Virus record (IMG/VR): IMGVR_UViG_3300048833_000738 | Coordinates: 1 to 36,911 of that record | Strand: one strand, 5' to 3' | Source of the DNA: a virus | Length of the DNA: 36,911 bases | Shown here: in pieces, positions 1 to 36,911 of the stretch | How positions within the stretch are numbered: the stretch's first letter is position 1 | Layout of the letters: each line of letters starts with the position of its first letter | Notes under the pieces: generated by a model | The model's input: only the letters and a program-made list of their open reading frames with translations | Database searches by the model: none | What the model was told of the DNA's origin: nothing | Translations under genes and position numbers: made by a program

Positions 1-747
1 TCATGGGAGGGTGCTCATGAGATCGAGGAGGTGAGAGACGTACTCGGTGCGCTCGTCGGTGGTCGGCAGAGCGTTGAGCCAGTGCAGGAGGTACAGTGCT
101 CCCTGCCAGAAGCCCTGCGCCGTGTTGCCGGCATTGGCGGCAATACGGGTGCGAGTTGTGCCGATGTTGGGCACGCAGGCCGTGCTGGTCGGTGCGCCTC
201 CGTCGATGGCGATGAAGATGCTGGCACCGTCCGACCAGCACTCGATGACGTGCTTGCCTGAGAAATCGACGGTCCCGTCCGACACGTTCGGGGACGCAGC
301 CCCGGAGCCGACGAACATGCGGGCGCGATTGACCCCGCCAAGCACGAATCGCTGGATGCGAACCTGATTGTTGGTCGTGGTGCCCAGCCCCCAGCCGCAG
401 ACCTGACGCGCTGTGGTGTCGGCCGGCAGCGCCTGCTGATCTACGATGGCGGCGAAGTAGAACGGGTTCCCGCCCGTTGGCATTGGCGTCGAGGCCAGCG
501 TAGCGTTGTCGTCCGAACCATCGGCGGTGAACCCGCCGGGTGGCAGGTAGCCGAGCTGTTGTAAGCCCGATGCCTGCGCAAAGTCGGCCGCCGAGATCAC
601 ATCGAGTATTGACGACGCCTTCGGAGGCGAGCCGGATACCGTGACGAGGCCGTCGCGGCGCCAGTCCACCGCCAGCACCAGCTTGCCGGCCAGCGCCTCA
701 TAGGGGTTGTAGCGCGGCACTCCGCCCGTGAGGCCGATCAGCGTCAC
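1..747 (-). CDS. Putative lectin-like tail fibre/receptor-binding protein
   Basis: A 248-residue protein at the far end of the tail operon, where phages usually keep host-recognition proteins. Its middle and C-terminal part alternates short beta-type segments with Gly/Thr/Asn-rich loops. It contains a stretch around GKHVIECWSDG and FIAIDGG that is typical of concanavalin/LamG-like jelly rolls. The start is GTG at 747, overlapping the stop of the upstream gene as GTGA, so translation is probably coupled. No catalytic motif is seen. The fold and the receptor-binding role are inferred from position and pattern. The stop codon is the first triplet of the window, so any further fibre or assembly gene would lie outside. 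Confidence 0.6.
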   Translation of the reverse strand: MTLIGLTGGVPRYNPYEALAGKLVLAVDWRRDGLVTVSGSPPKASSILDVISAADFAQASGLQQLGYLPPGGFTADGSDDNATLASTPMPTGGNPFYFAAIVDQQALPADTTARQVCGWGLGTTTNNQVRIQRFVLGGVNRARMFVGSGAASPNVSDGTVDFSGKHVIECWSDGASIFIAIDGGAPTSTACVPNIGTTRTRIAANAGNTAQGFWQGALYLLHWLNALPTTDERTEYVSHLLDLMSTLP

Positions 748-1706
748 GGCACGTCACCGACGAGCGTAAAGGCCACGTTCTTGCCAGTGGCGTCGAGCGA
801 GCCGGGGCCGATCACCTTGAGCAGCGTCCCCGCGCTGATCACCTTCGGCGTTCCACTTGCCGTGGCAAACGTGAACGCCCCGCCCGTGCTGATGGAGATC
901 GTGCCCACCGTAGTGCCGTCATTGGCCCACGTGCCGCCCTCCTTCACCGTCAGCGTGAGGGTCGATGCCGGGTTGGTGCCGATGTAGCCGGACGATCCGG
1001 CGAAGTTGGCCGGGAAGGTGATCTGCCGACCGGCAACGAAAGCATCAAGCACAGCATTGGCGCTCGGGAACCCCGCGAACCGGAAGGGCCAGTCATAGCT
1101 GGTGGTGCCATCGGCCCCATCAGCACCATCCGCACCGTCAGCCCCTGGTGCACCCGGTGCGCCATCCGCACCGTCCGCGCCCGGCGCACCATCGGCTCCG
1201 GGCGGTCCGGCCGCGCCCTCTGGCCCGCCAACGAGGATCGCATCAGACCAGTCGGCCGAAGCGGCGGTTTCCTTGATGAACACTACGGGATCGGTGATCG
1301 CCCCGCCATCGCCATCGATCGACAGGTAGGCGAACCCCGTCGCCTCGTCGTCGTGGACGTCCCGGTCGGCGAACAGGCCGAAGGCGTCGATGCCGATGCC
1401 AGTGTTCGTCACCTTCGTCAGCAGCTCGAGCACCTGCCGGGTCCGCTCCTGGACGCGGGTCGTGTCGGGCGTGATCAGCACCTCGTAGGCATCGCCCTCT
1501 AGGGCGGTACCGGGCCACGGGTTGATGCTGAGAGAAGTGTCCGAGGTAGCGTCGGCCGTGACGCGGGCGACCAGCCCCTGCGCCGGATCGGTGAACAGGT
1601 CGCCGGCGTAGATCTTGCCGGCCCAGCCGGTACCGACGCCGGTCACGAGTGTGCCGCCGTTGGCGACGGTCACAGTGCCGGTATCGTAGTAGGTCGGTGA
1701 AGGCAT
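744..1706 (-). CDS. Tail fibre protein with collagen-like repeat
   Basis: A 320-residue fibre protein. Residues about 1-95 form a compact beta-rich N-terminal domain of the kind that attaches fibres to the tail. Residues about 158-198 are uninterrupted Gly-X-Y triplets (GPP, GAD, GAP), a collagen-like rod that would trimerise. The last 110 residues are a Thr/Ser/Gly-rich beta domain, probably the distal tip. An ATG at 1706 is preceded by AAGGGGA. It lies between two other adhesin-like genes in the tail operon. The repeat domain is seen directly; the attachment and tip roles are inferred. Confidence 0.75.
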   Translation of the reverse strand: MPSPTYYDTGTVTVANGGTLVTGVGTGWAGKIYAGDLFTDPAQGLVARVTADATSDTSLSINPWPGTALEGDAYEVLITPDTTRVQERTRQVLELLTKVTNTGIGIDAFGLFADRDVHDDEATGFAYLSIDGDGGAITDPVVFIKETAASADWSDAILVGGPEGAAGPPGADGAPGADGADGAPGAPGADGADGADGADGTTSYDWPFRFAGFPSANAVLDAFVAGRQITFPANFAGSSGYIGTNPASTLTLTVKEGGTWANDGTTVGTISISTGGAFTFATASGTPKVISAGTLLKVIGPGSLDATGKNVAFTLVGDVP

Positions 1707-1715
1707 CGTGTCCCC

Positions 1716-2549
1716 TTAGCTGCGACGGCCGAAATAACCCCGAACATCGACGCTGTAGGTCGATGCGTAGTTGGTCGGGTCGGTGGTTGTGACGGGATCA
1801 GACCCCGTCCGTTGGTGGGTGATGAAGTCGGCCGGGTTGCCGTCGGTGTTGATGATCCGATTGGACGACTTTCGGTAGGGGCTCGAGGTGCTGGTCCAGA
1901 CGCTGATGCCTGGAGTTCCGTTGTCCTCGAATATCCCGCCCTCGTTATCACCGGCAGTGCTGAAGATGGCACCGGCGGGCCAGTCGCCCCAGGTGCGGTT
2001 GCTACCCCCGCAGGGTGGCCCCACTGTCTGCTCCAGCACGAGACGGAGGTAGCCGCCCTCTATAACGAGATGCAGCGCTCTGGCGAACCCAAGCCCGACC
2101 TCCAGCAAGCCTGAGCCTTGCCACGGCATCCAGACGTTCTGGGGCTGGAGCGGCGTCAACGAACGCGTCGCCCAGGTATGGCTGGGGCTAACGGTCCGGT
2201 TGAGCCTCAGGTGGCCGACGAAGAAGTCGGCGCCAGCTGGCGCGGCCACGAGGTTGACGGAGCTCTCATACTCCTGCGGCGTCCGCGTGAAGAAGACCTG
2301 GGCTGTGTTGTTCTGGTTGTGGCTGTCCGGCACGTCCGGCGCCGGGTTGAACCCGCGATCATCGCGACCGCGCCATGCATATATCCAGCTCTTGGGCGGG
2401 TCCGGGAAGGCTGCCGACACGCTACTGAACGATTGAAGCGTAGGTAGCAGGCACACCAGGGTTCCCGACGTCTTGGCCACATCCCGCCCGTCGTAGGTGA
2501 TGACCATCTGCCCGGCGTCGGGATCGATCTCCATACCGCCGATGGTCAT
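1716..2549 (-). CDS. Probable tail fibre/tip-associated protein, function unknown
   Basis: A 277-residue protein. The start was placed at ATG 2549 because it forms an ATGA overlap with the stop of the gene before it. A longer in-frame extension up to 2654 would lie inside that gene and has arginine-rich, out-of-frame character. The protein is rich in Trp, Gly, Asn and Thr, has a Cys-Gly-Gly segment near its centre, and has no recognisable catalytic motif. Its place between the tail tip protein and the collagen fibre suggests a baseplate or fibre component. I do not recognise the family. Confidence 0.6.
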   Translation of the reverse strand: MTIGGMEIDPDAGQMVITYDGRDVAKTSGTLVCLLPTLQSFSSVSAAFPDPPKSWIYAWRGRDDRGFNPAPDVPDSHNQNNTAQVFFTRTPQEYESSVNLVAAPAGADFFVGHLRLNRTVSPSHTWATRSLTPLQPQNVWMPWQGSGLLEVGLGFARALHLVIEGGYLRLVLEQTVGPPCGGSNRTWGDWPAGAIFSTAGDNEGGIFEDNGTPGISVWTSTSSPYRKSSNRIINTDGNPADFITHQRTGSDPVTTTDPTNYASTYSVDVRGYFGRRS

Positions 2550-3421
2550 GGTGCCTGAACCTCGAGGATCTCGCTCGGCGACCAGGTGCCGTCGTAGTAC
2601 ATGGGGGCGCCATAGGTGAGGGTATCCGTGGAGAACGTGCCGCCTGGCGCCCAAATCCCCTGTTTGATGGTGTTCGGCAGCGGGTCGACCGTCGTGCCGT
2701 TTGACTTGGCGAGACGAAAGCCTCCGTTCTTGAGGTCAAGGGTCCTGCCGTAGGGAAGCCCCAGCGGTGAGCCGCCCGGCACGACCTGAAGGTAGCGACG
2801 ATCGTTCCGGAAGCGGCCGTCGCCCATCGAGAAGAGGCCCGTGTCCGGATCGAAGTCCAGCAGCCGCGGCGGGTCATTTCCTTCCGCGGCCCGCTGCGGC
2901 CGAAACCCGATCAGTCGATAGTCCTGAGAGAGGGCAGTAAGACCCGCCAGACCCCTTGTCCGGAACTCGCGCAGGAAAACCTTGGTGCTGCTCGTGTGGA
3001 CTGTCATGTAGCGCGCGGCGCCGTCGGCGGAGACCGGCACTTGGATCGGGTAGCCAGGAACCAGGATGTCCGCTCCGACCGCCGCAAAGACCACGGGCTC
3101 GTAGCCGGCCGAGTGGGTGAATACGTCCCAGTCGGTGGTGGCCGCATCGACGTCGAAAGCGACCGACTGATTGGCGCCGTTATCCGCAGCGGTCGAGCCT
3201 GCCGCCGTGGCGGCATGGTGCACCGTAACCGTGGTGTCGAAGAGCACCTCCATGTTGTCGAGCAGGCTGTGCCAGTAGAGGAAGGCGAGGTTCCCCTCCG
3301 GGTCGTTCAGCGGTGCGTTGCGCGCCGCGTCCGGATCGGCGGGATCACCCGTGGCGACGGGCTCGTCATAGAGCGCGACATTGCCGGTGTCGGGGTCGGT
3401 CATAAAGGCCCACTTGACCAT
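2546..3421 (-). CDS. Probable distal tail protein, function unknown
   Basis: A 291-residue protein directly after the tail tip gene. Its ATG at 3421 overlaps the stop of the upstream gene (TGATG). It begins with a short domain in which residues such as DPDTGNVALYDEP suggest a beta strand/turn repeat. A similar DPDTGLFSMGDGRF element occurs around residue 195, and the next protein starts with another DPDAGQM element. These short DPD-G-G repeats may be a structural motif shared between the two fibre-associated proteins. No enzyme motif is seen. Placement as a virion protein rests on operon position. Confidence 0.6.
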   Translation of the reverse strand: MVKWAFMTDPDTGNVALYDEPVATGDPADPDAARNAPLNDPEGNLAFLYWHSLLDNMEVLFDTTVTVHHAATAAGSTAADNGANQSVAFDVDAATTDWDVFTHSAGYEPVVFAAVGADILVPGYPIQVPVSADGAARYMTVHTSSTKVFLREFRTRGLAGLTALSQDYRLIGFRPQRAAEGNDPPRLLDFDPDTGLFSMGDGRFRNDRRYLQVVPGGSPLGLPYGRTLDLKNGGFRLAKSNGTTVDPLPNTIKQGIWAPGGTFSTDTLTYGAPMYYDGTWSPSEILEVQAP

Positions 3422-5793
3422 CAGCTGCCCCCGCTCACCCGAAACGCGCCGGTAGTGAGGTTCCAGAAGTTGCCGGCCGGGCCCTCGATCGTGCCCACGC
3501 GCAGGTCGCGGATCACCGCCCCGTCCTCGTCAAACATCGCCTCCACATTGGTTCCGCCATCGGTGGTGATGACGGTCTGGCTGGCATCCAGCACGATGCG
3601 CGACACGCCAAGGTCCGTGACCTCGAGATAGATGCCGGCCGAGGCGAAGGCCTCGCCGACAACTCGCAGCTGAAGAGCCCACCTAGCCGCCACTCCGGTC
3701 GGCGCCGCGACCGCTTCCCAGCGCACCAGCACCTCGGCAGAGTTGCCACCCATTGCCGCATAGAGGCTGCTGAGCGCAGTCGCGATCGCGCCACCCGGCC
3801 CGAGCGCCACCTCGATCACCTCGTCGAAGCTGGCCGTCAGTTCGTCGAGCTGCACCTTGGTGCTACGCCGCAGCTGGTCGAACGTGTCGAAGTTGGCGAG
3901 GTCCTGCTCTGCCACCAGCCGACCGGTGATCTCGAGCTTGCGCAGCACGTCGCGGACGCTCGAGCCGATCCACCTGATCTGTTCGGCGATCTCACCCGCA
4001 AGCTCATCGAGCTCGATGTCGATATCGGCGGCCGTCAGCTTCACGTTGGGCGTCGTGACATCGAGCCAGGCGCTCCATTCCGTCTCGCGGCCCGAGAACG
4101 GCAGATAGATGCCGCGCGCCTCGTAGGGCTGCGCCGGCAGCAGGGCGCTGGCGACGATGTAGATGGCCGGCGCCACGATGGCCGGGTCGTAGGGATACTC
4201 GCCGTCGAAGAATGGATCGGTCTCGCCGTCGCGCCGGATCTGCACCCGCACGGCACGGACATCGACCAGTCCCGCGGCGAAGCCCACCTCGATCCCCGGC
4301 CGCCGAGCCTGGGCGGCGTCGTCGACATGGGTGTAGGGCGCGACCGACCATCCGGTCATGGGCTGCGGCGCCGGCCGCGCAATCGTGAGCGGCGCGATGT
4401 CGTAGGGCAGCTCGTAGTCGCTGCTCCAGTCGTAGTCGGCCGGGTCGATTTCCTGCAGCCCGACCAGCTGGCTGGCGCTCGACCGGTCCTCCATCACGGT
4501 GATCAGGAAGGCCTTGTCCTCGTAGCCGTTGCGAACGGAGGTCCACTCCGCGACATCGAGCACCTCGTACTCCCACCACTCCGGGGGCATGGTGTGGCTG
4601 TGCCGGCGGAACCGCCGCGCCTCCTCGATGGCGGGCCGCATGAGGCGCTGCACCTGGTTGGGGAAGGGCACGGCGTCGAAGCTTGTCGAGAACGGCAGGC
4701 GGCGGCCGTCGTCCTGGCTCTCCCAGGTGGAGCTGTAGCGGGGCGGAGCCTCCTTCGTTTCCCAGCCTTCCGCCGGCTCCGGGTAGGTCGCCGTGATGGC
4801 GTTGAACGTGGCCTCGAGCCCTGGGAAGGGTTCGAAGCTCTGCCCCTCGGTGATGATCACGTCCTCGTCGGTGAAGCTGATCACCGGCGCATCGGGCTCG
4901 CCCACCAGGATCTTGTAGATGCCGCCGATCTCGGCAATGCGACCCGAGCATGCCTTGAGCAGATCATCGATGACCTCGTGCGGTTCCTGATCCACCCGCA
5001 CCTCGAGCCCGAAGCGGAAGCGCTTCTCGGTGCCACCACCCTCGAGATCGACGAGCGCGTCGCACTTGTCCATCTGAGGTTCCCACACTGCCGAGGGCAG
5101 GTGGTGCGCGGCGATGCCCTGCGGCCCCCACAGCCAGGCGCCCTCATAGCTGAAGCCGCGCAGCACGTTGTCGATCGCCACCGCCGGGTTTTCGTGCTCG
5201 TCGTCCCCGCGCGGATCGTCGAGCGCGATGCCGTCGAGCTCCCACACCACCTCGGGTTCACGGTTGAAGATTTCGCGGTTGAAGAGCGCCGTCGTGATGC
5301 CGTAGGCGACGCCTCGGCCGATCATGTCGGTCTGCCACGGCCGATCGGGGTGCAAGCCGAAGGCCGAGATGAGCAGGCTGTCCGCCGTGGTCTGGTTGCC
5401 GTCGTTGAAGCGCACCCACAGGTGATCCTTGCTGCCCTTGCGGAACTCGAGCACCGGATAGCCTCGGGTGGCATGAGGCGTATCGCCCAGCGTGCAGCGG
5501 GCGCCGTTCACCAGCAGCCCGGCCAGCCCGCGGACGGGCAGGTCGGATAGGGTGAATACCTTGGTCAGGTAGGCGTTGGGTGTGTCCCCGGCGTTGCCCC
5601 AGGTGCCGGCGTATTCGAGCTTTCCGGCAGTCGCGTACCAGCCCATGATGAATGCCAGCGGGTGGTCGCCGCCCACCTGCGCCGTGCCCTGGAAGCCCGA
5701 GGCCTTCGCCTTGGGCTTGTTCATGTTCTTGATCAGGGTACCGGCGACGTTGAGGACGGCGCCGACGATGATCTGGATCAGCCAGAGTTCCAT
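3421..5793 (-). CDS. Tail tip protein (gpJ/TipJ-like host specificity protein)
   Basis: A 790-residue protein, the size and place of a siphophage central tail tip protein. A hydrophobic N-terminus (MELWLIQIIVGAVLN) is followed by a conserved tail-hub type region. In the middle are Trp/Pro-rich motifs (YPEPAEGW, MPPEWWEYEVLD) typical of the phage_tail_3/TipJ group. Around residues 480-600 there is a fibronectin-III-like segment, then a helical stretch, and a beta-rich C-terminal end that is probably exposed. The start at ATG 5793 was chosen because it overlaps the upstream stop as TGATG; an in-frame codon eight residues earlier lies inside that gene. It should form the tail tip and take part in receptor contact and DNA ejection. 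Confidence 0.8.
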   Translation of the reverse strand: MELWLIQIIVGAVLNVAGTLIKNMNKPKAKASGFQGTAQVGGDHPLAFIMGWYATAGKLEYAGTWGNAGDTPNAYLTKVFTLSDLPVRGLAGLLVNGARCTLGDTPHATRGYPVLEFRKGSKDHLWVRFNDGNQTTADSLLISAFGLHPDRPWQTDMIGRGVAYGITTALFNREIFNREPEVVWELDGIALDDPRGDDEHENPAVAIDNVLRGFSYEGAWLWGPQGIAAHHLPSAVWEPQMDKCDALVDLEGGGTEKRFRFGLEVRVDQEPHEVIDDLLKACSGRIAEIGGIYKILVGEPDAPVISFTDEDVIITEGQSFEPFPGLEATFNAITATYPEPAEGWETKEAPPRYSSTWESQDDGRRLPFSTSFDAVPFPNQVQRLMRPAIEEARRFRRHSHTMPPEWWEYEVLDVAEWTSVRNGYEDKAFLITVMEDRSSASQLVGLQEIDPADYDWSSDYELPYDIAPLTIARPAPQPMTGWSVAPYTHVDDAAQARRPGIEVGFAAGLVDVRAVRVQIRRDGETDPFFDGEYPYDPAIVAPAIYIVASALLPAQPYEARGIYLPFSGRETEWSAWLDVTTPNVKLTAADIDIELDELAGEIAEQIRWIGSSVRDVLRKLEITGRLVAEQDLANFDTFDQLRRSTKVQLDELTASFDEVIEVALGPGGAIATALSSLYAAMGGNSAEVLVRWEAVAAPTGVAARWALQLRVVGEAFASAGIYLEVTDLGVSRIVLDASQTVITTDGGTNVEAMFDEDGAVIRDLRVGTIEGPAGNFWNLTTGAFRVSGGS

Positions 5794-6401
5794 CAGTTGC
5801 CGCCCTTCTCGCCCCACCAGTAGTCATAGCTGGTGATGCCGCCATAGCGCCGGAACCGGTCACCCAAGCGCAGCCGCTGCTGCTCGTCGCTGCGCCTGGC
5901 GGGGTTGGTGCGCGTCAGTTCTCGCGTGGAGCTGACCATCCGGATGGTGATGCTGCCGCGCCCGCCGGCGGCCGGTGTCTCGATCGGCGCGCCGTTGATA
6001 AGGCCGAGGCGCCGGATGCGTGGCGCGGCGACCAGAAGCATCGACGCCGGGTCTAGGTGGCCGCGATGGATCTGCATGACCGCGCCCCGGCAGTCATGGC
6101 CGCGCACCATATCCAGGACGCCGGGATGCAGCTGGTTCAGCACCACGTTGGTGGTGTTGACCTCGATCCCGATCTTCATGGGGATCGGGTCGATATCGAG
6201 GATCGGCCGGTTATCGCCCAGGTAGGCCCGGTTGACGATCTCGCCTGTCACGCCGTCGAGGATGTTGAGCGACACGTCTTCGCCGAAGGTGGTGAAGCCC
6301 CAGGTGTCCTCGCCCTTGGTCACCAGGACGAAGTCGCGGACGACGATGCGATCGCGGTTACGGATGGCGCCCTGGGTGGCGACGTCGAGGGGGCGCACCA
6401 T
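5793..6401 (-). CDS. Tail hub-type protein
   Basis: A 202-residue protein between the distal tail protein and the tail tip protein. The mainly beta-type first 140 residues and the C-terminal motif ELTRTNPARRSDEQQ followed by an aromatic WW tail are characteristic, in my recollection, of small hub proteins in GTA-like and Mu-like siphophages of alphaproteobacteria. It probably forms part of the ring joining tail tube and tip. ATG at 6401 overlaps the stop of the previous gene. The exact family could not be checked. Confidence 0.55.
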   Translation of the reverse strand: MVRPLDVATQGAIRNRDRIVVRDFVLVTKGEDTWGFTTFGEDVSLNILDGVTGEIVNRAYLGDNRPILDIDPIPMKIGIEVNTTNVVLNQLHPGVLDMVRGHDCRGAVMQIHRGHLDPASMLLVAAPRIRRLGLINGAPIETPAAGGRGSITIRMVSSTRELTRTNPARRSDEQQRLRLGDRFRRYGGITSYDYWWGEKGGN

Positions 6402-7057
6402 CAGCCGGCCGCCAGCGTCTGGATAACTGAGAAGCGCAGCCGGTGGGTCACGCTGGTCACCTGGTCCACGGCAAGGCTGCGCGGCACCAGCTTCACCTTG
6501 GCCACAGGTTTCAGCAGCGCCACCTCTTGCGCTGGCGCGATCCAGGGCCTGAGGTGCGGCCGCAGTTCCACCGGGCCGGCCACCCCGGCACCGTTCGCCG
6601 TCACCGGGGCAGCGAGCTGCAGCAACGCCGTGCGCGCCGGCGCACCTGCGGTCACGGACAGCAACGTGCCCTGTGGTAGCACGAAGCCGGCCGGCAGGCC
6701 GGCGAGTGTCAGCTCCTTGCGGTTCGTCTCGATCGACTGGATCGTCACCGTAGAGCCGGCCAGCAGTGCACCGGTGGGGTCTGTCGCGGGGTACGACCGG
6801 CGCGGGTCGAACAGGTAGAAGGCGTTGATCGCGCCATCGAGGGTGTTGAAGCGGGCGCGCAGGCCTTCGATCGTCTCGATGTCGGCCGCGATCGTCGAGC
6901 AGCTGGCTGACCAGAGCCGCGGCCCGAGGTCGGCCGCCAGCTGCTCGCCGGCGCCGGTACCGGAAAGCTCCTGATCCTCGCCGAGCGACCAGGTCACAGT
7001 CTCGATCGGCAGCAGGTCGGCCAGGTTCTGCCGGCTGAGTGGAAGGGAAAGCACCAT
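6401..7057 (-). CDS. Distal tail protein
   Basis: A 218-residue protein right after the tape measure gene, the usual place of the distal tail (Dit-type) protein that caps the tube. It is beta-rich with many Val/Leu/Thr strands. A segment NAFYLFDPRRSYP around residue 80 is of the type found in distal tail proteins, where an aromatic/Pro loop follows a strand. ATG at 7057 lies two bases after the tape measure stop region, so the genes are cotranscribed. Assignment is by position and general character. Confidence 0.6.
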   Translation of the reverse strand: MVLSLPLSRQNLADLLPIETVTWSLGEDQELSGTGAGEQLAADLGPRLWSASCSTIAADIETIEGLRARFNTLDGAINAFYLFDPRRSYPATDPTGALLAGSTVTIQSIETNRKELTLAGLPAGFVLPQGTLLSVTAGAPARTALLQLAAPVTANGAGVAGPVELRPHLRPWIAPAQEVALLKPVAKVKLVPRSLAVDQVTSVTHRLRFSVIQTLAAG

Positions 7058-7058
7058 C

Positions 7059-8948
7059 TCAACCCCTCGCCAGCGGGTCGGCGTTGATGCCAGCGACGCG
7101 CTCCGGCAGCTGGAAGCGGTCGTAGCGGTCGATCGCGTCGGCGATCGCCTGCGTCACCTCGGACTGCGTCAGGTTCGTGCCGTTGATGGTGATGTTGAGC
7201 GAGCCGCGATCGCCCCCGGCGCCGAGACTGCCGAGGCTTGAGTTCGGCAGCACCATGGCCCCGCGCGAGGTACCGATGATCGGCTCCGGTCCTTCCTCGC
7301 CGACGATGCCGAACGTACCGGTCGGGATCAGGCCGCCATCGGCGAAGAAGCCCGAGAAGATGGTGCCCAGCATGTTGCCGAAGTCGCCGCCGCCCTGCAT
7401 GCCCTGGTTCATGAAGAAGCTGCCGGCCTGGATAAGCAGGTCGCCCAGGATGCCGAGCAGCTCGCCACCCGTAACGACGCCGTCCTCCATTGCATCGACG
7501 ATGCTGGCAACGGCGGTCTTTCCTGCCTGGCCGAGCGCGGCATAGAGGTCCTTCTGCCGCTCGAGCTGGTCTTCGTGTTCCTGCGTCTCGGTGATGAGCG
7601 CGCGGATCTCCTTGCCCTGGTCACTGGTGGCGCTCACGCCGGCGCGGCGGATGGCGTTGAGGATGCCCTGCTCGCGGGCATTGAGCCCGACTATGTCGCG
7701 CTCGTGCTTGAGATCGTCGATCAGGTCCTGGACAGCATCGCGCTGCTTTTGCGTCGCGTCGGTGGTGAAGGTTTGCCCGGCATATGGGTTGATCGTGCCC
7801 GGCGTCACCGACGTGTCGGAGCCGGCACTCTGCTCGGCGGCCCGGCGATCCAGCTCCCCCTGGATTGTCCTCATCCGGTCCTGCCAGTTCTGCATCTCGA
7901 CGCCGAGCTGCTCGAGGCGCGCCCCTCCGTTGAGGGTCTGCGCCTCGGCATGCGCCGTGGCGTAGAGCCGATCGAGCTGGGCGAACTCGGCCTTCAGTCC
8001 TTCCGTGCTGACCTCGCCATCGCCACTGGCGAGGAAATCCTTGAGACCGCGCAGCGCCTGGTGCGCAGCGACCGCTGCATCGGCGATGCCGTTGATGATC
8101 GAAAGGATCAGCTGTCCAAAGCCCATCGCGGCACTGACGAACTCCTCGCTCGACAGTGTGGCGATCAGCTTCTCGATCGTGTCACGAAGGTCTGCTGCGT
8201 TGCCCCGGCCGGTCACCAGGTCCTCGAAGGCGGTCTCCCACACCTTCCGAGCCACCGCGAGCGACTTTGTCAGCCCGCCGAAGCCGGCCTCGGCGACCCC
8301 CTTCACCTGCGCCTCGAGCGCCTCGAGTACGACCTTCTGCGCCGAGAGCTTGTCGTTGGTGTCGAGGAAGGCGGCCGCCATCGCCTTCTGCTCGTCGGTG
8401 AGCTTGATGCCCCGCTTCGACAGCATGGCCATGCCGTTGATCGGGTCATCCAGGGCCCGCGACAGACCTTCGATGTTCTGCCGCAGGTCACCGCCCCAGG
8501 CCGCTGCCATGTCGTCGGCGAGTTCGATCGTGCGGAAGTAGGTCTCGCGGCTGAAGCCGAAGCTCGCGAGGTTCGCCGCGACCGCCATGACTTCCTCGGC
8601 GGCGCGCCCGGTCTTGTTCTCGAGCTTGTCTGCCCAGGCCTCGATTTCGGCGGCCGACGTTTGGGCGGTGTTGCCGCTGTTCTTCAGCGCGCGATCGACC
8701 TGGGCGCTGGCCTTGCGCATCTGCTCGAGGCGAACGACCGCATCGACTATGCCTTTCGAAAGCGCTGCCGCCCCGCCGACGCCGGCGGCAATCGCCATGG
8801 CCTTGCCGAGCTGCAACGCGCGACGACCGACATCGTCAAAGACCTTGCCGAGCCCTTCCGCCTTCTTTTCTGCCCGGTCGACACCCTGGTTGAACTTGCG
8901 ATCGTCGGTGTCGAGATCGAGGAGCGCTTCACCAAGCCTCTCAGCCAT
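7059..8948 (-). CDS. Tail tape measure protein
   Basis: A 629-residue protein, the largest helical protein of the tail cluster. The N-terminus (LGEALLDLDTDDRKFNQGVDRAEK... region) is a typical tape measure start: a helical repeat, then a Gly/Ala-rich membrane-like segment at about residues 50-70. A central region has long helices. The C-terminus has the FADGGLIPTGTFGIVGE-type motif often seen at the end of these proteins. If a residue spans about 1.5 angstroms, the tail would be roughly 95 nm long. It overlaps the chaperone T reading frame by 8 bases. It sets tail length and is injected with DNA. Confidence 0.92.
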   Translation of the reverse strand: MAERLGEALLDLDTDDRKFNQGVDRAEKKAEGLGKVFDDVGRRALQLGKAMAIAAGVGGAAALSKGIVDAVVRLEQMRKASAQVDRALKNSGNTAQTSAAEIEAWADKLENKTGRAAEEVMAVAANLASFGFSRETYFRTIELADDMAAAWGGDLRQNIEGLSRALDDPINGMAMLSKRGIKLTDEQKAMAAAFLDTNDKLSAQKVVLEALEAQVKGVAEAGFGGLTKSLAVARKVWETAFEDLVTGRGNAADLRDTIEKLIATLSSEEFVSAAMGFGQLILSIINGIADAAVAAHQALRGLKDFLASGDGEVSTEGLKAEFAQLDRLYATAHAEAQTLNGGARLEQLGVEMQNWQDRMRTIQGELDRRAAEQSAGSDTSVTPGTINPYAGQTFTTDATQKQRDAVQDLIDDLKHERDIVGLNAREQGILNAIRRAGVSATSDQGKEIRALITETQEHEDQLERQKDLYAALGQAGKTAVASIVDAMEDGVVTGGELLGILGDLLIQAGSFFMNQGMQGGGDFGNMLGTIFSGFFADGGLIPTGTFGIVGEEGPEPIIGTSRGAMVLPNSSLGSLGAGGDRGSLNITINGTNLTQSEVTQAIADAIDRYDRFQLPERVAGINADPLARG

Positions 8949-9339
8949 TGGCGGCCTCCTCTGGAGGTGCCTTCGCCGGAGCGATCACGACATTGATCCC
9001 CATCGCTGCGAGGGCCTCGGGCGTCGCCGGCGTCGCAGCACCGCTTGCCCCCTGCGCCGCCTGGGAGAGCCTTCCGACGTAGCGCTGCCGATCAAAGCGG
9101 CGCATCGAGCCGAACGCAACGGTCATGGCGTTTATGCTGGCCAGCTCACGCTGGGCCTCGAGGCGCGGCAGCATGGTCAGGTAGGCCCGGAGGAGTGCGG
9201 CCGGCGCCCGGTGGAGCCACCAGTCTGGCGCGCCCCCATAGGCCTGCTGAAGCCGTGGGATGGTCTCGGCCCAATCGACTTTACGGCGCTTGTGACGGCT
9301 CCTGCGCGGCGCGCCCGGTGACTGAGCAGGAGCACGGTA
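8941..9339 (-). CDS. Tail assembly chaperone, downstream (T-like) frame
   Basis: This is the second frame of a gpG-gpGT pair. The frame is open from at least 9339 to 8941 and reads through KVDWAETIPRLQQAYGGAPDWWLHRAP into the C-terminal part, with no good start of its own at the upstream end. It would be made as the tail of a fusion to the 9177-9632 protein after a -1 shift, giving about 98 + 132 = 230 residues. An internal ATG at 9174 exists but would discard the conserved Trp-rich segment. The place directly before the tape measure gene fits a chaperone that binds it. Confidence 0.65.
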   Translation of the reverse strand, partial: YRAPAQSPGAPRRSRHKRRKVDWAETIPRLQQAYGGAPDWWLHRAPAALLRAYLTMLPRLEAQRELASINAMTVAFGSMRRFDRQRYVGRLSQAAQGASGAATPATPEALAAMGINVVIAPAKAPPEEAANG

Positions 9340-9632
9340 AAAACCTCGACGATCGCAAACTGGTGTCGTGGCTTCAGGCGTTGCAACACCTCGGGCGGGG
9401 CGTCGGCTATTGCACGCCCAGTGACCTCGGCGAGCAGCTTCTCGAGCTCATCGACACGATCAGGATCGGCAGCAAGCCTCTCAAGGTCTTTCGCCCATCG
9501 GTTGAACTGAAAGCTCTCCGCCAGCGTCAACTCGTCTGGCGAGCGCAGGTGGTACGTCTCGCCGTCGATCCGGATGGGTGACCGATCCGGGATCAGCGTT
9601 GCGAGGTCGAGGATCGGGTCTTCGGTGGCCAT
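9177..9632 (-). CDS. Tail assembly chaperone (G-like)
   Basis: A 151-residue acidic protein starting at ATG 9632 with GGAG upstream. Residues 1-100 look like a normal folded protein (ELTLAESFQFNRWAKDLERL helix and a following helical part). The last 40 residues (Arg, Gly, Ser, Pro-rich) look like shadow translation, while the -1 frame is well-formed there. This is the expected appearance of a tail chaperone gene with programmed frameshifting. It sits between the major tail protein and the tape measure gene, the canonical position. It should coat the tape measure protein during tail assembly. Confidence 0.75.
   Translation of the reverse strand: MATEDPILDLATLIPDRSPIRIDGETYHLRSPDELTLAESFQFNRWAKDLERLAADPDRVDELEKLLAEVTGRAIADAPPEVLQRLKPRHQFAIVEVFTVLLLSHRARRAGAVTSAVKSIGPRPSHGFSRPMGARQTGGSTGRRPHSSGPT
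9339..9345 (-). other. Candidate -1 ribosomal frameshift site
   Basis: On the minus strand the heptamer reads G-GTT-TTT in the frame of the upstream chaperone, with Val97-Phe98 decoded on it. A -1 slip gives GGT-TTT and enters the frame of the downstream chaperone part. The A-site TTT re-pairs perfectly; the P-site pairing is imperfect, so the site is not a canonical XXXYYYZ heptamer. It is the only homopolymer-like run found in the overlap. The shift direction follows from the frame relation of the two ORFs; the exact slip point is inferred. Confidence 0.45.
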
Positions 9633-9829
9633 GGAGCGTCTCCTGCGCCTGCTTGGTGGTGGTGGGTGACCCGGATGCCGAGCGCCTCGATCTGGCGCTC
9701 GATCTCCGCCTGCCGGGCCCGCGTCTGCTGCAGCGCCTGGCGGTGCCGCGCGATGGCGGCCTTGTGGGTGCGCGCCTGGCCGTCCAGCCGGCGCGCCTCG
9801 GCAGCGAGGCTGTCGGCGTCGCGGGTCAC
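9593..9829 (-). CDS. Small coiled-coil protein, function unknown
   Basis: A 78-residue protein starting with GTG at 9829, five bases from the stop of the major tail gene, with TAAGG upstream as a ribosome site. Residues 5-52 form one long helix rich in Ala, Gln, Arg and Glu with coiled-coil spacing. The end overlaps the next gene by 40 bases. Its place between major tail protein and chaperone suggests a small assembly factor. I do not recognise a family. Confidence 0.5.
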   Translation of the reverse strand: MTRDADSLAAEARRLDGQARTHKAAIARHRQALQQTRARQAEIERQIEALGIRVTHHHQAGAGDAPWPPKTRSSTSQR

Positions 9830-9833
9830 AGCC

Positions 9834-10439
9834 TTACGAGAGCGCCGCGGCGTGCTGCATGACGATGCGGCCGAAGCGGTCCGCCGGCGTCGCCGCGTCG
9901 GGGTCCTCGAGCGCCGTGAACTCGAGCGCCAGCCCGGCTGGCTCGCCCTTGGTGAACACCGGCTCCGGCGAACCCGACTGGAAGCAGGCCGGGATCTCGT
10001 ACTGGGCGGCCCAGTCGTCGCCGTAGGCCGACCCGGCGGCGCCGCGCACCAGCAACGCCAGCGCCTCGACCTGCAGGCCCTGGTAGAGCTTCAGCGCCTT
10101 GAAGCCGGCCGAGCCGACGCCGGCCGCCGTCGTCGTCACGGCATTGCCGTTCAGCGCCTGCGCGTACTGCTCGAGCGAGAGATCGAGCAGCGTCATGGCC
10201 ACGACCATGGACTCCTGCGTCCGGAATGCCTTGACCGGTCCAGTGGCGCCTGCGGTCCGCACCTGGTTGATCTCCTGCCCGTGGGTCACGGTAACGCCCT
10301 CCTCGGTTTCGGAGCGATCGCCCGAGGTGCCGAGCTTGATCCAAGAGCCGGAAGGCGCCTCGTCGATGTCTGGGAAGGCGGTGCCGACCGGAGCCACCCA
10401 CAGGGTGAACGGCGCGGCGACGATCTCGAAGGGCTTCAT
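9834..10439 (-). CDS. Major tail (tube) protein
   Basis: A 201-residue protein. The ATG at 10439 overlaps the stop of the gene before as ATGA; an in-frame extension upstream is shadow sequence. The order tail completion protein, this gene, chaperones, tape measure is the standard siphophage order, which identifies the tube protein. The sequence is of the right size and mainly beta-type, with an N-terminal part (FEIVAAPFTLWVAPVGTAFP) and a central SWIKLGTSGD segment of the kind common in GTA/Mu-like tube proteins. It should polymerise into the tail tube. Confidence 0.75.
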   Translation of the reverse strand: MKPFEIVAAPFTLWVAPVGTAFPDIDEAPSGSWIKLGTSGDRSETEEGVTVTHGQEINQVRTAGATGPVKAFRTQESMVVAMTLLDLSLEQYAQALNGNAVTTTAAGVGSAGFKALKLYQGLQVEALALLVRGAAGSAYGDDWAAQYEIPACFQSGSPEPVFTKGEPAGLALEFTALEDPDAATPADRFGRIVMQHAAALS

Positions 10440-10858
10440 CAGGCGGCCTCGTCGGTTGAGTACAGGGTTTGGAAGGATTGAAAGGCATAGGGCCACTGGC
10501 CGTCTCGATCGCGGCCGGTCATGAACCCGCCGGCCGATTGCACCCAGTGGACCAGCACGCCGGAACTGACGACGCGCACCGCCAGCGTCAGCACCGGCGC
10601 GACGGCCTGGCGCAGCGTCACCGCCTCGAACACGGTCGGGCCGTAGGCGATGATGTCGAGGCGCTGGCTGTCCGCCTTGACACGCCCCGCCGGCTGGAAC
10701 GGCACGCCGCCCGACGGCTGCACGACAATGGCGTGACGGGGCATCGACTGCGGCTCGTCGGGCGGCAGCTCGCCGCCGAACACCCGCCCGCCGCAAAGCG
10801 CAGCGACGTCGGCATCTGCCTTCAGCAGTTCAACGATGGCGGTGACGATGTCGGCCAA
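10439..10858 (-). CDS. Tail completion/terminator protein (DUF3168-like)
   Basis: A 139-residue protein with a DUF3168-like pattern: an N-terminal helix with LLKADADVAALCGGRVFGGELPP, then PRHAIVVQPSGG and a beta-alpha second half. Proteins of this group cap the tail tube and join it to the head. The start is TTG at 10858, the first initiation codon after the late promoter at 10885-10930. The ribosome site is weak. It is the first gene of the tail transcript. An alternative later start would remove the conserved N-terminal helix. Confidence 0.7.
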   Translation of the reverse strand: MADIVTAIVELLKADADVAALCGGRVFGGELPPDEPQSMPRHAIVVQPSGGVPFQPAGRVKADSQRLDIIAYGPTVFEAVTLRQAVAPVLTLAVRVVSSGVLVHWVQSAGGFMTGRDRDGQWPYAFQSFQTLYSTDEAA

Positions 10859-10884
10859 AGCCCAGTGCCCCAGTTTGAGGCGCC

Positions 10885-10930
10885 AAGCTATGCGCGCGCG
10901 CGAACCTGAAATATCCCCGCAGGTCCGGGG
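10885..10930 (-). promoter_or_regulatory. Late promoter A (tail operon)
   Basis: Read on the minus strand: dyad CCG-GACCTG-CGG (10917-10928, extendable to CCCCG/CGGGG arms at 10915-10930), then GGATATTTC, a 17-bp spacer containing alternating CG, and the -10 hexamer TAGCTT (10885-10890). Transcription would start near 10878, about 20 bp before the TTG of the first tail gene. Three more copies with the same dyad-to-(-10) distance occur at 12337, 19867 and 30184. No TTGACA -35 is present, as expected for an activator-dependent promoter. The activator is inferred to be the Mor/C-like protein at 29820-30173. Confidence 0.75.
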
Positions 10931-10940
10931 GTGTCGCGCT

Positions 10941-11369
10941 TCAGGGCCGCTCGAAGGCCTTCCGGATGCGCTCGGCCAGCTTCGGATACTCGACGTCGGC
11001 CGCGGGCCGCAGGTACGGGTGCGGCGGGATCGTCACCGAGCTCGCGAACCGCACGCTGCCATCCGCCTGCGGGATGGCCAGTGCCTTGGCCCGTACCGGC
11101 CGGATCGTTCCGCCTTCTTCCAGGATGCGGGCCTGTGCCATGTCGCGCACGCCCCAGGTCCCCTTCACGCCGCTCGAGTGCTGGGCCGCGAACTGAGCGA
11201 TATCGATCGCGCCCTCGAGCAGCCCAGTCCGGTTCTGCCAGGGATGGTTGGCCTTCGCCTGCACGACACAGGCCGCCATTGTCCGGTTCACACCCTCCAC
11301 CTGGGCAGCTGCCATCTTTGCGCTCACGGCTTTGCCGTACCACTTCAGCGACTTGGACTTGCCGGCCAT
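10941..11369 (-). CDS. HK97 gp10-like tail completion protein
   Basis: A 142-residue protein starting at ATG 11369. The pattern fits the HK97 gp10-like head-tail/tail completion group: a basic N-terminal helix, NHPWQNRTGLLEGAI in the middle, and a C-terminal PPHPYLRPAADVEYPKLAERI segment with the PyLrPA motif frequently seen in these proteins. It follows the methylase stop by only a few bases, so both are on one transcript. It precedes the tail operon promoter. It probably sits at the neck or the tail top. Confidence 0.75.
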   Translation of the reverse strand: MAGKSKSLKWYGKAVSAKMAAAQVEGVNRTMAACVVQAKANHPWQNRTGLLEGAIDIAQFAAQHSSGVKGTWGVRDMAQARILEEGGTIRPVRAKALAIPQADGSVRFASSVTIPPHPYLRPAADVEYPKLAERIRKAFERP

Positions 11370-11371
11370 GC

Positions 11372-12166
11372 TCAGCCTCTCCCGGTGATGATCAGTTCGC
11401 CGGCGCGCATCGCCTTGCCACCACCCGGCAGTGAATATGTCGTCTCGACCGCCTCGATGTCGAAGCGCCCGAACAGGTCGCGGATCTCCGGCACGTCGTT
11501 GATCGACAGGATGAACCGTCCCTTGAGGACCGCGAGGCGCGCCGCCAGCTCGGCATACTGGTCCCGGCTGAAGAGCCCGGCGCCGTAGTCGCCCTCGCCG
11601 CCCCAGTAGGGTGGGTCGAGGTAGAACAGCGTACCCGGCCGGTCGTAGCGCCGGAGGAACTCCTGCCACGGCAGGTTCTCGATCACCACGCCGGCGAGGC
11701 GCTCGTGAACGTCCTCCAGGACGGGAGCGAGCTTCAGGACGTTGAAGCGCGCCGACCCGGTGGTGCTGACGCCAAAGCTCCGCCCCGCGACCTTGCCGCC
11801 GAAGGCCAGGCGCTGCAGGTAGAGGAACCGCGCGGCCCGCTCGAGGTCCGTCAGGGTCGCCGGGTCACTGGCCTTCAGCCGCTCGAACTCGCGCCGGCTG
11901 GCCACCTGGTAGCGCAGCATGTCCATGAAGGCGGTGTAGTGCCGCTGCAGCACCCGGAACAGCGTCGCCACATCGCCCGAAAAGTCGTTGATCACCTCTG
12001 TCGGCGGCGCCGATCGGCGGCGCAGGAACACCCCGCCCATCCCAACGAAAGCCTCGGCATAGACCGTGTGCGGAGTGGCTTCGATCAGGCCCGTGATCCG
12101 CTGGGAAAGGTTGCGCTTGCCCCCGATATAGCCGGCCGGCGTCCTGGTCGGCTCAATCGGCCGCAT
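11372..12166 (-). CDS. DNA adenine methylase (Dam/D12 class)
   Basis: A 264-residue protein from ATG 12166. It shows PAGYIGGKRNL near the N-terminus, the SAM-binding motif I FVGMGG (residues 40-45), and the catalytic motif IV DPPY (184-187), in the alpha order of the D12 class N6-adenine methylases. The reading frame stays open upstream to 12460, but that part is arginine-rich and does not resemble the family. The ribosome site at 12166 is weak and a GTG 11 codons earlier has AGGG, so the start is uncertain. It is preceded by late promoter C with a leader of about 165 nt. It probably protects phage DNA against host restriction, like Mu Mom or phage Dam enzymes. Confidence 0.85.
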   Translation of the reverse strand: MRPIEPTRTPAGYIGGKRNLSQRITGLIEATPHTVYAEAFVGMGGVFLRRRSAPPTEVINDFSGDVATLFRVLQRHYTAFMDMLRYQVASRREFERLKASDPATLTDLERAARFLYLQRLAFGGKVAGRSFGVSTTGSARFNVLKLAPVLEDVHERLAGVVIENLPWQEFLRRYDRPGTLFYLDPPYWGGEGDYGAGLFSRDQYAELAARLAVLKGRFILSINDVPEIRDLFGRFDIEAVETTYSLPGGGKAMRAGELIITGRG

Positions 12167-12336
12167 TTGAATGAGTTCGTCCACAGTCCCTTTGTCCCGA
12201 CATGGTTCAACCAGCCTGCCCGGAAGGGCGGCGGGTCGGAGTGTCTCCACACACTCATGGGGCTGGACGCCAATCCATTCGCCCCAGTCGAGGTGTTCGC
12301 GCACCTCGGCCGCCCGTCGCGGGTCGCAGCGGGGCC

Positions 12337-12380
12337 AAGCTACGCGCGCGCGCAAGTCAGCGGCATTGCCGTAGGTACGG
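12337..12380 (-). promoter_or_regulatory. Late promoter C (methylase), with possible bidirectional dyad
   Basis: On the minus strand: perfect dyad CCG-TACCTA-CGG (12369-12380) followed at exactly the same distance as in the other copies by a -10 TAGCTT (12337-12342). The spacer ends with a long alternating CG run, as in promoter A. The GGATATTTC element between dyad and spacer is degenerate here. On the plus strand the same dyad is followed by GGATATTGA and, 17 bp later, TGGTAA (12407-12412), ending 11 bp before the ATG of the 89-residue gene at 12423. The dyad might therefore serve both directions; the plus direction is weaker evidence. Confidence 0.6.
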
Positions 12381-12422
12381 GGATATTGAAACGGCTGGGC
12401 CGCACTTGGTAAGGCGGAAGAT

Positions 12423-12692
12423 ATGTCAGAGCCCGTGCACTGGTCGCTGGGATACTTCAAGGCCCAGGGCTATTCGATCACCGCCTACTGCGATGAGCTG
12501 CTTCCGGGCGGACTCCCCTGCGGCCACTCAGCCAGGCTGGACCTGGACGCCCTGATCGCGACGCTCGGGCCGGACTTCCGGGTCGTCGAGCAGCGCGAAC
12601 GCTTCCTCGCATCGCTCAAGTGCGCCCGGTGCAACAGCCGAAGGGTCAGCATCCAGCTCGGCTCGCCGGCGGGCTACGGTCGTTTGGCCTAA
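12423..12692 (+). CDS. Small zinc-ribbon-like protein, function unknown
   Basis: An 89-residue protein with ATG 12423 and AAGGCGG five bases upstream. Cysteines occur in PCGHSARL and in LKCARCNSRR, so a two-knuckle zinc ribbon (Cys-Gly-His plus Cys-x2-Cys) is likely. Short proteins with the same C-terminal CxxC-x-SR pattern are common in alphaproteobacteria. It lies opposite to the surrounding late genes and starts a plus-strand two-gene insert. It could be a cargo gene with its own expression. Function is not known to me. Confidence 0.6.
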   Translation: MSEPVHWSLGYFKAQGYSITAYCDELLPGGLPCGHSARLDLDALIATLGPDFRVVEQRERFLASLKCARCNSRRVSIQLGSPAGYGRLA

Positions 12693-12723
12693 GCCCTGAG
12701 ATTGCGAGAGAGCGGGCCGCGCG

Positions 12724-12770
12724 TTGAAGCCGCTCACCCCATGAAGTAGGCTCCGCCCCAATTCTTGGGG
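12724..12770 (+). promoter_or_regulatory. Possible promoter and palindrome before the SGNH gene
   Basis: TTGAAG (12724-12729), 17 bp, TAGGCT (12747-12752) gives a sigma-70-like promoter. A perfect palindrome CCCCAA-TTC-TTGGGG (12756-12770) covers the predicted transcription start and the GGGGG ribosome site of the TTG start at 12779. It could be an operator or an RNA hairpin that hides the ribosome site. Matches to consensus are moderate (4/6 and 3/6). Confidence 0.35.
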
Positions 12771-12778
12771 GTGCCGAA

Positions 12779-13642
12779 TTGCTGAAGTCGTTACTGGCCT
12801 GGACGCTGCTCACCGGCGCTGCATTTGCAGCCGATGGCGAATACAACGCCATCACCAACACCAACGCCGCGCTCCGCTACGCGCCCACCGTTACGTCCGG
12901 CCAGGCCGGGACTGTCCCGAAGGGCACTGCGCTTGCCGTGACCGTCTGCTTCGACGAGGGCGCCTACTGCCATGTGACCAGCGACGCGCACGAAGGCTAT
13001 GTCGCTGGCGAACTCCTGACCATCGAGGGCGACACCAACACCGTGCTGACCGCCGAGAAGGCCCGCTGGGAACTGATCCGCAAGAGCCGTGAGCCAGTAG
13101 CCGACTATCGCTCCGACGCCCGGAACATCGTCGTCTGGGGCGACAGCCTCTCCTACGATACGTTCGGCGCCGAGCTGGCACGCCTGCTGCCTGGCAGGGA
13201 GGTTTCCATGCAGGGCGTGCCCGGCCAGAGTGGCCAGCAAATCAGCGAACGGATGCTGGCCGATACCCGCTACACCGCCCGCTTCAAGATCATCTGGGAT
13301 CGTCACTGGAGCGGCGAGACGCCCCGCCAATACCTCAGTGAGCTGAAACCGATCATCGATCGTGCCGCCGAAACCGGCGACTTCATCATCCTCTCCGACA
13401 TCCGCCAGATCATTGCCAGCGACAAGATCGACCCGGCCACCGACAAAGTGACCACCGACGAGATCAACCGCGAGCTCGCCCGGCTCTACCCCAGGAACTT
13501 CCTCGACGTGACGGCGCTTCTCGACCCGCCGTCGATGCGGGCCAGCGACGGTCTCCACCTCTCGAGGGCCGGCTACAGTGCCGTGGCCAAGGCCTTGGCT
13601 CAGGCAATCGCCGCCCGAGGCAGTGCGGTCGCCCCTCAATAG
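12779..13642 (+). CDS. Secreted SH3-domain SGNH/GDSL hydrolase
   Basis: A 287-residue protein with a TTG start (12779), GGGGGTG seven bases upstream. Residues 1-18 are a signal peptide (hydrophobic core, cut near AFA-AD). Residues 20-85 form a bacterial SH3 domain (NAALRYAPTVTSGQAGTVPKG pattern split by loops; VCF and CHV cysteines could pair). Residues 115-280 are an SGNH hydrolase: IVVWGDSLS with nucleophile Ser123 and DGLH with Asp257/His260. Such enzymes deacylate cell-envelope polysaccharides or lipids. It runs against the late genes and its 3' end overlaps another SGNH gene by 7 bp. It looks like a lysogenic conversion (moron) gene acting in the periplasm. The substrate is unknown. Confidence 0.8.
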   Translation: MLKSLLAWTLLTGAAFAADGEYNAITNTNAALRYAPTVTSGQAGTVPKGTALAVTVCFDEGAYCHVTSDAHEGYVAGELLTIEGDTNTVLTAEKARWELIRKSREPVADYRSDARNIVVWGDSLSYDTFGAELARLLPGREVSMQGVPGQSGQQISERMLADTRYTARFKIIWDRHWSGETPRQYLSELKPIIDRAAETGDFIILSDIRQIIASDKIDPATDKVTTDEINRELARLYPRNFLDVTALLDPPSMRASDGLHLSRAGYSAVAKALAQAIAARGSAVAPQ

Positions 13643-15006
13643 CCGGCCGCGTCGATGAGCGCCTTGATGTACGGGTCGGCCTGCAGCGCCTGCCCGCTGT
13701 CGTTGAAGTGCTTGTTGTCGGCCCGAGTTCCCCCTCCGCTGACGGCGGCCAAGTACGCGGCCTGCGCACTGGCGTCGAGCGTATGGCCGGCGAAGAATGG
13801 ATCGCTCAGCAGGATCGCCTGCGCGTCGGTCACCACCTGCACGGCTCCGCCCGTCGTGTCCTGTGCCGGTGGCATGACGAACCATCGCGATGCACCGGTC
13901 GCCGCGATCAGAGCCTTGATGTCGGCCGTCCACGTGCCGATGGTTTCGCCAGCGGCCGGCAGGTCCATGATCACCACGATCTGGTCATCGAAGTGCCCGC
14001 CATCGGCAAGGGCAACGGCCAGAGCGTCCGCCGGCGTGTATCCGGCAACACCCCGCGTTGCGGGGATACGCGGGGGACTGTAGCCGTCCCCGTTCTTGCG
14101 CAGCCAGGTCGTGCTCCAGTTGGTGGCGCCGGTGCCGAAGGCAGTGCTGTCGCCATAGGCGACGATGCCCCGCTTAATGGCGCCGATGTCCTGCAGATAG
14201 CGCCGGATGGCCTTCGACTCCGCCTTCTTCTGGGCGGTCGTCAGGTTCCCGCCGAACCCGGCAAACATCACCTGGTTGACGCCCCAGCCGAAGCCATTGG
14301 CGGCGCAGATGCGGATCGTGTTGTTGCTAAGCGCCGCGCTGGCCGTTGACCCGCCGCCATCAGGGTGGGCGAGCCCGTGGGCATACCCCGCCCAGGCATC
14401 GGCCGCGCTACGCGACCATGCGGCCTCGCCGGGAAACGACTGGTTGCCCGCCGTCACCGTGGAAGCGGCCTGCGGTCGGCACGACGGCCGGCCCGGCACC
14501 GAGTTGTGCCGCCCGATCCACGCCGAGAAGTTGCCGATTTCGTAGGAGTCGCCGCCCGCGTTCGCCAGGTCGGTGGCGAGGACGACGAACATCGAGCAGT
14601 CATTCTGCTTGAAGTTCGCGCCCACCGCCGTGGTCGGGTTGAAGCCGGTATCGTAGGCGGCGTTGCTGCCATTGCCGGCTATGTACCTGTCTGGCACGAA
14701 GGTCGGCGATCCGATCTTCGTCAGGTTGTAAGCGTCCTGCCGCCAGTTGAGCAGCGTGCCCGGATCGGTGTCGCGGATGCCGTAGTAGCCGTCCCGCCTA
14801 GCCCACGCCCCGCACGCGACAAGCGCCCGTATCAGCCGATCATCAATTGCCTTGCGCTCTGCCGTTGCCGGCACCGACAGCGCCTCGAGGCGATCAAAGA
14901 GCGCTTTGCTTTCCGCCGCATACCCCACGCCCGTTGCGCGGGCGGAAACCGCTGAGACCGCAGGCAGCACTGCCGGCGTGACGGCTGGGGAGACTTGCCT
15001 AGCCAC
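13636..15006 (-). CDS. Lectin-like/SGNH hydrolase virion protein
   Basis: A 456-residue protein with a GTG start at 15006 overlapping the previous stop. Residues about 40-270 look like a lectin-like jelly roll of fibre proteins (GNGSNAAYDTGFNPTTAVG, then SMFVVLATDL and IGRHNSV). Residues 277-456 form an SGNH hydrolase: AYGDST with Ser287 and DNKHF with Asp430/His433. It is the last gene of the capsid-connector operon. A deacetylase or depolymerase acting on surface glycan during adsorption is plausible. No signal peptide is present, in line with virion incorporation. The hydrolase triad is seen; the virion role is inferred. Confidence 0.7.
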   Translation of the reverse strand: MARQVSPAVTPAVLPAVSAVSARATGVGYAAESKALFDRLEALSVPATAERKAIDDRLIRALVACGAWARRDGYYGIRDTDPGTLLNWRQDAYNLTKIGSPTFVPDRYIAGNGSNAAYDTGFNPTTAVGANFKQNDCSMFVVLATDLANAGGDSYEIGNFSAWIGRHNSVPGRPSCRPQAASTVTAGNQSFPGEAAWSRSAADAWAGYAHGLAHPDGGGSTASAALSNNTIRICAANGFGWGVNQVMFAGFGGNLTTAQKKAESKAIRRYLQDIGAIKRGIVAYGDSTAFGTGATNWSTTWLRKNGDGYSPPRIPATRGVAGYTPADALAVALADGGHFDDQIVVIMDLPAAGETIGTWTADIKALIAATGASRWFVMPPAQDTTGGAVQVVTDAQAILLSDPFFAGHTLDASAQAAYLAAVSGGGTRADNKHFNDSGQALQADPYIKALIDAAGY

Positions 15007-15253
15007 GGAAAGCCCCGAACGACTTGCTGTTGGCCGGGCGACGGACCCGGAAGGTGCCCGGACCGGACAGCACGGCCGAGCCGCTCTTCAGCTCGTAGAT
15101 CTGCGTGAAGGCGCCGGCCTCGTCCTTCTGCTCGATCAACAGCGACACCACGACGGTCTCGCGGATGACGATACTGGTGCTCTCCCCGCTCGCCAGGGTG
15201 AATTCCGAAGAGCTGGCGGCATCGGTGCCGGCGCTGAGCAGGTTGGTAGCCAT
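14999..15253 (-). CDS. Small beta-rich structural protein
   Basis: An 84-residue protein with ATG 15253, ten bases after the head-tail joining gene. It is a Ser/Thr/Val-rich beta protein with a central ESTSIVIRETVVVSLLI strand pair and a Gly-Pro-Gly-Thr-Phe-Arg-Val motif near the end. This type of small beta protein is common next to fibre genes in Mu-like phages and may be an adaptor or decoration protein. No known family was recognised. Confidence 0.55.
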   Translation of the reverse strand: MATNLLSAGTDAASSSEFTLASGESTSIVIRETVVVSLLIEQKDEAGAFTQIYELKSGSAVLSGPGTFRVRRPANSKSFGAFRG

Positions 15254-15262
15254 GTTGATCTC

Positions 15263-15607
15263 CTATGCGACCCGCTTCAGGGCCGCCTCCTGGTGGGTGT
15301 GTTTGCGCTGCACAGGCCCCTCGACCCGCAGCCGTCCGGCGATAATCACGTTGCCCTGCCGGTCCGTGATCGCCGTCAGCTCGTCGTCCTCGAGCAGGTC
15401 GGCGCCGAGCGCGACCATGATCCGCAGATCTTCGATCATCGCCGTCTTGTCGCCATCGATCAGCTCCCGACTCTGGTTCGACCAGGCGAAGCACCGGACC
15501 GCCCCGATCGTCTCCCAGTCGGCCGGCACCGGCTGCCCCCAGGCATCCTTGCCGGTCGCGGTGTTGCGCTGCACGACGGCGCGCATGGTGAGACGGCCGG
15601 CGATCAT
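15263..15607 (-). CDS. Head-tail joining (head closure) protein
   Basis: A 114-residue protein with the pattern of the phage head-tail joining family (SPP1 gp16/HK97 gp9 type). It starts with AGRLTMRAVVQRNTATGKDAWGQPVP, the usual R-x-T-...-D-x-x-G-x-P motif, then WETIGAVRCFAW and short beta strands. ATG 15607 overlaps the zinc protein stop as ATGA. It should close the portal-connector channel and bind the tail. Confidence 0.8.
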   Translation of the reverse strand: MIAGRLTMRAVVQRNTATGKDAWGQPVPADWETIGAVRCFAWSNQSRELIDGDKTAMIEDLRIMVALGADLLEDDELTAITDRQGNVIIAGRLRVEGPVQRKHTHQEAALKRVA

Positions 15608-15882
15608 AGTCCCATGGCCCTCTCGATTGCCTGGGCCTTGCCCTTCTGCCAGAGCCTGTCATGGAGTAGCAGCAGTCTGTCCGGCCAGCCGCGGCGCCCC
15701 CCTTTGACGAGCACTCTAGTCACCAGGCGGCGCAACTTCCGATCTGCCAACCGCCAGTGCTTCCCGCACATGATCTCGGAGTAGCCATCATCGCGATACG
15801 TCCGGCGGCAGCCAGGGACGCAGCACCGCTGACGACCGAGCCGCGCCAGTTCGTCGTCGGTGAGGTGCGCGAAGCCGGTCAT
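15604..15882 (-). CDS. Small zinc-binding protein, function unknown
   Basis: A 92-residue basic protein from ATG 15882 (ATGA overlap with the stop of the gene before). It has a Cys-Cys-x3-Cys pair (RCCVPGCRRTY) followed 16 residues later by CGKHW, so a CCCH-type zinc site is likely. The C-terminal half is a basic helix. It is inserted between head-tail connector genes and has no structural signature. Candidate roles are DNA or RNA binding or an accessory anti-host function. In-frame upstream sequence to 15990 is shadow. Confidence 0.55.
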   Translation of the reverse strand: MTGFAHLTDDELARLGRQRCCVPGCRRTYRDDGYSEIMCGKHWRLADRKLRRLVTRVLVKGGRRGWPDRLLLLHDRLWQKGKAQAIERAMGL

Positions 15883-16331
15883 GCCGGCACTCCCTCGAGC
15901 ACCTGCGCCACCCAGCGCACGATCCGGTCGGCGCTGGCATCCCGGCAGCCGTCCCACTCGCCGGCATAGTCCGGCCCGAGGCTGCGCCACTCTGAGTGGA
16001 AGCTCACCTGCCCGCTAGGCAGGTCGACATAGAGAACGTTGCGGTGCACCACCTGAAGGGGATCGAGACCCCAGCCCCACCGCAGGCCGACATCGTGTGC
16101 GTTGAGAGTGTCGCAGAGGTTGTTCATGCTCCACTGCTTCTTGCGGTAGGCCTCGCCCTTGTAGCCGCTGCCCTTGTAGGCCTTGGCCCGCGCGCTCGCC
16201 TTCTGCGCCCGGAACAGGTTGGTGGCGATGACACCGACCGGACCGAGCGCCTCGAGCTCGGCATAGAGCGCCCGGGTCCGCTCGGCGTCCGAGCCGCGAT
16301 AGGTCTCCATCACGTCGGCGAGGCGGCTCAT
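15879..16331 (-). CDS. Conserved phage protein of unknown function
   Basis: A 150-residue protein from ATG 16331, joined to both neighbours by ATGA overlaps. The middle has a basic Lys/Arg/Tyr segment (KASARAKAYKGSGYKGEAYR). This is followed by WSMNNLCDTL and a Trp-rich WGWGLDPLQ plus VLYVDLPSGQVSFHSEWR, which reads as a compact domain I have seen described only as hypothetical in phages. No catalytic site is evident. It lies inside the connector cluster but does not look structural. An accessory role is a guess. Confidence 0.55.
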   Translation of the reverse strand: MSRLADVMETYRGSDAERTRALYAELEALGPVGVIATNLFRAQKASARAKAYKGSGYKGEAYRKKQWSMNNLCDTLNAHDVGLRWGWGLDPLQVVHRNVLYVDLPSGQVSFHSEWRSLGPDYAGEWDGCRDASADRIVRWVAQVLEGVPA

Positions 16332-16921
16332 GCCATCACCATGCCGCTGCGGCCGGCGCCCAAGCTGGCCAGCAGCTTCTCCCGCTCCGTGGCGTAGCTG
16401 TCCGACGAGACCGAGCCGGCCCACTGGTAGTCGCCCGCCCGTTCCGACTTGATGAGGCCGCGATAACTGAGGTCGAGCTGGATCAGCTTGATCGTCACCT
16501 CGTCCCGCGCTGCGGAGGTCACGGCATCGGTCGGGGTGTAGGTGAGCTCGACGAGCGGCGCCCAGAACGTTTCGGGATTTGGTCCTGACACGAGCCGCTG
16601 CAGGGTGCGCCCACCATGCAGCACGCGAAAATCCAGTTCGCTCAGAACAGTCCTGACGTCCTCAACGCCCACGTTGCTGCGGTCGATTTCGACGATCTGA
16701 ATACTACTTCCAGGCTGGGCCGGCCGAGTAAGCTTTAGCGTCCGCTGCCAGCGCTCCCGATCGGCAGGGTCGCCGGGATCGCCGAGGGTGATTTCGATCG
16801 CACCCGAGGCGGCGCCGTAGATCACCTCGATCTCGGCTGCGATGCCGGCGATCATCGCCGTCAGCTCGTCGTCGGACAGGTCGGTGCCGGTGCGTTCCCG
16901 GATGCGATCGATGAGGGCCAT
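16328..16921 (-). CDS. Head-tail connector protein (gp6-like)
   Basis: A 197-residue protein. The first 60 residues are the alpha-helical head-tail connector pattern (RIRERTGTDLSDDELTAMI with following helix, acidic ends). The rest is a beta-rich domain with short helices. The position between major capsid gene and head closure gene fits a gp6/gp15-type adaptor that sits under the portal. ATG 16921; the acb2-like stop lies three bases away. The assignment is by pattern and order. Confidence 0.65.
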   Translation of the reverse strand: MALIDRIRERTGTDLSDDELTAMIAGIAAEIEVIYGAASGAIEITLGDPGDPADRERWQRTLKLTRPAQPGSSIQIVEIDRSNVGVEDVRTVLSELDFRVLHGGRTLQRLVSGPNPETFWAPLVELTYTPTDAVTSAARDEVTIKLIQLDLSYRGLIKSERAGDYQWAGSVSSDSYATEREKLLASLGAGRSGMVMA

Positions 16922-16924
16922 CGT

Positions 16925-17167
16925 CTATTTCGCGTCGCTGTCCAGCTTTACGCGGCCGGGTTTGAAGACCGACCGGTTCACGGCCATGAAGCCCTTCTCG
17001 ATGTCGGTGCGGCCGGTTGCCAGCCAGCGCTTGTCGACGTCCGGATCGGCTGCGAGCAGGTCGAGCTGACGCAGCACTTCCTCCTCGAGCAACTTGTTCA
17101 CATTCACCGCGGCGACCTTGTCGTCGCTCTGGGCCTGGTAGCCGCGGACCGGCAAGCCGTCCTTCAT
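16925..17167 (-). CDS. acb2: Acb2-type cyclic-nucleotide sponge (anti-CBASS/Thoeris)
   Basis: An 80-residue protein from ATG 17167, with AAAGGAAG as ribosome site. The C-terminal half, DKRWLATGRTDIEKGFMAVNRSV, is the characteristic hairpin motif of the Acb2/Tad1 hairpin family (RW-x5-TDIxxGFMAxxRxV). The N-terminal part GYQ...NKLLEEEV matches the ligand region. Tyr10 and Lys25 have the same 15-residue spacing as Tyr11 and Lys26, the ligand residues of PaMx33 Acb2 as I recall. Acb2 proteins form hexamers that bind cyclic di- and trinucleotides and so silence CBASS and related signalling defences. Being in the capsid operon, it would be made late and strongly. It has no structural character. 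Family membership is seen; ligand range is inferred. Confidence 0.88.
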   Translation of the reverse strand: MKDGLPVRGYQAQSDDKVAAVNVNKLLEEEVLRQLDLLAADPDVDKRWLATGRTDIEKGFMAVNRSVFKPGRVKLDSDAK

Positions 17168-17189
17168 CGTCGCTTCCTTTGGATTGGTC

Positions 17190-17220
17190 GGGTGAGCCGC
17201 TCCGCCGCTGCAGCTCACCC
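17190..17220 (-). other. RNA hairpin upstream of acb2
   Basis: Stem of 8 bp (GGGTGAGC at 17190-17197 with GCTCACCC at 17213-17220) and a 15-nt loop, 23 bp before the acb2 start. No U-run follows in the transcript direction, so it is not an intrinsic terminator. It could be a processing or stabilising element that separates acb2 translation from the upstream gene. Confidence 0.4.
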
Positions 17221-17267
17221 TGTTACTCGACGCGCCTGTCGGCGGACGCGCGCTGGGTATTCTCCGG

Positions 17268-17768
17268 TCAGCCGCCCTTGTTCTCGGTGGCCTTCTCTTC
17301 CTTGTTGTCGGGCGCCGGCTGCTCCTTCGGCTTGGCCGGCGGTTCCTTCTCGGCCGCAGCCTTCTTCGGCTTGGCAGCCGCCTTCGGCTTCGCCGGCTGC
17401 GGCGGGTTCGCCTTCATCTCGTCGATCGTCGCCTGCAGCTTCGCCTCGCGCTCGGGCTCGGGCAGCGCGTTCCAGTCATCGGGCGAGAGGCCGCTGGACT
17501 TGTGCGCCGCGACCACGATGGCGCCGAGCTGCAGCGTCACCGTGTCAGTGATAACCACCAGGGCCGGCAGGATGCTTGAGCCGAGCAGGGTTTCGTCCCG
17601 ACGCGACCGCCCCTTCAGCTTCCCATCGACGATGCCGAACCGCTCGGCCGCGCTGTCGGGGATTTCGTCGCCCTGGGCGGCGTAGAGGAAGGCGGCCTCG
17701 GCATTGCCTTCGGTGACGAGGCGGCCCTTGTCGGCCGTGAAGTAGAGGCGTTCGCGTGCGTGCTGCAT
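17268..17768 (-). CDS. Capsid-operon protein with Lys/Ala/Pro-rich tail
   Basis: A 166-residue protein from ATG 17768. Residues 1-115 are a folded part (YFTADKGRLVTEGNAEAAFLYAAQGDEIP near the start). Residues 125-166 are a low-complexity tail of Lys, Ala, Pro and Glu. Small proteins with the same start motif are found directly after the capsid gene of Mu-like siphophages, in my recollection. A decoration or scaffold-related role is possible. No enzyme motif. Confidence 0.5.
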   Translation of the reverse strand: MQHARERLYFTADKGRLVTEGNAEAAFLYAAQGDEIPDSAAERFGIVDGKLKGRSRRDETLLGSSILPALVVITDTVTLQLGAIVVAAHKSSGLSPDDWNALPEPEREAKLQATIDEMKANPPQPAKPKAAAKPKKAAAEKEPPAKPKEQPAPDNKEEKATENKGG

Positions 17769-17815
17769 CGAGCAGGCTCCTGCTGGTTGCGGGTTGGACG
17801 GCCAGGAGCCGCGCC

Positions 17816-18364
17816 CTAGATTGTCTCGTAGAAGTCGACGGTGACGGCGGTGCCGTTCAGCGCCGAGTTCAGCGTCACGGTGTTGCTCTCGAGCGCGGCG
17901 GCCGAGAACGCGACGGTCGGCGCCGTGCCTTCCCGCACGCCGGCTAGGAAGGCATGCAGCACAGAGTTGCGACTGAGCCGCTGCGGCAGGCCGAGCTTCG
18001 AGCCTACTCCGATCCGGATGCGCTCGGTGTTGGCCACCGCATACTTGGGCAAGCTGATCGAGGTGATGCTGGCAAAGGCCTTGTTGCCCACGACGACGTT
18101 CGCGGCGTTGAGCGCGATCGTCTCGGTGATGACTTCGCCGGCGATGTTCCGCCCGGTGATAGTGACATTGCCGGTGACGTTGCCGTCATTGCCCTTCACG
18201 GTGACGTTGCGCGCCACGTCGGGCTGGGCCGCGAACACCGTCACCACGGTGGGGTTCACGGCATCGAGCGCGGTGTCGGCGAGGATGGTGGCATTGCTGC
18301 CGAGGATGACGGCGGCGAGGGCCAGCGAGAACACGCGGGCGCCCGATCCGGGTATCTTGCCCAT
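17816..18364 (-). CDS. Probable head decoration protein
   Basis: A 182-residue protein from ATG 18364, the first gene after the major capsid gene. Most of it is Val/Thr/Asn-rich beta sequence (VTVKGNDGNVTGNVTITGRNIAGE and similar), with an apolar N-terminal stretch at residues 12-30 that could be mistaken for a signal sequence. The position and composition fit a capsid decoration or head fibre protein. No family was identified. Confidence 0.5.
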   Translation of the reverse strand: MGKIPGSGARVFSLALAAVILGSNATILADTALDAVNPTVVTVFAAQPDVARNVTVKGNDGNVTGNVTITGRNIAGEVITETIALNAANVVVGNKAFASITSISLPKYAVANTERIRIGVGSKLGLPQRLSRNSVLHAFLAGVREGTAPTVAFSAAALESNTVTLNSALNGTAVTVDFYETI

Positions 18365-18396
18365 GGGCTTGTCTCCAGGAGTTGGTTCGGAAAGGT

Positions 18397-18423
18397 GGGG
18401 CGGGCCAGCAGCCGGTCCGCCCC
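18397..18423 (-). other. Strong RNA hairpin after the capsid gene
   Basis: Ten base pairs (one G-U) between GGGGCGGGCC (18397-18406) and GGTCCGCCCC (18414-18423) with a 7-nt loop, lying between the capsid stop and the decoration gene. No U-tract follows on the minus-strand transcript. It could stabilise the 3' end of the capsid message or cause partial attenuation, giving more capsid than downstream protein. Confidence 0.5.
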
Positions 18424-18444
18424 TGGGCGATCGCCCGCGTGGAA

Positions 18445-19773
18445 CTAGAGGCCGGTCACGTCGCAGAATGCGGCGGGCCGGAACACCACCAGGGCCATGC
18501 GCATGTCGCCGCGCACGGTCCGCTTGCCCTCGCCGAACTGGCTGCCGACATACCCGACCTGGATGTCCACGCCCTTGCGTTCAAAGGCGCTGATCCAGGC
18601 AGGCTGGAACGACCCAGTCATGCCGCTGCCGGCAGAGCGGGCATCGTTCTGCACCACCGGCAGGCCCCACAGCCGCTCCGGACCGGCCTCGCTCGGCGAG
18701 CCCCAGATGTAGACGCCATCGGCGGTGCGCAGCAGGCGGATGTTCTGCCAGTCGGTCGGGTGCATGACGTGGTGCGTCGGAAGCGCCCGGCCGGTGACAC
18801 GGATCTTCGTCATCGCCTTGAAGAAGGTGTCGGGCACCGGGTCGGCACCCTTTGCCTGGGTCTGAATGCCGGACACGTTCACGATGCCGCGCAGGTTCGG
18901 CGAGCTGCCGTCACCGACATAGACCTGTCCATCCGCCCGCTGGCGCAGGCCGAAGGTCAGCCGCCCGTTGACGTAGCCGGTCATCATCGGCACGTCCTCG
19001 AACTGCTCGTCGGTCACCGGCAGGCTGTCGGTGATCTTGCGAACGTCCGAGGTCCGCTCGGTGAAGGCAAAGGTGCTTTCGGCGAACTGCGCACCCTCAG
19101 CCTTCTCGGCCGCCGCATGCGTGCGGGTGGTCTCCTCCATGTACTTGATCGCCGCCTGGCTGGTGACGTTCATGGGGATGATGTCGATCAGCTGCAGGGG
19201 GCGCGAGACGGCCTCGACGAAACCGGGCAGGCGCACGCTCTCGGGCGCGAAGCCCGCAGCCGTCGTCATCAGCGTCTTGGCGCCCAGAGTGTCGTATGCC
19301 ATGGCCTTGGCCAGGACGTCGGACGGCAGCACGTCGTAGGAGAAGTCGACGCCGCCGGGGGCGCCACGCTTCAGCCAGTCTTCGTAAGCCTTTTCTTCGG
19401 CGAGCAGCTGGCCCAGCGACTTGACCTGCGGCCGCTCGCGCTCAGACTTCTGACCGCCCGGCTGAGGGACGTGGCCACGCACCTTCTCGCGTGAGGCGTG
19501 CGCCCCCGCCGCCTTCTCGGTCGCTTCCAGCGTCTCGACGTACTCACCCAGCTCGTCGAGCTCTGCGCTCTTCTCGTTGATGCGCTTGGCGATATCGACG
19601 GTGTCGGTAAGGTTCTCGTCGCCGAGCACCGACTTGCGCGTATCCTTGGAGATCAGCTTGAAGTCGTACTTGCCGTCCGAGTTCTTGGCCTCGGCGAACA
19701 CCTTGCCGAGTGCATCCTGCGAAGCCGCCATCTTCTCGCGCGCCTCGGTCAGGGTCAGGTTCAGTTTGGGCAT
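18445..19773 (-). CDS. Major capsid protein, HK97 fold
   Basis: A 442-residue protein, the right size for an HK97-type capsid precursor. The first 125 residues are highly charged helices (delta/scaffold domain, coiled-coil type). The HK97-fold body follows, with the typical segments LMTTAAGFAPES, RPLQLIDIIPM, ALPTHHVMHPTDWQNIR and WGLPVVQNDA. A prohead protease is encoded at 36183-36911 on the other arm and would remove the N-terminal part. ATG 19773 has GGAGGG upstream. Late promoter B lies about 100 bp upstream. Confidence 0.92.
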   Translation of the reverse strand: MPKLNLTLTEAREKMAASQDALGKVFAEAKNSDGKYDFKLISKDTRKSVLGDENLTDTVDIAKRINEKSAELDELGEYVETLEATEKAAGAHASREKVRGHVPQPGGQKSERERPQVKSLGQLLAEEKAYEDWLKRGAPGGVDFSYDVLPSDVLAKAMAYDTLGAKTLMTTAAGFAPESVRLPGFVEAVSRPLQLIDIIPMNVTSQAAIKYMEETTRTHAAAEKAEGAQFAESTFAFTERTSDVRKITDSLPVTDEQFEDVPMMTGYVNGRLTFGLRQRADGQVYVGDGSSPNLRGIVNVSGIQTQAKGADPVPDTFFKAMTKIRVTGRALPTHHVMHPTDWQNIRLLRTADGVYIWGSPSEAGPERLWGLPVVQNDARSAGSGMTGSFQPAWISAFERKGVDIQVGYVGSQFGEGKRTVRGDMRMALVVFRPAAFCDVTGL

Positions 19774-19866
19774 ATCGCCCTCCAGCTAGGGTTGATCCAC
19801 ATATGGCCAGGGCGTCTGCGCTGATGGCCGATACCGCCTCGCGTCAGCGCGGGCTGTTGGATCGCA

Positions 19867-19910
19867 AAGCTAGGGGGCCGGCCGCAGCCGAAATATCCCC
19901 GTAGGTGCTG
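19867..19910 (-). promoter_or_regulatory. Late promoter B (capsid operon)
   Basis: Read on the minus strand: dyad CAG-CACCTA-CGG (one mismatch from the consensus CCG/CGG arms), GGATATTTC, a 17-bp GC-rich spacer and the -10 TAGCTT (19867-19872). The dyad-to-(-10) distance is the same as in the other copies. Transcription would start near 19860, giving a leader of about 87 nt before the major capsid gene. Confidence 0.75.
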
Positions 19911-20114
19911 GGATGGGGGGTAACGGCTCAACGTATCGGGGACGGAAGAATGGATGCCCTAAGCCCGACCCAATGACAAGGGCGAGGACATAGTCCTGTC
20001 GCGAAGGGCTTTTGACAGGCGATTTGACAGCCCACACGGCGGAAGGCGGCCTTGGCTGGTGCAACGACAGGGGCTTAGCAGTTCTGTGCCCGTGTAGCGA
20101 ACCTGCTGCATCTT
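19911..20114 (-). other. Gene-free stretch between capsid promoter and lysogeny cassette
   Basis: No gene was accepted between 19774 and 20114. Besides promoter B it contains a small hairpin (AGGAC-ATA-GTCCT at 19985-19997) and two direct TTGACA hexamers (20012-20017 and 20024-20029, plus strand) without a matching -10. On the minus strand this would be the 3' untranslated part of the lysogeny cassette, but no convincing U-tailed terminator is seen. Confidence 0.3.
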
Positions 20115-20339
20115 CTAGTTGGCTAGGCGACGAAGCAGCAGTTCGCACTCATCGACGAACCGATTGATCGTCGGATGCCGGTCGGCTGGAGCCTCATCCA
20201 GGAGGCAGGTAGCTTGGTCGGCAACAAGCCGGATATCGCTGTAGAGAATGGTGGAGCTATCACGGTGCGCGCGAAGGCGAATGCTCGCCAGCTGTTGCCT
20301 GAGCGCGATCAGTTCGCCCGTTATCTGGCTACGCCTCAG
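20115..20339 (-). CDS. 74-aa protein with probable CTG start
   Basis: An open frame of 74 codons directly after the membrane protein gene. The first usable codon is CTG at 20339, which overlaps the previous stop as CTGA in the manner of the ATGA junctions elsewhere. GGAGGGG lies 8 bp upstream. No ATG, GTG or TTG is suitable. The translation is normal-looking: a helical, charged protein with ELIALRQQLASIRLRAHRD and a C-terminal INRFVDECELLLRRLAN. It belongs to no family I know. Being behind the repressor, it should be made in the lysogen. Confidence 0.5.
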   Translation of the reverse strand: MRRSQITGELIALRQQLASIRLRAHRDSSTILYSDIRLVADQATCLLDEAPADRHPTINRFVDECELLLRRLAN

Positions 20340-20689
20340 CGAAGAAACCCCTCCCGCTTCAGCCCATCGGCCGCCAGCGCCCTGATTGCTGCGCTCACGT
20401 CAGCGTGGCCAGTGTGCTTCTGGTATAGCGCCATGGCATCGTTGAAGTCCGACGTACTGGCTTTCCGCTTTTTCGGCGCTTCGTTTTCCAGTTGGTCGAG
20501 CGCGTCCTCAGTGTTGCGACGGATGTCCGCCACAACGTTCGCGATCGAGCCCAGCACGACGAACGCCCCGGTAAAGAGCACGCCCATGATCCCGATGATG
20601 AGCTGGATGTCCGACTTGGCGGAAACGAAGCCGAGCACCGCCACCGCGATCGAGCCCAGCATAAAGACCACTGCCACAAGAAACGTCAT
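20336..20689 (-). CDS. Small two-helix membrane protein cotranscribed with the repressor
   Basis: A 117-residue protein from ATG 20689, overlapping the repressor stop as ATGA. Residues 2-22 and 30-54 are membrane helices (FLVAVVFMLGSIAVAVLGFV and LIIGIMGVLFTGAFVVLG). The remaining 60 residues are a charged cytoplasmic domain with RRNTEDALDQLENEAPKKRK. Cotranscription with the repressor means lysogenic expression, which suggests superinfection exclusion or another membrane-level protection. That role is inferred, not shown. Codon use is less GC-biased at third positions than in the structural genes. Confidence 0.65.
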   Translation of the reverse strand: MTFLVAVVFMLGSIAVAVLGFVSAKSDIQLIIGIMGVLFTGAFVVLGSIANVVADIRRNTEDALDQLENEAPKKRKASTSDFNDAMALYQKHTGHADVSAAIRALAADGLKREGFLR

Positions 20690-21339
20690 GCTGGTGCCTC
20701 TCCCCTTTTCTTTGTGGTCCTCACAACCACTGGCTCCCGTCGCTCGATGCGCCGAATGGCGGTTCGGTTGACCGTCGCCAGGATCTCGCCCACCCACTCG
20801 ACCCGCACGTCCTCGATCGTCCGCGCGTTCCAGCTCTCGAGGTTGTAGCGCCCCTTGCCCGATCCACGAGCCAACCGCTTCAGGTAGCGCTCGCCGCTGG
20901 ATATCCTCACCACTACCGGCATGCCCAGGTAATGGTCGGTAGATCGCACCTGGTCGCGCAGGCACACGATCACCGCGCCCGGCTCATACACCGGCAGCTG
21001 CGAATCACCGGCCACCTCGAAGGCGACGATCGGGTCCGGATACGAGAAGGGCAGCTCCACGCTGTCGTATCCATCGGGCTGCTCATACTCGACCTCGATC
21101 AGGGCGCCAGCCCCGACGCGCCCGACCAGGGGCGCCTGGTTGGTAGGTATCGGCTCACGCACGACGATACCCGACTCTCGCGCCAGCTCGTGGATGCGCT
21201 CAAGCGTCCGCCCGCCCGGCACTCCGCCGTTTAGCCAGCGCGACACGGAGGACTGCCCCGCATCGAGCTGGTCGGCAAGGTCTTCTTGGGTCCAGCCCCG
21301 CGCCACCTGCAGGGCCCTGAGAAGTTCGGATATTTCCAT
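20686..21339 (-). CDS. S24-type phage repressor
   Basis: A 217-residue protein from ATG 21339. Residues 1-60 are a helix-turn-helix (GWTQEDLADQLDAGQSSVSRWLNG). Residues 70-160 are a LexA/S24 peptidase domain with an Ala77-Gly78 cleavage site (RVGAGAL), Ser113 (AGDSQLPVYEPG) and Lys154 (ERYLKRL). RecA-stimulated self-cleavage and thus SOS induction are therefore likely, unlike the Mu repressor. It keeps the early operon silent in the lysogen. Weak upstream ribosome site and a TATATT at 21346-21351 suggest a leaderless transcript. Upstream in-frame sequence to 21657 was rejected as shadow. Confidence 0.92.
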   Translation of the reverse strand: MEISELLRALQVARGWTQEDLADQLDAGQSSVSRWLNGGVPGGRTLERIHELARESGIVVREPIPTNQAPLVGRVGAGALIEVEYEQPDGYDSVELPFSYPDPIVAFEVAGDSQLPVYEPGAVIVCLRDQVRSTDHYLGMPVVVRISSGERYLKRLARGSGKGRYNLESWNARTIEDVRVEWVGEILATVNRTAIRRIERREPVVVRTTKKRGEAPA

Positions 21340-21434
21340 TCCCGGAATATACACGAATGGATATTTCGAGCCTAATCCACAGGTGGCAAATCTTAGTGGA
21401 CTGTTTATCCAAATATGGGTATCCATAAATGGAT
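21329..21434 (+). promoter_or_regulatory. Repressor/early promoter region with operators
   Basis: The 94 bp between the two divergent regulators are AT-rich against the genome. Two adjacent 14-bp palindromes occur: ATCCAAATATGGGT (21407-21420, imperfect) and ATCCATAAATGGAT (21421-21434, perfect). A candidate early promoter is TGGACT (21397-21402), 17 bp, TATCCA (21420-21425), with transcription start about at ATG 21433. On the other strand TATATT (21346-21351) would start the repressor transcript near its ATG. Further repeats are GGATATTTC at about 21329 and 21358 and ATTCC-C-GGAAT. Both operators would cover the early promoter. Confidence 0.55.
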
Positions 21435-21645
21435 GAACACGCTCCGTCATATCCGCCGCACCGTGCTGAAGGTAACTCAGGTCGAACTGGCCGCCATCGC
21501 TGGCGTCCGACAGGCCACGATTTCGCGCTGGGAGCGGGATGACTGCACCCCGTCGCTGCCGGCGCTGAAGCGCATCCGGCGAGAGGCCCGCCGTCGCGGG
21601 CTCAAGTGGAACGACTCCTGGTTTTTCGAGGAGGTCGCAGCTTGA
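21433..21645 (+). CDS. Cro-like/early HTH regulator
   Basis: A 70-residue protein from ATG 21433. A helix-turn-helix of the Cro/C1 type runs over residues 13-35 (LAAIAGVRQATISRWERDDCTP). No ribosome site is seen at 21433 or at the alternative ATG 21415, so a leaderless message is likely, given the promoter position. It is the first gene of the plus-strand early operon, facing the repressor. The stop overlaps the next tiny ORF (TTGA). It presumably turns down the repressor and the early promoter after induction, like Ner of Mu or Cro of lambda. Confidence 0.8.
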   Translation: MNTLRHIRRTVLKVTQVELAAIAGVRQATISRWERDDCTPSLPALKRIRREARRRGLKWNDSWFFEEVAA

Positions 21646-21746
21646 GGAACTCATCACACATCACTCCCGGCCCTGTTGTCAGGATCCGTCTGAACGCCGC
21701 GGCCGCCAATAAGCACGTCGCCGGACCGGGGGCTTGCAGGAAATGA
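21642..21746 (+). CDS. Candidate 34-aa early peptide
   Basis: An open frame of 34 codons starting with TTG at 21642. GAGGAGG lies seven bases upstream. The start overlaps the Cro-like stop (TTGA) and the stop overlaps the next ATG (ATGA). The peptide is basic with an Ala-rich centre and has no known motif. The strong ribosome site at ideal distance and two overlap junctions support translation. It may serve only to couple translation. Confidence 0.4.
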   Translation: MRNSSHITPGPVVRIRLNAAAANKHVAGPGACRK

Positions 21747-22189
21747 CCCTCTGTTCTCACATGCCCGAGCGCCCAGCCCGCATCGCCATCGGCTACCCCG
21801 ACGAAGTTGCCGGCCGGGGCGAGCTGCCCAACCAGGTGGCCCGCCTGGTGTCCCGCGCCCTGCGCGATGCCAAGGAAGCGGGTCTTGGCCGCGCCGATGT
21901 CGCCGCCCGCCTCAGCCGCGAGCTCGGCCGCAAGGTCACCGAGAGCATTCTCGAGGGCTGGGCCTCCGAGGCCGACGTCGCTCACCGTATCCCGTTCGAT
22001 GCCTTCGCCGCCCTGGTGAAGGTCACCGGCGCCGTCGATCTGCTCGGCTTCATGCCCGGCCTCTCCGACTTCGTCGTGGTGCCTCGCCGCTACATGGCGG
22101 TGATCGAGCTGCACCTCCTGGAAGAGTTCGAGCGCGCGCTCGCCGACCACAAAGCCAAACTTCAAGCCGACGTGAGGGCACTGAGATGA
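21743..22189 (+). CDS. Early operon protein, possible CII-like regulator
   Basis: A 148-residue protein from ATG 21743 (an in-frame TTG is three codons earlier). The middle contains ADVAARLSRELGRKV and then RIPFDAFAALVKVTGAVDLLGF. This resembles the pattern of phage regulatory proteins of the P2/186 CII group (HTH followed by a helix with a conserved Leu-Thr). The resemblance is weak. It is the third gene of the early operon, before the ParB-like gene. ATGA overlap with the next gene. Confidence 0.55.
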   Translation: MTLCSHMPERPARIAIGYPDEVAGRGELPNQVARLVSRALRDAKEAGLGRADVAARLSRELGRKVTESILEGWASEADVAHRIPFDAFAALVKVTGAVDLLGFMPGLSDFVVVPRRYMAVIELHLLEEFERALADHKAKLQADVRALR

Positions 22190-23151
22190 GTTCGAAGCCG
22201 ATAAGGAAACCCCTCACAGTCCCCCTGTCCGAGGTCGATACCAACGGGCGCCTGCTGCCGCTCCGCGAAGAGGTGGCCCGGGAACTGGCGACGAGCATGT
22301 CGCTCCATGATCAGGCCTTCCACCCGGTCGGCATCCGTCAGACGCCTAACGGCGCCAAAGGCTGGAAGCTCATCTTCGGCCGCCATCGTCTGCGCGCCTT
22401 CGAGATCCTCGGCTGGGTCGACCTCGTCGAGGGTGTGCATTTCACGGTCCTCCAGATGAGCGAGCAGCAGGCACTGCTGGCCGAGATCGAGGAGAACCTC
22501 GCGGGCGGCAAGCACACCGCCTTCGCCCGCGCCGTGATGGTCGCGGCCTACCGGGCCGCCGCGGCGGCCGATGGCCTCCTGCTGGGTCGCGGCGGCGATC
22601 GGAAGAGCGCCGACTACCAGGCCAGGAAGGGTGAGGGCCTTGCCGCCCTTCAGGCGGGTTTCACCGCCCACGCCATGGAGACCTTCGATCTGTCGCGCGA
22701 CCAGGTCGAGCGCCTCGTCCGCATCGGCACCGAGCTCACCAAGCCGCCCGGCCTCGCCGACCGCCTGCACTTCTCCCGCATCGCTCGCAATCAGAGCCAG
22801 CTGCTGAAGCTCGCGGCTCTGCCCGAGGAGCAGCTCGCTCGTGCCGCCGAGGCCTTCGATGCGGCAGAAGGCGATTTCTTCAACCTGATGTCGATCCTGT
22901 CGCAGGCGCCGGCTGCGCAGGCCAAGCTGCTCGGCAAGCTCAAGGCCGGCACCCCGCTCAAGGAAGTGGTGGGCGAGGAGCCTGAGAAGGCACCGGCCTT
23001 CAACCACTGGCAGCAGGCCGTGTCGAGTTACAGCCAGCTCGACTTCAAGGGCCGGGTGGCCGCCACCATCGAGCACTTCAAGGCCGACGAGAAGGCCGTC
23101 CGCGCCGCCGTCGAGAGCCTCGGCTATCGTCTCGTGAAGGTGGCGGAATGA
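22186..23151 (+). CDS. ParB/Srx-fold protein
   Basis: A 321-residue protein. Residues 10-110 match the ParB/Srx fold: LTVPLSEVDTNGRLLP, VGIRQTP and FGRHRLRAFEILGW (residues 64-76), followed by an EIEENL helix typical of box II. Residues 120-200 hold an HTH-like region with FDLSRDQVERLVRIG. In Mu-like phages of alphaproteobacteria such a gene often precedes the transposase. It may bind phage DNA, regulate early transcription or help target choice. An enzymatic (CTPase or nuclease) role cannot be judged here. Confidence 0.75.
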   Translation: MSSKPIRKPLTVPLSEVDTNGRLLPLREEVARELATSMSLHDQAFHPVGIRQTPNGAKGWKLIFGRHRLRAFEILGWVDLVEGVHFTVLQMSEQQALLAEIEENLAGGKHTAFARAVMVAAYRAAAAADGLLLGRGGDRKSADYQARKGEGLAALQAGFTAHAMETFDLSRDQVERLVRIGTELTKPPGLADRLHFSRIARNQSQLLKLAALPEEQLARAAEAFDAAEGDFFNLMSILSQAPAAQAKLLGKLKAGTPLKEVVGEEPEKAPAFNHWQQAVSSYSQLDFKGRVAATIEHFKADEKAVRAAVESLGYRLVKVAE

Positions 23152-23291
23152 TCTCCGATCGCGCGCTCATCATTGGCCTCTACCTGCTGTTCCTGGTGTT
23201 CCTCGGCATCGTCATCGTGCAGGGCGACGATGGACTCCAGACCTGCCAGCTGACCCACTCGTTCGAGGTGTGCATCCATGCGCTCCGCTGA
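23148..23291 (+). CDS. Small membrane protein, 47 aa
   Basis: A 47-codon frame starting at ATG 23148 with an overlap to the ParB-like stop and ending 14 bp inside the transposase gene. Residues 7-24 (LIIGLYLLFLVFLGIVIV) are one membrane helix, followed by a short periplasmic or cytoplasmic tail with two cysteines. Both junctions and the membrane helix support a real gene. Function is not known. Confidence 0.6.
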   Translation: MISDRALIIGLYLLFLVFLGIVIVQGDDGLQTCQLTHSFEVCIHALR

Positions 23292-25194
23292 GTGGTTCAG
23301 CCTCGACGATGCAGCTGCAGCGGGTGATCCGACCATGCCGGGGACGGCGCGCGGCTGGCTTAAGCTCGCGACCGCCGAGGGCTGGCGCGATCGCGCCGGC
23401 CGCGCGCGCCGCGAGGGCAAGGGGTGGCTGTATCACGTCACCCTGTTCCCGCCCTCGACGCAGGTGCGCCTCGTCCTCGCCGCGCAGTCGACCGCCGATG
23501 AGACGGCCCCGGTCCGCTCGCCTCTCTGGCAGCGCTATGATGCCCTGTCGGACACACACAAGGCGACCTGTCAGCAGCGGCTCAACGCCGTCACCGCGGC
23601 CCATCGTCTGATCGGTACCGGCATGACGCTCGTGGCGGCCGTCGCCATCGTCGCGGCCGAGGCCGGGGTATCGCCATCCACCCTGCGCAACTGGCTCGCC
23701 GCTGTGCGCAGCCACAACCGCGCCGACTGGCTTGCGGCCCTCGCGCCGGACTACCGGCCCACCGCCCAGTTCGCCGAGTGCCATCCCGCTGCCTGGGCGG
23801 CGCTCAAGTCCGACTACCTGCGGCCGGGCGAGCCCAAGTTCTCGGCCTGCTATCGGCGCATGGTCGGCGCGGCCGAGCGCCAGGGCTGGTCACCGATCCC
23901 TTCGGAAATGTCGCTACGTCGCCGGCTCGAGGCCGAGGTCCCGGCCGGCGTCATCACCTTGTCGCGCAAGGGTACCGACAAGGCCAAGGCCATCTATCCG
24001 GCCCAGCGCCGCACGCGGATGAACCTGCGCGCCATGACGCTGGTCAACATCGACGGTCATCGCTTCGACGTCTTCGTCCGGAAGGGCGATGGCGCGCCGT
24101 TCCGCCCGACCCTCGTCGGCATCCAGGACATCTACTCCGGCAAGTTCGTCGGCTGGCGCCTGGACGAAACCGAGAGCCGCATCTCGGTGCGCCTGGCGAT
24201 TGGCGACATGGTCGAGAAGTTCGGCATTCCCGAGCACATGATCCTCGACAACGGACGGGGCTTCGCCAGCAAGTGGATCACCGGCGGCGCACCGAACCGC
24301 TTCCGCTTCAAGGTGCGGGACGATGAGCCCCACGGGCTGCTCACCAACCTCGGCGTGCAGATCCACTGGGCCACGCCGTACCACGGGCAGGCCAAGCCCA
24401 TCGAGCGCGCCTGGCAGGACTTCTGCGAGAACATCGCCCGCCACCCGTTCTGCGCCGGCGCCTATACCGGCCCGAACCCGCTGGCCAAGCCCGAGGACTA
24501 CGGCACCCGCGCTGTCGAGTGGGACGCCTTCCGCCAGTTCGTCGATGGCCAGATCGCCGAGCACAATGCCCGCACCGGCCGCAAGTCAGAGACGGCGAAG
24601 GGACGCAGCTTCGACGAGACCTTCGCCGCCTCGCTGGCCCTGCCGGATACCATCGTGCGCTGGCCCACTGTCGAGCAGCGCGATCTGTGGCTGCTCATGG
24701 CCGAACAGATCACCGCCCAGCGCGGCAACGGCGAGATCCATCTGCTCGGCAATCGCTACTGGGCGCCGGGCCTCGTCGAGCATGCCGGCCGCAAGGTGCA
24801 TGTCCGCTTCGACCCCGACGATCTCACCCGTCCGCTCAAGGTCTACGACCGCCAGGGCCGCTTCCTCATGCAGGCCGCGCTGCAGGGCGACGCCGATTTC
24901 CTCGACGCCGATGCCGCGCACCTCCACGCCCGCAACCGCAGCGAGTTCATGAAGACCCAGCGCAAGCTGCGCGACCTGCATGTGGCGATGAAGCCCGAGC
25001 AGCTCGGCGAGCTCTATGCCCCGACCGCGAAGCCCGAGGCAGCTCCTCAGCGTCCCGCCGTCACCCGGCTGGCGACCCGCGGCAACACCGCGCTCAAGCC
25101 CACCACCGACACGGAGTGGACACCCAAACACGAGGACGGCTTTGGCGCCGTCGTCGACCTGCTTTCCCAGCGCACCGCTCGTCGCGGCGGCTGA
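23278..25194 (+). CDS. A: Phage transposase (MuA-like DDE)
   Basis: A 638-residue protein, similar in length to MuA (663). The N-terminal domain (residues 4-40: WFSLDDAAAAGDP, TARGWLKLATAEGW) is the Mu-type DNA-binding HTH. Residues 250-400 form the catalytic core with Asp259 (VNIDGH), Asp324 (ILDNGRG) and Glu376 (KPIERAW), close in spacing to D269/D336/E392 of MuA. The C-terminal part is basic with a Mu-transposase beta domain followed by helices. It binds the phage ends, cuts and joins them to target DNA for integration and replication. It starts at ATG 23278 inside the previous gene. The following gene is the ATPase. Confidence 0.95.
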   Translation: MRSAEWFSLDDAAAAGDPTMPGTARGWLKLATAEGWRDRAGRARREGKGWLYHVTLFPPSTQVRLVLAAQSTADETAPVRSPLWQRYDALSDTHKATCQQRLNAVTAAHRLIGTGMTLVAAVAIVAAEAGVSPSTLRNWLAAVRSHNRADWLAALAPDYRPTAQFAECHPAAWAALKSDYLRPGEPKFSACYRRMVGAAERQGWSPIPSEMSLRRRLEAEVPAGVITLSRKGTDKAKAIYPAQRRTRMNLRAMTLVNIDGHRFDVFVRKGDGAPFRPTLVGIQDIYSGKFVGWRLDETESRISVRLAIGDMVEKFGIPEHMILDNGRGFASKWITGGAPNRFRFKVRDDEPHGLLTNLGVQIHWATPYHGQAKPIERAWQDFCENIARHPFCAGAYTGPNPLAKPEDYGTRAVEWDAFRQFVDGQIAEHNARTGRKSETAKGRSFDETFAASLALPDTIVRWPTVEQRDLWLLMAEQITAQRGNGEIHLLGNRYWAPGLVEHAGRKVHVRFDPDDLTRPLKVYDRQGRFLMQAALQGDADFLDADAAHLHARNRSEFMKTQRKLRDLHVAMKPEQLGELYAPTAKPEAAPQRPAVTRLATRGNTALKPTTDTEWTPKHEDGFGAVVDLLSQRTARRGG

Positions 25195-25237
25195 GACGCC
25201 CAGCGGTTGGCCTGGGCCAGAGCCAACCAAAACGAAA

Positions 25238-25269
25238 GCCCTCCCAGCTCTGCCAGGAGCGGGGAGGGC
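25238..25269 (+). promoter_or_regulatory. Hairpin sequestering a ribosome site between transposase and ATPase
   Basis: Stem GCCCTCCC (25238-25245) with GGGAGGGC (25262-25269), continued after one A-G mismatch by GCTC/GAGC with a 6-nt loop. The 3' arm contains GGGGAGGG, the ribosome site of the minicistron at 25273. No U-run follows, so it is not an intrinsic terminator. Folding would hide the ribosome site. It sits in a rare 110-bp gap of the otherwise overlapped early operon, which points to control of ATPase dosage. Confidence 0.5.
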
Positions 25270-25272
25270 CAG

Positions 25273-25308
25273 ATGAAGAAGTCAACAACGAAGAGGATAC
25301 GTAGATGA
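25273..25308 (+). CDS. 11-aa minicistron leading into the ATPase gene
   Basis: ATG 25273 with GGGGAGGG four bases upstream encodes MKKSTTKRIRR and stops with TGA overlapping the ATG of the ATPase gene (ATGA). Arrangement and strong ribosome site suggest a translational coupling peptide, possibly together with the hairpin before it. The peptide itself need not have a function. Confidence 0.35.
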   Translation: MKKSTTKRIRR

Positions 25309-26294
25309 GCGTTGGAGAACTCGCAAGCCGGAACGGCAGGAGCGCAGAGGATATGCGCCGCCGTGACGAGCTGGTGATCCAGGTCAACGAGGTGCTCGCG
25401 GATCGCGGGTGGAGCAAGGCCGAGGGCGCGCGGCGCTCGGGCATTGGCCACGGCACCTTCACCCAGTGGCTGAACGGGAACTACACCGGGCGCACCGACA
25501 CGGTGAACACGTCGATCGCCACCTGGCTCGGCAATCTCGACCAGGTCGAGGAAGTGGCGGCCAGTGTGCCCGTCAGCCCCGGCTACTTGCCCCTCGACTT
25601 CGCCGTCACGGTGGAGCGCACGGCGTCGATCGCGCAGATCATGGGGACGATGGTGATGATCACGGCCGAAGCCGGCGTCGGCAAGACCACGGCCGGGCGT
25701 GAGTTTGTCCGCACACATGCCAACGCCTTCATGACGACGATCTCGCCACACACCCGCACCACCCACAACATGCTGGTCGAGATCGCCGGCACGATCGGCA
25801 TCGAGGAGCGGAGCGCCAGCCGCCTGCAGCGCGCGATCGCCAAGCGCCTGGCCCGGACGGGCGACGGGACGGTCCTCATCGTCGATGAGGCACAGAACCT
25901 CTCCGACGATGCGATCAACCAGCTGCGCCACTTCGTCGACGATCCCGCCTGCCGCTGCGGCATCGTGCTGATGGGGAACTCCGCCACCTATGCGCGGTTC
26001 GCCGCCTGGGGCGCCCAGGGCGAGAAGTATGCGCAGCTCACCCGTCGCATCTTCCGGCGCGTCCGCGCCGATCGTCCCACGGCGGATGACCTCGCCAAGT
26101 TCATCGACGGCTGGGGCATTACCGAGCCCAGCCAGGTGCAGTACCTCACGGGCATCGGCATGAAGCCCGGCGCGCTCGGGCAGGTCGACATGACCATCAA
26201 GCTCGCCCGCATGACAGCGCAGGGTCTCGGCCGGGAGGTCACGCTCGAGGACCTGCGCGCCGCCTGGTCGAACCGCGATGTGGAGCTCGGCTGA
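25305..26294 (+). CDS. B: MuB-like AAA ATPase, target-DNA binding
   Basis: A 329-residue protein, near MuB's 312. Residues 20-75 are an HTH domain (VNEVLADRGWSKAEGARRSG and following). Walker A is EAGVGKTT (residues 122-129, Lys127), Walker B is VLIVDEAQ (Asp194/Glu195), and a sensor-like GNS motif follows. A C-terminal helical domain ends the protein. It binds target DNA, stimulates the transposase and confers target immunity. ATG 25305 with AGAGGA seven bases upstream. It follows the transposase in the same order as in Mu. Confidence 0.93.
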   Translation: MSVGELASRNGRSAEDMRRRDELVIQVNEVLADRGWSKAEGARRSGIGHGTFTQWLNGNYTGRTDTVNTSIATWLGNLDQVEEVAASVPVSPGYLPLDFAVTVERTASIAQIMGTMVMITAEAGVGKTTAGREFVRTHANAFMTTISPHTRTTHNMLVEIAGTIGIEERSASRLQRAIAKRLARTGDGTVLIVDEAQNLSDDAINQLRHFVDDPACRCGIVLMGNSATYARFAAWGAQGEKYAQLTRRIFRRVRADRPTADDLAKFIDGWGITEPSQVQYLTGIGMKPGALGQVDMTIKLARMTAQGLGREVTLEDLRAAWSNRDVELG

Positions 26295-26632
26295 TGGGCA
26301 AGCACCACGAAGTCAGCCAGGTCACCCTGGCGGATGGTCTCGAGGCGCTGATCCAGCGGATCGAACCCACCCGCAAGTCCGGTCTGGTCATCATCCGCAG
26401 CGAGGTCCCGGTCCTGCTCGACGGGCTCTATGCCATGCTCGACGAGGCCCGCCACCTGCAGGCGATCGCCGACGCGGCCCAGTGGAACGCCAAGGCCCGC
26501 CGCGATGCCATTCGCGCCGAGAGCCTCGCCGTTGAGGAGGCGATCGCGGGCAGCGGCAACGTCACCAAGTTCCCGGTCGCACCCCGGCTCACTGCGTTCC
26601 GCCGTCCCGATGGCGAAGGCGGTGCGGCATGA
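26294..26632 (+). CDS. Early operon protein of unknown function (112 aa)
   Basis: A 112-residue protein; ATG 26294 overlaps the ATPase stop (TGATG). A helical protein with an N-terminal Glu/Leu region (LADGLEALIQRIEP) and an Ala/Arg helix rich in charged residues at 55-85. The position after the ATPase corresponds to the block of small, little-known early genes of Mu. No family recognised. Confidence 0.5.
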   Translation: MGKHHEVSQVTLADGLEALIQRIEPTRKSGLVIIRSEVPVLLDGLYAMLDEARHLQAIADAAQWNAKARRDAIRAESLAVEEAIAGSGNVTKFPVAPRLTAFRRPDGEGGAA

Positions 26633-26979
26633 ACCAGGTCACCGCCTTTAAGGCAAACACTGAGGCCGGCTTCGATCGCCTCGCTGACATGGTGACATCA
26701 CCCGACGCTCACACCGCCTGTCTGGGCCGCGCCTTTGCGTCCGGCATCGGCGGTGCGCTCGAGAACTGGCTGCAGTCCGAACGTGAGCGCGGCACGGACG
26801 GCATGGTGATCCTTGAGATCGTCGCCACGCTCGGCCTGCAGCACGTCGCGTCCGTTGCCGGCGTGGTCGTCGATCCCGAGGGAGACGAGATACTGGTGCA
26901 GCGGCTCGGTGTGCACCTCGCCACCAGGCTCCCGGTCTATCTCGGCGCCGTTCGGGCTCAGAAGGGCGGTGCTGCATGA
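26629..26979 (+). CDS. Early operon protein of unknown function (116 aa)
   Basis: A 116-residue protein joined to both neighbours by ATGA overlaps. It is mixed alpha/beta, with TDGMVILEIVATLGLQHVASVAG and a C-terminal RLPVYLGAVRAQKGG. No motif of known function. Regular codon use with high GC3 supports that it is real. Confidence 0.5.
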   Translation: MNQVTAFKANTEAGFDRLADMVTSPDAHTACLGRAFASGIGGALENWLQSERERGTDGMVILEIVATLGLQHVASVAGVVVDPEGDEILVQRLGVHLATRLPVYLGAVRAQKGGAA

Positions 26980-27269
26980 GCAGTACTCCGGTCACCATTG
27001 CCACCGGCGTCGTCGCAGATCCGCGCCGGCTCTCGACCGTCGCCAACAGGGATCTGCTCGCCATCTGCCAGGCCCTCGTCGAGGCCGAGGCCCGGCCGCA
27101 AATATCCAACGAACTCGCGGCCGCTGCCCGCGCGCTCATCGAAATGGAAGCCGCCCACACGCTGGCCAAGGGCGCGGACGGCTACGCCCCGCTCAAGGTC
27201 GGCCTCGCCCGAGAGATGGCCTTCCTCACCTTCAAACGCACCTTCGAAGAGGAATTTCCCAATGTCTGA
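26976..27269 (+). CDS. Early operon protein of unknown function (97 aa)
   Basis: A 97-residue mostly helical protein (NRDLLAICQALVEAEAR, ALIEMEAAHTLAK), ATG 26976. Overlaps the previous gene as ATGA and the next gene by eight bases. No known family. It lies directly before the DUF3164 gene. Confidence 0.5.
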   Translation: MSSTPVTIATGVVADPRRLSTVANRDLLAICQALVEAEARPQISNELAAAARALIEMEAAHTLAKGADGYAPLKVGLAREMAFLTFKRTFEEEFPNV

Positions 27270-27912
27270 ACAGACCTCCATCGCCATCGCCGATCCCGTC
27301 CAGCAGATCGGTGGCAAGCCGTTCATGGCCGACGCCGGCGGCCGCCTCGTGCCGCTCGACCTGGTGAAGCCCGAGCACAAGCTCGAGGACCAGGCGGTTC
27401 GCAAGATCGTCGGCTACGCCCTCGACCTCAACGCCCGGATCAGCCGTTTCCGTGGCCACACCTTCGACGACATCGGCACCTTCGTCGATCTGCTCGCCGA
27501 GCAGTACGGCGGCAAGCGCGGTGGCAAGAAGGGCAACCTGACGATCACCAGCTACGACGGCACCCAAAAGGTCACCGTCCAGGTGCAGGACCAGTTGAGC
27601 TTCGGTCCCGAGCTGCAGGTGGCCAAGGAACTGGTCGATGCCTGCATCACCGCCTGGTCGGAGGGCGCTAGCAACGAGATCCGCGCCCTCGTCGAGCATG
27701 CCTTCCAGGTCGACAAGGAGGGGCGCATCAACCGTGCTGCCCTGTTCCAGCTCCGCCGCCTCGACATCAAGGACGACCAGTGGCGCGCCGCCATGGATGC
27801 CCTGGGGGAAGCGATCCGCGTCATCGGGAGCCGTGAGTACGTCCGCATCTACCGCCGCGACGACGCCCGCTCGCCCTGGCAGGCGATCACCATTGACCTG
27901 GCCCAGGCATAG
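27262..27912 (+). CDS. DUF3164-family Mu-like early protein
   Basis: A 216-residue protein from ATG 27262. It matches the DUF3164 group of Mu-like phages: DAGGRLVPLDLVKPEHKLED, GYALDLNARISRFRGHTFDD, KGNLTITSYDGTQKV and a C-terminal GSREYVRIYRRD. The role of this family is unknown; it is a common marker of the Mu-like early region. The longer upstream frame from 26998 was not used because it overlaps the preceding gene. Confidence 0.85.
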   Translation: MSEQTSIAIADPVQQIGGKPFMADAGGRLVPLDLVKPEHKLEDQAVRKIVGYALDLNARISRFRGHTFDDIGTFVDLLAEQYGGKRGGKKGNLTITSYDGTQKVTVQVQDQLSFGPELQVAKELVDACITAWSEGASNEIRALVEHAFQVDKEGRINRAALFQLRRLDIKDDQWRAAMDALGEAIRVIGSREYVRIYRRDDARSPWQAITIDLAQA

Positions 27913-27922
27913 GAGGGGCGCC

Positions 27923-28189
27923 ATGCGCACACTGACACTTACCCTTCTCAACGCGCTGCTTGCTGCTCGATCGGTAGGCGGCATGGGCCTGAAGCACGCC
28001 GCAAACGGCTGGGTGGAAGAGAGGGCGCCCAACGTGGCGTACAGCGAGAGGACCATCCAGCAGCTGGTGGGCCTCCGTCTTTTAGAGGTCAGCATCCAGA
28101 TGGAACCAGTGATCGACCGACGTGCCTTCATCACGGGTGCCGGCATTGCCGCAGTTGACGATCACATAAGCGTCGAGTGGAGGCCGTGA
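27923..28189 (+). CDS. Early operon protein, possible winged helix (88 aa)
   Basis: An 88-residue protein from ATG 27923 with AGGAGGGG upstream, the best ribosome site in this part of the operon. The sequence YSERTIQQLVGLRLLEVS followed by RRAFITGAGIAAV resembles a small winged-helix fold with a wing and the word ITGAG typical at its end. A DNA-binding role is a weak inference. Family not identified. Confidence 0.5.
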   Translation: MRTLTLTLLNALLAARSVGGMGLKHAANGWVEERAPNVAYSERTIQQLVGLRLLEVSIQMEPVIDRRAFITGAGIAAVDDHISVEWRP

Positions 28190-28470
28190 TGCGGATGCAC
28201 GAAGGTGCACGTCAGACGCTTACCCGCCTCCTCGAGATAGTCGAGGCAAGGCTGAAGGCCCTGCCGTCCTGGGAGGATCGCCCCGCTCGCCGACAGGCGG
28301 TCGAAACCCTAGAGCTCGATCTCGAGGAGCACGGCGCCCGGTTCGGCTTTGTGTCCGGCGGCTACACCGTCTCGCTTGCTGGCGTTCGCGCCAGCAGCAC
28401 AATGGCGACCGAAAGTGCACTGCAGAACTGGTGCGCCGGCGCGCGCAAGCGGCTCGGAGGTGCGTCATGA
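28189..28470 (+). CDS. Early operon protein of unknown function (93 aa)
   Basis: A 93-residue protein from ATG 28189 overlapping the previous stop as TGATG (an in-frame GTG is four codons earlier). It has a helical first half (LTRLLEIVEARLKALPSWEDRP) and a beta-type second half with FGFVSGGYTVSLAGVRASS and WCAGARKRL. No known motif. Confidence 0.5.
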   Translation: MRMHEGARQTLTRLLEIVEARLKALPSWEDRPARRQAVETLELDLEEHGARFGFVSGGYTVSLAGVRASSTMATESALQNWCAGARKRLGGAS

Positions 28471-28592
28471 GCCGCCCTGCCTTCCGTCGCCCCATCCCCA
28501 TGCGGACCGCGCTCCTGCTCTCGGCCGTCAGCACCATCGTCTCCTGCTTCGCGATCGCCTGGGCGGTCAAGGCGGCCCTCAATGTCGGCTGA
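28467..28592 (+). CDS. Small membrane protein, 41 aa
   Basis: A 41-codon frame from ATG 28467 (ATGA overlap with the gene before) to 28592, overlapping the next gene by 11 bp. A basic N-terminus (SRPAFRRPIPMR) is followed by a single hydrophobic helix (TALLLSAVSTIVSCFAIAWAV). The junctions support translation. Function unknown. Confidence 0.55.
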   Translation: MSRPAFRRPIPMRTALLLSAVSTIVSCFAIAWAVKAALNVG

Positions 28593-28983
28593 ACAACAAT
28601 CGACACGGGGTCGTCCGACCAAAGAGGCCCGCGAGGCGCGTCGGGTGGAGGGCCTGTTCTGGGTCGCCCGCCAGATCCTCCGCGCCGATACCGATGCGGA
28701 GCGCGCTGCCATCCTGCTGCGCCTCCCCGACCTCCTGCTGACCCAGAAGGCCGACGTGCTGCGCGAGGCGTGCGAGGCCTGCAGCTTCGACGACGGTGCC
28801 CGCTACATCGCCGTGCGCAGCGCTACCTGTTCGGCCACGCGCGACGAGTATGGCGAGCTGCCGTCCGGTCAGCTGGCTTCGCTCGAGTTCTGGCGGCGCG
28901 GCATGGTCTTCATTGCCCATCGCTTCACCGATCGCGACCGTCAGATCGCCTCCTGGATCGAAGTGGCGGGAGTGGCACCATGA
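28582..28983 (+). CDS. Early operon protein of unknown function (133 aa)
   Basis: A 133-residue protein from ATG 28582. Helical N-terminal half (GRPTKEAREARRVEGLFWVARQ region and ERAAILLRLPDLL), then cysteines in REACEACSF and a C-terminal part with FWRRGMVFIAHRF. It directly precedes gemA and shares its ATGA junction. No family recognised. Confidence 0.5.
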   Translation: MSAEQQSTRGRPTKEAREARRVEGLFWVARQILRADTDAERAAILLRLPDLLLTQKADVLREACEACSFDDGARYIAVRSATCSATRDEYGELPSGQLASLEFWRRGMVFIAHRFTDRDRQIASWIEVAGVAP

Positions 28984-29609
28984 CCTCGATCGCCGCCATG
29001 CATGTCGCCAAGAAGCAGCTCGGCCTTGACGATGATACCTATCGCGCCGCCCTCCACCAGGTGACGGGCAAGTCGTCCTCGGCCGACATGACCGAGGCCG
29101 AGCGTCAGCGCGTGCTCGAGCACTTCCGCGCCCATGGCTTCAAGGCATCTTCAAGCACCCGTCGAAAGCCCCTTGAAGGCAAGTTCGCCGGCAAGCTGCA
29201 GGCGCTCTGGATCGCCGGGTGGAACCTCGGCCTGGTCCGTGATCGCGACGATCGCGCGCTCCTCGCCTTCGTCAAGCGCCAGACGGGCATCGATCACACC
29301 CGCTTCCTGCGTCATGGGCAGGACGCGATGAAGGCGATCGAGGCCCTCAAGGGCTGGCTCGAGCGGTCAGGTGGGGTCGACTGGAAGGAGCACAGCGACC
29401 CCGCGGCCTGCGTCCTCGCCGCCCAGGTCAGGCGGCTGCGCGCCGAGTGGGAGCGCAACCGCAGCGCGGGGGTCGGCCTGCCCCTGCTCATCGATACGGT
29501 GGCCGGTCACGATGTCGGCAACATCCCGACGATGTCCGAAGCGACCCGGCTCGCCACCATGAACACGCTGGGCGAGCGCATCCGCGCCTTGCCCTCGGTG
29601 AAGCCATGA
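28980..29609 (+). CDS. gemA: GemA-like protein (DUF1018)
   Basis: A 209-residue protein from ATG 28980 (ATGA overlap). It matches the GemA/Mu gp16 family: IAAMHVAKKQLGLDDDTYRAAL near the start, LQALWIAGWNLGLVRDRDDRALLAFVKRQTG in the middle and WLERSGGVDW. GemA of Mu affects host gene expression and DNA topology. The family is a good marker of Mu-like phages. Confidence 0.9.
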   Translation: MTSIAAMHVAKKQLGLDDDTYRAALHQVTGKSSSADMTEAERQRVLEHFRAHGFKASSSTRRKPLEGKFAGKLQALWIAGWNLGLVRDRDDRALLAFVKRQTGIDHTRFLRHGQDAMKAIEALKGWLERSGGVDWKEHSDPAACVLAAQVRRLRAEWERNRSAGVGLPLLIDTVAGHDVGNIPTMSEATRLATMNTLGERIRALPSVKP

Positions 29610-29827
29610 GCTTCGCCGCGCGCCAGCAGGCACTCGTCCGCCACCTGCAGTGGGGGCCGTCACGCGGCCGTCGCCGGCAGTCCGTGGCCAAGGAGCTGCG
29701 CGACCTGGTGCGCGACGAGCTGCAGCGGGAGGTCGCCTCCCGGCGGCCGGATCGGCCGGCGCAGCCGGAGGGTCACGACGTCGAGCGCCGTCCCCGCTAC
29801 TACTGGCAGGAGCGGGACGATGGCTGA
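29606..29827 (+). CDS. Small basic protein before the late activator
   Basis: A 73-residue Arg-rich protein (SFAARQQALVRHLQWGPSRGRRRQSV, DLVRDELQREVASRRP) from ATG 29606. ATGA overlap with gemA and an 8-bp overlap with the activator gene. No known family; the charge suggests nucleic acid contact. Confidence 0.5.
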   Translation: MSFAARQQALVRHLQWGPSRGRRRQSVAKELRDLVRDELQREVASRRPDRPAQPEGHDVERRPRYYWQERDDG

Positions 29828-30173
29828 CACCCCGGCCCACATCGCCCGCTTCGTCGACGTGCTCGGCGCCGAGCTATCGCTTCAGCTCTTCCTCCAGCTG
29901 GGCGGTTCTCAGATCAACCTGCCGCGCCGCTCGAGCGATACGACGCCGGCCGCCCGTGCCATCGGCGCCGACCAGGTCGAGCGCCTTGCCGAAGCACTAG
30001 GCCCCGGCTACATCAAGGTGCCGCTGGCCCGCCAGTGGATTGCCGGGCAGCTGCGGGCCAAGGGCACCAGCGACAACGAGATCGCCCGCATCGTCCGGGC
30101 CGACGTCGAGACCGTCCGCCGCTGGGTGACTGCCCCGGCCAGCAAGTCCACCGACCAGCTCGACCTGTTCTAG
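29820..30173 (+). CDS. Mor/C-like transcription activator
   Basis: A 117-residue protein, close to Mor (129) and C (140) of Mu. The Mor/C dimerisation beta strand is visible as LGGSQINLPRR (residues 28-37), a second GPGYIKVPL element follows at 61-69, and residues 80-104 form the C-terminal helix-turn-helix (GTSDNEIARIVRADVETVRRWV). As last gene of the early operon it stands directly before late promoter D. Mor turns on the middle promoter and C the late promoters of Mu; only one such protein is visible here, so it may do both. The four dyad sites are its proposed targets. Confidence 0.85.
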   Translation: MADTPAHIARFVDVLGAELSLQLFLQLGGSQINLPRRSSDTTPAARAIGADQVERLAEALGPGYIKVPLARQWIAGQLRAKGTSDNEIARIVRADVETVRRWVTAPASKSTDQLDLF

Positions 30174-30183
30174 GCGGACACCC

Positions 30184-30227
30184 CCGCACCCGCGGGAATA
30201 TATCGACCCGCCACCCCCTGACAGATT
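30184..30227 (+). promoter_or_regulatory. Late promoter D (lysis/terminase arm)
   Basis: Plus strand: dyad CCG-CACCCG-CGG (30184-30195), GAATATATC, a 17-bp spacer and CAGATT as -10 (30222-30227). The distance from the dyad to the -10 is the same as in the other three copies. The bases before the dyad (GACACCCCCG) are also shared with promoter A. Transcription would start near 30234, with a leader of about 54 nt before the endolysin ATG, and there is alternating CG downstream. The remainder of 30174-30287 holds no gene. Confidence 0.7.
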
Positions 30228-30287
30228 GCCTCGATACGCGCGCGCCCGAGCACCGGGATCGGCTCGCTTTTCCAGGGGCACCTCGAA

Positions 30288-30773
30288 ATGATCATCAAGG
30301 GGAAGACGGCCGGCGGCATTGCCGGTGCCAGCGCTGCGGCAATCGCGCTGGCGATGGCGTTCATCCAGCCGTGGGAAGGGCGCGAACTCCGCGCCTACCA
30401 GGACATCGTCGGCGTATGGACCATCTGTGACGGCGAGACCAAGGGCGTTCGCGCCGGTGATGTGGCGACGCCCGCCCAGTGCGATGCCATGCTGGCGAAG
30501 AGTGTTCGCCAGTACGCCGCCGGTCTCGACGCCTGCGTTGTCCCTCAGCTGCCGGTGAAGGTCGAGGCGGCGCTCATCAGCTGGACCTACAATGTCGGCG
30601 TCGGCGCTGCCTGTGGCTCCACGCTGGTCAGGAAACTGAACGCCGGTGACCTTGTCGGCGCCTGCGACCAGCTCCTGCGCTGGGATCGTGCCGGCGGCCG
30701 TCAGGTCCGCGGCCTCACCAATCGTCGTATCGCCGAGCGCAAGCTCTGTCTCGAAGGCATTGCTTCGCCGTGA
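30288..30773 (+). CDS. SAR-type endolysin (GH24 lysozyme)
   Basis: A 161-residue T4-like lysozyme. The catalytic triad is Glu30, Asp39 and Thr45 in WEGRELRAYQDIVGVWT. An N-terminal weakly hydrophobic Ala/Gly segment (residues 8-26) acts as signal-anchor-release sequence, as in phage 21. It degrades murein after release from the membrane. It is the first gene of the late plus arm. No separate holin is seen before it; a SAR endolysin needs only a pinholin or leak. Confidence 0.9.
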   Translation: MIIKGKTAGGIAGASAAAIALAMAFIQPWEGRELRAYQDIVGVWTICDGETKGVRAGDVATPAQCDAMLAKSVRQYAAGLDACVVPQLPVKVEAALISWTYNVGVGAACGSTLVRKLNAGDLVGACDQLLRWDRAGGRQVRGLTNRRIAERKLCLEGIASP

Positions 30774-31189
30774 TGCTCGCCTTGATCCGCACCATCGGGC
30801 CTGTCGCGGCCATGCTCATCGGCATCGCCGGTGGCAGCACCCTGGTGGGCGCAGGCGCGTGGGCGTTCAATGAGTGGATCGACAATCCGCATGTGCACGC
30901 GCTCGCCACGCAGAAGGAGCGCGACGCCGCCACCATCCGCGTCATGGATGCCGCCAACCGCGCCGAGGTGGCGGAGCGTGCGCGCCAGCGTGCCGTCCTC
31001 GACACAGCCGTCGCCGCCTACGAGGCCGCGCTCGATGCCGGTGACGTTGCTCGCCGCGCCGCCGAAACTGCCCGTGACCAGGAGAGGGCCGACTATGAAC
31101 AGAAGCTCCGCGATGCGGGTCTCAGTGATCTTGTCACTGACGGCGATTTTGACTGGCTGCGGCGCCCACACGGGCCGGCACGTCGATGA
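30773..31189 (+). CDS. Rz: i-spanin (Rz-like)
   Basis: A 138-residue protein from ATG 30773 (TGATG overlap with the endolysin stop; a GTG one codon earlier is possible). An N-terminal membrane helix (IGPVAAMLIGIAGGSTLVGAG) is followed by a long charged helical periplasmic part typical of Rz. The o-spanin lies inside and beyond its 3' end in another frame, the classic Rz/Rz1 arrangement. It would fuse inner and outer membranes in the last lysis step. Confidence 0.8.
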   Translation: MLALIRTIGPVAAMLIGIAGGSTLVGAGAWAFNEWIDNPHVHALATQKERDAATIRVMDAANRAEVAERARQRAVLDTAVAAYEAALDAGDVARRAAETARDQERADYEQKLRDAGLSDLVTDGDFDWLRRPHGPARR

Positions 31190-31427
31190 GGCGGCTGCGC
31201 GCATCGGCGCCGTCAAGGCCGGCACCGAGCGGGTCCGCCAGCCCGAGGAATGCCGCACGGCGTGGCCGCTGCTCGACCGATCGCAGATCGTCGGCCGGGA
31301 GAAGCTCGTCGTGATCGACAAGTACGAAGCCTACATCACCGACACCATCAACCCGGCCAAGCGCCGGTGCTGGCAGTTCAACGAGACCGTAAACGCCGGC
31401 CTCGCCGACGCTGATGTGGGGCGCTGA
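31095..31427 (+). CDS. Rz1: o-spanin-like lipoprotein (Rz1-like, extended)
   Basis: A 110-residue protein starting at ATG 31095 inside the Rz-like gene in a different frame, with GGAGAGGG upstream. Residues 1-21 are a lipoprotein signal with the lipobox LTGC (Cys22). Typical Rz1 proteins are 40-80 residues and Pro-rich; this one is longer and ends with a C-terminal domain with two cysteines (Cys in PEECRTAW and RRCWQF). The location and lipobox support the spanin role; the extension is unusual. Confidence 0.75.
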   Translation: MNRSSAMRVSVILSLTAILTGCGAHTGRHVDEAAARIGAVKAGTERVRQPEECRTAWPLLDRSQIVGREKLVVIDKYEAYITDTINPAKRRCWQFNETVNAGLADADVGR

Positions 31428-31429
31428 GC

Positions 31430-31861
31430 GTGGACATCTACACCCTTCAGAGCATCGTCGGCGCAATCGTCCCTTTGCTGTCGGTGATCGGCCCGGCGGC
31501 CGGAGCCATCTACACCTGGATTGCCACCCGCAACGCGGCCGCCCGAAAGGAGATCGCCGATCTCAGCGCCTTGGTGGCCACGCTGGTGAAACGTCTCGAT
31601 GCCAGCGACCTGCAGCATCAGGCGGCAGCCCACACGGCCGAAGCCCTGGCCGCGACAGCCACCAGCCTCGCCGATCACGACAAGCGCATCCAGGCTGTGG
31701 AAGGCGAACTCAGGCATCTGCCCGACAAGGATATGGTCAACGAGCTGAAGCTCGCGATCTCCGACCTGAATGGCACCGTGAAGGCCATGGACGCCCAGCT
31801 GAACGGGCTCAGCTACACCGTCAAGAGCATCGACGGCTACCTCCGGGATGACAGCAAATGA
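31430..31861 (+). CDS. DUF2730-like protein (Mu gp25-type)
   Basis: A 143-residue protein with GTG start at 31430. It has an N-terminal membrane helix (AIVPLLSVIGPAAGAIYTWI) and a long coiled coil. This matches the Mu gp25/DUF2730 protein in the same place after the lysis genes. The family function is unknown. ATGA overlap with the next gene. Confidence 0.75.
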   Translation: MDIYTLQSIVGAIVPLLSVIGPAAGAIYTWIATRNAAARKEIADLSALVATLVKRLDASDLQHQAAAHTAEALAATATSLADHDKRIQAVEGELRHLPDKDMVNELKLAISDLNGTVKAMDAQLNGLSYTVKSIDGYLRDDSK

Positions 31862-32160
31862 CCACCTCCTACGACGAGCACCTGACGCTCAACGCCCGCC
31901 TGGTGATCCTTAAGGAACTCGCTGTGCAGCCGGACGGCCGCCTCAACGAAGCCATCCTCGAGAAGGTTCTGGACGCGTTCGGACATCGCCGGTCCCGCGA
32001 GTGGATCAGAACTCAGCTGCGCAAGCTGGAGGAACTGTCGGCCATCAAGCTCACCGAACCCGGTACCGTCCTGGTCGCCGCGATCACCCGCACTGGCGTG
32101 GACCATGTCGAGTCCCGTTCGTTCCTCGACGGCGTAGCGCGGCCGTCACTGGGTGGATGA
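31858..32160 (+). CDS. Small winged-helix phage protein (Mu gp26-type)
   Basis: A 100-residue protein with the motif LVILKELAVQPDGRLNE, FGHRRSREWIRTQLRKLEELSAI and an end like GVARPSLGG. This pattern belongs to the VpaChn25_0724-type phage proteins, which look like winged helices and lie between the DUF2730 and DUF3486 genes. It may help terminase or regulate late genes; unknown. Confidence 0.75.
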   Translation: MTTSYDEHLTLNARLVILKELAVQPDGRLNEAILEKVLDAFGHRRSREWIRTQLRKLEELSAIKLTEPGTVLVAAITRTGVDHVESRSFLDGVARPSLGG

Positions 32161-32161
32161 C

Positions 32162-32743
32162 ATGGCGTCCGATAGCGAGCGCAAGGGCCGTGGCCGCCTG
32201 TCGACCTTGGACATGCTGCCCGATGAGGCGCAGCCCGACCTGGTCTGGCTGAACCAGGAGCTGCGCGAGAACAAGCGTCCTCAGGTCGAGCTCCTCGACA
32301 TCTTCAACGCGCGCCTCGCGACCCACGGGCTCGAGCCGATCAGCAAGTCCACCTTCTCCCGCTACTCGGTCCGCAAGGCCGTGCAGTTCAAGGAGCTGGA
32401 TGCCACCATGCGCATGTCGCGCGAGCTCGCCGAGATGCTCGGCACCGACAGCGCCGACAAGATGACGATCACCCTGTCGAACCTCCTGCAGGTCACGGCG
32501 GTCAAGCTGATCGAAGCCGAAGGCAGCAGCCTTGCGGCGAAGGACCTGATGGAGCTCGGCCGCGCCGCCCAGGCGGCCATCGGCGCGCAGAAGCAGTCGG
32601 CGGACTATCGCCGGCTGCTCGAGCGCGAGTTCGTCCAGAAGGTCGAGGAAGCGAAGAAGGAAGTTGCTGCGGTCGGGCGGGCGCATGGCGTCTCCCCCGA
32701 TGCCATGCAGAAGATCACCGACATCCTGTCAGGGGTCGCCTGA
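32162..32743 (+). CDS. Terminase small subunit-like protein (DUF3486, Mu gp27)
   Basis: A 193-residue protein from ATG 32162. DUF3486 pattern: SKSTFSRYSVRKAVQF, LLQVTAVKLIEAEGSSLAAKDLMELGRAAQAA. The first 30 residues include LSTLDMLPDEAQPDLVWLNQEL. Family members act as DNA-recognition part of the terminase in Mu-like phages. An in-frame GTG at 32153 is possible. ATG of the large subunit overlaps its stop. Confidence 0.85.
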   Translation: MASDSERKGRGRLSTLDMLPDEAQPDLVWLNQELRENKRPQVELLDIFNARLATHGLEPISKSTFSRYSVRKAVQFKELDATMRMSRELAEMLGTDSADKMTITLSNLLQVTAVKLIEAEGSSLAAKDLMELGRAAQAAIGAQKQSADYRRLLEREFVQKVEEAKKEVAAVGRAHGVSPDAMQKITDILSGVA

Positions 32744-34149
32744 TGGGCAATGCGCGCGCCGTCCCCGAGAACACAAGCGCGATCTTCCTCCCCTACCAGG
32801 ACCGCTGGATCAGGGACCGGTCACGGCTGAAGCTCATGGAGAAGAGCAGGCAGATCGGTCTCAGCTGGTCGACCGCCTATGGGCAGGTGTCGCGGGTTGC
32901 GCTGGCTGGCGCCCGCTTCGACGAGTGGGTCTCTTCGCGCGACGAGATCCAGTCGCGGCTCTATCTCGAGGACTGCAAGCTCTGGGCGCGCATCGCTGAC
33001 GTCGTCGCCCGCGACCTGGGCGAGGTGGTCATCGACGAGCAGAAGCACAGCGCCCATGTGCTCTCCTTCGCCAATGGCAAGCGCATCCACTCGATGTCGT
33101 CGAACCCGGATGCGCAGGCCGGCAAGCGCGGCAGCCGTGTCCTCGACGAGTTCGCGCTCCACCCCGATCCGCGCAAGCTATGGACCATCGCCTATCCGGG
33201 CATAACCTGGGGCGGCCAGATGGAGGTGATTTCCACCCATCGCGGCTCGCAGAACTTCTTCAACCAGCTGGTCCGCGAGATCAAGGAAAGCGGTAACCCC
33301 AAGAAGATCAGCCTCCACACCGTCACGCTGCAGAACGCCCTCGAGGCTGGCTTCCTCTGGAAGCTGCAGCAGAACCTGGCTGCCGACGACGAGCGCCAGG
33401 ACATGGACGAGGCCACCTATTTCGACTGGGTAAAGTCAGGCGCCGCCGACGAGGAGAGCTTCCTCCAGGAGTACATGTGCCAGCCGGCCGACGACGATGC
33501 GGCGTTCCTCGAATACGACCTGATCGCCTCGGCCGAATACGGCCGTGAGGTGTCGTGGCAGACGCCGGAAGGCGGCGTCCTCTACGCCGGCGTCGACATC
33601 GGCCGGAAGAAGGACCTGACCGTCCTGTGGGTGGTCGAGAAGCTCGGCGACGTTCTCTACACGCGGCATGTCGAAGAGCTGTCGAAGATGCGCAAGTCGG
33701 AGCAGGAGAAGGTGCTCTGGCCGTGGTTCGAGAAGTGCGCGCGGATCTGCATAGATCAGACCGGCCTCGGCATCGGCTGGGTCGATGACGCCCAGGACAA
33801 GTTCGGCCTGTACCGCGTTGAGGGCGTGAGCTTCACCGCGGCCACCAAGGAGGCGCTGGCCTACCCGATCCGCTCGCGCATGGAAGATCGCCGCATCCGC
33901 ATCCCGCACAGCGGCCAGATCCGGGCCGACCTGCGCCAGGTGACCAAGCAGGTGACCGCCGCTGGCAACATCCGCTTCACCGCCGAGCGAACACCTGACG
34001 GCCACGCCGACCGCTTCTGGGCGCTGGGTCTCGCCATCCATGCGGCCGATGGCGTGCCAGCGCAGTCGTGGCGACCGTTGAACGGCCCGGCTCCCGCGAC
34101 CCAGCCAGGCGGCACACGCACCCTCGACGACGATTGGATACCGGCATGA
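32743..34149 (+). CDS. Terminase large subunit (Mu gp28-type)
   Basis: A 468-residue protein. The ATPase part has EKSRQIGLSW (variant Walker A, residues 33-42) and VLDEFALHP (Walker B). The RNase H-type nuclease follows with YAGVDIGRKKDLTVLW and CIDQTGLGIGW. It packages DNA into proheads by headful mode, as in Mu, including flanking host DNA. The small subunit-like gene precedes and the portal gene follows, with overlaps at both ends. Confidence 0.93.
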   Translation: MGNARAVPENTSAIFLPYQDRWIRDRSRLKLMEKSRQIGLSWSTAYGQVSRVALAGARFDEWVSSRDEIQSRLYLEDCKLWARIADVVARDLGEVVIDEQKHSAHVLSFANGKRIHSMSSNPDAQAGKRGSRVLDEFALHPDPRKLWTIAYPGITWGGQMEVISTHRGSQNFFNQLVREIKESGNPKKISLHTVTLQNALEAGFLWKLQQNLAADDERQDMDEATYFDWVKSGAADEESFLQEYMCQPADDDAAFLEYDLIASAEYGREVSWQTPEGGVLYAGVDIGRKKDLTVLWVVEKLGDVLYTRHVEELSKMRKSEQEKVLWPWFEKCARICIDQTGLGIGWVDDAQDKFGLYRVEGVSFTAATKEALAYPIRSRMEDRRIRIPHSGQIRADLRQVTKQVTAAGNIRFTAERTPDGHADRFWALGLAIHAADGVPAQSWRPLNGPAPATQPGGTRTLDDDWIPA

Positions 34150-36179
34150 ACTGGCTTCAGAATTTCGCCGTGAAGGCACTCGGCCTACGCCATGTCAGCC
34201 AGGCGACGGGCATGCAGACGCTGCTACGCCGGACCCGCTTCGACTACCGCAAGGAAGTGGGCGACATGCTCGACGCCTCGGTGGTTACTGCGCCTATCCA
34301 GTGGGTGCAGCGCTCGCTGCCCGAGGCGCGCCTAACGGTGCGCCGCACCCAGCGTGACGGCACTACCGATGAGGTCGCCGACCATCCGATGCTGGCGCTG
34401 ATCCAGCGCCCGAACCCCTACTACGGCGACCTCGCCCTCTGGGCCGGCACGGTGTTCTCGTACCTCATCGACGGCAATGCCTACTGGATCAAGCTTCGCA
34501 ACGGCCTCAACCGTCCGGCCGAACTGTGGTGGGTGCCACATTGGACCATGGAGCCGAAAGGCTCCGAGGACGGCACCGTCTTCATCGAGCGCTACGAGTA
34601 CCGGCCGGGTGGCGGCCAGGTAATTACCTACAGCCCCGCTGACGTGGTGCACTTCCGCCATGGCATCAACCCGCGCAATCCGCGCAAGGGTCTGTCGCCG
34701 ATGGATGGCGTGCTGCGCGAGATCTTCATGGACCTCGAAAGCTCCAACTTCGTCGCCTCACTGCTGCGTAACATGGGCACGCCCGGCATGGTCCTGTCGC
34801 CGAAGAACGGCGGCGTGTCTCCCGAGGACGTCGAGGCGACCAAGACGTGGCTGAAGCAGGCTTTCGGCGGCGATCGCCGAGGCGAGCCGCTGGTGCTGGG
34901 CGCACCCACTGATGTCGCGCCTTATGGCTTCAATCCGCAGCAGATGAACATGTCGGAGGCGCGCGACATCGCCGAGGAGCGCGTTTGCGCCTCGATCGGT
35001 GTCGCCGCCGCAGTGATCGGTTTCGGCGCCGGCCTGCAGTCGACCAAGGTGGGCGCCACCATGGCCGAGCTGCGTAAGCTTTCCTGGCAGAACGGCGTTC
35101 TTCCTGTTGGGCGGGTCTTCGCCGACGAACTCGACCGGTCCCTGTTGCCCGACTTCGGCAACACGGCCGGCCTGCGCACTGGGTGGGATACGTCCGAAGT
35201 CCAGGCGCTGCAGGACGACATGGCGCAGCTCGCCGCCCGCCTCAACACCGCGATCGGCGGCGGATGGGCACAGGTGGCCGAAGGCCGTGAAGCAATGGGC
35301 TGGGACGTCGAGGATGCTGATCGCATCTACCTCCGCCCGGCCATGGCGATCGAAACGCCGGTGGGTGCGAGGTCGAAGCCGAAGGCTCTCCACACCGCCG
35401 AGGAAAAGGCAGTGGCGAGCCGGCAGGCTCGGTTGGCAGGACGCGCCTACGCCGCCGCCCTCGATCGACAGCAGGAAGGTCTCTCCAAGGCGATGGATCA
35501 GCGGCTGACCCGCTTCTTCGGCAGCTTCGGCAAGGCCGCTGGCAGGCTGGCCAAGCCGCTCCTGAAGGCGCGCACCGACCACGAGGAGAAGGCAGACGCG
35601 GACACGATCGAGGCCATCCTGGAAGCCCTCGGCATCGAGACCCACCGGGCCACCTTCGCCGGTCTGTTCCAAGGCCATTATCTCGACGTGGCCAAGGCGG
35701 TTTCCGAGGCCGCCTCCCTTGCAGGCATCAGCGGCAGCCTCCCCGATCCGGTGGCCCGAGCGGTAACCGCGGCGGGCGGCAAGCGCGCGGGGATGATCGA
35801 CCTCGCCAAGCAATCCCGCGCGGCGCTGTTCGATGCCTTGGCCGAAGGTCGGGCAGAGGGCGAAGGTGCCGAGGCGCTTGCGGCCCGGATCGCCCAGTAT
35901 GTCGAGGCCGGGCCATGGGGCAGCGTCGAGACGCGCGCGCGTACCATCGCGCGGACCGAGACCAAGTACGCCCAGAACGTCTCGACCATCGAGCGGGCCA
36001 AGGCCGCCAACGTCGAGCAGTTCATCGTCCATGACGGGCGGCTCGGCCCGGGCCGTTCGTTGCCCGACCATATCGCCCGCGATGGCTCGATCGTCTCCGC
36101 CGCCCAGGCCGAGCAGATGGCAGCGGACGAGCACCCCAACGGCACCCTTAGCTTTTCACCCTATTTCGGCGAGGACTGA
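34146..36179 (+). CDS. Portal protein fused to a MuF-type domain
   Basis: A 677-residue protein from ATG 34146. Residues 20-400 are an HK97-type portal: APIQWVQRSLPEARLTV, IDGNAYWIKLRNG, DVVHFRHGINP and a helical part with MGTPGMVLSP and QSTKVGATMAELRK. The C-terminal region (about 480-677) resembles the MuF/SPP1 gp7 head morphogenesis domain: RARTIARTETKYAQNVSTIER and FIVHDGRLGP, ending in HPNGTLSFSPYF, where Cys of the usual HPNCRC is absent. Portal and MuF are separate genes in Mu (gp29, gp30). The fusion is seen; the MuF family match is by motif. Confidence 0.82.
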   Translation: MNWLQNFAVKALGLRHVSQATGMQTLLRRTRFDYRKEVGDMLDASVVTAPIQWVQRSLPEARLTVRRTQRDGTTDEVADHPMLALIQRPNPYYGDLALWAGTVFSYLIDGNAYWIKLRNGLNRPAELWWVPHWTMEPKGSEDGTVFIERYEYRPGGGQVITYSPADVVHFRHGINPRNPRKGLSPMDGVLREIFMDLESSNFVASLLRNMGTPGMVLSPKNGGVSPEDVEATKTWLKQAFGGDRRGEPLVLGAPTDVAPYGFNPQQMNMSEARDIAEERVCASIGVAAAVIGFGAGLQSTKVGATMAELRKLSWQNGVLPVGRVFADELDRSLLPDFGNTAGLRTGWDTSEVQALQDDMAQLAARLNTAIGGGWAQVAEGREAMGWDVEDADRIYLRPAMAIETPVGARSKPKALHTAEEKAVASRQARLAGRAYAAALDRQQEGLSKAMDQRLTRFFGSFGKAAGRLAKPLLKARTDHEEKADADTIEAILEALGIETHRATFAGLFQGHYLDVAKAVSEAASLAGISGSLPDPVARAVTAAGGKRAGMIDLAKQSRAALFDALAEGRAEGEGAEALAARIAQYVEAGPWGSVETRARTIARTETKYAQNVSTIERAKAANVEQFIVHDGRLGPGRSLPDHIARDGSIVSAAQAEQMAADEHPNGTLSFSPYFGED

Positions 36180-36182
36180 CCC

Positions 36183-36911
36183 ATGAAGACCGAAACCAAG
36201 AGCCTCCTTGTGGAGAAGATGGACGACGCCGGCCACGGCATCGCTCGCCTCGCCACCCTGGCTGAGATCGACCACGACGGCGACACCTACGACCCCGGCG
36301 CCTTCGCCTGGAAGGATGGCGGCGGGCAGTGGGTGCCGATGCTGCCGGCGCACGATCGCCGCGCGATGCCGTTCGGCAAGAGCCGCGTCTACGAGGATGC
36401 GGGCACGGCCTACGCCGAGCTGCACCTCAACCTCGAGACCTCGGCTGGGAAGGAATGGCACTCGGCGCTGAAGTTCGACCTGGCGACTGGCAAGCCAGCG
36501 CAGGAGTGGTCGTATGGCTTCGGCGTCGTCGACGCCACCTACGAGCAGCGAGGCGATGACCGCGTCCGCCGCCTGAAGAAGCTGGACGTCCATGAGGTGT
36601 CGCCCGTGATCCGTGGCGCTGGCGTCGGCACCGCGACGCTCTCGATGAAGTCGCGCGGCGGCACCTTCGCCGAGCAGATCGACGCCGTGGTTGCTGAGCT
36701 CGACGACATCGTCGAGCGGGCCGGCGGCATCGCCGTCCTGCGCAGCAGCCAAGGCCGCGACATGAGCAAGGCGCGGCTCGATCAGCTGGCCTCCCTCAAG
36801 GCCCGGCTCGAGCAGCTCCTCGCGCCCATCGATACGGCCGACGACCCGGTAGCTGAGGCTTTGGCAGCCGAGTTCCTGACCCGCGACGCGCGGCGCCGGG
36901 CAGGCCTGTGA
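36183..36911 (+). CDS. Prohead protease (HK97 family)
   Basis: A 242-residue protein from ATG 36183. HK97 protease pattern: IDHDGDTYDPGAF near residue 30, His57 in PAHDRRAMPFG, Ser110 in WSYGFGV and Glu138 in HEVSPV, followed by a charged helical tail (residues 165-235) that may act as a scaffold. It cuts the N-terminal domain of the capsid protein during maturation. The capsid gene is not next to it but 17 kb away on the other strand. The stop codon is the last triplet of the window. Confidence 0.9.
   Translation: MKTETKSLLVEKMDDAGHGIARLATLAEIDHDGDTYDPGAFAWKDGGGQWVPMLPAHDRRAMPFGKSRVYEDAGTAYAELHLNLETSAGKEWHSALKFDLATGKPAQEWSYGFGVVDATYEQRGDDRVRRLKKLDVHEVSPVIRGAGVGTATLSMKSRGGTFAEQIDAVVAELDDIVERAGGIAVLRSSQGRDMSKARLDQLASLKARLEQLLAPIDTADDPVAEALAAEFLTRDARRRAGL

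Follow-up and report, generated by a model that had tools for sequence, protein, structure and literature searches.

Four putative late promoters with a common dyad and fixed spacing in a Mu-like phage encoding a single Mor-like activator

The late operons of the virus examined here raise the question of whether genes for tail, DNA methylation, capsid, and lysis/packaging functions are switched on together and, if so, by which protein. The window analyzed was the whole 36,911-nucleotide stretch of IMG/VR virus record IMGVR_UViG_3300048833_000738. Inspection of both strands revealed a 12-bp dyad followed after exactly 26 bp by a hexamer at four places, designated sites A to D (Table 1). All four lay where the original prediction had placed them and had the equal dyad-to-−10 distance that it had claimed. 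The CCG...CGG dyad that it had proposed is a dialect of this phage, from which site C deviates (CAG, not CCG), and the general form is CGYA-NN-TRCG; the proposed −10 sequence TAGCTT was found at A, B, and C but not at D (CAGATT). A shared sequence in the −35 region of three sites was confirmed, as exact copies of GGATATTTC at A and C and a relative, GAATATATC, at D; site B differs (CAATGCCGC). At site D, the sense strand showed no consensus sigma-70 promoter. Sites A to D are very probably late promoters of a Mu-like phage that would be switched on by a single Mor-like activator in an early-to-late cascade.

Table 1. Coordinates of the putative promoters, associated genes, and insert in the window
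Feature	Coordinates	Strand	Description
Site A, putative tail promoter	10885..10928	minus	CCGGACCTGCGG-26-TAGCTT, with GGATATTTC between; 70 bp upstream of gp17-like tail completion gene
Site B, putative promoter ahead of dam and neck	12337..12380	minus	CCGTACCTACGG-26-TAGCTT; within insert missing from Mwe-Yong1
Site C, putative capsid promoter	19867..19910	minus	CAGCACCTACGG-26-TAGCTT, with GGATATTTC between; 137 bp upstream of major capsid gene
Site D, putative lysis/packaging promoter	30184..30227	plus	CCGCACCCGCGG-26-CAGATT; TGn (CTGA) ahead of −10
Tail completion gp17-like gene	10442..10858	minus	PF11367 (7e-9); downstream of site A
D12-class adenine methyltransferase gene (dam)	11375..12180 (putative start codon)	minus	PF02086 (5.9e-21); downstream of site B
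Insert relative to Mwe-Yong1	12324..15266		Identified by blastn; parts dam from capsid operon, with site B at its edge
Major capsid gene	18448..19773	minus	PF05065 (1.1e-31); first gene found after site C
Putative Mor-like late activator gene, 117 aa	29820..30173	plus	phrog_836 (1.9e-15); last gene ahead of lysis promoter
Phage lysozyme gene	30288..30773	plus	PF00959 (1.1e-39); first gene following site D

The dyad by itself was uninformative as evidence, with 75 matches to the 12-mer in the window (with 2 mismatches) compared to about 100 expected. An exact dyad, CCGTACCTGCGG, was also found at 11007 to 11018 (minus strand) within the neck gene, without a −10 sequence at 26 bp, and is probably a codon coincidence. 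Dyad, spacer, and −10 sequence combined are far beyond chance. Scored with a matrix built from the other three sites, with columns picked when all four sites were already in view, A, B, C, and D reached 40.7, 26.4, 38.8, and 27.7, respectively; the top score was 21 to 23 across 200 simulated windows, none of which reached the score of any site, and no further window position passed this leave-one-out composite scan. Because the columns had been picked after all sites were viewed, a separate matrix was built from 56 sites in 25 related records, with the window's own sites excluded. With this independent matrix, D (31.8), A (23.9), and C (20.3) ranked at the top of the window (null maximum of 12.1 in 60 simulations), and B scored 2.7, within the null, so that B is identified by its resemblance to this phage's other sites.

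Relatives were traced through the protein encoded at 29820 to 30173 and comprised three sequenced phages (Mwe-Yong1, Aussie, and StopSmel) together with viral contigs and bacterial genomes; a third scan of viral contigs, in which a wider alignment was used, added three loci only. The Mor, capsid, tail completion, and dam genes were located by tblastn, and for each gene the best composite site nearby was noted. Recurrence of the dyads before the same operons in relatives had been named in advance as a test, and lysis, capsid, and tail sites did recur at equal spacing ahead of the corresponding genes in about 25 related records, generally as CGYA-NN-TRCG, then GGATRTTTC, and then the −10 sequence. 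In nearly all relatives these sites lay 3 to 33 bp after mor, 91 to 139 bp from the capsid gene, and 57 to 122 bp from the tail gene, and the lysis, capsid, and tail places ranked first in a leave-one-record-out scan. Three members of the predicted four-site set are therefore common to the relatives, but the methylase site (B) is not, as no site was recorded before dam among the composite sites listed near their mapped genes.

Among the relatives, the spacer was 27 bp in a few copies (the capsid sites of L016, L073, and L074 and the lysis site of G003), the lysis site of Mwe-Yong1 was degenerate, and the lysis site alone was found in relative G013. Distant records G023 and G024, with Mor proteins 30 to 32% identical, carried three or four sites of the form CCGC-N4-GCGG with GCATGAT. 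In the two best blastn matches around site A, conservation was confined to the promoter (window positions 10882 to 10932). Mwe-Yong1 and the Sinorhizobium phages Aussie and StopSmel share annotated Mor homologs, the same late gene modules, and the same sites with the phage studied here but differ in having no dam promoter and in dyad flanks that are mostly GCG...CGC or ACG...CGT; no promoters are annotated in their records. Mwe-Yong1 (L009) is labeled a Microcystis phage, yet genomic relatives of its Mor sit in proteobacteria.

By blastn, window positions 11382 to 12323 and 15267 to 15606 matched L009 positions 16541 to 17480 and 17488 to 17827, which adjoin in L009, where the dam leader lies next to the head-closure gene (17480/17488). 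The intervening insert in the window (2,943 bp, or 2.9 kb) holds two plus-strand genes (12423 to 12692 and 12779 to 13642), which sever dam and neck from promoter C, and site B lies 14 bp within it, facing dam. In the simplest reading, site B probably arrived together with the insert by which dam was parted from the capsid operon. A reading in which B, unlike the other three sites, is a chance or decayed match, and dam and neck have no late promoter of their own, is unlikely, though worth weighing. Its score with the relatives-only matrix and the lack of a dam site in relatives would fit such a match, as would Mwe-Yong1, in which a plus-strand gene likewise lies between neck and dam but no clear site accompanies it, so that an operon break need not bring a promoter. 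Against this, the dyad of site B (CGTA-CC-TACG) is perfect, its −10 block TAGCTTGGC is the same as that of site A, none of the 200 simulations reached its leave-one-out score, and it faces dam at the very edge of the insert.

Other features of this region were recorded. The insert gene at 12779 to 13642 (plus strand) was GDSL/SGNH lipase-like with a weak SH3 match, both below Pfam cutoffs. The dam leader contains a hairpin, GAGGTG-N6-CACCTC (12291 to 12308, minus strand), which could regulate dam expression and of which the stem is kept and the loop altered in Mwe-Yong1. A putative small ORF at 12085 to 12273 (minus strand; MSVWRHSDPPPFRAGWLNHVG...) overlaps the dam start in another frame and is 80% identical in Mwe-Yong1.

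The protein predicted to read these sites is encoded directly before site D, in agreement with the original prediction of a Mor/C-like protein there. It was assigned to PHROG 836 (late transcriptional activator), which was matched by this protein and all 22 aligned relatives (23 members); the best family of Mu Mor was PHROG 532, followed by PHROG 836 (1.2e-10). Alignment to a Mu-type Mor/C profile (hhalign) gave a probability of 92 and an E value of 6e-7. The window protein had no match to the Pfam Mor model (PF08765) even at an E value of 1, the model matched 16 of 23 relatives weakly (best E value, 0.0016), and it matched neither Mwe-Yong1 nor Aussie. An AlphaFold model (mean pLDDT, 83) matched the Mu Mor structure 1rr7 weakly in Foldseek (rank 47; E value, 0.85; TM scores, 0.26/0.31). 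With VIA-align the match was good for the C-terminal helix-turn-helix (HTH) only, and Mor was not among the matches listed; the top BFVD match was the Mor-like factor of Achromobacter phage Mano. When the Mor alignment was searched against PDB sequences, the matches were chiefly designed repeat proteins and generic HTH proteins, and this search was set aside. From the PHROG 836 and hhalign links, the Pfam Mor miss, the weak 1rr7 match, and the Mano match, the window protein is placed by sequence in a sister family of Mu Mor, outside PF08765 membership, with its Mor fold putative.

A profile search of six-frame ORFs found one Mor-like protein in the window, one in each relative with a match (n = 20), and two in Mu; no second C-type gene was found in the window or in the 20 relatives. 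With one Mor-like protein, not Mor plus C, the cascade is probably two-step. The search for relatives also recovered a hypothetical protein of Thiobacimonas phage vB_ThpS-P1 (L082, 1501 to 1890) that is Mor-like (31% identical). This phage is reported as having no Mor (PMC5488378), and no clear site was seen by eye in the region following the distant Mor.

What the sequence itself shows is the four sites with their spacing, the recurrence of three of them ahead of the same genes in relatives, and a single activator gene; from these, a mechanism of binding, dimerization, activation, and timing may be proposed. The Mor-like protein would be made from the last early gene; its dimer would bind the CGYA-NN-TRCG dyad centered near −44 and recruit host RNA polymerase to promoters without a −35 box. 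Lysis/packaging (D), capsid (C), dam and neck (B), and tail (A) genes would be switched on jointly, and the cascade would run from early to late without a separate middle phase.

This arrangement resembles that of phage Mu in several respects. Here the dyad center precedes the first −10 base by 32.5 bp, compared to 31.5 bp in Mu Pmom with its C site and −10 sequence as assigned in this analysis. Like the Mu C promoters (Plys, PI, PP, and Pmom; PMC4461284), the sites number four and stand before genes for the same four functions, namely lysis (D, as for lys), head (C, as for I), tail (A, as for P), and DNA modification (B, as for mom), with a dyad about 32 bp ahead of a non-consensus −10 sequence and no good −35 sequence, and, as at Plys, the activator gene is immediately upstream of the lysis promoter. 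Mu Pm, which Mor binds around −43.5, likewise has no −35 hexamer (PMC4287176); here too the putative activator is the last early gene, and the promoter lies just past mor with its dyad near −44. The features of a Mu-type late promoter, namely a dyad near −44, a non-consensus −10, no −35, and late operons downstream, were thus all present. In contrast to Mu, the dyad is GC-rich (the Mu C site is AT-rich), the modification gene encodes a D12 methylase in place of Mom, the lysis promoter carries TGn, and the capsid and tail operons run leftward. Moreover, the promoter after mor, unlike Pm, would directly drive lysis/packaging, and a second C-type gene is absent. The predicted analogy with the four C-activated promoters of Mu therefore extends to spacing, late operons, and regulator position but not to the three phases with two activators (Mor and C), as the one activator here probably leaves no separate middle phase.

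Late promoters at these sites could also be read by a different protein, either a host regulator or another phage protein, with the Mor-like protein acting elsewhere. Site and Mor divergence were correlated across 20 records (Mantel test, r = 0.43, P = 0.002) but not after removal of near-duplicates (P = 0.18); covariation of dyad and Mor was accordingly dropped as evidence, and the link between protein and dyad draws on family, position, and geometry. A different reader is nonetheless quite improbable, given that the sole PHROG 836-type protein in each genome is encoded immediately (3 to 33 bp) upstream of the lysis site, that the dyad-to-−10 distance agrees with that of Mu to within 1 bp, and that the sites occur in contigs of several bacterial groups, which argues against a single host factor. 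That the dyads are repressor or Ner operators silencing late genes in the lysogen was rejected as extremely improbable, for although operators are typically dyads near transcription starts, no site rose above background with either matrix in the repressor/early region (21400 to 22200), and a −10 at constant distance with no −35 suits activation.

Among promoters activated, in the favored reading, by the Mor-like protein, two classes were distinguished in the relatives and window. Of 26 lysis promoters, 24 had C as the first base of the −10 sequence, and 19 (16 of 23 distinct sites) were preceded there by TGn, an extended −10 element as defined previously (PMC4287176), whereas T began the −10 sequence in 34 of 35 capsid and tail promoters and TGn occurred in none of the 35; Fisher values for this split overstate independence because the records are related. 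The lysis class is thus of the extended −10 type (CTGA-CAGATT, with TGn and an initial C) and the capsid/tail class of the TAGNNT type. The TGn and weak −10 sequence of lysis promoters probably set a different basal level or timing, and the split offers a simple sequence basis for separate timing of lysis and assembly. More tentatively, and with somewhat less than even confidence, these phages may form a widespread transposable lineage whose whole late program depends on one Mor-like activator acting at two classes of promoter. Lysis timing would then be set by the difference in −10 class, and a new break in an operon would be mended by a fresh promoter copy, as for dam here.

The open-licence literature searched deals with the late promoters of Mu itself and records that Mu-like phages carry mor genes; the motif was not found described there. 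The recognition motif is apparently new, and the principle of Mu-type late promoters is already known. The Mu late-promoter paradigm is thereby extended, with a directly testable recognition sequence, to a large and little-studied group of transposable phages, and the motif allows late operons to be found in unannotated Mu-like phages. In one relative (L031, position 2442), the promoter stands ahead of mor itself, which suggests positive feedback on the activator.
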